The notes below the pieces were generated by a model, which saw only the letters and a list, made by a program, of their open reading frames with translations, searched no databases and was not told where the DNA came from. A stretch of 64,000 nt of DNA from Liolophura sinensis. Taxonomy: Eukaryota > Mollusca > Polyplacophora > Chitonida > Chitonidae. A program made the translations under genes and the position numbers. This document shows, piece by piece, positions 1-64,000 of the stretch. Numbering within the stretch: the first letter of the stretch is position 1; every line of letters starts with the position of its first letter. The DNA is taken from positions 24,537,513-24,601,512 of the forward strand of contig NC_088304.1 of assembly GCF_032854445.1 (NCBI RefSeq). The letters run 5' to 3'.

Positions 1-45
1 TGGTCGCCACCGAACCGCTGGAACAGGTGTCATACGCCACCATCC
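1..45 (-). CDS. Left receptor gene exon 3 (partial)
   Basis: Acceptor ggtaacag ends at 46. The in-phase reading is 'GMVAYDTCSSGSVAT', matching 'GLKAYDSCSSPHVAV' encoded by exon 3 of the gene at 54931. The exon is cut by the window edge. Confidence 0.75.
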
Positions 46-3000
46 CTGTTACCATGGGAACAGGGTAAATGAGAATAACAATGAGTCAGGGTTTTGAAAT
101 ATTCCACATATGTTTATTTACTTCTACAACTGTTGTTTAATGCCATAATGAATCAATTTAACCTGTAAGGTATATGGTCATCAAGGGCAGTTCATCGCCT
201 CTTTCAAAGACATCCAACAGGCTCACCCGTTATGCTGAATTGGAAATACAAGTCACAAAATATTTTTGAAGATATATCTGTATATTTACTGATACTTCAT
301 AGGTTTACTCAAGACCATGTCACTCCACTGACATCAGTTTTGGTTTACATTTGTATTATTGACTCATATAGTGGCAGTCAGATTTATGAGTGGAGGAAAC
401 CGACCCAAGTTCCTGTGGATGCCACGGAGAAATGCCAGTGAGAAATACCACTGTGACATGCCACTATGACATCTATGCTAAGCATTCAATCAATTATAAA
501 ATAAGCGTACCTGGAGTCACACCAGCAATGCAGTTATAATATAGGCTAACCAAGAATTACACCAGGGATGTAGTTATATTAAAAGCTTCACTAGAGTTAC
601 ATCAGGGATATGGTTACAAGCTTATCTAGAGCCACATCAGGTGCGCAGTTATAAGCCTACCTGAAGTCATGCCTGGGATGTAGTTATAAGCTTATCTACA
701 GTCATGCCTGGGATGTAGTTATAAGCTAACCTAGAGTCACGCCTGGGATGTAGTTATAAGCTAACCTAGAGTCACGCCTAGGATGTAGTTATAAGCTAAC
801 CTAGAGTCATGCCTGGGATGTAGTTATAAGCTTACCTAGAGTCACGCCTGGGATGTAGTTATAAGCTAACCTAGAGTCACGCCAGGGATGTAGTTATAAG
901 CTTACCTAGAGTCATGCCTGTGATGTAGTTATAAGCTAACCTAGAGTCACGCGTGGAACGTAGTTATAAGCTTACCTAAAGTCATGCCTGGGATGTAGTT
1001 ATAAGCTAACCTAGAGTCACGCCAGGGATGTAGTTATAAGCTAACCTAGAGTCACGCCAGGGATGTAGTTATAAGCTAACCTAGAGTCACGCGTGGGACG
1101 TAGTTATAAGCTTACCTAAAGTCACGCCTGGGATGTAGTTATAAGCTAACCTAGAGTCACGCCTGGAATGTAGTTATAAGGTAACCTAGAGTCACGCCTG
1201 GGATGTAGTTATAAGCTTACCTAGAGTCATGCATGGGATGTAGTTATAAGCTTACCTAAAATCAGTCCAAGTATGTAGTTATAAGCTAACCTAGAGTCAC
1301 GCGTAGGACGTAGTTATAAGCTTACCTAGAGTCAGGCTTGGAATGTAGTTATAATCTTACCTAGAGTCACGCCTGGGATGGGGTTAAAGCCGTTGATTCT
1401 GGCTAGGGCGAAGCGAGCTGCCTCAAATGCCTGCATGTTGTAAGGAGCTGAAATACAAAACACAAACGATTAAAAATTACCATTTAATACTATATGATAA
1501 GACATGAGCTCAGCACATATTCCATAACTTTTAAACATGGAAATTTTATACATGATGAAAATTATATACATAATATAAATTATGTACATAATATTAACAA
1601 AAAAGAGTGGAAGAGTTTTGCAATACATGTATTATTTAATTATGTGCATAATATGATCAATTTGAGATGTGCATGTATTTTTCAGTTTGAAGAGAGCACA
1701 CTAAGGGGGGACAACTCTTTGAGAAAACTTTATTCAGGAGCATAAATCTGTCAAAACTACATTTAAGGTTTTACTATAAATATTAACTTTCACAAGCGTG
1801 ACTTTAATACGTTCAGCCATTTTGTACTTAAGACAATTTTATCGCTACAGCTAGCACTTCAAATTTATCATCTTTTCCACATGTATTTGGAATAAATAAA
1901 GACAATACAAAGCAGTAAATGAGAAAACAGAAACAGAGCGATGCATGTTATCCCTGTTCACTGTAAATTGTACTTAATCCTAATTTCTTATAACACACAT
2001 GTATTCATATTACCACCTTATAGACTAACATAGATTTTAACTTCCAAGGCTCCAATGAAGAGTTTCAAGAAAGAAACAGTGACTTTATGAAAAGAATGAT
2101 TTACTTCCATGCTGATCCACCAAATGGAGCTCATCCCAATCCTCCCGCACCGCTAAACCCAAGCTCCAACAAACGAGGAGTAGAAAAAATTTCAGGATTA
2201 CAATACGCAGTTTTTGAGTTACGTCATTACGACAACAGAGTAACGTCCTATTGCAAAATGATGTCGCCACTTTGCGGCACGGTAGGGCTAACTGCCTATC
2301 TTATAACATGGCACTGATTGTGTTTAGATCAAAGTACCGTGATAACATCAATAGTTTTGCAATATTGGGAACCCAAATCCATCCAAGAACATGATTCAGA
2401 AGATCAGTCTAATCCTTTTTAATTAGTACTCTATATTCTATATACCACCCCATGTTAAAATTACCAGACTGGCCCTACTGTGCCGTAAAGCGAAGACGTT
2501 ATGTCACAAAGGGACGTCACTCTGATGTCGTAACGTCATATTTCGAAACCTGCGTATTAAGGAAACTTTGAGGACAAAACAGAACCTTTGAGGATGCAGC
2601 AGCCTTTGAGGATGAATAGGATTCTTTGAGGAGTTAGACAGAACCTTTGAGGATAAGACAGAACCTTTGAGAATGTGAAGGAACACTTAGGGGTGAGTAA
2701 GAACCTTTGAGGATGAATAGGAACCTTTGAGGACATAACTTAGAGAATGTGAAGGAACACTTGAGAATGTGAAGCAACATTTGAGGATGTGCAGGAGCCT
2801 TTTGAGGTTGTGCAGAAGCCTTTTGAGGATGTGAAGTCCTTGGGGAGAAGCAGGAACCTTTTGGGAGCATGTGTAATGAAGTGAAAGAACTTTTGGGGAA
2901 GATAAAAGAGAACATGAAGAAATCGGAGGTGATGGGTTCAAAGCTTGGCAATAACCCCAGAGCACCTGAAGAAGCCTTTCATGACAACAAGGAAACCTTG

Positions 3001-3510
3001 CTTCATGCCCTTTAATTGGTGTTTTATGCCGTACTCAAGAATATTTCACTTACACGACGGTGGCCAGCATTATGGTGGGCGGAAACCGGGCAGAGCCTGG
3101 GGGAAACCCACAGCAATCTGCAGGTTGCTGCGTTACCTTCCCACGTATGACCGGAGAGGAAGCCAGCATGAGCTGGACTTGAACTCACTATGACCGCATT
3201 GGTGAGAGACTCCTGGGTCATTACGCTACGCTAGTGCGCTAACCAACTGAGCCACGGAGGCCCCTCAAGCCCTCACATAAACTTAGTACCTGAAGATTAA
3301 AAAAACAACTTACCATCTCCCACAGGCCCACATCCGTAATTCCCAAAACCTCTGGTTCTAAGGGGAAACAATCCACCAATCACAACATTAGGGTTCGCAG
3401 CTCCAATATTCACCATTCTGCGGGAGGCACACGTCTGACTTGTCAGAGGTTGACAGTGAACTGTTGTCATCATGACAACCAGGCACAGAAGTATCTTCAT
3501 GTTTGAAGAT
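1..3510 (-). CDS. 5' part of a multi-VFT-type class C receptor gene (runs off left edge)
   Basis: Three exons are visible, read right to left: 3314-3500 (ATG and signal peptide), 1361-1447 and 45-1. Phases agree (1,1). The product starts with a hydrophobic signal peptide (MKILLCLVVMMTTVHC), then a block with TC, 'GGLFPLRT' and 'YGCG', then the first helix and strand of a VFT lobe ('AFEAARFALARING', 'PGVTL', 'AYDTCSS'). The same order, the same 87-nt second exon and the same phases occur in the five-VFT gene at 54931, so the two are close paralogs. The family is metabotropic glutamate receptor-like (extracellular periplasmic-binding fold). The number of VFT modules and the membrane domain lie outside the window. 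An acceptor (ttttgcag) sits 10 nt before the ATG, so a non-coding exon or trans-spliced leader is implied upstream. Confidence 0.8.
480..1380. repeat. 35-bp minisatellite made of exon end plus splice donor
   Basis: About 25 tandem units of 35 bp (forward core 'ctagagtcacgcctgggatg' plus 'tagttataagctaac'). On the minus strand each unit is the last ~20 nt of exon 2 followed by the first ~15 nt of its intron. At least seven units retain GTAAG after the exonic CTAG; others have GTTAG. Units grow more divergent away from the exon (toward 480). Confidence 0.9.
1361..1447 (-). CDS. Left receptor gene exon 2: first VFT helix
   Basis: The 87-nt exon lies between acceptor tatttcag and donor GTAAGA, phase 1 on both sides. 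It encodes 'YNMQAFEAARFALARINGF' followed by 'PGVTLG', the helix and turn typical of the start of a VFT LB1 lobe. Its last 20 nt are also the core of the minisatellite that fills the following intron. Confidence 0.8.
2550..2900. repeat. Minisatellite with core 'cctttgaggatg'
   Basis: Imperfect units of roughly 26-28 bp around 'agaacctttgaggatg' are repeated about a dozen times in intron 1 of the left receptor gene. The long open frames across it on the minus strand come from the repeat and are not genes. Confidence 0.75.
3010..3264 (-). mobile_element. tRNA-derived SINE, near full length (family A)
   Basis: On the minus strand it starts with a tRNA-like head ('cctccgtggctcagttggtt', box B-like 'gagttcaagtcc'), then a conserved body ('cataatgctggccaccgtcg') and the tail 'gagtacggcataaaacacca'. 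It lies in intron 1 of the left gene. Confidence 0.85.
3314..3500 (-). CDS. Left receptor gene exon 1: signal peptide and N-terminal block
   Basis: The ATG is at 3500-3498 and the donor GTAAGT follows 3314, phase 1. The product has a hydrophobic leader ending near 'VHCQ', then QTC, ASRR, 'GGLFPLRT' and 'YGCGPVG'. It matches exon 1 of the gene at 54931 in length and motif order. The exon itself begins at 3510 after an acceptor. Confidence 0.8.
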
Positions 3511-3513
3511 CTG

Positions 3514-6500
3514 CAAAAGAGATAATATAATATTGTCTAAATAGAAAGAAACAGTGTACCAACAGGCCTAAGTAAGCATCATACAGAAATACAATGCATT
3601 TGAGCATGTATTACCTTAGTACTGAATCAAAAATTTGCTAAAATTTAATGAATTTTCAAAGGCGAATAAAGTAACAGCAATTTTATTTTGTGTTTTATGA
3701 GCACTAAAAAGCTAAGTCGGCAATGAAAACAAAAAATAAAATAAAAATAGAACTGAAAATACATGTTTGCATTGTGTCTAATCATAAGTTTGTTATGACT
3801 TATCTGTTCACAACTTTCCGAGTATATAACATTAGCCACTGCTGGGACGGTCTACACTTCCCACAAATTAAACCTTACAGTTTTACGTTTTTACCCTCCT
3901 CCAATATCAAAAAAAAAGATTCAGTTTGCCCATAAAACAAAATTTTAAATTGTTGTGGCCTGAAAGTCACAAAATATTACTTTTGGTGCTAAAAATTATA
4001 TTCTTCCAGCTGATTATGATCCTACCTTTCAAACAAACATCAAAACACCATTCTGAGATCAATTCTGTCAATAGAGCTCTCAGACAAAATGAGTAAGCTC
4101 ACTCATAGATGAAAATTTTAGGTCAGATACAGTTGTGTTTGTTTTCACAAATAAATATAGAGAAATTCAGTTAAAAATTTAGTTTATCTGTCAATGTATA
4201 AATTTAGCCCTAAATCCCTGTCAGTTTGAAATGAAATATACATGTGTAGAAAAGCATCCAGGTCACAACAGAGAGTGTACCTGTGATTCAGTGTTCACAG
4301 TGTTAAATGCAGATTCCATTTTAGCAATATCTTTGTGCTTTTCAAGCAAGAATTCAGAGAAAATCTTTGATACATGTACTCCATCCACCAAATAACAATT
4401 TATTCCTGGTATGAAGAAATAATTCAGTCATAAGCCTTTTTTCAGGGTTAAAGTGAAAACATATGAAGGTTTATATATATATATATGTCCTTTATTTATC
4501 TATATCGAAGTGAAAGAATAAATGCTGAAACTCTCATGAGAATAAAAGTTTCCCTACCTTGTGAATTCTCACATTATCACTAGTTTTAACTTCCCTAATT
4601 ACACTGAAATAAAAACAATCCCAGCAAAGTGTGCAGCCACGTGGCCAGAAATCACTGGAGCATGAAACATCAAACAAATTCACCTAGCTTATAAAAAATG
4701 CATTTGTAGAACATGCATATTTCAGCTCTGACAATCGGTCCGCTTTGATGTAGCAAGCCGCAACACCTAATTAATACTTATTACCATCTGATGAACAAAT
4801 GTCCGAATGCACGTCAGCCGTACATGGTGACTGGAGACACCTGTTTACACCAGCACATTTCGTACTTCTCGTTGTCCCGGTGATAACAAGATCTAGAGTT
4901 AGTAGCTTCATGCCCCAGTCTAATCGCCACAGGGATCTAACAGTGTGCCCAAGCCTTATTTTGCCAAGAAACAGACCTCAGCTGCCGCACTCTACTGTAA
5001 GGGAGACACGCAACTTTAACACAAAACATATACGTTTATCTCAGTGTATTTAACTTACATCTCTTGCATCATCTTCCGAAGATATTTAGAGATAAGATGT
5101 CCCTACCCTGATCCCTGCAAACACACACACACACGACACATGCACAGGTAGGAGAGAAAAGGGTACAACATCCCCTCCCCACCTTCATCAAGCAACCCCA
5201 CCCCTGCTAACACTCACCCTCAAGTTTAAATGGCAATACCCTATTTATATGGACTGATAACAGTCGAATGTTAAGATTCCATAATGTAACTTTTGGACAC
5301 TTATACATTGTGCAATTAGTACCTGTACCTGTCAAAGAGAAATCAGGAATTCTTATCAGCTCACAATTTCCAACTGTTCTTAGTGAGAGTACATTTGACA
5401 GCCATCCCACCAGGCATGTCTTTGCAGAGACGAGACCCATAACAGCTCCCAAGGTCTGCACCTCACCCTCCTAACCCTTTTTCCTTTTTGCATTGGGCAT
5501 ATCTGAAAAAAGGTCCCCCAGGGTGGCAAATTGTTTGGATAATCCAGTTCTGCTCAGCAAAGTAGCTGTATTCTGTGAACTGGATTAAATGACCAAATGG
5601 GGTATGGGTGGTGAGGGGAGGGGCAGGCACCACAGAGTGTGCTCTGGAGGGGTAGAGTCAACCTGGGGAGTGCAGTAAAGCATATTCAGGAATCAGAGGG
5701 CAGATGCTGTACATTACAAAAGAGGCAGCTATAAAATGGGGAAGGAAATAAGCCCAAAAAACATCCAAGCAGTAGAATCACCCAATATCCCAAAGAATCT
5801 ATGCTCCTAGCACAGAAGTTAAGATCAGGCAAAAAATATATGGGATGTGTATAGATTTGAACAAGGGGATAAGGAGTTAACCCAGGCCAGATATTCTAGG
5901 ATTGCTCACAAGGGGCAGACATCAGTCATAGTGTTACAATACTATAATTTAACTACAGTGTGTCTCAAAGTTCTACATTCAATACTTTGTATTCAGCTCA
6001 AATATCTTCAGAGGACAGGAAAAGCATTTCAGCTAAACATTAATCAAGTTAAAACAGAATTGTTTTTGATTACATATATGGTAAATGTTGTTCCTCTAAT
6101 TATATCTCTAGAAGAAAGAAGATAAATAAGTATGATTATTATGCATTTGCACAAATAACAGCAGGTGTGACAAAGAGTAACAATGTTGATAACATATACT
6201 AATGTCCACAATGTTGAAAACGTATACATAATGTCAACGCTGATGGACAAATGAAATAAAACTTCAAAAGATTCGATTCGATACTGTCTATATCAAAAAA
6301 CAAAAAAATAAATGAATATTTTTAAAAAATACTAACAACAAAATACCCTGCAACTACAATAGACACTGAGAAATGCACATTTTGATTCGCTTCGAATAGA
6401 AACAATTTATCACGTCATTTTCTGTCCAAACCACCCATAGCCTGTATACATGTACACGCCTTATATTGTGTTGTTGTTGCATGACACTGTAGTACAAGCA

Positions 6501-9129
6501 CGCTATTTCTGAACACTAAATTTTGCTTTCAATTTATACAAAAATAATATTGCGGGTGACATGGGTGGAAATATCAATTGCTGATATACTGAAGAAACAT
6601 AAATTCTAAAACAAACGTCAAATGACAGCATATACTTACATCAAGAACCGCCCTGCGCTATCACACCCAAATAGACGAGAAAAAAACCGTTCCAATATTT
6701 CCAATCAGTGGTTCAAAGCCTTGTAAAATGAATCCATATTTCTTGACATCACATATAAAAACCACAGATTTCTTGCTGCCAAAAACTCCTTCTGAAATCT
6801 TGTTCCAAAAAATAATAAATAAAATGGTCGGAAAAAAATGTACCCAGCCTCTCCCTAATGAAAAGTGGGTGGTGTGGTGGCAGCGTGTAGGTAAACCGGC
6901 CTTACATGCATGTAGGGTAAATCTACCCCTAAAATAGCCTGAGGGCTGATTGTTCGGAGAGACAGGCCAGGCTAGAAGACAGGTTGTCAACTAAGCCTAC
7001 CCGACCATGAGCCAGCTGAGTAAAACCCGTCAGACGGGTTTGGCGAGTTATTTTCGTACCTGCCCGCCATAACACATCATCAAGGGCAGATAAGCACGGT
7101 CGGGTGATTGTACCTGAGAATTCAATGAACATCTATCGATTAAGTATTACAACCAGTCTCTTTCAATTTTACATGCAGACTGCTGAATTTAACCCCAAAA
7201 CTTAATTACAAATTCATACTCTTAGAATTGTAATTTTTTCCAAAGTGTGGCAGCGAAGTACACCTATATATGTATTATATACCGAAAACTACATTTTTAA
7301 CATGAGAACTACACCTAACATATCATTCCCATAATAGGCCTACCCACATGGCTGTATAGCAAATGTGAATGCATACGTTTGGTATTTTTTCGTTTGACAT
7401 CTGTAATAAGAAGGTATATAACCTGGGTAAATGTACTGATTAAAAAATGGAATATTATAGTAGGCCTAAATGTTCCGTTTATGATACACAAACCGAGCCG
7501 GCTGGTCCATATCGGGACTCTTGCATAGCAGTTGACTAACTCTAGTCGATCTAATACAAGTCAGTTACGAAAACACTTACACTTAACTCCACCCATGGAA
7601 CTGACTGCCGACATATAAATATAGTATTCATATTTTATTGAATAAAGTACGGATGAACCATTTAGTGAGTTAGTCAAAGGTGTACCGCAGTACCCTATAT
7701 ATATAGGTTTATACTGGATGAATGAGTGATGATGGTGTCAGCCACATCTGACCCAGAACACATTTATACCAGGAGACAGTAAATGATTTTCTATGCGACA
7801 ATGAACAACTAAGCTTAAACAAAACGGACGGATATATTTTATAAACCAGGTAAATACAACAGACACAAACGTCAGGAAAAATCGAAAATCAATTCACGTA
7901 TGTTTAAATCTTATATGTTTAATATATACGTATTTGTAGATTGAATATATGCATAATCTACAAACGTATATGTGTAAAGTGTATATAAATATATATGTTA
8001 TCTAAAATACGCACAATTTTACCTTATGATAGATACGACTAAGGCAATAGTCTTTAAATGTCGAATGACAATATCGCCAGCCATGCTATTAAATAAATTG
8101 AATATAGAATCGATTGTGTAAAACTTTTGCCGAACATGAACAAAGTCTACATAGTCAACCAGGATGTGTTTGATGCCGTACTTGGGTATCACATCTAACT
8201 CGCGACGGAGCAGTGCCCCCGTCGTTTATAAAACTGTGTGTCACATGAGATTGCTCAATACACCACCTAATTAAAACTACTTTTAACATGTCGAGACATA
8301 CTCTCTAAAAGCAAATGTGTACAAAAATACACAAGATGTGCATCACATGCACACATTAATTGTAACAAATTTGCACAGGTGCATTCATTTGTAACTAGCA
8401 TATGTCATATTTACATACCTACACATTTAGCGTGTACGTGTGATACACATGTTGTTTACATCGCGGGCGACACAACATACATGTGTACACGTTTAGTTTT
8501 TGATCATCAGTATAACCCGTAGGCACGGGATCTTCACGTGTATAACACGTATATGTTCCGTTTCCAGTTCCTACTGCACTCTGATTCCACGTTCTATTAA
8601 TTTGAAGCAAGACTGGTTGGGTTTAAACACCTATGATATAATGACTACTCGTCCGCATAGGGTCTGTGGAGAGCATGCTTGGCGCGTCAACAACACGGGA
8701 AGGCCAGTCATAGGCGGTGCACCGCGACACTGCACTTCAGTAATATGCAGATCTATCATCCAACTTCCCGGTGCACATTTCACCTCTGGGATTTAATAAA
8801 TGAATTTAATAAAATCTAGCCACGTGTTGGTTTAATAACTAGAAGTTCAGCCCATTTACTCAAATCCATACAGAAAATCGATTTGTTCCCAGCTCGGCGG
8901 GTGATCATACTTATAATAGATACCTGAATAAGAGTGATCCATTTCGTGGCATGGATTGGACTGGAAACCGAAATCAGACATCGCGTTCAGTTAACAGCGA
9001 AAACTACGGTAAGAAAAGTTTTACGGATTTCATCCGACTTCTGATCACAGATATACATCTAGTTTTCTTTCCAGGTTATCTTATTCTTCATAGATTACAT
9101 CCATGCTATGCGCGTTTAATTGTTATTTT
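3514..9129. other. Head-to-head intergenic region, no gene seen
   Basis: This AT-rich spacer lies between the left receptor gene (transcribed left) and the plus-strand receptor (transcribed right). I see no supported coding exon. It contains a short CA run (5117-5134), a TA run (4474-4490) and the palindrome at 7023-7041. Promoters of both flanking genes may lie here or nearer them, but no specific element is recognisable. Confidence 0.5.
7023..7041. repeat. Short palindrome, core shared with 61206-61222
   Basis: A perfect 9-bp stem (AAACCCGTC/GACGGGTTT) with a one-base centre. The 17-nt core AACCCGTCAGACGGGTT recurs exactly at 61206-61222. It may be part of a short non-autonomous element. 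Confidence 0.5.
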
Positions 9130-11480
9130 CCGTGGTGTATTGTATGTACAGAATATGTATGGAATCCAGACTTTATATACGGCTGTGTCAAACCTTGACA
9201 ATATGGCTGTATGAAATGCAGAATTTATATACAGCTGTGTCAAACCTTGACGATGTGGCTGTATGAAATGCAGACTTTATATACAGCTGTGTCAGACCTT
9301 GACAATGTGGCTGTATGGAATCCAGAATTTATGTACAGCTGTGTCAGGAATTGACAACATTGCTGTATGGAATCCAGAACTTATATACAGCTGTGTCAGG
9401 CCTTGACAATATTGCTGTATGGAATCCAGACTTTATATACGACTGTGTCAAACCCTGACAATGTGGCTGTATGAAATGCAGAATTTATATACAGCTGTGT
9501 CAAACCCTGACAATGTGACTGTATGGAATCCAGGCTTTATATACAGCTGTTTCAAACCTTGACAATGTGACTGTATGGAATCCATACTTTATATACAGCT
9601 GTGTCAAACCTTGAAAATATGGCTGTATGGAATCCAGACTTTATATACGGCTATGTCAAACTTTGACAATGTGACTGTATGGAATCCAGACTTTATATAC
9701 AGCTGTTTCAAACTTTGACAATGTGACTGTATGGAATCCAGACTTTCTTTACAGCTGTTTCAAACTTTGACAATGTGGCTGTATGAAATGCAGACTTTAT
9801 ATACAGCTGTATCAAACCCTGACAATGCGACTGTATGTAATCCAGACTTAACATACGGCTGTATCAAACCCTGACAATGTGACTGTATGGAATGCAGACT
9901 TCATATACAGCTGTGTCAAACCTTGACAAATGTGGCTGTATGGAATCCAGGCTTTATATACAGCTGTGTCAAACCCTGACCATATGACTGTATGGAATCC
10001 AGACTTTATATACAGCTGTTTCAAACTTTGACAATGTGGCTGTATGAAATGCAGACTTTATATACAGCTGTATCAAACCCTGACAATATGACTGTATGGA
10101 ATCCAGACTTTATATACAGCTGTGTCAGACCTTGACAATGTGGCTGTATGGAATCCAGAATTTATGTACAGCTGTGTCAGGAATTGACAATATTGCTGTA
10201 TGGAATCCAGAATTTATATACAGCTGTGTCAGGCCTTGACAATATTGCTGTATGGAATCCAGACTTTATATACGGCTGTGTCAAACCCTGACAATGTGGC
10301 TGTATAAAATGCAGAATTTATATACAGCTGTGTCAAACCCTGACAATATGACTGTATGGAATCCAGGCTTTATATACAGCTGTATCAAACCTTGACAATG
10401 TGACTGTATGGAATCCATACTTTATATACAGCTGTGTCAAACCTTGAAAATATGGCTGTATGGAATCCAGACTTTATATACGGCTATGTCAAACTTTGAC
10501 AATGTGACTGTATGGAATCCAGACTTTATATACAGCTGTTTCAAACTTTGACAATGTGACTGTATGGAATCCAGACTTTCTTTACAGCTGTTTCAAACTT
10601 TGACAATGTGGCTGTATGAAATGCAGACTTTATATACAGCTGTATCAAACCCTGACAATGCGACTGTATGTAATCCAGACTTAACATACGGCTGTATCAA
10701 ACCCTGACAATGTGACTGTATGGAATGCAGACTTCATATACAGCTGTGTCAAACCTTGACAAATGTGACTGTATGGAATCCAGGCTTTATATACAGCTGT
10801 GTCAAACCCTGACCATATGACTGTATGGAATCCAGACTTTATATACAGCTGTTTCAAACTTTGACAATGTGGCTGTATGAAATGCAGACTTTATATACAG
10901 CTGTATCAAACCCTGACAATATGACTGTATGGAATCCAGACTTTATATACAGCTGTATCAAACCTTGACAATGTGGCTGTATGGAATCCGGACTTTATAT
11001 ACAGCTGTTTCAAACCTTGACAATATGGCTTTATGGAATCCAGACTTTATATACTGCTGTTTCAAACTTTGACAATGTGACTGTATGGAATTCAGACTAT
11101 ATATACAGCTGTGTCAAACCTTGACAATATGGCTGTGTGGAATCCGGACTTTATATACGGCTGTGTCAAACCGTGACAATATGACTGTATGAAATGCAGA
11201 CTTTATATACAGCTGTGTCAAACCTTGACAATGTGGCTGTATGAAATGCAGACTTTATATACAGCTGTGTCAAACCCTGACAATATGACTGTATGTAATC
11301 CAGACTTTATATACAGCTGTGTCAAACCTTGACAATATGACTGTATGAAATGCAGACTTTATATACAGCTGTGTCAAACCTTGACAATATGACTGTATGA
11401 AATGCAGACTTTATATACAGCTGTGTCAAACCTTGACAATGTGGCTGTATGAAATCCAGACTTTATTTACGGCTGTCTCA
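9130..11480. repeat. 52-bp minisatellite with an 833-bp higher-order duplication
   Basis: About 45 units of 52 bp ('ctgtatggaatccagacttt', 'atatacagctgtgtcaaacc', 'ttgacaatgtga'). Diagnostic variants recur exactly 833 bp apart: 'gactttcttt' at 9741 and 10574, 'gacaatgcga' at 9821 and 10654, and the unit starting at 9301 and 10134. A block of 16 units has therefore been duplicated as a whole. Confidence 0.9.
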
Positions 11481-11519
11481 GATCTTCACGTTATGACCAT
11501 GAAAACGAGACGGTATGGC

Positions 11520-12175
11520 TGTATGACATCCTGACTGTATATGTGGCTGTATGAATCTATATATGGCTGTATGAAATCCAGACTGTATGTATATGGCTGT
11601 ATGAAATCCAGACTGTATGTATATGGCTGTATGAAATCCAGACTGTATGTATATGGCTGTATGAAATCCAGACTGTGTGTATGGCTGTATGAAATCCAGA
11701 CTGTATCTATGGCTGTATCAAATCCAGATTGTATATATGGCTGTATGAGATCCTGACTAGCTGCGTGGTTGTGTGAAATTCAGATTGTGTGATTGGCTGT
11801 ATGAATCCTGACTGTTTATATGGCTGTATGAAATCCTGACTGTTTATATGGCTATATGAAATCTTGACTGTATACGTATATGTGGCTGTTTGAAATTCAG
11901 ATTGTAGAATTGCCTGTATCAAATCCTGACTGCCTGACTGTAAATATGGCTGTATGGAATCCTGATTGTATATGTATATGTGGTTGTGTGAAATTCTGAC
12001 TGTATATGTGGCTGTATGAAATCCTGACTGTAAATATGGCTGTATGGAATCCTGATTGTATATGTATATGTGGCTGTGTGAAATCCTGACTGTATATATG
12101 GCTGTATGAAATCCTGACTGTACATATTGCCGTATGAATACCTGACTGTGTATATGGCTGTATATACACCACAAC
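11520..12175. repeat. ~30-bp minisatellite related to the 52-bp array
   Basis: Units of roughly 28-32 bp ('ggctgtatgaaatccagact' plus 'gtatgtatat') follow the 52-bp array directly. They look like the same sequence with the 'cagctgtgtcaaaccttgac' half removed. Open frames exist on both strands only because the units lack stops; they are not genes. Confidence 0.85.
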
Positions 12176-12519
12176 ACATACCTAGCCCGAAAATTCAGTC
12201 TAAGGATGGCTTGTATTTACTGATATGTGGAGAAATCTACCATCCCGGGTGAGATGTGCATCTGATCACATTGTATCATAACTACCCTAGGCCATCATTA
12301 AAAAGTTGTTTGTTGCGGGTAGCAAACCTTGTTTTTTGAAGTCTGGTCGGTCGACAGTTATCTTGAAAGTAAACTGAAAGTAATTGCTGGCCCGCATAAT
12401 CTGACTGCTCATTGGATTAACGCGGGTCCAATTTTCGTCACCTACTTCAGGGCATACATTTCCGATTTTAAATCCTCTTTAAAAACTTTGTTGTTCTCAT
12501 AACCAAGTTCTTTTACACT

Positions 12520-12840
12520 GAAGACTGGATTAGGCTCTGCTGGCAATATCGCTGTATGAAACCCAGACTAGGTGATTTTATTAAATCCCGACTGTATGCT
12601 GTATAAGGTCTAACAAATCCAGATATTTGCAAGAAGTCTGGTGGTGGCTGTATTACATCCGGACGATTTGCACACATGTATGTGTGAAATTCAGAAGATA
12701 TAGCTGTGAAATCCAAAAATACAATCAATTACAATGAAATTTATACGTTACTTGTTTACGTGAAACACTGAAATATATGTTTGTATTGAATCCCGGCGAT
12801 TTTTGTTCTATGAAAACCATATGGCAAACATGGCTATAAA
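12520..12840. repeat. Decayed continuation of the ctgtatgaaatcc repeats
   Basis: Scattered degenerate units ('gctgtatgaaacccagact', 'gctgtattacatccggac', 'gctgtgaaatcc') trail off toward the plus-strand receptor gene. Confidence 0.5.
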
Positions 12841-13044
12841 ATCTACACCATATGGGTGCAGGAACTATATAAGCACAAAAACTGACAATATATTTGTTAA
12901 ATCCATATATGCAGATAGAGCTGCAAGGATAAAACCGACACGAAGTCTTATTAAAAGCAGTTGTCCGTCGAGTATGTGTTTGTATGCTGTGACTGCCTCA
13001 GATGGTATATTTGGTGTCTTTTGCATTGTGACTCAGTTAGGCTC

Positions 13045-13282
13045 GGGGCCTCTGTGGCTCAGTTGGTTAGCGCGAGTGCAACGTAATGACCCAGGAGCCT
13101 CTCCCCAATGCGGTCGCTGTGAGTTCAAGTCCAGCTCATGCTGGCTCCCTCTTCGGCTGTATGTCATAAGGTCTTCCGGCAGCCTGCAGATGGTTGTGGG
13201 TTACCTCCCACCATAATGCTGGCCGCCATCGTATAAGTGAAATATTGTTGAGTACGGCGTAAAACACCAATCAAAAAAAAAA
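13045..13282 (+). mobile_element. tRNA-derived SINE, full length (family A)
   Basis: Head 'ggggcctctgtggctcag', box B-like 'gagttcaagtcc', body 'cataatgctggccgccatcg', tail 'gagtacggcgtaaaacacca' ending in an A-rich run. It lies about 600 bp before the plus-strand receptor. Confidence 0.9.
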
Positions 13283-13390
13283 TTAATCACTTAGGCACTT
13301 TCAATATAATACAACGATGGTACTTCCCCGTTACTGTGTAATATGAGTGATTAGAGTGTAAAAACAGGAGAGCCTCGATACTGTATCTTC

Positions 13391-13456
13391 ATGTGGAAGA
13401 AACACAGGTTTATATATATTGTTTTTTCTTAGCTGAGACCTGTTTTTCTTCCACAT
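13391..13456. repeat. Inverted repeat, 19-bp arms
   Basis: The arms 'atgtggaagaaacacaggt' (13391-13409) and 'acctgtttttcttccacat' (13438-13456) are reverse complements with one mismatch, around a 28-base AT-rich loop. It could be a foldback element or a transcribed hairpin; nothing else supports either. Confidence 0.6.
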
Positions 13457-13867
13457 ATGACAATATACGAGGTTGTTGTCCGTTCTACGTGTAGAAGAAA
13501 CGGTATTCCACATTTCTACGCAAGGACCAAAATGTTCAAGAAAGCTCGGAAAACCATGTTGGCTCCAAGTAAATTTATACTTAAGTGATGAAAAGGGTTT
13601 CTGAAAACATTAAGTACTGGTGTGCCTAGAAAAAGGAAATTGTCAGTCATTATTCCCATACTGTTTGAATTATCATTTGGACAAATAACTGTATACCTAT
13701 TAGTTCACCGACAGCTATAAATATCGAAAACTGTTGCAAAATGCTAGGTATAAAAACCGTTATATGCTCGTCAAAAAATTGACATCCAGAGTAACACCAT
13801 GCATGCGACGTCATAAATGCGTCATTTTGACATAATTTCCTTCTCAACTCTACATTACAGCGTCTCC

Positions 13868-14201
13868 ATGGTAGTGAACATGCTCTGGATTTCCCCTCTG
13901 CTTTTCTTGTCACGGTTACCTTTTACGCATGCGTTCACCTTAAACCTGTTGGCCATATTTGACATTCACCTTAAAAATATCGAGCCCAACTGCAGTGATC
14001 TCAACCCGGAAGCAGTTCGTCACGTGGGTGTGCTAGAACATGCAGTTTATCAATCAGCTTTCAACGAGACCTATGAACACGTGAACGTTATTGTGCACGT
14101 GCTCGACACGTGCGGCGACGCAGAGCGGTCGCTTCAAAAGCTTCATAATTTCGTCGCCGATGCCAAGGAACACGACAAAGATGAAGCGCTTTACGTACAT
14201 G
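13868..14201 (+). CDS. Three-VFT receptor exon 1: signal peptide and VFT1 start
   Basis: An acceptor (ctctacattacag) ends at 13860, seven bases before the ATG at 13868; a second in-frame ATG is at 13880. Leader 'MLWISPLLFLSRLPFTHA' is followed at once by the VFT strand 'LLAIFDIH' and later 'VHVLDTCGD'. It lacks the TC/YGCG block seen in the paralogs. Donor GTAAGT, phase 1. Confidence 0.8.
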
Positions 14202-17200
14202 GTAAGTACAGGAACGTGCCTATAATCGGAACCGGCTTGGCCGCCAGCCGAATCACGCTAAGTTTCCTGTTTCTCCGGTTCTGTTGAGATTTTAAGTTTT
14301 GTCAGATACCTAGCGAAATTTGGTGATTTACTCCTGGTACTCAGGTTTCCATCAGGCAACCAAAGAAATTAGGCAACGAATGTCGATTTACAAAGCGGAC
14401 GGCGCACAAACAGCAGTCAAACGAATAAGTAGATTGCCACGCTTGAAGTTCGAAAAAAATTAATAGATCTAGAAGGCATACTAAGTTTTCCCGGAAGATG
14501 ACCATCCCTTGGCCTATATGAGGCCGAGAGTTCAATTCTAATTTCCATCCGCTAGACTGAGTATTAATCAGGGTTCTCTATGAAAGTTGATCATGTTTGT
14601 CTCGACATCCGTCACCTTCTTTAACTGTCTTAATTTCACTAATTTGCCAGTGACGATTATGTCTTACGAGCAATGTGATGTTATTTCGCATTTACACACA
14701 TTTATACACAACAATACACTATTGATATCAGGCAAAATTAACTTACACGTTGCACGTACTTCTGTGACAACAAAATCTAGATGAAAGGCATACGATGTGC
14801 ATTTCAGAGAGAAGTCGTAAAGGTGTTTATTTACTCGAAAGACACAAATTGTTTAGTCAATAAATGTATTTATTTACTTATTATATATTTATTGGTGGTT
14901 TACGCCGTGCTCAAGAATATTTCAGTTATATGACGGCGGCGGCCAGCATTATGGAGGGAGGAAACCGGGCAAAGCCCGGGGGAAACCCACGATCATCCGC
15001 AGGCTGCTGGTAAACCTTTCCATGTACGGCTGGCACACCTTTCCATGAACGGCCGGAAAGGAAGGCGGCATGAGCTGGACCTGGACTCATTGGAGAGAGG
15101 CTCCTGAGTTGAAGAAACTTATATGTAGCCATTTTAATATACATTTCATTCATTCCTTTTGGACTAGGAATAATAATTGACTCATCGAAAGAAGTGGCAT
15201 CAGCAGTAGCGTCCTTTGCATTGTTGTTCTCCATACCAGTGATAAATGTGGCCCGCATCGTGGAGATTGATGACGTGCCCTCCGCAAGCAGGTAATCCCC
15301 AGTATTATATATCATGCGCAGGGGCGCTTATCAAGGCTCTACCTTGTACACAGAAATAGGGAGTTTTGTTGGGGCTTATACTTATGCAAGCACTCTTTGG
15401 GAGTGGCTAAGGTGCTGCCGTTGTTTGTCAGTCAGTCACTTCTCAGATTCAGCATGTAAAGAAGATTCTCCAATGAACTGACGGCATGTCCCCTACCACG
15501 TGATCAAAAGAGCACCTTAAACCTGGAACTAACATAAATGTTATATTAGCCCCAGCTGAAACATAAAACTCCGCAATGTTTTCCACGTAGATCTGCTTTC
15601 GTTTAGCTATAAATCTAGAGCGTCTCCCATGCAAACGCTGTGCAATAAGAGCGTCTCCCATGTAAAACCTGTGCAATTAGAGTGTCTCCCATGCAAAAGC
15701 TGTGCAATAAGAGCGTCTCCCATGCAAAAGCTTTGTAATCAGAGCGTCCACCCATGCTCACAGATTCGGGTTAGACTGAGGTAACGCCAGGTTTATTCTG
15801 TTTTGGTGACCACGTATATTGAAGAGATTTTTCACTAGGTTTGGTCGGTAGAGGAACTTTCAAAACCTTAGGCATTTGTACAAAAAGTGCGATTTTGTGC
15901 CGTAAAAACTCAAATTTGGACCACCTTATCAGTGTCACCTTAGGACAAATGTGTCAAAATGTTGACGTACAGTGCCACAAAGTCACCGATGTGATGTGGC
16001 TTTAACCTTTGAAGTCAGAAGTATATGTCGCCTTGTGGAATCGTCACCTGGTAAAATTAAGTTTTTTCATCACCCATTTCTCCTACCCGCAGTTATTATG
16101 ATACATTTGATTACCACAAAAAAGAAGAACCAAATTTACGTTACCATTCTCTGACTGTACCCTCGCAACATTTTGCCGCTTCATGCTATATTCCCCCGCA
16201 GTGACTCCGTCGTCAACATGGCTCCGTCACGTGACAACATTGCCGACGCCATTACAGCTTTCCTGAAGCAGAAAGACGTTCCTTACGTCCAAGCAATGAC
16301 GTCACAGACGCACTACCACAGGCGTTTTTTGGAGAAATTCAACGAGAGGACCTCCATGAGGGACTGCTGCGTCGTCACTCAGTTCGAGATCTCCAAAAAT
16401 CTGACGAAGAAAGAACTAGACAAGATTTTGGACGGCTTGCTGATGGAAGCAGGTTTTTCTCCCGGGACGGTTATGTTAACAACGGAAGAGGATTTCGTGT
16501 GAGACGTTCTGCCAAGTAATATTCACCTTAACACACAAATTATAGATATGTACAAGGCACGAGATCCGAGTTCAATTCTGGCCTTGGACAAGGAATTTTA
16601 GATAAACCATAATAACATATTAGCGTGAATATTCAGTAAGACAGCAATATAAAAAGTGCGACAAAAAGTCTAAAGACGAGGTGCAAACCAATTGCGTAAA
16701 CATGATGTTTTGTATTACAGCTACCTGTTGGAGGAATTGGCAAGGAGAGGCGTACCATTCGGACCTCTTTTCATTGGACTTGCACGCCCACCTGATAGCT
16801 GGTTATTCAAGTATAACATCGCACTGACAGGTAAGAATGAAAACCATTGGTAAAGCGAAAAACGAGCTATCGATTGTTTCGACATCCCACTCGGTTGAAC
16901 TTTTAGTGAGATGATGATGACCATTATTCAGTTCAAGGCTTTTATATCTTTTCTCAGAATTGGACACTCATAGATCCTTGTTTTTCAGGGGCCACGTTTT
17001 TCCAGAACGTAATTCCCGAGGGTGTCAATGTTACAGATTTTAAGGTGTTTGTAAGACGCTCATTGGTTGAGCCAGATCAGTCAGTTTCGACTCCTGTGCT
17101 GAATCCACCAATGATCTGCGACCATCTGTTTCGTGACGACTGTCTGAGTAAGTATATACTAAATTCCATCCCATCGCCATTTCTTAATTCTGTCTCGCAA

Positions 17201-20200
17201 AAGATTAACACAAAGCCTGGATATGATAAGGTTTCATTTATAAAGCAGACCGCTTCAGGGGCCTAATGGTTACAACGTCCGCCTCGAAGTCGGTAGACTC
17301 CGGATCAAACTTTATAAAATAGTACTTGTTGCGGCCTTGCATGGGGCTCAGCACTGAGAGGTTAGAGCCAGGAAACAGGACTGGTTGACCCGTTGTCAGT
17401 ATAACATGCCTGGGTGGGGTGTCATGTCTGGTGTCTGCGGCACGATACTCCAGTGTCGGCAGCACTTTAGCGGCATGGACTCGCCCTACCAAAAGAAGAC
17501 ACAGTATATGTACACTCACCTTACGGCTCCTCGTCGTCATATGTTATTGTCAAAAATTGTTATATATCACCTTAAACCTCTAGCATACATACATATACAT
17601 TATAACATTAATTGCGAGCATGCTGTTAGACATTTATAAGACAAGAATGCTACTGAAATTCTAACCAAAGGAACGGATAAAATAATAAAATACTTATAAT
17701 ATAACAAAAGACTTGCAGCACAGAGAGAAAAAAAACAGAGCACCGACTATATACTGATAATGGTCACATTTAAGTGATGAAATACGGCCCTTTGTCAATT
17801 TACCTCAGTTAAGACCGAAATAAGACCGAAAAGACGGTGTCAATCCCGCTATTAACTTAAGGGCGTCTTTCCCTTTGATTAGATTTACTCATGAACTGGA
17901 CGGATCTTCATGAGGATTTCGTGTCGTCCTACACGCAGACTGCAGTTCAGATGCTGATAGAGAGTGCCTTCGTGACAGAACTGAGCCTACCCTCTTGTCG
18001 CAATAACCAACTGTGTCTTCAGAAAGCTTTTCACAAGACAATCACGCAAGCCAGAGAATGCGACAGTGGCGCCCTCTGCTCAGATACAAGTCCGATAATC
18101 TCCGCCTCGGTGTTTGACGTCTACTCGGTGACCTTGGCGCTACAGATCATAGAGGTTATACTGTGTTTTAGCCCTGCATTCATCATTTCTCTACTCGTGT
18201 GGTTTTTGTACTATTTTACAGGGAACCTGGCAATTTTCATATAAAACGTAAACACATTATCGATCAAAATGCTGAAACACTCCACACCGAAGAAGTCTAA
18301 AATAATTTTTGTTATTCCGTAAAGGTTTGTTGTGACAGCATATTTTTGGCCTTTTGTCGTTTGACAAGTATTATAGACACGTACAGCATAGACAGTGAAA
18401 CCAGAACAGCGATGACGGTGTGATAATGTAAAAGACCCCCGATTTCTCTAGTCTGTTACGTCCAGCCTTACAAAAGAGGTATACTGTGTATTACGGCCAG
18501 TGTAGATTACGGAGATAAAATCCATTCTTTAAATTTAAAAAAAAACATACATAAATACTATTCATCAGCGTTATGCATTCACTTTTAAAGCTTCTCCTGC
18601 CAGTCTTGTGACAATCGATTTTTCTCCATGCGGTTTTGCGCCAGTGCAATTAGTTCTAACCAGTCGCACAGCCTCTGTCATTACACGTGTTTACACAGCT
18701 TTACTATATACAGGTAATGAAAGGATTGACAGGTGTGGCAATGTAATAACTTTTATTGTCAGACTGTGACAATAAGAGAATTAACACCCCGCTCTCACTG
18801 CTTGGGGGGACTTTGTGACAATAAGGTAGACGACGCACGTGTGGCGGAATGCGTAGTCTGACGTTCCCTCACCAGCATTTGTCTTCCACCAATATGGTGA
18901 CGATAATTTGTACGTCATTTGTGACAAAGTTCGTCGGTAACTTGCCCAATGTCAGTGGTTTACCTCTAGTACTCCCATTACCTACATCCATGAAACTGAG
19001 CACCGTCTTGTGAACGATAAATTCACGAGTGCGACCTGAAACAACAGTCACATAAATGAATTTTCTAATCAACAACAAAGTGTTAAGTGCCTCAGGCAAA
19101 TCTGACACTGGTCGCGTGAAACTCTCGGGTAATTAACTAACTAAATAATATATGTAATCACCGATTCTTCGCTCATTAAAAATAAGTGTTTCATAATGAA
19201 CACATTTCCGTTACACACTGTAAAACATCCTGGGGTGTTTATTCACGAAAACTTATGTTTGGCAAGTAAAGAGATGAGTTAATTATAGTACACCGTGTGA
19301 AATGTTTACATTGTAACTTGGTGGATATTTTCAGTAAATACAAATAGTGTAGCAAGTATAACTGTTGGATATTAAGTGTAAAACGCGGATAAACAGGTAG
19401 CATCGTTTACTGTAAGAAACATGTGAGATGTCACATGTTTATAAAGGAATCGCTTATGCTTAACTTTACAAAATGATGTAGACTGTATTCGTAACTTATT
19501 TACATTTTCGTACAAGCCATGACATAGCCTACGTTCAATTATCTGTCTAATCTGATTTTGACCAAAATTATGAAATAATGGCTTTGACACTTTTATGCAA
19601 CGGATTTTGTGGAAAACAATTCAAACTGTTATGTCTCTGAACGTGCTGTTTCAGGCAGGCCGCGTAGTGTCCATTCATTCATACGTGGAATGGCCGCTGA
19701 ATTCTCATTTGAACGAGTACTGGACCATCATGAATAAAGTTCGCATAGGCTTTCGGGCGGAGTGTAGAACGAAAGTGCGCAACAAGTACGCCAGGCTAAA
19801 CACGGACGGCGCCGACGCGTACGTCATTGGCGTTCTGCACGCGCACAAGGAGCAGAACTCTCCCAGCGGCTGTGACGAGAACGGCGTCCACCGTGAGCAC
19901 ACACTGAGGACGGAAGCCATTCTATATGCTGTGGACCGTATCAACGAGCGCAAGGACATCCTTCCTAACATCACCCTGGGTGCTATAATCATAGATTCGT
20001 GTTACATCACGGATAAAATAGTCCAACAAATCGTAGAACATTGTCAACGGGCACGTCAAAGTCAAGAACCATTTCGGATTACTTTCTGTGCCAGTGGGCA
20101 TGATAGGCACAAGCTCCAGCAGCCGAACTACCGCTGTGGCTCCGACGATTCAGTCCTATAATATCCCTATCGTCAGTTTCTCGCGTCGAGCCCGTCCTCA

Positions 20201-23200
20201 GCGATAAGTACCTGTACCCTCTCTTCTTTAGACCCATCGCTTCTGACGTCAAGCAGGCACAGGCCATGGTGGATCTGCTTAAACACTACGGATGGACCTA
20301 CCTTCGGGTGCGTATTTTCTAGCACCCACTACGGCACCTACGAATCGCGAACTAATCCAGCAGGCGAACTACAAGGGAATGCGCGTCGCGTATCAAGTCC
20401 AGTTGGACGACACGATCACGAACGACGAGAAAGGGCTGGACTACGTGTTCAGGCATTTCATCATGAGCCGCATGAGTCGGGTGAAGGTCATCGTGGCGTT
20501 CTTGAGACGCGGCACGCTGAAGCGAATCTTCCTCACAGCCCAACGTAACAATGTCACCGGTCTGGTCTGGGTAGGTAGTGACTCTTTCACGGACAGTGAC
20601 ACGGCGGCAACGTCGCGCTTCGCTCTGGGCTCCATAGGCGTTGTTTTCCACACGGGGATTCTCGATGACTTCGGTCGCTACATCGATTCCATCAACGCCC
20701 GTAACTACACCAGGAACCCGTTCTACTTAGACCTTGTGGAGTCAACGCTAGAATGCACCTGACAGAAGAGCACATGCTGAGGTTCCCGGAACCTTGCCCG
20801 GAAGATGCCCCGCCTTGTCTACCGCGACATTTCCTCTGGGGGTGAGTCCTCACCGACCATCGACTGCGTCCTTTCCCTTGCGTATGGGCTGGATTTTCTC
20901 ATTCGGCGCCACTGCCCTAAATCCACAGGCAAACTGTGCCCTGATGGCAAGAGTCACATCGGCACCATTCCCTCGATGATGACGGAGGTCATCTTTAATG
21001 GGTCTAGCGGCGAGCAGATCATGTTTGACAGTAAAGGTGATGGAGTTGGTCGCTATGACTTCATAAACTTGCAACCGCCCACGAAGGGGGGATGAAAACC
21101 AGTACGTCAAGGTATGTCAAAAGTTTTATAAACAGCATTTACTGAACTGGTGTTTTACGCCACACAGACACATGGATGTTTCATTTGTACTGCAGTGCTC
21201 AGATTAGTGAAGGAAATGGATAGAGCCTTGAGGAAAGCATTGTACTCTTATACGAACAATTACAGTTCAATGTAACCAGCCAAAAAAGGAGAGAATACAT
21301 ATACGCGATATTAAATTATGTGCATCAGGAATTAGTCTGATTAGTCCTGAAGCTTTTATTATGTGCAAAAACAAGTTGAGAACATGACATAACTTTCTAA
21401 CTCTCATTCATGGTTTCCGCTACTGACAGAATTTATCCAGAGTTGATGGTTCCCGGTAACAATTCTTACCACAACTAATTCTGAATCTCATGATTTGAAA
21501 CCGTTCTATATGCTTCAATCATATATTTAAATGTGAACTGTGAAAATAAAAAGCAAATAAACGACTTAGTTCTCATATATTACACTGATTACATTATTTT
21601 TCCTCGTAGTTCGCCACGTGGAACACAGGGCGCCTGCGACTAACATCTTCCCCCATGGTCATGAGCCCCGAGTGGTCGTTTGGTCCCTGTCGGGCAACAT
21701 CAAAGCGTCGTGTGAGGGCAATACCTGCTCGTCCACCTCTGCCGATATGGTGGGGATGGAATACGCTTATAAACGAGGGAAGCTCATGATTCACGTTTTT
21801 CTTCCTGTACACTCTTACGATACATCGATTGGAACTTGTTCCTCCAGGATTGATCATTCAGGGTTCGAAGCCGTGGTGGCGGCGCTATGGGCGGTGGACA
21901 GGATCAACGAGAACGGGTTGCTGCCAGAGGCCACGTTAGGAATAGCTGTTTACGACACGTGCTCTAACCTCCGACAGAGCCCGCCAGATGGCGCAGGAGG
22001 TTGTTAAGTCCACATTTATTGTGCCCAGGCCACCGGATATCCCCCAGAAGAAACACGTTAATTGGTCTAATCGGCAGCACGAATGATGACGAAACACTGG
22101 CCATTGAAGGACAAAGACTTACCGATCATTCCGACAAGAAAGTCCCACTGGTAAATAACTCATACGATTTATAGTTAGATGAAATTAGCACGTTTTTCCA
22201 TAGGTGTTCTGTTTTACATGGGTGTTAGGTTTTTGATGGGCGAGAAGATGTGATTGTTATAAAACACAAGAATGTGAGACATTGGTTTACGTTCATCTAA
22301 CGAATTACTCAGTGCAGAAGAGAGGACGAGCGTGCCGGTGTGGTTAGCGCGCCAGCGCAGCTCAACGACCCAGGAGCCTGTCGGTCCCTGTCCGAGGGAA
22401 ACGAATGACCATCAGCTGGTTGCTGACCCCTTCCCCACGGAGACAAGCTGAATAGCATAGCGTAGCATAATAGAGTAATTCCAATATAGTGCAAATGTCT
22501 GGCAGAAACCTGAAGTTTTATGTTGTATGAAAGCTTACTGAAAATATACGAGTAAGGTGGCTTTTTCAGTACCGATCGGAGGGTGACATGGTTGATGCCA
22601 AGGCCCAAAATCGTCAACAGGCATGTCTTGTTGATGGATCGGTAGATACAATAATGAAAATAATCCACAAAACATAAATTTCATTTCCTTAAGATCACGG
22701 CAAAAAAAGGACATCCCGTATCTCCAAACTGTGTTCAAAAGGTTTCGTTAATGCTGCTGACTAGGTGTTCGTCTTGTTTTCCACCAGATATCTATGACTT
22801 CCTCTATACTTCCCAAGGACTTGGCCTCTGATGATACGTTCTTCCGGACCGTTCCTCCGACGGACGCAGAGATTCAGCTCATCATCCAACTTTTGAAGCG
22901 TCTAGGCTGGGACTACGTGCATCTCGTTTACTCCGCGTCGCTCTCCAAGAACGCCACCGCGAAACGCTTCGTTGCTGACGCCTCTAGCCAAGATGTGTGC
23001 GTCGCCACGAAGGTGCCGCTACACAGTTACTGGAAGGGTCTAGACCGTTACGTTGAAAGCGTATACCACATGCCTGAACGTCACTGGCGCCACGGGAGTA
23101 GTTCTAATGACGAATGAGTACGATACTGAGCAGCTTCTAACTGCCGCCAAGGAGGTCCGAGCACACGGCAAGCTTTTCTGGATAGCGACTGAAGCCTGGC

Positions 23201-26200
23201 GCCAGACCGATTGGATATCTGATCTGTACGGCATTGCTATAGGTGAGTACATGATATTTATTTATTTATTTGATTGGTGTTTTATGCCGTACTGAAGAAT
23301 ATTTCACTTATACGACGGCGGCCAGCACTATGGTGGGTGGAAACCCGGGCAGAGCCCGGGGGAAATACATGACATCGATGCTGGCATATATATCCCCGGG
23401 CTCGAGTTCTATATGTAGTATGTCTTAAGCCAGCATGCAAAACAAAATTTTCAGCTGTGGTCACACTAGCATCGCGTTGCTGTAGTCTTATATAGTTTAT
23501 GTCAAACGGGTGTCAAAGTCCAGCTCATGTTGGCGTCTTCGACACTCATACGTGGGAAAATCTGCCAGGAACTTCTCTCGAGATCTGCCCATTGTCCATC
23601 ACACCAAGCACTGAATGTACATTTCCCCCATCACAACAAGGACTGAATGTACATTGTCCATTCAACAGGTACTTCCCAAGTCTAAATACAATGTTTTCTC
23701 CCGGAAAACAACTTTTCTTTTGCTGGAATCAAAAGCATTTAGGGCTAACTGAGCAAGTCATGTAGTGTATGACTTTTTCGATAATCACTCCATGCTGGAC
23801 TTAGGCTTAGTTTTGCAAGTATCCTTTTTCGTCTTTCATTTAACAGGTGCATTGACAATTGCCCCGAACCAGACGATCAACACTAACTTCGGACAGTACT
23901 TCACGTCTCTGTCCATCGTCAATGGCAGTGAGATTGCCTGGTTCCAGGATTACTGGCAGTCTTACTTCAACTGTAACCTGGCGCGTGGTGAGCTGTTCGA
24001 AAAAAACGTGCACGGCAAACCTGAGACTGAACTACTCCGGAGAGTACGATCAGTCCTGGGAAACTTCCGCCATCATCAACGCCGTCTACTCTTACGCTCA
24101 TGCCGTCAGGTCCGTGTCCATACAAGTGTCGCACCAACCAAACTCAGTGCAACGGAACGCTGACGGACTTCCTGGATCACGTGATGGTCACGGAGGAGCT
24201 TCCGCACGTGAATTTCGCGCCACCTGGCGGGGTGAATTTTTATTTTCGAGGACAGAAGCGGACAAGGATCTTTCGAAGTGTTCAACATACAGCCGTATAG
24301 AGGGCGTTACAGGTTTATTCAGGTAAAGGTTGGAATTATTACAAAAACCAAACAGAAGTACACTATTCCCACTATTCAGTGAACTATACGATGAAGCTAA
24401 TTTGTTTTCACATAAAACGTTTCTTTACTGTATTCAGTTTATCTCAGTCGTATTATCATATTGCAGATATTTTGTATGTGTTTATATTGTAACTCAGTAA
24501 ATGAATAACCATCGGTATATCACTTGCGGGAACTGATAGCCTTAGCGCGTTTATAGCATGGTGGTTAAGATTCTGGAAAACACATTTTCGTGTAAGTTAC
24601 TTTTGATATATGTAAAGCGAAATACATGAAAAGTGTTTACTAACATGGTTGATTAAATTCGTCTTATTTTACTTTTACTAATGTGTATACTTCATATGTA
24701 AGAATATTTTAACCAGAGTTGTGACAGACGCCAGTGATAACTGTATATACAGCAAGAACTGTATTCGAACTCTCGACCTTAGTATTTTCTACTATATTTT
24801 GAATAAGGGTTATACTGCTTTCCACTCAACGAGGACTTTTTGTGATACGTAATTACAGTTTCCCCAATTATCGGAAACAATGTTTCACCTTTGATAGCTT
24901 TACATCTTTTGGATCTTCCATTGCCTGTTCCAGGTAGGACAATACAACAACGGCGAGCTGAAGTTAAGCATGCACCATACAGGGATGTACCGAGATGGAC
25001 GGCGCCTGATTCCGCTGTCGAAATGCCCTGGTCAGTGTAAAGTGTGCCTGACTGACATGTTCCTGGAGGAGTACAACACCCTGGTGGAATCCCTGCGATC
25101 CGCCGGGCCACCGCTGTACCATCATCTCAGCAGAGCCATCGGGATCGTCATGATCTCGCTGCTGTGCCTCGGTATCGGCTTTACGGCGCTGCTTATCTTC
25201 TATCTGGTCAAGCTGACATCTTCGCGGAGGGTGTACTTGGAACTCTCCACGGATGCAACCGTGACGTTGATTGTCGGCGTTCTTTTGCTCTACCTGTCGA
25301 ACATCACTTTCCTGTTTAGCGCCACAAACGGCACATGTGGCGTCAGGAGAGTCTGTCTCGGTAAGCATATCTGTTATTATATTGTACCCCTTCATAAACT
25401 AGGGTTCTACTGGTGGACTAGGCATTTTCGACGCCTGGTCCTGTTTCATTGTTTTAATGTTACATGTATTGAAAGCTAAATGCATTTTCAGAAGCTTTGA
25501 GAACTAATATTTATTCATATCTTCATTTCATTAGTGTTTTACGCGGTACTCAAGAATATTTCACTTATACGACGACGGCCAGCTTTATGGTGGTAGGATA
25601 CACGGCAGACTTCCCCACGTACAGCCGGAGGGGAAGTTAGCAAAAACCTGAGCGTGAGAACTAGTAAATTACAGTTAAATCATTGCATTTTAACTTAGTT
25701 CTGCTTAAGCCATGGTGATTAGAACGTGTAAATTGCTACTACAGCATTTGCATGAACAGTTGGTATAAAACTTTGACTTAGGTAAATTGGTTTCATTTGT
25801 GTTTTATGCCGAACTCAAGGGCCGAGGGCAGCAAGTATTGTGCTTTGGGGAAACCCACGACCATAGCAATCATGGGACACAGTTAACTTGATTATAACTA
25901 CCATTGTTGCATTTGATTAACAGGTGTCACCTTGGCAGTTGCAATCATGGTTACATGTGATTAACAGGTGTCACCTTGGCAGCTGTAATCATGGTTACAA
26001 ATGATTAACAGGTGTCGCCTTGGTAGTTACAATTATGGTTACATACCACTAACAAGTGTCGCCTTGGTAGTTACAATCATGGTTACGTATGATTAACAGG
26101 TGTCACCTTGGCAGTTGCAATCATGGTTACATATGATTAACAGGTGTCGCCTTGGTAGTTACAATTGTGGTTACATACCATTAACAAGTGTCGCCTTGGT

Positions 26201-28531
26201 AGCTACAATCAACTTAGCCTTAGTACAAACAGGTGCACACAGCTAAAATCCATCCGCTAGTTCTGACCTTCCAGTGCCAAATCTCATGAACCAACTTTTA
26301 AAATAAAATTTTATTAATGGTTTATACATTATGTCGATTTTACATGTTTCATTTGCGCTGCCGTGTCTTTAGTGTCTGCTGACTAAAACTTTCAATCCCC
26401 ATCTTTGGTTTGCTAGAGGCAAATATCTAATAATCATGACAGCTAACCTGTATGGTTATCAGCTGATACTCATACACAGTTCCTTCTGTAATCAAGGTAC
26501 AGGTATCTGGGAAAATTATTAATTACTCACCACAGTCGCATCAAACTTGTGCAGGTATGGCTTACTGCCTGTGTTTCTCCGGACAACTTTTGGATGTGGC
26601 TCGCCTGGCCCTTCTCATGCAGTTGAAACCGGACGCTCCAGCCCATGACGTTCTCAAGGCAAAGCGGGTCCATATCTACCTCCCGGTGTTGCTGGCCGGA
26701 CAGATCGTCCCGACCACCTTCTGGCTCCTCCTGGAGCCGTCTGGGGCGTTGCTCGACGTACCGCCCCCGCAAGATGTCGCTTCACTGAAGGAAGTATTGC
26801 CGACGTGGAGATGCAAAATTGACAGGTGTGTGATTTATTTATTTGATTGCTTCTATGCCGCTGGCCTGTTTTATGGGTGGAGCAATGTCCTAGGTAACTT
26901 CCCCAGATGTGGCGGAGAGATATGCACACGATATTAGTGGCGGACAAGTGATCTTCAGTGAACGTAAGACTGAACACACGGCCTCACGTGAGTGATTATC
27001 AACTGTGCTCTGGCAATTGAATTAAAGGTTCACGGAGAGTTTTGTTTTAAAAAAATCCGCATTTGCTAATGAAATTAAATTTTCTGCAATTAGAAAGAAA
27101 ACCTCAAATAATTGCTTTCCATCATTTGGGATGCCCGGCATTCATGTCATTCAGTTGAGTTGGTAAGCTCAGCCCAACTTTTATGTTGCTAAGTTGCTAA
27201 GCTAAGCCAAACTGTTTTGTTGCTAAGTTGCTAAGCTAGACCAAACTCTTTTGTTGATAAGTTGCTGTGCTAAGTCAAACTATTTGTTGGTAAGTTGCTA
27301 ACTTAAGCCAAACTGTTTTGTTGCTAAGTTGCTAAGCTAAGCCAAACTGTTTTGTGGTTAAGATTCTAAGCTAAGCCAAACTGTTTTGTTGCTAAGTTGC
27401 TAAGTTGAGCCAAACCCTTTTGTTGCTAAGTTGCTAAGCTAAGCCAAACTGTTTTGTTGCTAACATGCTAAGCTAAGCCCAACTGTTTTGTTGCTAAGTT
27501 GCTAAGTTAAGCCAAACTGTTTTGTTGCTTAGTTGCTAAGCTAAACCAAACTCTTTGTAAAATAATTTGCGAAGTTTCATGGAAGTCGGCAGAGGTGTTA
27601 CATGTGCCTTATGATTTTAACAGACCGATCCATTTTATTTTTACAGGTATGAACTAGTCCTCAGTTTGGTCTACGACGCCGTCCTCTTACTTCACACCAT
27701 GATTCTAGCGTTCATGACCCGTCACGTGACCTCAGGGCACGGCGTCCGCCCAGCGCGCTCAGTTCTCATGTCAACCGTTGTCAGCGCGATTATCTGGGTT
27801 GCTTGGATACCGTTGTACCTCCACGTAGAGAACAATGACGCGTACCTTGCCCTGGTCAGCGTCGGCATATCATTGGACGCCACGTTTATGTTGGGGATAA
27901 CCTTCATGCCTAAAGTCGTCAAATTAATGGACAATTCGGCGGATAATCCTCTCAGAGACGTGCCATGGAATCCTCAGCCGACAATCTCTTACCGGAAAAT
28001 CCTGAACGTGAGGCGAGGAAGCACGGAGATAAATGAACGACAGGGATTGGACGACGGAGGCTCGGGACAATCTAGCCGCCACAACCATACATCTTCAGCA
28101 GATCGTCCTAGCAACGTGACCAGCTTGATCAGGGTCAAAGGTCGAGGAATAAACTGGAAAGACAGAAGAGGAGGGTCATTTCGCAGAATTTTACCACCCA
28201 GCCCAGGTTACTATATTTTATTGTCGTCTTTGCTTTTTGAATGGCAGTTGACAGTTCAAAATGCGACCAAATCTTTGTCATGAAGAATTACTGTGACCCT
28301 GAAAAAACAATTAAATATATGAAGTAGTCTGTGTTGTGGTGGTGTGATATTTGCTTGCTGCTGTTCTCTTGGAAAACCAGCCGTTTTCTATGCATGAAAG
28401 ATGGGTATTCAGATTCTCTTATTATCCTTCACATTTCAGGTAAATCAGCTGTACTCCAAAAACGGGCGAAGTTCAAGGATGAAAGACACAGGGCGTCGTC
28501 CTTTGAATCCTCCGAAGGTATATATTGCTGA
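13868..28531 (+). CDS. Three-VFT class C G-protein-coupled receptor (frame-disrupted in the middle)
   Basis: Fourteen exons: 13868-14201, 15168-15291, 16202-16498, 16721-16830, 16989-17147, 17883-18154, 19655-21111, 21610-22150, 22788-23242, 23847-24322, 24934-25360, 26555-26825, 27647-28206, 28440-28531. After compensating the apparent frameshifts every junction phase agrees and the chain is about 1,854 residues. Order: signal peptide, VFT1 (exons 1-6), VFT2 (exon 7), VFT3 (exons 8-10), a C-x3-C-x2-C linker, and seven helices (exons 11-13, TM6-like 'WVAWIPLY', end of TM7 'FMPKVVKLM'). A plasma-membrane receptor for an extracellular ligand is inferred from the family; the ligand is unknown. 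Exons 7-10 carry about 14 frame changes but no in-frame nonsense codon, so this may be assembly error and not a dead gene. VFT1 seems to lack its last ~50 residues. Confidence 0.75.
15168..15291 (+). CDS. Three-VFT receptor exon 2
   Basis: It lies between acceptor ttggactag and donor GTAATC, phases 1 and 2. It encodes 'GIIIDSSKEVASAVASFAL' and 'SIPVINVARI', the LB1 helix and strand that carry part of the ligand pocket in class C receptors. Confidence 0.8.
16202..16498 (+). CDS. Three-VFT receptor exon 3
   Basis: It runs from acceptor ttcccccgcag to donor GTGAGA, phase 2 on both sides. It encodes 'NIADAITAFLKQKDVPYVQA' and an LB2-type region with an adjacent CC pair. The direct read stops two bases into the intron. 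Confidence 0.8.
16721..16830 (+). CDS. Three-VFT receptor exon 4
   Basis: It runs from acceptor gtattacag to donor GTAAGA, phases 2 and 1. It encodes 'YLLEELARRGVPFGPLFIGL' and 'SWLFKYNIALT', a helix-strand of the second lobe. Confidence 0.8.
16989..17147 (+). CDS. Three-VFT receptor exon 5
   Basis: It runs from acceptor tgtttttcag to donor GTAAGT, phase 1 on both sides. It encodes 'GATFFQNVIPEGVNVTDFKV' and 'CDHLFRDDCL', the usual surface loop with paired cysteines. Confidence 0.8.
17257..17540 (+). mobile_element. tRNA-derived SINE (family C)
   Basis: The head resembles a tRNA ('ggggcctaatggttacaacg' with 'actccggatcaaact'). The body shares 'gggtggggtgtcatgtct', 'aacaggactggttg' and 'gtcagtataa' with the inverted copy at 53190-53560. 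It lies in intron 5 of the three-VFT gene. The open frames across it are not genes. Confidence 0.65.
17883..18154 (+). CDS. Three-VFT receptor exon 6: last recognisable part of VFT1
   Basis: Acceptor ccctttgattag. The donor GTTATA after GAG at 18154 gives phase 0 and joins in frame to 19655. It encodes 'CRNNQLC' and the helix 'ASVFDVYSVTLALQIIE'. The ~50 residues that normally finish a VFT are not in this exon or the next. The donor is weak, so an unseen exon in 18155-19654 is possible. Confidence 0.7.
18155..19654 (+). other. Intron 6 of the three-VFT gene
   Basis: I find no plus-strand exon that would supply the missing end of VFT1. On the minus strand a coding-like stretch occurs at about 18877-19037 (listed separately). 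The rest is AT-rich and unremarkable. Confidence 0.4.
18877..19037 (-). pseudogene. Unassigned coding-like fragment
   Basis: On the minus strand an acceptor-like 'gactgttgtttcag' precedes an open frame reading 'EFIVHKTVLSFMDVGNG', 'PLTLGKLPTNFVTNDVQIIV' and 'EDKCW' before a stop. The mix of strands and polar turns looks protein-like, but I recognise no family. It could be an exon of a small nested gene, a fragment, or chance. Confidence 0.2.
19655..21111 (+). CDS. Three-VFT receptor exon 7: whole VFT2 module, frame-disrupted
   Basis: It runs from acceptor gctgtttcag to donor GTATGT. The reading frame changes near 20041, 20184, 20311, 20348, 20757, 20803 and 21090. Six are +1 and the one at 20757 is -1 (or +2). 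Between breaks the reading is clean VFT: 'AILYAVDRINERKD', 'IGTSSSSRTTAVAPTIQSYN', 'YPLFFRPIASDVKQAQAMVD', 'LKHYGWTYLR', 'ITNDEKGLDYVFRHFIMS', 'GVGRYDFINLQPP'. Removing the shifts gives 1,452 nt, which restores phase 0 at both ends. The whole module is one exon, as in the five-VFT gene. Confidence 0.75.
21610..22150 (+). CDS. Three-VFT receptor exon 8: linker and start of VFT3, frame-disrupted
   Basis: It runs from acceptor tttcctcgtag to donor GTAAAT. It opens with 'FATWNTGRLRLTS' and 'EWSFGPC', the same beta-strand start as other modules, then a Cys linker ('CEGNTC') and 'AVVAALWAVDRINENGLLPE', 'IGLIGSTNDDETLAIEGQRL'. Frame changes near 21709 (-1 or +2), 21968 (+1) and 22060 (+1). Confidence 0.7.
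22321..22450 (+). mobile_element. Degenerate SINE head
   Basis: 'gtgtggttagcgcgccagcg' and 'cgacccaggagcct' match the tRNA-like head of SINE family A, but the rest is diverged and the tail is not recognisable. It lies in intron 8 of the three-VFT gene. Confidence 0.45.
22788..23242 (+). CDS. Three-VFT receptor exon 9: VFT3 middle, one frameshift
   Basis: It runs from acceptor ttttccaccag to donor GTGAGT. It encodes 'FFRTVPPTDAEIQLIIQLLK', 'RLGWDYVHLVYS' and, after a +1 shift between about 23050 and 23080, 'GATGVVLMTNEYDTEQLL' and 'GKLFWIATEAW'. Removing one base gives phase 0 in and 1 out, matching its neighbours. Confidence 0.75.
23257..23374 (-). mobile_element. SINE fragment (family A tail and body)
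   Basis: A (ttta) run, then 'gattggtgttttatgccgta' and 'acgacggcggccagcactat', starting just after the exon 9 donor. The tRNA-like head is missing. Confidence 0.8.
23847..24322 (+). CDS. Three-VFT receptor exon 10: VFT3 end, frame-disrupted
   Basis: It runs from acceptor tcatttaacag to donor GTAAAG. It encodes 'IAWFQDYWQSYFNCNLA', 'SAIINAVYSYAHAV', 'CRTNQTQCNGTLTDFLDHVM' and 'GSFEVFNIQPYRGRYRFIQ', the classic VFT C-terminal motifs. There are three +1 shifts: in an A run near 24010, near 24100, and in a T run near 24244. Corrected length restores phase 1 in and 0 out. Confidence 0.75.
24934..25360 (+). CDS. Three-VFT receptor exon 11: linker and TM1-TM3 start
   Basis: It runs from acceptor ttgcctgttccag to donor GTAAGC, phases 0 and 1. 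It encodes the last VFT strand 'VGQYNNGELKLSM', the linker 'CPGQCKVC' and two helices ('IGIVMISLLCLGIGFTALLI', 'VTLIVGVLLLYLSNITFLF'). The ECL1 cysteine follows in 'TCGVRRVC', the position of the conserved class C disulfide. The frame is intact. Confidence 0.85.
25528..25642 (-). mobile_element. SINE fragment (family A)
   Basis: 'ttttacgcggtactcaagaa' and 'acgacgacggccagctttat', then a truncated body. A second, smaller piece (about 25789-25862, 'gttttatgccgaactcaagg' and 'aaacccacgaccat') lies nearby. Confidence 0.7.
25915..26215. repeat. 44-bp minisatellite in intron 11
   Basis: About seven units of 44 bp ('gattaacaggtgtcaccttg', 'gcagttgcaatcatggttac'). Each contains 'attaacag|GTGTC', an acceptor-like AG in the sense direction, without a good pyrimidine tract. 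Confidence 0.85.
26555..26825 (+). CDS. Three-VFT receptor exon 12: TM3-TM5 region
   Basis: It runs from acceptor cttgtgcag to donor GTGTGT, phases 1 and 2. It encodes 'GMAYCLCFSGQLLDVARLAL', a helix 'IYLPVLLAGQIVPTTFWLLL', and 'WRC' in the second extracellular loop, the expected partner of the ECL1 cysteine. Confidence 0.85.
27160..27560. repeat. 34-bp minisatellite in intron 12
   Basis: About eleven units of 34 bp ('ttttgttgctaagttgctaa' plus 'gctaagccaaactg') precede exon 13. No match to exon sequence was seen. Confidence 0.85.
27647..28206 (+). CDS. Three-VFT receptor exon 13: TM5-TM7 and tail start
   Basis: Acceptor atttttacag; donor GTTACT, phases 2 and 1. It encodes 'YDAVLLLHTMILAFMT', 'STVVSAIIWVAWIPLYLHV' and 'TFMLGITFMPKVVKLM', which resembles the class C TM6 and the PK-x-Y region ending TM7. 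A basic and Ser-rich cytoplasmic stretch follows. If the donor is not used the frame ends at 28283 instead. Confidence 0.8.
28440..28531 (+). CDS. Three-VFT receptor exon 14: C-terminus
   Basis: Acceptor tcacatttcag, in phase with exon 13. It encodes 'GKSAVLQKRAKFKDERHRAS' and 'SFESSEGIYC' then TGA at 28529-28531. The last codons are already the first unit of the following minisatellite. A donor-like GTATAT at the same place leaves open a further exon. Confidence 0.6.
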
Positions 28532-29260
28532 TGCAGCGGATGGTACGCACTGATGATGAGTGACTCATCGGATGGTATAAATTGGTGACTCGGTGGTTGG
28601 ATGGTATACATTTCTGATTCATTCATGAGATGATCTATATTGCTGATGCAGCGGATGGCACTGATGAGTGACTGATCGGATGGTATAAATTGATGACTCG
28701 GTGGTTGAATGGTATACATTTCTGATTCATTCATGAGATGATCTATATTGCTGATGCAGCGGATGGTACTGATGAGTGGCTCATTTGATGGTATATATCA
28801 CATTATGACTCAGTGGTTGGACGGAATATGTTTCTAACTCATTTGATGATCTACATTGCTGACTCATTCATGCGATGGTCTATATTGCTGACTCATTCAT
28901 GAGATGGTTAATATTTCTGACTCATTCATAGGATGATCTATATTGCTGAACCACTCAAGGGAAGATATATTTTAGTTGACTGAGTCTTGGGATCGTACAT
29001 AAGGGCGAATCAGTCATGGAATGATAGATTACTGACTCACTGCTCAGGTGGTATATACATGTAGTACTCACGCGGACGGTATATTTTCCTGACAGTGATA
29101 TATAATGCCGACTGATGGATGGTGTATATTGCTGACTCTTTCTCCAGGTGGTATATATTACTGATGCGGACGCTATATTCGGCTGACCCAGCACTCATAT
29201 GCTGAGTATTGCTGATTATGTGGATGCTATTATCTATTGTTGGCTCAGTCATAAGATAAT
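28512..29260. repeat. Minisatellite field starting at the last coding codons
   Basis: Units of the kind 'gatggtatatattgctgact' are repeated, including two near-identical ~107-bp blocks (28529-28640 and 28638-28748, marked by 'gctgatgcagcggatgg' and 'gattcattcatgagatg') and a third partial one. Open frames on the minus strand are artefacts of the repeat. Confidence 0.8.
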
Positions 29261-29890
29261 ATGAAGGCCTTTTGTTGACACGGATAGTAAAATGTTAAAA
29301 TCCCTCCTCCGAAGCATGTATTGCTGATTTTTCTTTCCTGTGGTGTATATTGCTCAATCAGTTTCTTTTATTGCTTAAAATTACTTAGTATGCTAGTATG
29401 CTAATAATTGCTATTCAAAGCAACTCGATACTTATTGTTTTGAGTCATTTCTTCCGCTGAAAGGAAGATTAAACAAATTAACCGAAACTGAATAATTACG
29501 TAAGAGTCGATAATGCTAACGTACATTGTGTTTATTTAAGCAACCTTTCCCTTGCGTGTCTACAGGTTTGTCTATTTCAAGCAATTCCGTTGGTCAAAAT
29601 GGCCGTCTTTAATATGTTTCTCATACATCCTTACTGAATGTTGTCATTAGAAATATAGTAAAAGACGTACATCATAGAGAGTAAATCCAGAACAGCAACA
29701 ACGGTGTGACCAATGGCATATTGTCACTCGTAACCCGTGAAAATACGGCCTCTTGTCAATTTACCTCAGTCAGGGTTTTATTCTGACCGTATATGTAAAT
29801 GTTTAATCAGTAGTGCGCCACTCCGCATACTGGCTTCAGTAGAATTTGGTAAAATAAAAATGCAGTGATATTAACTGCAATTTATTGGAG

Positions 29891-30237
29891 TAAGTGAGTG
29901 AGTAAATGTTTGGAGTTTAACGTCGTACTTAACAATTTTTCAGTCATATAACGACGAAAGAGTCCTTAGAGTGCATGCAATGTGCCTCCTTGTTGCAGGA
30001 CAGATTTTCATCATCTATGATCTAGTGCTGCCTAATAAGACGACTTACCGAAGGCGACTAAGCTGCCCTGCCCGAATCATTATACACATACTGGTCAACC
30101 AGTCGTTGCAATATCACCTTCATGCTCCACGCAATTTCCTCTTCTAACGTCTTATGTGTGACACGACTCAGGATTGACCCTAGATCTGCCGCTTCCCGAA
30201 GCGGACGCTCTACCAACTGTGCTATCGGAGCCGGTCG
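29891..30237 (-). mobile_element. tRNA-derived SINE (family B)
   Basis: On the minus strand the head 'ggctccgatagcacagttgg' with 'tagagcg' and box B-like 'agggtcaatcc' looks like a tRNA. The tail, 'gactgaaaaattgttaagta', then 'cgacgttaaact', differs from family A. A tail fragment of the same kind is at 62476-62536. Confidence 0.75.
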
Positions 30238-30839
30238 CAATTTATTGGACGTCACTGGTCTAGAATTACTAAAAAAAAACCGTGTTGTCATCACATTTCA
30301 CATGAAATGTTTCACATTTGATTCATATGTACATTTCCTAAAAATTAAAATAGTCTCGCTAAAAATACACCCTGGTCAACTTCGAGCCGATGAATGAAAG
30401 AATGACATGACCGACGCATTCGCGAACGGACAGACGGACGGACGACGCACAGTGCGGAGACTATATGCTCTCTAGAAATATTTTCGGGAAGCAAAAAAAC
30501 ACGACTCGACAATTCTTATAACCAATAAATATTTATATATCACAAAGGTTGAAATTTACAATTTACAGTATATAATATACATGTCACATACAAACATATA
30601 ACACAGCCCTAATACATATGTCAGTAATGTTAGCCTAGCGTCCTTTTGATCAGGCTGTGTCATCTTGAGTCGATATAGGAAGACATTAACATAGTGTAAG
30701 CCCGACATTTCATGATTAGTTAAATTCATTTGAAAGGGGATTAGATTCATCTCGCTGTACTGAAGAGATAATATTTATTTCATAAACTTCGGGTACATTA
30801 TTTGGTTTCAGGAATGTATATAGAGTTTATATGAAGTGA

Positions 30840-31060
30840 CACCTCTCTTGGTTAATGTCACGCTTTTTAGAGATGTGTATTGTTTTGGAATGGCCGCAAT
30901 GCAATTTGCAGTGAGATGTCACGCTTCGGAGATATGTATAGTCTTTTGGAAGATGTGTAGTGTTTTGGAATGGCACCAATGCAGTTTGCAGTGGGATGTC
31001 ACGCTTCAGAGATACGAGGTTTGTTTTGGATTGGCACAAATGTAATTTGCAGTGGAATAT
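30840..31060. repeat. Three-copy tandem repeat, ~60-84 bp
   Basis: Copies share 'gtcacgctt', 'ttttggaatgg' and 'caatgcaatttgcagtg' starting near 30857, 30917 and 31001. It lies in the spacer after the five-VFT gene. Confidence 0.65.
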
Positions 31061-31370
31061 GCGTTCTCTCAAGAAGTGGAAGAAGACAATTTAGCAACTG
31101 TAAATTTAATCCAGTTGCATGTGCCCCAAATCACACAATGTTGCATGTGGATGCATTTGAAGTAAACCGCTTTAAGTTGAACACAACAGTATATTGAGAA
31201 CACACGTAAATAATCATATCTGAGAGATTCAGAGATGGAAGGAACGCTGTAATCTCACTCCATGCTCAAAAACCGTCTATTCAGACTTGGCTTTACTTGA
31301 GTGTAATCAATATTTGTAAGATTTCAGTCCCTGTTAATAAGCAGCAAGTGTAGATCAAAGAGTCTTAAAA

Positions 31371-31697
31371 CTAATATTCAAAATACGACGTTTCCTCCAC
31401 GGTGGTTGTTTTCTTCGTCGTTCCATCGTCCCCGGTTTCCACCACGGTGGTCTTTTTGGTTTGGCGATCCACCTTGCCGTCCGAAGGTCCTCCAAAGCTC
31501 GACAAGACTGGAGACTCGCCATCCAATTCCATCAGGGGTTGGCTCATGACAAGGTCACTTTCCAGCGGCCTGCCAAATGGGCGGTCCAGGCGCGAAGAAC
31601 TGAATGATGAAGCTGAGGATGAGGATCGAGACTTGGAGGGCGGGCCTTCCAGTCTGATTGGCAGCATTATTGGTTCCTCTGTCGTTATCGTCTCATG
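31371..31697 (-). CDS. Five-VFT receptor exon 14: C-terminus
   Basis: 327 nt to the TAG at 31373-31371, acceptor ggttcttccag, phase 0. It encodes 'HETITTEEPIMLPIRLEGP', a serine cluster ('SRSSSSASSFSSSR'), Thr-rich 'RQTKKTTVVE' and 'KKTTTVEETSYFEY'. It has many possible phosphorylation sites but no recognised domain. Confidence 0.7.
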   Translation of the reverse strand, partial: HETITTEEPIMLPIRLEGPPSKSRSSSSASSFSSSRLDRPFGRPLESDLVMSQPLMELDGESPVLSSFGGPSDGKVDRQTKKTTVVETGDDGTTKKTTTVEETSYFEY

Positions 31698-34600
31698 CTG
31701 GAAGAACCAATCAAAGCAAAACATGGATTTGATGGACATGTCGAGGTATGGAACATGGCAGACAAGATGCATCTGATTAACATATCGATATTGGCTAACA
31801 CGAGAACTTTTTAAATGATAGAAAACAAACAGGAGAAGAAAATCTGTTAACAAACTTTATGTGTTAAGCTGTTCTTCAAACACTCCTATTCTCCGGTTTC
31901 TGTTGTCTTGTAAACAAACTACACTTAGAGTTGTTAATTGTGAAGGCTTTTAAACAATTTATTTATTACAGATGGAAACACGCACAAGCTATTACCATAT
32001 TAACACTTCTGCATTTTTCAGCACTCTTCTGGATTTGCTGGTGCTGACTTACCCTGTGCCATTCTGTCCTCTGAGATTGAGTGTTAGGATCAAACGACAC
32101 CTCATCCACTTCGTACGACGCCGACAGGTCGGGTGGGATTGTGTCAGGTATGTCTGAAAGACGACATCAAATGGTAAACTACAGAAAACATCACATAAAA
32201 GTTATTGTTCCTCCACCCTAAAATCTTACATGTAGATCTCGTGTATGGCTAAAGTTATCTGGTGTTAGCATGCTGCTAGAAGGCTTCCTCGTTCACACAC
32301 ATGTATACACATAGATGGATACGACGATGCCCGTACACTGGCCGAGTAGAATCGAATAAACAACATCCGCTGAACAAAAGAATGAATGAATGACTGACTA
32401 CGTTGAACCCCACTTGGGCATTACTGTAGCCATATCGTGGGAGAAGACTTTGCTCTCTATACACTGAGGACAGCAAGCAGCAGAAGTATGGGGCAATGTG
32501 GACCCAAATACCTGTGTAGAGATTGGAGCAGTTTAATATTACCGGTTTAAAGCCCTCAAATAAAGCTTCGTTACACAAAAGTCCACCTACGTTCATGTGC
32601 AACTTATAGTCAAAAATGTGTACATGATCTTTCATAAAAAAAACTTCCGTGGTAATAATAAATCGAAGAAAACACAACGGGAGTAGAAATCAGGGTAGCG
32701 ACAGCATCCAATCTCATGCACTGGATTAGAAGATCATACACTACATCTCTCTGAGCCAGGAATTATTTACTCAAAAACGTTTTTAAGGGAACAAAAATAG
32801 TTCACTGTTATTTCAGAGTGTGAATAGTTAAAAAAATTCAAGACATTTATATTGCATTATTAGAGCAATTACCTTCTCTGTAGACGCGCGTTGTTCTGAC
32901 ATCCGTCTCGTAAACGTGCGGTTTGCGAGAAGTCAGAATAAACTGATCATCTGGTCGTCTCTCAACAGGCTTATCGACAAGTTCAGTGATAATCACGGGT
33001 TCTGGGTCTTCGTCTTTCCTCCCTACCCTAGCAGCAGGAACCTCATTCTGGTCGATCCGCTCCTCCGTCGATTTGTGCATCACAGTTGTCGTTCTTTGCT
33101 CCTTGCGCATGTCGACCAAAGAAGGTGCTGCCGCTGCTTGGTGACGAAGATGTCCGGTCTCTTGGTGACGAAAGCTTCCCGATTCGTGGTGACGAAGGTT
33201 TCCGGCTTCTTGGTGACCAAAGCTTCCCGACTCGTGGTGACGAAGATTTCCTGCCACAGCGCTCTCCGTCACAGCGGACCTGTTTAGCGTCGACGCTGCG
33301 TAAGCATTCTTTGGCTGACTGTAGATGCCTGATTGATTGCCGGATGACCGAATGAATGACTGATCCATGGAGCGTTCGGCCAGCGTGGCCCGGTGAGCCG
33401 CCATCGCTCTGTCACGTTCCAATGCTCGTTTTCGTTCGTTCATCTCCATATGTTCCGTTGCGGACATGTTTAGAACGGAATTTCTACCTTTGGTCTCTAC
33501 AAAAACAATAATAATTTATAATAATAAAACAACAATAATACACGATAAACAGTTTAGTTCCCTTTAATTTAAATTGTCCTGAATACTGGCTAAAATTCAA
33601 AATCACCAATTTTTGAATTTTTCGGATGTGCCCTGTCGAAGGAGGCTGATTATACAATACATATATAGATCTACATGTATGATGAAATATTAGGACACTA
33701 TAAAATATGTTGCACCAATTCATCCTTGTATTCAATATGGCTGCGAAGTCAGTGATTCGGGGGTTCAAGCAGGTATTCCCGGCCTAAGCGGTGTCACTTC
33801 CGGCTACGTTAATGGTGTCCATGTATAGATACATAACCAACTTCACTACAAATCCTACATTCTTCGTAGTCAGTAGTACATCGTAAGTACTATGTATAGC
33901 ATATGTATGTGCCAAACGGAGTAAATCGACCTTTGGTCTATATGTGAAGGCTCGCATGTCCCCTCTTTCTTTAACACAGCTGAAAGACTTTCAGCATAAA
34001 CAGAGTACATATATAGCGCTTTTCATCTTTACAGCTGTAAGTTTTTTGTCACGTGACCGCTAAATGTGGTGGAAATTGCGCTTTTTCGTCGCAAAATTAT
34101 ACGTCGCAGGAAAGAAATAAGAACAGATTCATGATCGGGACGTCAAACTACGTCGGGCAGCATTCTTACAATACTCGTACATTCATCCTAGACATAAATG
34201 CATTTAACATGCATTATATAACATGCGGATGTAAAAGTGCCAAATATGGTAAATCGGACTTTGGATAATTTTAAGCACTGCAACTCTCGCATTTATTAAG
34301 ACACTTCAACGATTTTCCGCACACATACAGTACACTTATAGCCCTTTGCAATCAGCCTTTTTTACAGCGATACCGGTTTTGTGTCACGTGACCGCCAAAT
34401 ATGAGGGAAAATTGCACTTTTTCGGACTGTAATGGCAATGCGCGAAAAAAACTGCATCGGAGAAAAGGAAAAAGGGCAGATTCGTGACCAGACCGTCAAA
34501 CTACGCCAAGCAGCGTACTTAAAATATTTTAATTTAGAAATTTTCAATCACTTGAGAAATTCGGTAAGCTGGGATCGAACTTTGACATAACTGACTGGCG

Positions 34601-35462
34601 TGAGCGATACAAGCCCTGCGCGATCTGCCTAATGTCAACTTTCCGACGTCAATCATCTTCGCCATTCAATTGCCCGAGACACCTCTGCTTCATAAAACAC
34701 AGCCGGGAGACGGCCAGCGTTTAAATCCTTCTGTAATTAGGTCAAGTCGGGCAATATTTTGTCAGCATCTCCCATACCTTCCAATGTATTATGTATATCA
34801 CTAAGTCCACAAGGCAGTCGCAATTTTTACTTCAAATTTCCATACACCTTTTCTTTACACTTATATCTTTCACAGGAGAGAATTATTGGTCGAAAACCAA
34901 TACATAACCAGATACACGGCTTTGAAACTTTCAGTGCGACCTTACGCCTTCTATCACTGAGACAGTTGGTGGGTCATTAGCATTCCTGCGAATAGATCGG
35001 CGAGCTTAATGATGCTGCGCTATGCCCAATGAGAAACGGCGATTCCATCTCGGCGACTTAGCATGCTTTTTGTCAGAAATAACACAAAAAACATAGTCCG
35101 TGTAACAGCATCTTTACACTTTCACGTCTGAATGCACGCGCCGCCCGTATACAGATTGACTGCTTTACTGGTAGCTCAGGCCTTGTTAGAAAGCGAACAC
35201 CTGAACCAGGGTACATGTAGATATCTGTCAATCACCAGGGCCGGGTTAACGTACAGTAAAGGCACGGTTTGTATAAAATAAAGTTAAATGTTGGAAATAC
35301 ATGTACAACCTGCACTGACTGGCCATGCAAAAAGTTAATGTGTACATTTATTTTTTGGGGTGGTGGGGGGTGGGGGGTGGTGGGGATGTCCAATGGGACA
35401 GGGTTAGCCAATCACAACTGCAGTACAAACTACATAATCAAGAGAACATATACACCATATAT

Positions 35463-35493
<31 letters not shown>

Positions 35494-38400
35494 TTTGATT
35501 GGTGTTTTACGCCGTACTCAAGAATATTTCACTCATACGACGGCGGCCAGCATTATGGTGGGTGGAAACCGGGCACAGCCCGGGGGAAACCCACGACCAT
35601 CCGCAGGTTGTTGTAAGACCTTCTAAATTACGGCCAAAGAGGAAGTATACACGATACAGGTCTCCAAGTTAAATCAATGGGCTTAAATTTGTATCTCTTC
35701 GTTTATATGCATTTACCGAGAAAACTGTTGATCTTAACTCAAATCCGTTGGCAAATTACGGAAAGAGCATGTATTGGTCTACCATTTGGTGCAAGTTTCA
35801 CATTTGAAGCTCCCACAGTTCTCGAGTTACAGGTCAATAAAATTTCGTAATTAAGTTTTAGGTTTTTGACTACATCTCCAAAAGTCACAACGATAAACCA
35901 AAAAATAAAAGTAAATTCGGAATCAATGGATCAATATACACCAGAATACGTTAAAAAATTAAAATTTCAAAACTAGTTATGACTTGGACCTTTGCGAGCT
36001 TCCAAATTTTTACCGGAAGTCAACGATTTTTTCAAACTTATTTCCACTTCCAACGGTCTACCTGCATGTGAAATTTCAGACCAATCCGTTCCGTATGAGA
36101 AGAAGATGTTTAAAGGATTTCATATAAAATGCAATATGGCCGCCAAACTTCGTGACACGTCACAGGCCATCGCACAACTTCGAGTATGGGGGAATTTCAC
36201 TGCAAGTATCAAGTCAATTGATCAAAAGGCCTAGGATGTAGCGCCGTCACAAAACCGAACCAAAACTATTATTATTATAGTTTCTGAAAAGACCCCAGGT
36301 TTGTCTAATACGAGCAAAAACAGACGTAATCCATGTTATGTGGAAACACTCTGCAAACGAGTGAATTCCATGTAGCTTGCCCAAAACCAAATCTAGCATT
36401 TTCAACGAAAACAAACTTTTTCAGCAATATCTGGCATCACGATCTCCCACAAACAAAGTGTTCACACTTCAGTCCGAAATGGATTTGGTGAGAATTGTAA
36501 GGCGTAGACTGGATTTGAGCCCCAGGCTGCTAGGATTGGTAATCTAGTGCTTAATAATTTCATGGTAATTGAAGAAAAGAAGAGAACAGAGATTGGCAGG
36601 AATGAACTGAGTTTAGCCGGTGACAGGTAGGGGCGATGTTCATTTGAGGCTATTGTGAAAGATAGTGAAAAGGAAAAAATCATTCTCTTAAACAGAAGCG
36701 CTGGGCCACATGTACGGAGTGATTGTTCCTTTGAACCACAGCTTCTGTGGCCAAACAGATTTAGAATACACACCCTGTAGCCAGCACTCTACAGTGAACA
36801 ACTCTCATGCAGTCAGGCAGAGCATTCTTTCAGACTTCATATTTTTGATGTTTTTTGTTTTGGTCATAACCTGAAAGCTATACCAAGCACAAAAATAATT
36901 CTTACAGATTTGAAATCCTGATGTCAAGGAGTACTAGATTTTGTGTTTATTTAAGCATTTAAAGCAGTTTTGAGACTTGCCCTACTTCTCAGATAATTTG
37001 GGGCCTCCGTGGCTCAGTCGGTTAGCGCGCTAGCGAAGCGTAATGACCCAGAAGCCTCTCACCAATGCGGTCGCTGTGAGTTCAAGTCCAGCTCATGCTG
37101 GCTTCCTCTCCGGCCGTAAGTGGAAAGATTTTTCCGAAACCTGCGGATGGTCGTGGGTTTCCTCCCACCATAATGCTGGCCGCCGTCGTATAAGTGAAAT
37201 ATTCTTGAGTACGGCGTAAAACACCAATCAAATAAATCTAAGATAATTTCATTGGTCAGTTACAGCATAACTTGCATACCAAACAGAATGTATTTTTACA
37301 ATATAGGTACGGCGATCCACCTAAAACTTGGAAGTTAAATTTCATCTAAAGATCATTAGCCGTTTTAAGCTTATCAAAAAAATTCAAAATGGTGGCCAAA
37401 TCACGTGACTGATTTGTTGTTTCTAACTTTACCGGTTTTGGAGATATTGCAATTTTACGAGATGACTATGAATAAAAATAAAAAAAATTTCAACGCATTT
37501 TAATGGTAAAACTATCACCCGTAGCCCAGCGGTCCTACAGCCAAAATAAAGACCTGCAGATGATCTATCTACGAACTAATTTATAGCTTCATAGCTATTA
37601 GGGTGTCCGGTCACGTTAGGGTGTCCGGTCACTAAAATGGCCTTTAATTGCAATTTAAACAAAAACCTATACATAGTAGGGAAAAAACTTAAACCACGGT
37701 TGTCTTCAACAGGCCAAACTACTTATTTATTTATTTGATTGGTGTTTTGCGCCGTACTGTAGCCAGCATTATGGTGGGAGGAAACCGGGCAGAGCCAGGG
37801 GGAAACCCACGACCATCCGCACGTTGTTGTAAGACCTTCTAAATTACGAGCATGAGGAAGCGAGCATGAGTTGGACTTGAACTCACAGCGATCGCATTGG
37901 TGAGAGGCTCCTGGGTCGGGCCAAACTACATCTAATTGCTATCTTGTTTCTTTAAAATTCAACTATAGGTTATCATGTGACTAAAACGACCAATAGCGAG
38001 CTTCCAAATTTCTCGACCGATTTGCATAAAATTTTCAATCCTGATACTCCCAGTAATCTTGTACATGCATATCAGTTTTCAATGCAGTCGGATCAGCGAT
38101 TCTGGGGATTTTTTTTTTTAGATTTCCACACTGCTCCAACGTGGCCGAAAAGTGGGGCACAGGTGGGTAAAGTTTTATACTCAGCAGGTAGCCCAAGAGA
38201 TTTGGTAATGAGCATGCGTGGAAAGTTAACAGCTGTCACACGCATTTTTTTCGTAAAACGAAAGAAAACAGTTGTCAAAGAAGAATAAAAATAATCTGAG
38301 CGAGAAGAATTCGCTTGGAAGCTTAATAAGAAGAATCCGAACAGTTACACTAAGGAGTGACTCATTAAGCTAAATAGGCTTGTGTGAGAACTGCTGTTTT

Positions 38401-41400
38401 ACCACGAATTCATTTTTTTAAAACATCAGAAGCAAATTATGATTTGTCAGTTAAGCGGCTGACAGCAAATACTCCTGATAGTATAATTTCGTCAGTAGTT
38501 CTAGACCTACCGTATTTTCCAGTGTATATCTGATACAGAAGCCACAGTTTCCGCAGAGGGAATAAAATCAGCAGAATCGTCCCGTTGAGAAGATTTGCAA
38601 TGGCTACAGTTGCATCGCGATACGGGGCGGTCGCCATTGTCGATATGATCATCCACGCCACAAAGATGGCGCCTGTGCACAAACAGGAAGCAAGCAGCCA
38701 TCTGGACTCGAAGTGGTTAATGTCCTTCAGGAAGGAGATGGTGGCGAAGATGATAGTGGCCAATATAAGCAATATGACGAACATAAAGGAAAGGACAAGA
38801 CCCACGTCGTAGAGAAGGGGAGGGTTGCACCACCAGTAGTCATGCGGCGGCGTTGTGACTCTAACCAAGGTGGCTCCAGGAGCAGTGATCACCAGCCAGA
38901 GAATCCCGATCAGAATCTGGATGGCCACAAGTGTCAAAGCGACGAGAAGCAGCGAGCAGGCGCTCGCTACACCTTTGTATTTTCGTTTGCCTATGCTGTA
39001 GTCATGCCAGGTGTAGCGCCAGTTATCGACGGCCTTCACTAGCAGCGCTGCGAAGCAGATGGCGTAGACGACACCCATGAGGAAGCGTCTGGCGCCACAA
39101 GATGCGGCGCTTGCCGGGATGAAGAAGGCGAAGTTGACGAGGAAGATACCGAGGATTCCCAACAGGAGCATGAAGCCGAGCACCGTCGTTCCAGAGCGGA
39201 TCTGATAGAGGAACAACAACAGCACGAAGACGATAAGGGTGATGAGAATCATGATGCAGGTTAGAATACAGATGACAACGGCCCATACAGGCCATTCTAT
39301 GACCCTGCGATATGATTTTGCTCCCTCTGCATTCACCGTTTCTTCCAGAACGTAGTAGTTCCGGGGTGTCCTCACGATTGAACCCCACTTATCCTCCCCC
39401 GTAGCTGGAGCAGTCTCCCCACCCAGGAACCTACATCTGCACGACAAACACCTAGATTCCACCACCAGACCATCCACACCGGTATAGTTGCCATCCTGGT
39501 CAAATTGTATTGTGCCGTTCCAACGACCGATCTGTTGAGAAAATAGACGATGAAAAAAAACATACATAAAGAGCAAGACTAGAGCGGAAACCACCGTGTG
39601 ATGGTTGGCCTATTAGGGCTTTATTCTTAAATGTTAGCAAGTTACACACAGTAAAGCACCAAGAAGGCTTAATAAGGTATTATTCAGTATGTACACATAC
39701 ACTAGTGCGGTGCCCGATGATATAATTCAAATTTCTCAAACGGTGTAAATGACACAACCCTACTTGATTCCATTCACAGCTAAGGAAAGTATTTGTGTGT
39801 TGTCCTCATTGCCTTATTTGCACACGCAACATGTAACATTCGATTACTAACGACTAGGCCATTATTTGACAGGGGCCTCCGTGACCCATTGGTTATCGTG
39901 TTTGCGCAGCAAGGTAACACAGGAGACTCCTGCCAACGCGATAGCTGTGTGCTGTAGTTCAGGTCATGCTGGCTTCCTCCCCAGTTGCACGTGGGAAACT
40001 GCCAGCAACCTGTGGATGAGGATTTCCGCCGGGTTTTTGTCCCAAAAAACCGCTGGTCCCCAATGTATAAGTAGAATGTTCTTGGGTGTGGCAAAAAACT
40101 CCATTAAAATAAATAAATAAAACCATTACGTGATTTTCTTGACTGAAAACTGCTTCTCTCTTACATGGTAGTCTACCAGCTTTACTTTCTATATTTATAT
40201 AATTATATCTTACACACTCCTTGGATTTTGGGTTGTTTTGGTAATGGATTTTGAAATTGAAACGCCTTTTACTGATCTAGGAGAGGTATACGAATGTCCG
40301 ATTCATTTTTCTCTGATACAGGCAATTAAACCTCACGAAATCATAAGTTTGCCTTACCTTTTGTAAGAAGGGTTCCCCTGTGTCCGGAACCTTGTCGACG
40401 CTGTACAACAAATAACCGGTGTTTCCATATCGTCCTGGCAGATACTCGTACTGGTAACTGGTCAACTCTGCTCGACTTATTTGCAAGGTGTCCATTATTT
40501 CCGGCCATTTCGTGTCCCAGACGTGCTGATAGATTTCTGAGCGAAGATTCGCATTTTCTCGTGCACACTGTTCGAATGACAGATCTCCACAAGTCTGAAA
40601 GATCTTGTTTAACCCAGTAGCCATGGTGTAGGTCGAGATAATCGTGTGGAAGACGTCAGGGTCGTGCCGAAGGGACGCCAGATTTAACCTCTCTGTCTTG
40701 TCACAACGTGATTTGTACAAGTGACTTTGAGAAACCGAAGTGTTCATCAGGTGACACGCATGCGCATGCTGATAGAACTCGTCGAACCAGTCATCAGGCA
40801 GCCCGTGTCGATTGGCATCAGCATACCCAAGTGCAGCTTTATACTTCAGGAATTCAGGAATCTGTGGTGAATATGTCTTTAGAGTTATCCCGTTGACGAG
40901 GTATTCCCCGAGTGCAGAGAAAGACTCGTCCCCTAGCCCCCAGGTATGAAGGCCTATTGTCACCAGCTTCGTGTCGGGTCGCATCGCTCGTATTCCCTCT
41001 AGCATCATTTCCGAATGTTTTGGAGACGTCAGCCAGACGACGACTCTAGCACCTCGCTTCCCTTGTTCATCCAGAGTTGTGACGTGTCCATTGGCCACAG
41101 ACTGTTCGTCGTTGTCCCTTAACACAAGAATGGTGCCTATACACACGGCTTGTTCCAAAGACCCATCGCCCATAGCGTTCCTCAGCATGTAATTACTGAT
41201 GGTCCTACCCCTGGCGTCGTCGGAATACACCAGAGATATATACGTCCATCCCTGGGACCGTAAGACGTCCAGTATAGCCTCCCCTTCCAAATCGTAAGGC
41301 GGTTTGGTTCTGAGGAAATAGGGATACTTGTCGAAGTCGCTGAGGACGGGCGACACGGCGTTGGGGGACACCGATGTCACAGCCATGGGAGTCAAGATTC

Positions 41401-44400
41401 GATTCACTACCAGCGCGTTGTCTTCACCGTGGGAGATGATCCCCATAATGTTAGCCAGATCCACGCCAGACCCTTGCCTCAACCACGTATTACAGTAGCC
41501 GTTCCCTCGAATTAACCCAAGGAGATCTGGATACAATTTCACGCTTCGGGAACAAGTATCCAAAATAACTCCACCGATTTCGAAGCCGGGTTTCACGGGA
41601 TTCACCAACTTATCTAGGGTGTATATAAAAGCCAAAACGTTGTCAAACACCGACTTGTGGTTCATCCCACCACACCGGAATTCGTCGCTTTCTTGCGCTT
41701 GGTGCACGTCAAACACAGCGACAATCTTCGGGACGACTCCCTTCCAGCTGCTCCCGGCTCCAGTTGGATCCGGCCACATATGGAGCCTAGTGGTCTGGTC
41801 CCGGATACCCGGACATTCGTTGCACGTGTCTTGGCGGTCACAGCTGCCGTTCCAGGACGTCTGAAAACCACGGGTGTCCAACGTTGTTCCGCTGTATTTA
41901 CCGATCTGTTAAGGATGGATAAATTAAACGTACAAATCGTTAACATTTGAAGACAACATTTACATCTTCAAAAACCTGTTTAAAGATTGAAAAATTAAGT
42001 TATTAAAGCTTTCTATTTGATTCCAAATAGTTTTGCATTATTTTAAAGGACACTGATAAATACTTCCATGTAAACAGGAAAAGTTGAGAACACTACTGTT
42101 TACTGTATTATATATACTGGGACACAGATGAAACTTGATAAGTGATAGATGTCCTTGGCATAAATATTAAATAAATGTGACCGGATTATCCGAATTTCTC
42201 TCTATATATATACTCACATCTTTATAGTTATACGTAGCCGATGCTGATGTTGGCTCTATGGAATATAGCGTGTAGCCTTTGTTTCCCGATCTCTTCTCTG
42301 TGAAACGAAAGTTGGCGAAAGCTTCGTCTTGGAATCGGGCTTTTAAGGCTCCTTCAAACATCAACTCACGCCGGCGAGAATCACTTTCCCTGAATTGCCG
42401 GCACATCCCTGTGTAGTTTTGGCCGCAGAGCTCTCTCAATGCGTAGTCCACTCCGAATGCCGCCGCATACACAGCGTTAGTCACGTGGAGAATATCCGGG
42501 TCCTGTAGATAATTCCCTGACGTCACGATGTTCTGATGGCGTATATCACACTGAGCTTTCCCACCGATTCGGGTCTCTTCGGAGGCCGTGACGAGACAGT
42601 TATGAATGGCCTCGTAGTATTCTTTGAACCAGGTGTTGTCACGCTCGCTTATGAGTGTTTTCTTCTCTAAATATCTATCAAAGAGGGGAATGTCGACTTT
42701 CTCCACGTTGATGATGACGGACCCGTAGGCGACATCTTCTACTCCTTCGAGCAGCACTTCATTTCTATTCCAGGAAACCGTACCAATGAAGAGAAACTTC
42801 CCTCTAGCATCTGGGGTCCGCTTGATACCCCGTAAGAACTCGTTAATATACCCTATGTCAGCAAATACAATGACAACATTCGATGTGGGGTTCTCTAAAA
42901 GATTCGCCACGGCTTCCGTAGCACTTTCCTTTGTCACAACGCCCTTATCTCTGAAGGTCACTGTGTGCGAAACACAGACGCGTTTTGCTGCTGCCTTCTC
43001 CAGAAAAGCCTGTGAGCTCAGCTCACCATAACTCGTCGGCGATCGTAGTACCTGAACATATCTCAAATCGTAGCTGTCCAGGAAGGCCAAGATGGCATCG
43101 GATTGCTCGTCATCTATGGGGACTGTCCTGGCAAACATGGGGTACCGGAATTGATCCGTGAGTTCAATGCTGGTGGAACCGTAGCTGATTTGCGGTACGT
43201 CCAGGCTCTTGAGAACTCGCGCTAGAAAGCGGGACTGGTCGCTTTCCCGGGCGGCAACGTACCCTATGATATCAGCGGGGGAAATGTCGGTGCCGTTTTT
43301 GCTGATCACGGTTTCGCCATTGTGGATGTTGGCAGCCAGGTAGGTTGTTCTCACGGCGGAGTCACACGAGTCCAGGCCAAGACCTCCAAGAGTCACGCCG
43401 TTCAGGATGTCCCTAAACTGTCCGTGTTTGCGGTTCACCTTGTCTAAGGCGTATTTGAATGCCTCTATGCTCTGATAGCCGAATATCGTCTTGATCCTCC
43501 CGCAGCGGAATGGCTCAACAGACTTGTAGTGGATGTTGAAAATACCTGCGTTATGAAATATACAAAAACTGCTTAACTGATGGATAGATTGCTTGATCTA
43601 TATTGTATGATTTACAAGATTGGGTATCCGGTCGTTCCACTAAGAATTTTCCACATTTTCGTGAATCCATTAACAAGAGTATTAATTCTTCCTGATGGTG
43701 ATTGAATCAAATGCCTAGATATCAATTACAAAATAATTTCGTTCTCTGGGTTAATACTACTTGTATTTTACGCGAATACTTGGTATATGTATGTACACAA
43801 ATTCATAGATATCACAGATATTTACACAGAAATGTGTGTACATTTATTTATTTGGTTGGTCGTAAATTTGTCTTAACTTCATCTTAATTATTTATTGATC
43901 TACTTATTTACTTTTTGCTTTAGTGCTTTCGCGAAAATCTTTTTATTTTAGACACCATATATGTGAAACACCTGATATAAACTTACCTGCGATATAGACA
44001 TCTCCAGGAATGTGATCAAAGAAGCCTTGTGGTGTACAGGTGAGACATGGTTGATTACAGGTTGACTTGATGGTGGAGAACCTATCCAGTAGGTCTGACC
44101 TGCTTATCACAAGCCGCCCGTTGTAATCTGAGCCCACCTGTCAGAAAAGACTTATCAACATAAATTTCCATAACTTTTTCAGCACCATTTAAAAGTTAGG
44201 AAAAACGTAACAAGAGAACTGATTCTTATGGGCGTGTAGTCTCTTTTTATGGAAAGGCGACATTTCGAGAAACAAACTGCCCGTTGACCTGATAACGCTC
44301 TCAGTTTCTACACCGAAATGCCATCTAGGAGTGAAAGGAAATGGTACGTCCATAAGAATCTGTTCCCTGGTAAAATCTTTATCTCCCTGACTGGTGTTTA

Positions 44401-47400
44401 GTGCCATAATGCACATTCCTGAACTCAGTACGAAGGTTAAGTTCACGGGTCGCGACCGGTGTGGTGTTACCGCCATTACATCCATTACACCAAGTCTGTC
44501 CTAAAATAAACTATAAGCTGAATGCAAGTCACAGAGAGAAGAAGGTCGTTGCTCAAAGTAGCCGACGTGTCCAATAAGCCACCAACAGCCCTTGAAAATG
44601 GTGCAAATATTACGGTCATGAGTGAGATTGGAAATAAAGCTCCAACATGGTCATGAATGGGGAATATTTGAACAATTTTCCATCTTCGTATTGATGTCTA
44701 TCTATTGATTTATTGACCCTGAATGACTATTTGATCCCACTTCAGTAAAACGCAAAAGCATCGACATGCAACCGTCTTCATTCCAAAGTTGTCCGCGTTT
44801 GGTATAAATTAATTTTCACTGACATATCCATCAACATATCTGATTGTTAAAGACTTTAATAATAAATAAATAAATAGGAAGACAAATCTAAAATACTGGA
44901 TGGTCACATGGGACACGCGAATGAACACTGTACTCAAAAATACCTCTGCTTAATTTTCAGATATTCTAATCAAATTAAACGGATCCAAGTATTTGAAATT
45001 GAAATCGATGTGCTAGACGCACCAGCACATTTATAAGGCTGTTTAGAACTGTTAATTTGTTTGGCACACTGTGGAGTCGGCGACTTTAACTTCAAGAAAA
45101 AATACACACACTGTTTAAGACTGCAAAACTTGGATGTGGCCGCACTTTCGATAAGAGTTTCATAAATACTTATTTAGGTATATTTAGATGTTTACTACTA
45201 ACCGTCCATCAACAAAATGCATTGTAATACAATGTAATAGACCACGTATAAATTACCCCGGAAGGAATGTTTTCAGGCATATTAAGAGAGAAATGTGCAC
45301 ATTGTAATAATTTTATACTTGACTCTTTAAAGCGAACTGTTTTTTTTTTTTGCAGACTGCAAAGTATTTTGATTTGAGAACGACGAAAATGATTGTAGTT
45401 CCAGGTGTCACATCAATGCTCTGAAGGGTAGTCCCTCTTAAAAATTCAAATAGTTACGCTAGTTCGCTGATTTGGAGCCATTTTATACTGTTAAACTATG
45501 ATATTTCTTCACGTACATAAGTATTTATATGCATCTAGGTATTAAAAATATTGTAAACTGAGCCCACACCGTAGCTGAAATAAACCAAATCCTCAGCCTA
45601 ACCTTCAATGGAATGTATAGTTATGATTTAAAGCCCCAGTGGCAATATTGCAGCCATATCGTGGAGAAACCGGCATTGGAATTACTAGTAAAAGTTAAAG
45701 CTGACATCTGAAGCGATACTTTAGCATTCAGGAGACTGCTTTTACGCAACTGAGATTCACACTGGAATAAAATCTAAGTTTACGCTGAATTACCTGTAAA
45801 GTGCAGGTATCAACTTTAACTGATATGGCTACAGCTTACCTTTACGGATCTGCCAGGTTCTTCTATTACGATATCAAAGTTCTGGTTGACCCGTCTTCCG
45901 GTGAAACCAAACTTCCCACCACCAGGAGTATTAAACGAGACTTGGGCGAGATTCTGCGAGATTTGCTGATTGGTGTCACGTGATGCTCGGAACTCGGCGC
46001 AGCGGCCATTATAGTCAACGCCACATTTATCCTGCAGGGTTTTGTGCACGGCGGCGGCTAAGGCGTACACACCGTGAATCGTGTTCTGCACCGTACTGTC
46101 TTCGGGCAAAGAACGGTTAACTTCCACGGCGCAAGATTTGTTGTACTTTGTTGATCCGGCTAAATCGCACTGAAAAACCGACTGATAATAAAAGCTGTAG
46201 AAGCCGTCGCTTTCCAGGGACCTGGTCGACAAGAACTTCCGAAAATCGCGAAGCTCGGATACCTGCTGTCTTACGCTGAGAACGTTCTTGGCGATGGGCT
46301 TGTTGTTGAATCTCATGGGTTCTATGGTGAAAAAGAGGAGGCTATCAGAGGCAGAGACAGCAGACGAGGCTTTTTGTAACCTCTCGGCGTACCTCAAACT
46401 GTCAGCGATGACAACCACGGCCTTTGCTAAGTCACCGGTGAGCATCCGTAGATTCAGGGTGGCATCATCCGAAAGTTTCACGGCTTTAACGAGACACAGG
46501 CCCTCCTCTGCGGCAACCTTTCTCAGGATGTCCAATTTCTCGCTACCGCCGGACTCGGGAGAGTACAGAGCTTGAAAGTACTTGTACCCACGGGACTTCA
46601 CCATTCGAATGATCGTCATCGCCTTCTGGTTGAAAATGGCTGCAGTAGAGTACATCATCCTAGAGCGCGAAATCTCCGTTTCCCCAATGGACGAGGCCTC
46701 AGATGCGACCACCGGTGTTCCAAATGACTGCAGGTTGGACGCCACGTTGAATACGTCAGATTGCGAGTGACTGAGCCAACCGCGGAACGGCGCCATGTCG
46801 ACGTAGAGATCTCCCTGAAGCGGATTCGCACCGGCATAGATTTCGTTAACTAGACCCAACGCTCTTTGGTCACTATTGCAGTCGTCCAGGACCAAGCTTC
46901 CCAACGTGACGTTGTTCAAAGGGACTGGGGCTTCCCCAGAATTAACCTGACGAAGAGCGTACAACACGGCAACAGCGTGCTGGTAGCCATTTTCCAATTT
47001 CTGATTATCGCAGGCAAAGGGATTCCCGTTGGTACCCATGATTCCGATTAGAGCCCCCAGCATAACATCTCCTTCCTTGTAGATGTGAGGATGGCGGTTG
47101 ACCAAGTAAGAGCATTGACCACAGAATCCTTGGCAGGAATAAGCGTTCTTTTGTATGTTCCAACTGGGAAGAATAGGTTCCATTCGAAACCTCCGGTGGG
47201 AATATTCTGCAATCTGCAAATAAAACTAGCTGTTAGATGTACGTGGACAGAAACCGTATACAATACTATGTTAAATGCAGACCATTTATTTAAATCATTT
47301 TTCTTTAGTACTACACCAATTCTCCGAACAGAAAAAGAAGTAGCACACAGTGTCACGCCAAACTTACCAAATCATGCATCCACTCTGATTACAGGTACAC

Positions 47401-50400
47401 ATTCTGTTTTGTGCAGAAAAACTATATTCGAACGTTCTCTAGAGAGATGCCAGTTCAAACCTTGACATAATATACACACAAAGAATAGTTTATGCTCCTT
47501 TTCTTTTTCTGCTGTATTGTGGAAACTGTAAGCATTGAAAATACAGAAATTCAGACTCTGGCAACATGTGTCATAATATTTTAAAATAAATTTGAGCGGC
47601 AATGAATAATATTACGTTCGTCGATGACGTAAGTTGGCCCCAATTAAGGTAATTTAGATGACACACCTTAGTAAAGTTTTCGCCTGGTTTGATTTTGTAT
47701 CCAAGAATCTGGATTACGCCTTCCTTGGTTTTGGCTTCTTCTGTTGCCAAGTTTTCTTGTAATCGTTGTCGAAGTTTTATTGTGTCAAGTGCGCTTCCAC
47801 AGTTTTGGCAAATTTCATTGTAGGCCTTCTTCACATTGTTTCCCATTAGAGTTACGGCCCTTGTTACAACCTGTGAGGCAGCCTTGGCGGTGTCACCATA
47901 CAGACTGGAGTCTGTGAGGGACTGGCTGCTGTTGCAGGGCTGATTCAGAGAACCAACTTGACACTGAAACGTCCGCTGGTACAGCTCGATGACAAAGCGA
48001 TTTTCGGTCCGCTGTGGGTTTAGCTGTCGTAGATATCTCTCGTATTCCAGGTTGGCGGAATCGCTCATCCTCACTTTGAAAAAGGTACCTTCCTGGGAAG
48101 GGAAAACTTGGTTGCTCGTTCCTTCTTCCGATTCCGTCGTTATGACAACGAAGTCCCCCTTAGCGGAGGTAGCTCCGATGAGCCGCAGTACTGGTTCCGT
48201 AGTGTCAGCACGGCCAAATACAACAGTGACTTTAACACCGGCGATTTGCTTCAGCTTTGATAGAATTTCTGACGCATCTCCGTCCACCCCGATTTCCAGA
48301 GACTGAGCAATGCAGATAGACGCTGCATCCGCAGCCTCGGTGAAAGCGGTCACTTTGGAGCGCCCATAGGTGTCCCCGCTGTGTATAACTTGGACAAAAG
48401 TCCAGTTCATGGCCTGGAGGAAATTTGTGATCGCTTCCGCTTCTTTGTCGTCCGTGGGTACTCTTTGGGCGTAGTAAGGATAAGCTGTATGGTCACTGAG
48501 ACTTTTATCCGCAGCGACCGTGCCCACCACAGGAGTTTTGATCAGAGTCGAGTATTGCGCCACTGTCTTAGCCATGTTGTCTTCCAGCATGTCCACGGTA
48601 CCAACAACTCGGTTGGAGTCTATGACTTTGTTTGACCCATCCCGAAGCTGCAAACCTCCAGAGTAGAAACGGTTTAAGAAATCCGTTACCCTGGCTTCGC
48701 TCCTGCATACATCTACGAGCAGACTACCCACCCTAAGCGGAGAGTTGTCGGCGTTCTGGGCAGCCACCGACTGCTGAAACGCTATGGCGCGGAAGGAGTT
48801 CGTCGCAACGAGGGTCCCACAGGTGCCGGGATCTGAGCCTGCATCGTGAAGGCTAGTCAGGCCAACGATGATGACGTCTCCAGGAGTGTACCAGTACTGG
48901 AGATGACCGGATGTCAAGCACTGACGGCACTGGTTTCGCGAGCATCCTAGCTGCGGGACGGCACTCAATGGTCTGAAACCAGCCCTGTCGTACACTTCAA
49001 TTTTCGACCTATCCAGCTCAAGTCGACCTCGTGAGAAGGTTCCCACCTAAGAAATGTAAAGAAAATAAAATATGTGGAAGTTTGACAGTAGTATTGTACA
49101 ATATACAATCATAAATCCCTTGGACAAAATATTTATGGTTTTATATTCACATACATGTATACTATCATTTCCATACTTTTATTACCATAACCAACATTTG
49201 GTACATTGGATTTCAGAACAGTAAAAATAAGTTTATGATCTATATTTGTCGAGACATTAGATGACCTTAGATAAAAAGACATCTGCCTCAATAGAGGCAG
49301 ATGTAAAAGCATGCATTTCAACGCATGAATATTTGAAACAGATGCATTCATATGTTATATAGGATTGACAACATTATAGCATCACACGCCATTTACTATA
49401 TATGACATCGGTGAACACGACGTTTGAAATACAACCAGCAAATGGCAATTTAACCGTTTTAATTTATTAGATTTATTTATTTATTTATTATTTGATTGGT
49501 GTTTTACGCCGTACTCAAGAATATTTCACTTATACGACGGCGGCCAGCATTATGGTGGGTGGAAACCAGGCAGAGCCCGGGGTAAACCCACGACCATCCG
49601 CAGGTTGCTGTCGGACCTTCCCACTTACGACCGGAGAGGAAGCTAGCATGAGCTGGACTTGAACTCACAGCCACTGCATTGGTGAGAGACTCCTGGGTTA
49701 TTACGCTGTGCTTACGCGCTAACCAACTGAGCCACGAAGGCCCCCTTTAATTTATTATAAATTAGTTTGACAACGCTTTTAGAGTAGATGTATGTCGATA
49801 TGTCACGTTATGTACTATCCCGGTTACCTGCTTGTGAGACAGTTGTCCTTGCCTCCTGTTGTAGTTGTAAATGGCAAAACTGTGACTTTCACGGTTGTCA
49901 CCGTTTCCATCGAAGGCTATGACGGAGCCTGCTATGCCAGGTATGCCATCCCCAGCTGTCATTCTGTAGTTCAGGCTCCGGAGATAATTTTTGAGGAAGT
50001 TTTCGTGCGACATATTCGACAGTTCTGGGCATGGTCCACTAGGTCTCCCTCGACACCGATCGCTTCTGGCCTTTTGCAGGGCGGCGGCGAAGGCGTAGAC
50101 GGACTGGATGGCCTCGCGGTAGACGGAATGGTCCAGATCGGCGATGTAGGCGTCACGTCTCTGCGCTTCGTTGAGCTGGTTACATAAGCGTAGGAAGCTA
50201 AATTGAGGGTTCGCGTTGCCAGGCAGACGACAGCGGAATCTTCCCATGTACCACTCCTGGAACCAAGGGTTTGCCGGAGGCGGGCGTTGTGGATCAATCC
50301 TGGCCAAGTGATCAATAAACTCCGCCACAGCGCTCTCCTGTCGGAAAACCGATATGGTGCCTGGTAATAATCGGGAGTTTCCGCTGATCTGGTATGGGGA

Positions 50401-53400
50401 AATAATCTGGAGATCGCTGTCACCAGGCAGGATGATATCCAAGACTTGAAGAACCTGGGATACTTCCGGTTCCGCTACTGCCAGAACAATCGCCCTGACG
50501 TTGGAATTGACCAATCGCCGGAGCTCACTGTTTAGACTGTCCTGATTGGCGTTGTCATGGGCAGCACGGGCTTGTTCTGCTACGCAAATTCCCACAATAC
50601 CTCCGTTTTTCTTGAGAAGTGAAGCAACATTTCTTCCAAGCTCATCATCACCATAAATTACTCCAATGTGCGTCCATTTCAGATTCACTAACGTCATTAA
50701 CATCGCCTGTGATATAAAATATAGCACAGAATGTTACTTACTGGAACAATTTCACTTACATGTCATAACTTAAACAGCCGTATGTGTGACAAGGCTTACT
50801 CTACTTTGTCAGATTTGTGATAGATTTTATAGGTGGCAGGAACTTTCATGTTATGATAGGTTAAATATGATAAATCGATCATGGTAGACACCCATACGGC
50901 GAGAATTTTCATTGTGTCAGGTGCCATAACTTCTGCGTCTAACCAATCCAATGCGGGACACATAATTTAAATTTGAAAATGTGGAACACGTAGGTGGTTT
51001 TTCGCCTCGTTTCTTTTATTTGGGCCAACAGGATGACTGTGAAAAATGATCACCGTGTCCAGGAGGGGCTGTGGTCGATGCCAATTTAGGTCATAATCAG
51101 CTGACTAAATTGAAATGAACAGCCGCCCAGCCATTACTCTGACACAATTTTCTTTAACACTACACACTCCTATAGACATGCAGTTTTGCAGCAGAATCGA
51201 TTTACATATTTACCTCCACTAGTTCTGACACCGGTGCTCCAGTCCGCACTAAGTTGGGATAGACCAGTTTGTCACTGAGTTTGGCGTCGTTTGAGGCGTA
51301 TGCCACCTGTGGAATACTGGAGTACCCCAAATACTTAGCCATCTCGGCTGTGACGTCACTGAAGTATCCACCTATAGCTCCTGGAGAGAAAAGAAAGGCA
51401 ATGTGTAAAATCCAATAAAAAGTCGAATTATCATGTATCTTGTGTAATATTAATGAATCAGTACACGGTAATGTTTTCCTCGGAATTCAATGGTTCCGAA
51501 ATTTGATCTTACCCAGCCCAAGGTGATATGAACAATTGTTATGTTTACTCCCTCTATTAGGCTTTTTCTGTGTAATTCAAATCCGGACTATTATAAACAC
51601 GAATGTCCAACACGCACACATTTATCTTCTCTCCCAAACCCTTTCGTTTTAAGTCCGACCTAATAAAAGAATGTAAGCTTTTTGTCAGAGAAGAACCCCT
51701 CATCAGCACGATTCGTAATACCAGAACTAAGCTTGTGGAAAGTGCACAGCTTCATATCACTGTAGATATTACGTCCACCCTTAACCTGTGTTGGGTTTGA
51801 TATTTTGAAGGACTAACCGTCCGTGTCTTTCTCTGCAAGTAAACACCGACTCACCCATTAACTCCCACAATGACGTTGAGATAAACGAACGATGCCAAGG
51901 TTATGCAACCATGGCACACATATAGAGGAAAATGGCGTCAAATTGCAACAGGGGCTGTTTCTAAACAGTCAGGTCTCGCGGGGCATGAATGTTGTAGGTT
52001 ACCTCCCTTTCCAGAAGATGGACTTTTCATAATGATTCTCACCTAAAGCTAGTTGCGATGCGTTTGCCTGACATTGCCAGCCGCGGGACTCCTGGAAGAA
52101 TTCGTCCATTCCGGCCACGGCCACGTGAGGGCTAGAGCAGGAGTCGTAGGCTTTCAGACCTGTGGGCAAATTATCGTTCACTCCTTTATTTATTTATTAG
52201 TTAGTTAAGTTAGTTATTTGAATGGTGTTTTACACTGTACTCAAGAATATTTCACTTATACGACCGCGGTCAGCATTATGGCGGGAGGAATCCGGGCAGA
52301 TGGCGGAAAAAATCCACAACCATCTGTAAGTTACTGGGAGGCTACCCGTGTACAGCAGGAGAGAAAGCCAGTATGAGTTGGTCTTGAACTCACAACGACC
52401 GCATTGGTGAGGGCTCCTGGGCCATTGCGCCGCGTTGGCACGATTGCCCCTTTAGTATGTATCTGTAATGGTTGAGGGATTTCCCTCTGTCGAAGGAATC
52501 ACAAGGATTTGAACTCGGATCTCAGCAGCCAAATTTCGGCGCTCTACCAACTGAGAGAAAACCCCACTAGCTACTGCTAGTATAAACTCTGGAAAGCTGC
52601 TCCCGTTACAATCCTCCCCACTTAAATTCTTCCCCTCTCCCGAGGCACAGCAACGTTAACAGGCCCAGAGCCCCGTACTTCTTGGAACCCGTTAGATCAC
52701 GGCACCATTGTAATGGTTGAAGGATTTCACTACGAGGGACACAAAGGATTCGAAATCGGGTCTCTGCAGCTGAAATCCAGCGCTCTACACCTAAACTGGG
52801 CTTAAGGGAAATTCCCACTAACTAATGCTACTATAAACACTGGAAAGCTACTCCCGTTACATATAATTTATTTATTTATTTGTTTATTTATTTGTTTGTT
52901 TGTTTATGTATTTATGTATTTATTTGTTTGTTTGTTTATGTATTTATGTATTTATTTGTTTGTTTGTTTATGTATTTATCTGATGAAAATGATGAAAATG
53001 TTCATGACTTGTTTACTCATTCGACGGATGTCAGGGGTTTTCTTCATGGGTGGAGGTAACTGGAGTGACTGTAACAAACCACCAGCTTTCGGTAACTTTA
53101 ACACGTATAAAAGACAAGTGGTCTGCAATTAACGTAAGTTTACACATGAACAATGAAATGTGTGGATAAATTTAAAAAAGAAAGGCAAAGAGTATTATGT
53201 ATGTATGTATGCTTAGGGTTTTACGTCATACTTAATTTATTTTTCAGTCATATGACGGCGGAGAATCATTAAGTGTGGACACATATAATTTGTCTTCTTG
53301 TGGCGGTGCGAGACTATGCCACCAAAATGCTGCCGCCACTGAAGTGTCACACCGAAGACATGACACCCCACCCATTCGCATTATACTGACACTGGTCCAA

Positions 53401-54931
53401 CCAGTCCTGTTTCCCTCCTTTAACCTATCAGTGCCAAGCGCCAAGCGAGGCGCCAACAAGTATCAAGTCTTTGGTATGACCCAACCTATGTTTTGTCCTG
53501 GGTCGCTCGACTTAGAGGCGGCCACCCTATTCATTAGGCCACCGTGGCGGTGAGGCAAAGAATAAACCCGAGAAGAAGAATAAATGGTGTCCGTGTGATA
53601 AAAACAAACTGATAAATCTGAGAATTATTTAGCAAATCTTGAAGGATAAGCTAGTGCAAATTGAGTGTGAATGGCAAAATATCATAAGCCAAATGTTTAT
53701 ATCAAAATAAGTGGAGAGACAAAAAGAGATTAGGAAATTTGGGAACCTTGAAAGAGAGGTTAAAAGCAAAACATTTATAACATATTTAGGGAATAAATAC
53801 AAAGTAAACTCTCACGGGAGAAACATTCAGACTCACCCAGCGTGACACCCGGGATAAAGTTGACATCATTAATCCTCTCCACAGCGTAGCGGGCTGCTTC
53901 GTACGCCGTTATTCTGTACATCTCTGTCAACCAAAAACACCTGAATACAGCAACTCATGAACACAGAATCGCATGAAAACAGACGCAAATGAAGCCTTTC
54001 CAATGACACCCTTCTTTGTGCCTGAATTGCTTTTTCCTCTAGATTTATTCCCCTTCCGTTGCAACTGAGGTGCGTTATGTGCAGTCACTGTTTCTCGTTG
54101 TACATGAGTCTTCTGTCAATAATAGCCCTCTGACCAAGGTCCTGATATAGAGGAAGCTACAGTGGTAGAGCATCGTCTCTCACCGAAATCCAAACTACAT
54201 GACATAAAGCCCATGCTACATGATCGAGCTATCTGAACCAAATTAGCACCCCAATGGGAACTGTATTGTGTCGACATGTCAGAATTTATAATCATGTGTT
54301 GTGGGCTTATTTATCTGTTTAATTTCTTACATCGTTAATGGCCAATCGCATGACAAACTCCCTGGGATAAAGACGTCAAATCGACGAGAGTTGGATTCGA
54401 ACACACTACCTAATATCGATCAAGAGCCAATATGCAACTAAGAGCAAAACCCTTTTGTTCCCTAGGCCGTCAAGAGCCATGTTTTCTAAAATAAAGCTGT
54501 TATGCTTTAATAATTTAAAACAATGTGTGCATTTTAATCTGCATAAAGCCCCGTTGTATGTTGTGCGTGCGTGTGTGAGTGCAATGACAAGTATCTCTAT
54601 GTTCAGGGAATGAAACAAAATTCATTTCTTTCAAAGTTGTGCTATGTGCTAACATTAACTGAGAAACACCTCTATTGAGTTTTACTGACACAGATGTTTT
54701 AAAATCAAATCTCTTTATTAAGTGGCTTGACATACCTGTTCCTACATCACCGCAGCCATACTCGTCTTGACCGGAAGTCCTGATGGGAAAAACTCCCGCC
54801 AACAGGACATCGGCGTCTCCCCTTACTGTCCCAAATCTCTGTCGTCTGTCGCATGTTTGCTGGGTGATCCTTTGTGACGCCACCACGGCGACCAGCGCCA
54901 TAGCAACCAATAAGGTCCAATGGAGGCCCAT
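31371..54931 (-). CDS. Five-VFT class C G-protein-coupled receptor, about 3,099 residues
   Basis: Fourteen exons from 54931 down to the TAG at 31371: 54931-54736, 53923-53837, 52159-52043, 51380-51214, 50706-49828, 49046-47667, 47213-45840, 44137-43987, 43545-42218, 41905-40358, 39531-38511, 33496-32873, 32153-32053, 31697-31371. All 13 junctions have GT/AG borders and matching phases; the sum is 9,300 nt. Order: signal peptide, VFT1 (residues 1-482), VFT2 (483-942), VFT3 (943-1400), VFT4 (1401-1893), VFT5 (1894-2409), each joined by a short three-cysteine linker, then seven helices (about 2410-2750) and a Ser/Thr-rich cytoplasmic tail. No frameshift or internal stop is present, so it is probably functional. 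The fold and membrane topology place it at the cell surface as a ligand receptor; the ligand cannot be read from sequence. Usual metabotropic receptors have one VFT and about 900-1,200 residues. Confidence 0.88.
32053..32153 (-). CDS. Five-VFT receptor exon 13: tail
   Basis: 101 nt between acceptor gtctttcag and donor GTAAGT, phases 1 and 0. It encodes acidic 'DIPDTIPPDLSASYEVDEVS' and 'SQRTEWHR'. Confidence 0.7.
32873..33496 (-). CDS. Five-VFT receptor exon 12: cytoplasmic tail with 16-residue repeats
   Basis: 624 nt, phase 1 both sides, acceptor tttttgtag, donor GTAATT. It is joined across a 5-kb intron. It encodes a charged, low-complexity tail ('MEMNERKRALERDRAMAAHR') with about two and a half copies of a 16-residue unit ('GNLRHHESGSFGHQEA'), then 'VIITELVDKPVERRPDD'. 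No known domain. It could belong to a separate gene, but phases fit the receptor. Confidence 0.7.
33895..34525. repeat. Diverged tandem duplication, ~330 bp
   Basis: Two copies, about 33895-34190 and 34225-34525, share in order 'gccaaa..ggtaaatcg', 'tttcagc/gca', 'tcacgtgaccgc', 'attgcgctttttcg' (copy 2 'attgcactttttcgg') and 'cgtcaaactacg'. No coding potential is evident. Confidence 0.6.
35460..35645 (-). mobile_element. SINE fragment (family A)
   Basis: A long (ttta) run, then 'gattggtgttttacgccgta' and 'acgacggcggccagcattat'. The tRNA-like head is absent. Intron 11 of the five-VFT gene. Confidence 0.85.
37000..37240 (+). mobile_element. tRNA-derived SINE, full length (family A)
   Basis: Head 'ggggcctccgtggctcagtc', 'gttagcgcgctagcg', box B-like 'gagttcaagtcc', tail 'gagtacggcgtaaaacacca'. 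The best-preserved copy in the window; antisense within intron 11. Confidence 0.9.
37721..37917 (-). mobile_element. SINE, internally deleted (family A)
   Basis: Tail 'gattggtgttttgcgccgta' joins directly to 'agccagcattatggtgggag', so the conserved 'ctcaagaatatttcacttat' block is deleted. The head end stops at 'gaggctcctgggtcg'. Confidence 0.8.
38511..39531 (-). CDS. Five-VFT receptor exon 11: seven-helix domain
   Basis: 1,021 nt, phases 0 and 1. It opens 'IGRWNGTIQFDQDGNYTG', linker 'CLSCRC', then seven hydrophobic segments, among them 'WAVVICILTCIMILITLIVF', 'LGFMLLLGILGIFLVNFAFF' and 'LVALTLVAIQILIGILWLVI'. ECL1 'CGARRFLMG' and ECL2 'YWWC' supply the conserved disulfide pair. TM7 ends 'LILFPLRKLWLLYQIY' without the PK-x-Y of mGluRs. 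All seven helices sit in one exon, unlike the plus-strand paralog. Confidence 0.9.
39872..40122 (+). mobile_element. Diverged SINE (family A), intron 10
   Basis: Head 'ggggcctccgtgacccattg', middle 'ggtcatgctggcttcctccc', tail 'cttgggtgtggcaaaaaact' and an A/T-rich end. An older copy than the others. Confidence 0.7.
40358..41905 (-). CDS. Five-VFT receptor exon 10: VFT5 module
   Basis: A single 1,548-nt phase-0 exon, the longest module. It opens 'IGKYSGTTLDTRG', linker 'CDRQDTCNEC', then 'VVPKIVAVFDVHQAQESDEF', 'YPYFLRTKPPYDLEGEAILD', 'LRSQGWTYISLVYSDDARG' and closes 'GRYGNTGYLLYSVDKVPDTG'. It lies next to the membrane domain. Confidence 0.9.
42218..43545 (-). CDS. Five-VFT receptor exon 9: VFT4 body
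   Basis: 1,328 nt, phases 1 and 0. It encodes 'GIFNIHYKSVEPFRCGRIKT', 'FKYALDKVNRKHGQFRDILN', 'VPQISYGSTSIELTDQFRYP', 'WFKEYYEAIHNCLV' and 'NKGYTLYSIEPTSASATYNY'. The 'SYGSTS' loop is the most glutamate-receptor-like of the five pockets. Confidence 0.9.
43987..44137 (-). CDS. Five-VFT receptor exon 8: linker opening VFT4
   Basis: 151 nt, phases 0 and 1, acceptor cttttctgacag, donor GTAAGT. It encodes 'VGSDYNGRLVISRSD', linker 'CNQPCLTC' and 'GDVYIAG'. Only this module of the four added ones has an extra intron after the linker. Confidence 0.88.
44138..45839 (-). other. Intron 7 of the five-VFT gene
   Basis: No exon seen. A long minus-strand open frame at 44189-44485 has no splice logic and no family resemblance. 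A dispersed-repeat scrap ('gcagccatatcgtgg', also near 32431 as 'gtagccatatcgtgg') is present. Confidence 0.45.
45840..47213 (-). CDS. Five-VFT receptor exon 7: VFT3 module
   Basis: A single 1,374-nt phase-0 exon. It opens 'IAEYSHRRFRME', linker 'CQGFCGQC', then 'GDVMLGALIGIMG', 'AVAVLYALRQVNSGEAPVP', 'FYSFYYQSVFQCDLAGS' and closes with 'GKFGFTGRRVNQNFDIVIEE'. Confidence 0.9.
47667..49046 (-). CDS. Five-VFT receptor exon 6: VFT2 module
   Basis: A single 1,380-nt phase-0 exon. It opens 'VGTFSRGRLELD', linker 'CSRNQCRQC', then 'GDVIIVGLTSLHDAG', 'YPYYAQRVPTDDKEAEAITN', 'FLQAMNWTFVQVIHSGDTYG' and closes near 'YKIKPGENFTK'. A complete ligand-binding module in one exon. Confidence 0.9.
49472..49744 (-). 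mobile_element. tRNA-derived SINE, full length (family A)
   Basis: Complete inverted copy from the (ttta) tail through 'acgacggcggccagcattat' to the head 'gccttcgtggctcagttgg'. It lies in intron 5 of the five-VFT gene, 84 bp from exon 5. Confidence 0.9.
49828..50706 (-). CDS. Five-VFT receptor exon 5: rest of VFT1
   Basis: 879 nt, phase 0 both sides. It begins 'AMLMTLVNLKWTHIGVIYGD' (the lobe 2 opening strand) and ends with 'FAIYNYNRRQGQLSHKQ', the usual VFT closing strand. Donor GTAACC. Confidence 0.9.
51214..51380 (-). CDS. Five-VFT receptor exon 4
   Basis: 167 nt between acceptor cttttctctccag and donor GTAAAT, phases 1 and 0. It encodes 'AEMAKYLGYSSIPQVAYASN' and 'LSDKLVYPNLVRTGAP', the LB1 pocket region of VFT1. 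Confidence 0.85.
52043..52159 (-). CDS. Five-VFT receptor exon 3
   Basis: 117 nt between acceptor ttgcccacag and donor GTGAGA, phase 1 both sides. It encodes 'GLKAYDSCSSPHVAVAGMDE' and 'FFQESRGWQCQANAS' of VFT1. Confidence 0.85.
52192..52452 (-). mobile_element. Diverged SINE (family A), intron 2
   Basis: 'atggtgttttacactgtact', 'caagaatatttcacttatac' and 'ttgaactcacaacgaccgca' mark an older inverted copy between exons 2 and 3. Confidence 0.8.
52460..52862 (-). mobile_element. Two copies of another tRNA-derived element
   Basis: Copies at about 52466-52610 and 52709-52859 share 'taatggttg', 'ggatttgaactcggatctc' (second copy 'ggattcgaaatcgggtctc'), 'gcgctctac' and 'actggaaagct..tcccgttac'. 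On the minus strand 'ctcagttggtagagcgccga' resembles a tRNA head. Confidence 0.55.
52862..52985. repeat. Compound (tttg)/(tttatgta) simple repeat
   Basis: 'ttatttgtttgtttgtttat' and 'gtatttatgtatt' recur about three times. The open frame over it is low-complexity and not a gene. Confidence 0.8.
53190..53560 (-). mobile_element. SINE (family C)
   Basis: The minus strand carries a tRNA-like start ('ggtggcctaatgaatagggt'), the body shared with 17257-17540, and a tail 'tgactgaaaaataaattaag' like that of family B. Intron 2 of the five-VFT gene. Confidence 0.65.
53837..53923 (-). CDS. Five-VFT receptor exon 2
   Basis: 87 nt, phase 1 both sides, acceptor ggttgacag, donor GTGAGT. It encodes 'AYEAARYAVERIND' and 'IPGVTLG', the first VFT helix. 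Exact length match with exon 2 of the left gene. Confidence 0.85.
54736..54931 (-). CDS. Five-VFT receptor exon 1: signal peptide and N-terminal block
   Basis: ATG at 54931-54929 follows an acceptor-like 'gcttcag' by two bases. Leader 'MGLHWTLLVAMALVAVVASQ', then QQTCDRR, 'VLLAGVFPIRTSG' and 'YGCGDVG'. Donor GTATGT, phase 1. It matches exon 1 of the left gene. Confidence 0.85.
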
Positions 54932-55124
54932 CTCTGAAGCTTCCGTCAGTCAATGGGAGGTGATGTTTGTGACTGAACAAGAAGTTATTATTGCTGAAGT
55001 AATCGATTCAAACAAGCACAAAACTCTTGAGTGTATTTTGTTACCAGTGGATTTGTTTACTTGAGGGCTGACTTATTGTAATTCTGGTTAGTCGACAAAC
55101 TTTTTGATGAATAAAAAATAATAA

Positions 55125-55530
55125 TTTTCAGGTACCTTTTGGTAGTGACTGGTAATAATCTTCAGGTACCTTTTGGTAGTGACCGGTAATAATCTTCAGG
55201 TACCTTTTGATAGTGACTGGTAATAACGTTCAGGTACAGTGGAAAGATATTCGATTTGTAATGGAAGGTAAAATCTTTCACTTTTCGTAGTGACTGTTAA
55301 TAATCCTCAGGTACCTTTTGGTAGTGATTGGTAATAATCTTCAGGTGCCTTTTGGAAGAGATGGTAATAATCTTCAGGTACCATTTGGTAGTGACTGGAA
55401 ATAATCTTCAGGTACCTTTTGGTAATGGCTGGTAATAATCTTCAGGTACCTTTTGGTAGTGACTGGTAATAACCTTCAGGTACAGTGGGAAAATATTCTA
55501 TTTGCCAATGGAAGGTAAAATCTTTCACTT
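55125..55530. repeat. 34-bp minisatellite upstream of the five-VFT gene
   Basis: About ten units 'ggtaataatcttcaggtacc' plus 'ttttggtagtgact'. A variant segment ('aggtacagtgg' to 'ggaaggtaaaatctttcac') occurs twice about 263 bp apart, so a larger block was duplicated. It lies 200-600 bp before the start codon. Confidence 0.8.
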
Positions 55531-55534
55531 GCAC

Positions 55535-56200
55535 TGGAAGTTAGTACATTTGAGTAAAAGTGCAAGGCAGTATTATTAATTTGCACTGAGTTCCGCTAGA
55601 ATGTTATGCCTCTCAGCTGCAGAGGAAGGTATATCTTTCATTTACAAAGCATTTCCAGTTGAACTGAAATGTATTACATTTCGGCTGAAAGGGATTGTAA
55701 TATTTTTCAGATGCAATGGAAGAAAGTAGCTTTCGGTTGCGGCGGAATGTAATATATTTCAGCTAGCTACAATGAAATGCAATAGCTTTTAGCAGCAGTG
55801 GAATGTAATGTCTTTGGTTACAGTGCGCTTTATACACCTTTAGTAACAACGGCATGTTATACCTTTCAATTGAAGAGGAATGTAATACCTTTCAGTTTAA
55901 AAAGTAACATCTTCCATTTCCTATGAAATTTGATGTCTTCCATTAGAAGTGAAATGTAGTACATGTAGATTTGAGACGGCCATGGAATGTAATGTCTTTC
56001 AGATGCAATGGAATATTAACCGTTTCAGCTTTAACCCACGTCAAGTTGAATTGGTATGTAACACTTTTCAGCTACATCGCAGTGTTATCATTTCCACATG
56101 GACTGAAATTTAACACCTTTTTGTTGGATTGCATTGTGGCACTTTTCATTTGCAAAAGGATGCAATGGTTTCATATACAGTGGGTGTTATTGTCTTCTGG
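55535..56200. repeat. Degenerate ~25-bp repeats (ggaatgtaat..ctttcag)
   Basis: Loose units such as 'ggaatgtaatgtctttcaga' continue from the 34-bp array for some 650 bp with heavy divergence. Confidence 0.6.
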
Positions 56201-58999
56201 TATGCTACAATAAAACATTTTGCACTAAAAATTCAGGGATACAAACATAATTGGCATGCGTAGTCGCCCTAGTGTTGGGTTGTGAGTGTGGACCTAAGCG
56301 TCACGTGTCGTAGTTTACCATACAGATCCGAAATAAAGCATTTGTTACAAAGCTGGCAAATTATGATTTTTACAAACAGATTTAAAATGCTTAACATTCA
56401 CAAACATGCACACATTGTGCAATTAACTTGGTCTCACGGGCGTGTTTATATATGACCTAGTTAACCGCACACTTTTTCAGCTGTTATTAAATAAAACTCC
56501 GATGTGTAATTATACCATCGACGTAAACTTCACTTGCAAACTGTATGGCTAGTTTATTAGCTACATATTTCTTTAAATAGGTGGTTGTACCATTCAATAA
56601 ACTAGCACATGCCAAATTTCCACTTATGATCAAGCTTCTTCATAAATCCTGAACAAAGGTACAAGCTGGACATCTAGATATGCACAGCTTACAAAGCGTA
56701 CAAGCAGTATAGATCTATACACATAAAAAGTCAATCAGTAGATATAAGTATACTGTCTCGGAAGTCACGTAGCTGTAGTCCGGCTATTTCGGGGAGGCGT
56801 GTTAATTTAAGTGTATATATAATCATGAATATATATGGATGGTTATATACTACAACTGGTTTCTGACCACAGTAAATCAGACAGGTCAATAAAGAGAAAA
56901 TATATAAGAAAGAGAGAATGAATTTACGCCGTACATCACGGTAATATTAGAGCCAAAATCATGGTGTTTTTAAAGAGTAGGTGTATAGATACGCATCACT
57001 TCCGGTTGCTAAACATCATTAACTTACCTCGTACATCTGTTTTAATATTAACCACCCCCTGGAAAATTTCTAGCACTTTAAGAGTATGTGCTCAACTATG
57101 AGGTGAAACAGGCAGAATTTCAAACTTACGGTTTGAACACGTGAACTCTGACAGAAAATTTCGAGCGTAAATCGTCTTCAAGCAATTACCACGCCCTGTG
57201 TATGTGCATGCGTACCGTGTTTTGGTGATTTACTGTGCAGACATCAAAGCAGCCGAAGATGTGTAATTAGGTTTGAGAAATAGCTAACTTACCTGATACA
57301 CAGTCAGACGATGTCGAGGGCTCTCTAGACCCCGTGTGTAAGTTTCCAAAATTTGTACCCCTCTTTTCTGATGTCGTTGGGGATTCTCACCCTCCTGTAC
57401 CGTGACTATAGTTTAGTCCACCATTCAGCATCCCTCTTAACCCGTTCTGTGTACCGCGTACACTCCCGTTACTTTTTTAACATCAGACCTGATTTGCAAC
57501 AACGACGACATACCTGAGCGATGTTTGTGCATATATATACACATAAGAGAGAGAGGTATATCCCCACTGAACCGCCGCGGGCAATTCTGCTCTCGAAATA
57601 AAACCAGTCATGACGTATAGTGTTAGAAAAAAGACAAAAGCCAGGCAAATGTAGTTTATTGTTCAATCAAGGTGTAGAAAGCCTAGAGTCTTTAACGACT
57701 CGCTTAGATTGCTCAGAAAACGAGAAAAACCAGAAGTCACTCAAATGTCATATGTATATGTGTTAAAGGCTACACTGACGGTCAAATTTGCATAATTATT
57801 AGACATGCGCATTTAGAGTAAGCTGTTCAGATCCATGCAAGGCGACTGATAACAAATGCCTTTATACATTTAATAAATGAATACCCTTGATTTATATAAT
57901 TAAAAACAGACTAATTTCAAGTTAAAATCCCAAAACAAAACTACCCTTAAACATCCATTCAAATTTAACATTACACTGAAATATTTTTATTGTGATATTT
58001 ATTTTAATTTAGAGCTATAAATACTTTTAAATCCAATATTAAAATGTCAACATTCTCTAAGTATTAAAAAAGATACAAATATTGTAAATAATCTAAAATC
58101 TGAACGCCATGAAATTAACATCTTAATCAGTTATGCCGCGAAATGAATGTTTGCAATTAGATTATAACACATGTCTAACATGTATAATGTGACAGGCATC
58201 ATGGCGATGTGGAAACAAGCCTGACGTCTTCTGAGAATATTGTAAAGTAATAAATTGCTGCTTCTTTAGATTCTTTTAACGCTAACATTGTAAAACATTG
58301 ACATTGCTACAATGTTTGTTTTTACATTATATTAAAGTCATGTAGAGCATTTCACTTTGAAAGACTGTGTAATTATGCAGTGTTACTAACTCCGGTACAC
58401 CCACAAAAGAACGTTTGTTTAAGTGATTCGCACAGCCAAGAGGTTTTGTACGCCCTCGTCCATAAATTAAAACTCTACAAATTTCCAATCTTGAAGCTCA
58501 CTCACTTGGAGAGGAGGTTATTACTCAGTGGATAGATGCCCCCATCCTGCATCCTGCATTTCATCCAGGATTCAGCGCTAAATCATTCGGACAGTGGTTT
58601 GTTATTGTCGCAGACTAGCAAACTTTAACAGTGACATCGCGGGCTCGAAACCAACCCTCGCTGACTCCGGTACGGCTTTAAACCCGGAGTTTTTTCAACG
58701 ATACCTAGCGAAATGCGGTAGTAGATTCCGGGCCCACGTGTGTCCTCCACCCATGCAAAATAAATAATAAATAAATAAAGGAAAATAAATAAATACCTCA
58801 GGGTGACATCTACTTCAGGTAAACAACGTCATATGCAAATCACTATGCCGCCTAGTACAGGCGTACTTGTTCTTCAAGATTAAGGATTTCAAATTTACTT
58901 TTAACCATTTTCCAAATATATCACACTGATGTCGACCCTGTGGCTTACTCTCCATACAGTTGTCTTTTATATGTGTAGTGTATTGTCTTTCTTCAAGGT

Positions 59000-59480
59000 T
59001 GCATATACATTGAGGTTGCGCATTCTTTGATTTTGTAAATTCTTTGAGGTTGTACATTCATTGAGGTTGTACATTTTTTGAGGTTGAGCATTATATGAGG
59101 TTTTACATCTTTTCATGTTGTACATTCTTTGAGGTCGCGCATTCTTTGAAGTTGCACATTCTTTTAGGTTGTACATTTTTAATGTGGTACAGTTCTTGAG
59201 CTGGCACATTATTTCAGGTTGCACATTCTTTTAGGTTGTACATTTTTAATGTGGTACAGTTTTTGAGCTGGCACATTATTTCAGGTTGCACATTCTTTTA
59301 GGTTGTACATTTTTAATATGGTACAGTTTTTGAGCTTGCACATTATTTCAGGTTGCACATTCTTTAGGGTTGCAAATTTGTTGATGTTTCGCATTCTTTG
59401 GGTTGCACATTCTATAAGGCTGTACATATTTTGAGGTTGCACATTCTCTGAGGTTGTACATTCTTTGAGGTTGTACACTA
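59000..59480. repeat. 17-bp minisatellite with a 67-bp higher-order unit
   Basis: Units 'gaggttgtacattcttt' are repeated, and three 67-bp blocks ('gtacatttttaatgtggtac' starting near 59171, 59238 and 59305) stand out. Minus-strand open frames across it are repeat artefacts. Confidence 0.85.
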
Positions 59481-59744
59481 TTTGCCAAGCACAGATACAG
59501 GCACGACAATTTCCCCCAACACGTGTCTCTGTGCTTTCACGTGCTTAACTTAGCCTTTGCTGATCATAGCTCTGTACACTCTCTGTAAAGTTCAGGTACA
59601 GGGTATTGTTGTTATGACGGACAATTGTATGTGTTCGGCCACACCATTTCGACAAGCCGCCTGTCTCAATTCGGACAGATCTACGCATTTTATTTAATTT
59701 TTTTTTTAGTGGGGGGGGGGGTATTATAGATGTATTTTCCTTTT

Positions 59745-59812
59745 TTACGATGTAGTGAAGAATGTTTCACTTATACGACGGAGGCTATCATTGTGGTGGG
59801 AGAAAATCGCGC
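59745..59812 (-). mobile_element. SINE fragment (family A)
   Basis: 'agaatgtttcacttatacga' and 'cggaggctatcattgtggtg' are a degraded piece of the tail and body. Confidence 0.6.
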
Positions 59813-61205
59813 ATTTGTATATTGGAATAGCCAAGCATATGAGTTGATGCAATTACGTGCACCTATCGCTGTCGTCTATGATGTCGACTGTCGATTCATT
59901 TCCCTGTACACATTAGTCAATATGCAGGATACCTTCGTCGATTCGACTCAATCACATCTTGGTAGGAATGCAGAATATGGGATTAAGGCAGACTTTCGTC
60001 TTTGCAGTAGGCCTGTTTCACGTGTCACAGTGGGTCATTTATTTCTTTCTAGAGGTGTTAATCTCTAGAATGTGAATGGAAAGGAACCCACCGGACCCCC
60101 CGGAACCTCCATCCCAACCAAACTCCTCCACACCCACAGGTGCTAAGAATACGGGAGTTGTGTCACTGTGAAAAACCATGACAACCAGTGCATGGACCGC
60201 TGTACAAGGAATGCATAATCCTGATCCTACGGTATCTCCATGTGAACAAAACTAGCTCCACCTTCCCTGGCTGCTCCAAGCTTCCTCACGCCGCGATACT
60301 CTATACTCTTTCCAGCAGGGATCCAACCATTTGCGTAAGCTTTTTCGAAAGTTTGACCCTGATGTCATTTTCAGTGTATATGGCCTGCATGCGGCGACGA
60401 TTAAATGATTAATTACGTCACGAGTTTCCATTTCTAACGGGTTCTGTCTGCCGCTGTTATAATAGAGGCTGGGACCTTCAAGGTCCAGTGACTTTGGTCT
60501 ACTGTTCCATGTGCCGCACCAAATTAACGTGAGAAAGTCGTCCATGTTAGCCATCCCATTTATAGTTCTATATACCATGTACTCATATGATCCGTATTTG
60601 ACAAGAAGAGACCTATACTTCCAAAGTAGATTGGAATCGAATTACAAACGCATTTAACCTATTCTACGCCTTGTGATCATTTTATGTTTAGGCCTCCGCC
60701 TTTGGGGCTATTACCATATTTGCTATTCACTCTGATCAAAATATTATATTATGTAGGCCTATGTCAGTCTGTGCTGGACCGTAATTAAGAAAAACACACT
60801 GTTTTAAAGAAAAAACTGAAAGGCCATAGGGTCTTTTTGATTTTTGAAATATATAGTAGGGCTACCGGTATGTGAGTTTGCGGCATGCATTGGCCTATAG
60901 CCATTCAGACATTTAACCTCATGCTTACATTTTACTGAATAATATGTTTGCTGTGCTGTGCTCATGGAGGCAACTTTGTTTGTATACAAAAATATTTAAA
61001 CTTTTGATGTTCTCTCTCGACGTGATACCATCGAAATCTCACCGACTTTTAATATAGCATTACGCCCATAAATCCATTCAGTTGTTCTTCACAATAAAAA
61101 TATTAGGGGGTTTCCCTACACGTGACAGAGGGCGCTGCGAGCTACAGAGCACTGCCGCTTGATTCGACTTGTCGGGCGAGTCGCGTGGAGCTAAAAATAA
61201 ACTGC

Positions 61206-61222
61206 AACCCGTCAGACGGGTT
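61206..61222. repeat. Palindrome identical to the core of 7023-7041
   Basis: AACCCGTCAGACGGGTT: 8-bp arms around one base, followed by TTTT. Flanks are only loosely similar to the other copy when inverted. Confidence 0.5.
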
Positions 61223-61964
61223 TTCTTGATGTAGCGAAAAGAATAGCTAACTGGAGATCTCTCGATTTACAGGTAGACAGGGACGTGGTTGAAGGGGCCT
61301 AAGGTAAGCCAAGTACGCCCAGTCATACTTGTGACCAGTTTTCAGGATGGGGAACGTAACTGGGCGAAGGAATTGACAACGACATTTTGGGATCCAGGAA
61401 TAGCAAGTTGGGATACCACGGAATTGCAAGGAAGAGCCATTCTTCGTCAGGTGTGGGGTGTGGTAATAGGTAAGATACATAGATATTATGATTTATAATT
61501 TATCAAAATTAAAACCAGGTGGTTTTGTTTAGAACAGAACCACTGCAGTAAATGGGTACGGTATATAACATTTGTTGGGTTTAATAAATAGGGTGGGGGC
61601 ATGTTTAGGGTGTAAACTTGTATATACCGGTAACCCTGAAGTAAGTATACACACCGTTTGAACACTAACATACGACTTTGCTACTACAGTTTGAGTGATT
61701 AGAGAGCCTGACTTCTATATAACTGTATGTACACAGGTGTAGGTTTGGGTGTGTATAGCTCACGTGTATACATGTATTCGTGCATGGATGTAGGCCTGTG
61801 TCTCTGATGGGGTTTTGTGTTGTATGCATATACTTGTATACAAGCAGTCGTTAAATTTGGTATTAAATATTCTGTTGCTTGTATTTATTTTACCTTTCAT
61901 TTGCTTATATCAATGCCAATAAGTTGTGAACACTTTTTTTTATCACTTCACTCAATATAATCAA

Positions 61965-61992
61965 TATATATATATATATATATATATATTTT
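61965..61992. repeat. (TA)n microsatellite
   Basis: A run of alternating T and A followed by T-rich sequence. Confidence 0.9.
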
Positions 61993-62475
61993 TATTTTTT
62001 TTATTTTTATGTACATGTTTAATATATATATTTTATCGTCATGATTAATTTTTGGGCAGGAGGCAATGAAACAAAACAATATTTCTAAAATTCACAATGA
62101 GCAATACACAAGCCAACCCGTCATTGAATAAAGCGCACTTTTGTGTCTACAAGCCTATCCCGTTATAGATGATAGGTTTATACACATGCCAAATGTGCGA
62201 ACCAAAATTGGAATGACATTTGATTTCAGTCTAAATTTTTTAAATGCTTGATATTACCCATATTAATAATAGGTATATTTCATAATATTTCATAATGTAG
62301 ACCTGCATTTTCATAATATGCTAATCTGGTACAGTGACAGAATCTTGTGAAGTTAAGGTTGCTGCTACTGTTTGGTGTTTAACCATGTCTCAGATGATTA
62401 TTTTTGAAGTTAGAAAGACAAGATTGATATCTTTGTTGGTCGCAGACACACACAGAAATTCATTTTAATAACATC

Positions 62476-62536
62476 GTCGTCAAATGACTGAAAAATTGTT
62501 GAGTACGACGTTAAACCCCAAGCACTCTCTCACTCA
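62476..62536 (+). mobile_element. SINE tail fragment (family B)
   Basis: 'aaatgactgaaaaattgttg' and 'agtacgacgttaaacccc' match the tail of the element at 29891-30237 in opposite orientation. Confidence 0.65.
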
Positions 62537-62984
62537 TTTTAATAACAAGCAGATTTTCTATTGAACTGACGTATGCAGTTTTACAACATGCCCAAAACAG
62601 CAACATGAACTTTACAACTGCCGAGTATAAACAAATGTATTTTGTTACCCAAAGTACGATTGTTCCATGGTCACTTCCTGCAGTGTTTATGTAGTATTTG
62701 ATTGCTTGTGGGTGTGCCCTTCCATCAAAGCAGCATGTGTGTGTGTACAATATTATACATGAAAGCTTGGCTATATAGAGCACCCAGCTAGCAGCCTGCA
62801 GAACCATGCAGGTTCAATTCAAAGTTCAGGCATCATGAAAGTTTCAAATTTTCTCACTTTTTTGTTATTAAGCATTCATAAGATAACAGACCAAGTTGTT
62901 TAAGTTAGCCCATTTTTGATGTACTTTGGCTGTGCTTGAGTGGGGCATCTTACTTTGTGTCTGTTGTTATGAATTGGGAGTGAG

Positions 62985-63150
62985 GTAGCAATCAGTAGGG
63001 GCAGCAAGCAGTGAGGTAGCAAGCAGTAGGTGCAGCAAGCAGTGAGGTAGCAAGCAGTAGGGGCAGCAAGCAGTGAGGTAGCAAGCAGTAGGGGCAGCAA
63101 GCAGTGAGATAGCAAGCAGTAGGAGCAGCAAGCAGTGAGGTAGCAAACAA
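62985..63150. repeat. 31-bp minisatellite
   Basis: About five units 'agcagtgaggtagcaagcag' plus 'taggggcagca'. The minus-strand open frames here are repeat artefacts. Confidence 0.9.
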
Positions 63151-63289
63151 GTATGTGCTGGGATTAACTGTTATGTTCATCGACTAGCAAACAAAAATAC
63201 ACAATATGTACTGGCATTAGCCCCCTCTCCCAACTCCACCACTTCAACTCACCTACCATTCACACAAACATACACGCTCTTAAAATGTA

Positions 63290-63655
63290 CATGTAGTGCC
63301 AGTCCAGTTAAGATGGCTGATATAATGCACATGTAGCGCCAATCTAGATCAGATGGCTGTAATAATGTACATGCAGTGCCAGTCCAGATAAGATGGCCGA
63401 AATAATATACATGTAGTGCCAGTCCAGATAAGATGGCTGACATAATGCACATGTAGTGCCAGTCTAGATAAGATGACTGATATAATGCACGTGTAGTGCC
63501 AATCTAGATCAGATGGCTGTAATAATGTACATGCAGTGCCAGTCCATATAAGATGGCTGATATAATGCACATGTAGTGCCAATCTAGACCAGATGGCTGT
63601 AATAATGTGCATGCAGTGCCAGTCCAGATAAGATGGCTGTAATAATGCTAATGCG
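63290..63655. repeat. 40-bp minisatellite
   Basis: About nine units of roughly 40 bp ('gtgccagtccagataagatg', 'gctgatataatgcacatgta'), ending about 260 bp before the right-edge gene. Confidence 0.9.
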
Positions 63656-63915
63656 ATACACATGTGTTTGCATTTAGATCAACATGTGGATTGATATGGC
63701 TTCGGAGGAGCCACCTCTATGCCCAACCCAAGAACAGTAATAATAATTATAACAATAATTGCATCTAACTTGCCAAAGATTTACTACAGGCAATGCTTTT
63801 TTTTTTCAACCCACAGAAATGAACACTTACACAGTAAGGTGTTAAACAAGATTCAAGACATAAAAAAAAATGTATTGGAATGAATAAATCCAGGTCTATT
63901 TCATTTTTCAGGAAA

Positions 63916-64000
63916 ATGTTGTCGCGCTGCCTATTGGGGGCGTGGCTTGTCACCCTGGTAACCACAGGGTTGGCGCAAACCCCCGCAACTCTTCGTCAAA
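63916..64000 (+). CDS. Start of a secreted or membrane protein, probably a fourth receptor (partial)
   Basis: ATG at 63916 lies four bases after an acceptor (catttttcag ending 63911). The reading is a good signal peptide, 'MLSRCLLGAWLVTLVTTGLA', then 'QTPATLRQ', and it stays open to the edge. The start-exon layout and the Q-x-x-T pattern after the leader resemble the first exons at 3500 ('QPLTSQTC') and 54931 ('QRITQQTC'), and the orientation continues the alternation of the cluster. Family membership is inference; only 28 residues are visible. Confidence 0.5.
   Translation, partial: MLSRCLLGAWLVTLVTTGLAQTPATLRQ

What the first reader, a model, noticed from the sequence alone, without database searches (positions are those of the whole stretch)
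31371..54931. Class C receptor with five tandem Venus flytrap modules
Fourteen exons with matching phases at all 13 junctions give one open chain of about 3,099 residues: signal peptide, five VFT modules, one seven-helix domain, long tail. Textbook class C receptors (mGluR, CaSR, GABA-B, T1R) have one VFT per chain and work as dimers. A dimer of this protein would carry ten binding lobe pairs. I know of no described family with this layout. It suggests a receptor that sums several ligands or uses stacked VFTs as a stalk.
Basis: partly seen in the sequence, partly recalled or inferred. Interest (0 to 1): 0.92.

Follow-up and report, generated by a model that had tools for sequence, protein, structure and literature searches.

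The report
Chiton receptor with five sensor domains
A chiton (an armoured marine mollusc) carries a gene for a glutamate-receptor-like cell-surface receptor that strings five ligand-sensing domains in a row where textbook relatives have one, and two neighbouring genes look built the same way.

Summary
Fourteen GT-AG exons on the minus strand (54931 to 31371) give one 3,099-residue chain: signal peptide, five Venus flytrap (VFT) modules, seven hydrophobic segments, long tail. Assembly statistics match the chiton Liolophura sinensis. It is not a merged gene model: paralogue A next door has 11 of 11 body exons in the same order; paralogue D has at least seven. V1, V3, V4 and V5 (not V2) each group by position across the three genes, so the array predates their split. 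Five further loci have two VFTs; downstream of four lies an exon-like frame with a single membrane helix. The "ten binding lobe pairs" reading is weakened for this gene: V4 keeps 4 of 5 amino-acid-backbone contacts of mGlu1; V1, V2, V3 and V5 keep 1, 2, 0 and 0. V4 is the best conserved module. The nine-cysteine domain is absent. Most likely an amino-acid-type chemoreceptor sensing through V4, with V5 in place of the cysteine-rich coupler. No expression or cross-species evidence was available. New variant of class C receptors.

The parts
54736..54931 (-). Exon 1: start codon, signal peptide (MGLHWTLLVAMALVAVVAS), start of VFT1
   Evidence: similar exon with signal-like start in paralogues A and D
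53837..53923 (-). Exon 2, VFT1 (phase 1-1)
   Evidence: 17 of 28 residues identical to A
52043..52159 (-). Exon 3, VFT1
51214..51380 (-). Exon 4, VFT1
49828..50706 (-). Exon 5, rest of VFT1 (V1: 1 of 5 backbone contacts kept)
47667..49046 (-). Exon 6 = VFT2, whole module in one phase 0-0 exon (2 of 5 contacts)
45840..47213 (-). Exon 7 = VFT3, phase 0-0 exon (0 of 5 contacts)
43987..44137 (-). Exon 8: linker with Cys cluster, leading into VFT4
42218..43545 (-). Exon 9 = VFT4, best conserved module (50-51% to A), 4 of 5 amino-acid-backbone contacts kept: the likely ligand sensor
40358..41905 (-). Exon 10 = VFT5, phase 0-0 exon, 0 of 5 contacts; lies where canonical receptors have the cysteine-rich domain
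38511..39531 (-). Exon 11: short linker and seven-helix domain (7tm_3)
32873..33496 (-). Exon 12: cytoplasmic tail with a 24/48-base repeat (less certain)
32053..32153 (-). Exon 13: tail (less certain)
31371..31697 (-). Exon 14: Ser/Thr-rich tail and stop codon (less certain)

Best explanation
A real class C-type receptor of a chiton, one of at least three paralogues with the layout signal peptide - five VFT modules - seven helices. Shown: gene structure, domain identity, conservation of layout, absence of a recognisable nine-cysteine domain. Inferred: it senses an alpha-amino-acid-like ligand other than glutamate in the cleft of V4; V5, whose binding residues are gone, stands between V4 and the membrane and does the coupling job of the missing cysteine-rich domain; V1-V3 extend the receptor outward and may serve dimerisation, reach or a second ligand. 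The array grew by tandem duplication of a phase 0-0 exon that encodes a whole VFT, from a two-VFT ancestor like those still present elsewhere in this genome.
For: Gene model and domains. Paralogue A: 11 of 11 exons E1-E11 in order, GT-AG, with the imposed phases; 4 of 11 are identical in length (E2, E4, E5, E9), the rest differ by 6 to 45 bases. Paralogue D: 7 of 11 exons by the same search, plus clear E1 and E8 and a probable E3 by reading; E2 only a weak candidate. Tree of 29 modules: V1, V3, V4, V5 each one group across A, C, D with starred support, and V1 of the four two-VFT genes entered joins the V1 group. Codon position 3 differs more than 1 and 2 in 11 of 11 exons, on protein-guided pairs. 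Identity A-C by module: V1 35, V2 26, V3 35, V4 50, V5 36; C-D: 30, 21, 25, 38, 31; seven-helix exon A-C 50%, C-D 34%. Binding residues: V4 keeps S165, T188, D208, Y236 of mGlu1 and lost R78 and K409; the own mGluR keeps 7 of 7. The same pattern (backbone contacts kept, R78/K409 replaced) marks mGluR class IV, predicted not to bind glutamate (PMC6307864, passages), whose fly member detects L-canavanine (PMC2695807, passages). NCD3G: 8 matches in the genome (7 over the cut-off), none in the cluster. Exons 6, 7 and 10 are phase 0-0.
Against: V4 lost the D318 equivalent (Val in C, Ile in A), so even its amino-acid signature is incomplete; D_V4 keeps D318 but lost Y236. A keeps 4 of 5 in V2 as well as V4, and D in V2, V4 and V5, so the one-sensor reading may not hold for the family. 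Residue assignment rests on alignments at about 20-29% identity. In the C-D comparison the seven-helix exon (34%) is hardly better conserved than exon 5 (33%) or V5 (32%). V2 does not form one group in the tree, and the fork uniting V2-V5 is weak (84/82). Structure prediction was poor (mean pLDDT 46.6 and 50.0), so no cleft could be examined. No transcript, no other species.
Confidence: 0.5

Rival explanations
1. Multi-ligand integrator: several VFTs per chain bind different ligands and the receptor sums them.
For: Five VFT modules over the Pfam cut-off; four of five module positions keep separate identities across paralogues, which suggests separate roles; 4 of 5 contacts are kept in V2 and V4 of A and in V2, V4 and V5 of D.
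Against: In this gene V1, V3 and V5 keep 1, 0 and 0 of 5 contacts and V2 2 of 5. A VFT can bind other things by other residues, so this is not excluded.
Confidence: 0.24
2. Extended adhesion or co-receptor role: the VFT array is a long arm that pairs with other VFT proteins (for example the two-VFT single-helix proteins) rather than a chemosensor.
For: Most clefts of this gene have lost the amino-acid signature; downstream of four two-VFT loci lies a frame with one membrane helix and 7, 9, 15 and 27 residues after it, a possible partner set.
Against: The seven-helix exon is as conserved as V4 between A and C (50%), which argues for signalling; no data on partners.
Confidence: 0.14
3. Expressed differently: the locus makes shorter isoforms, for example a stand-alone seven-helix protein from an alternative start before exon 11, and the full chain is rare.
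For: 26 open residues with one Met precede exon 11; exons 6, 7 and 10 are phase 0-0 and could be skipped without a frame shift.
Against: Same exon series in A and largely in D; exons 6-10 have no upstream Met in frame.
Confidence: 0.08
4. Pseudogene or artefact of assembly or of exon joining.
For: No transcript was seen here.
Against: No stop in 9,300 bases, no N in the cluster, conserved paralogues, coding-type substitution pattern.
Confidence: 0.04

Closest known systems
Metabotropic glutamate receptors (class C GPCRs, mGlu1-8)
   Same: VFT modules and seven-helix domain; best PDB sequence matches are mGlu3 (V1, V2), mGlu7 (V3, V4), mGlu1 (V5) and mGlu2 (seven helices)
   Different: Five VFTs instead of one, no nine-cysteine domain found, glutamate side-chain contacts R78 and K409 lost, and the TM7 'PKxY' region reads PLRK in A, C and D (motif name recalled; sequences)
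mGluR class IV / insect mXR
   Same: Backbone contacts largely kept in V4 while R78 and K409 are replaced (PMC6307864 and PMC2695807, passages)
   Different: Class IV is described as showing well conserved sequences overall; here five VFTs and no cysteine-rich domain
GABA-B receptor
   Same: VFT joined to the helices without a cysteine-rich domain (PMC12716839, passages)
   Different: One VFT; no GABA-B chain is among the 47 PDB matches of the seven-helix exon
Venus kinase receptors and truncated mGluRs of invertebrates
   Same: Show that VFTs are re-used in other membrane layouts in invertebrates (PMC3703292, passages; PMC3206071, search listing and start of abstract)
   Different: A VFT with a kinase or with no signalling domain, no seven helices
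Tandem periplasmic-binding-type sensors of bacteria (EvgS, CdgH)
   Same: Two stacked flytrap modules in one sensor chain (search listing and starts of abstracts only)
   Different: Bacterial enzymes; no homology claimed

Membership tests
Class C (glutamate family) GPCR | 7tm_3 seven-helix domain | tested here: met
   PF00003 81.6 bits, cut-off 33.5; seven hydrophobic segments
Class C (glutamate family) GPCR | N-terminal VFT (PF01094) and signal peptide | tested here: met
   five modules over cut-off; N-terminal signal-like segment
Class C (glutamate family) GPCR | One VFT per chain (typical layout) | tested here: not met
   five per chain
Class C (glutamate family) GPCR | Dimer, G-protein coupling | not testable with these tools
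   needs expression
mGluR / CaSR / T1R subfamily | Nine-cysteine domain NCD3G between VFT and helices | tested here: not met
   no NCD3G in exon 11; 8 matches elsewhere in the genome, none in the cluster
mGluR (glutamate-binding) | R78, S165, T188, D208, Y236, D318, K409 (mGlu1 numbering) | tested here: not met
   V4 keeps 4 of 7, the other modules 0-2 of 7 (V2 3 of 7 if the Arg that, but not, puts at R78 is counted); own mGluR 7 of 7
mGluR class IV | Backbone contacts kept, R78 and K409 replaced | tested here: inconclusive
   V4 keeps S165, T188, D208, Y236 but not D318; no tree with class IV members was built
GABA-B receptor | Sequence relation to GABA-B | tested here: not met
   no GABA-B chain among 47 PDB matches of the seven-helix exon at E up to 0.01
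Venus kinase receptor | Intracellular tyrosine kinase | tested here: not met
   seven-helix domain instead; exon 12 of the tail matches no Pfam family; exons 13-14 not scanned

The most novel reading that the evidence does not exclude
A separate lineage of class C receptors in which arrays of two to five VFTs are read out together by one seven-helix (or one single-helix) anchor: several modules per chain bind distinct ligands, most clearly in paralogue D, and a VFT (V5) has replaced the cysteine-rich domain as the coupler to the helices, giving a combinatorial chemosensor that could underlie part of chiton or molluscan chemical sensing.
Probability: 0.2. Interest if true: 0.9.

Novelty: new variant of a known kind. 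Interest (0 to 1): 0.76.

Why it matters
The accepted picture of class C receptors is one flytrap per chain, in the mGluR branch coupled through a cysteine-rich domain and acting as a dimer. A natural chain with five flytraps, no recognisable cysteine-rich domain and a conserved seven-helix domain would suggest that the coupling can pass through a stacked, apparently ligand-free VFT. It offers a natural experiment on how VFT closure reaches the helices, and a candidate chemoreceptor family in chitons.

Tried and rejected
Merged gene model or separate genes for VFT exons and helices: spoken against by paralogue A and by the lack of an upstream Met in the frames of exons 6-10. Glutamate as ligand: disfavoured; R78 and K409 are replaced in every module of A, C and D that covers them (D_V1 is partial and lacks the R78 stretch; one search puts an Arg at R78 in C_V2 only). 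AlphaFold2 with the window's own modules as alignment gave poor models (pLDDT 46.6 and 50.0); Foldseek of the V4 model still ranks mGluR3 extracellular structures first (E 1.5e-17) but with TM-scores of about 0.4, so I give it little weight. Cross-species search: not possible; by their descriptions the collections open to me hold no animal genomes, and the own genome has no relatives. Paper search for tandem VFT receptors (40 of 50 papers listed, most of them unrelated uses of 'ANF'): those on flytrap sensors were bacterial or trypanosomal; no animal seven-helix case was seen. The spliced-alignment routine written was not used; exon-by-exon matching was. In one search the same phases were imposed on A and D, so phase agreement there is a condition of the search; the independent support is protein identity, the four equal exon lengths and plausible splice sites. 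tRNA scan of the window: none. Changed on re-checking: the confidence of the best explanation (0.52 to 0.50) and of the integrator rival (0.22 to 0.24), because A also keeps 4 of 5 contacts in V2 and the C-D identity of the helices is hardly higher than that of V1 or V5.

Full report
What is there. Fourteen exons on the minus strand, window 54931 down to 31371, 13 of 13 introns GT-AG, compatible phases at 13 of 13 junctions, 9,300 bases and 3,099 residues with a single terminal stop. Pfam finds ANF_receptor (PF01094) above its cut-off in each of five successive modules and 7tm_3 (PF00003) in exon 11. Hydropathy gives one N-terminal signal-like segment and seven later segments, all in residues 2494-2735. 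VFT1 is spread over exons 1-5; VFT2, VFT3 and VFT5 are each one phase 0-0 exon; VFT4 is a short linker exon plus one long exon. The tail (exons 12-14, 350 residues) is the least secure part.

Where it comes from. The window lies in an assembly of 609,464,459 bases and 632 contigs. A published chiton assembly has 609,495,693 bases, 632 scaffolds and a scaffold_12 of 25,057,479 bases (PMC11068029, passages), the length of contig C4 here. The species was first called Liolophura japonica and corrected to L. sinensis (PMC12441733, whole text). The match is by these numbers only.

Is it one gene? Four tests. First, open reading upstream of the acceptors of exons 6, 7, 8, 9 and 10 is 0, 4, 1, 18 and 1 residues without a Met, so a separate start would have to lie inside a module or in an exon not seen here; exon 11 has one Met in 26 open residues. 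Second, paralogue A (C10:24541012-24524645, minus; its first exons lie in the window) has all 11 exons E1-E11 in the same order, GT-AG, with lengths equal in E2, E4, E5 and E9 (the phases were imposed by the search). Third, paralogue D (plus strand, from about window 63880 to C10:24621990) has E4, E5, E6, E7, E9, E10 and E11 by the same search; E1 with a signal-like start and E8 are clear by reading, E3 is probable, E2 is only a weak candidate. Fourth, codon position 3 differs more than positions 1 and 2 between A and C in 11 of 11 exons; codons were paired by protein alignment, which favours such a result. No N occurs in the 134.5 kb cluster. Transcription was not testable.

Age of the array. 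A tree of 29 VFT modules groups V1, V3, V4 and V5 each by position across A, C and D with starred support; V2 does not form one group. So at least four positions were distinct before A, C and D split. Five further loci have two VFTs (C4:10.57 Mb, C3:12.43 Mb, C7:41.61, 53.45 and 58.88 Mb). Their V1 exon, entered for four of the five, joins the V1 group (one of the four, C4, is a long branch), and their second VFT is one long open frame in five of five. In four of the five an open frame 0.8 to 2.1 kb downstream starts like the linkers of the big gene and holds one membrane helix and a short tail; splicing was not modelled, and for C4 none was found in the stretch read. No 7tm_3 match lies within 0.9 Mb of these five (an exon-by-exon search that gives lower bounds). 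Tandem duplication of a phase 0-0 VFT exon from such a two-VFT gene is the simplest history; this is inference, and the fork that unites V2-V5 is only 84/82.

What the modules can bind. Residues that hold glutamate in mGlu1 were read in two MAFFT alignments (29 module rows with mGlu1, mGlu3 and mGlu7; 15 module rows with the same three and the chiton's own mGluR). Residue roles and numbering are recalled; PMC6307864 agrees for R78 and K409 (passages). Of the five contacts to the amino-acid backbone (S165, T188, D208, Y236, D318), gene C keeps in V1-V5: 1, 2, 0, 4, 0. A keeps 0, 4, 2, 4, 1. D keeps 3, 4, 2, 4, 4 (D_V1 is a partial module). The own mGluR keeps 5 of 5. R78 and K409 are replaced wherever covered, except that, not, puts an Arg at R78 in C_V2. 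My reading of the HMMER alignments agrees for C_V4 with mGlu7, C_V1 and C_V2 with mGlu3 and C_V5 with mGlu1. V4 is the best conserved module (A-C 50, C-D 38%). The seven-helix exon equals it between A and C (50%) but not between C and D (34%, beside 33% for exon 5 and 32% for V5). V4 is also the closest of the five to solved mGluRs (181 bits to mGlu7, against 119, 87, 90 and 84 for the best matches of V1, V2, V3 and V5).

How it most likely works. V4 senses an amino-acid-like ligand that is not glutamate. The same pattern, backbone contacts kept and side-chain contacts lost, marks mGluR class IV (PMC6307864), whose fly member is a taste receptor for L-canavanine (PMC2695807, passages). V4 lacks the D318 equivalent in C and A, so the match is incomplete; and A_V2, D_V2 and D_V5 have as many contacts as V4, so other paralogues may sense through more modules. 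No cysteine-rich domain is recognised: Pfam finds none in exon 11 and the genome's eight NCD3G matches lie outside the cluster. V5, without binding signature, stands in its place. The linkers between modules keep a short Cys cluster (CSRNQCRQC, CQGFCGQC, CNQPCLTC, CDRQDTCNEC) that looks like the first cysteines of that domain; this is a resemblance only. In the alignment to mGlu2 the TM3 Lys and TM3 Cys coincide; a Glu and a Cys lie near, but not on, the TM6-side Glu and the loop-2 Cys (roles recalled). TM7 ends in PLRK in A, C and D.

Limits. Structure models were poor and the fold search adds little. No animal genome besides this one could be searched. PMC12716839, PMC4302439, PMC3703292, PMC12005716, PMC9138782 and PMC6267866 were seen as passages only; none of those passages describes several VFTs before seven helices. 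Subscription papers and protein databases were not searchable, so a predicted protein of this layout may already sit unremarked in a database.

Verdict. Real, conserved within its own genome, and unusual. It belongs to class C by domains but departs from the usual layout of each named subfamily; I file it as a new variant of a known kind.

Noticed in passing
window 1-3500, minus strand, continuing left to C10:24524645: Paralogue A begins here: exon 1 at 3314-3500, exon 2 at 1361-1447, exon 3 reaching the window edge; five VFTs and seven helices.
   Followed up: yes
window about 13817-28283, plus strand: Gene B: another class C-type gene, intron-rich; the PF01094 profile restarts at least twice (pieces at 16155-16499, 19574-21092, 21570-23114, three of the six under the cut-off) before 7tm_3 pieces at 24898-25476 and 27621-28280, so probably two or three VFTs. 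Exons not resolved.
   Followed up: partly
window 63880-64000 and C10:24601000-24621990, plus strand: Paralogue D, five VFTs and seven helices, begins at the right edge of the window.
   Followed up: partly
L015, C10:24642399-24646503: Gene E: one VFT found before a seven-helix exon whose TM7 end reads FLPKVRQL, unlike PLRK in A, C and D.
   Followed up: partly
L017, L018, L019, L020, L021, L022: Five two-VFT loci without a 7tm_3 match within 0.9 Mb; in four an open frame with a Cys-cluster linker and a single membrane helix lies downstream. Possibly a separate family of two-VFT single-pass membrane proteins.
   Followed up: partly
window 647-1380: A 35-base minisatellite of 21 copies next to exon 2 of paralogue A; ten of its units match the last eight residues of exon 2, as if the exon end had been amplified.
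   Followed up: partly
window 9156-11480: A 52-base tandem array of about 45 copies between paralogue A and gene B.
   Followed up: no
window 33139-33255: 24/48-base repeat inside exon 12 giving a repeated LRHHESGSF-type peptide in the receptor tail.
   Followed up: no
window, for example about 49480-49745, 37720-37920, 37000-37240, 35460-35640: Several dispersed copies of a short repeat with 'ACGGCGTAAAACACCAATCAAATAAATAAATA' or its complement near one end, in both orientations, SINE-like by eye (reading).
   Followed up: no
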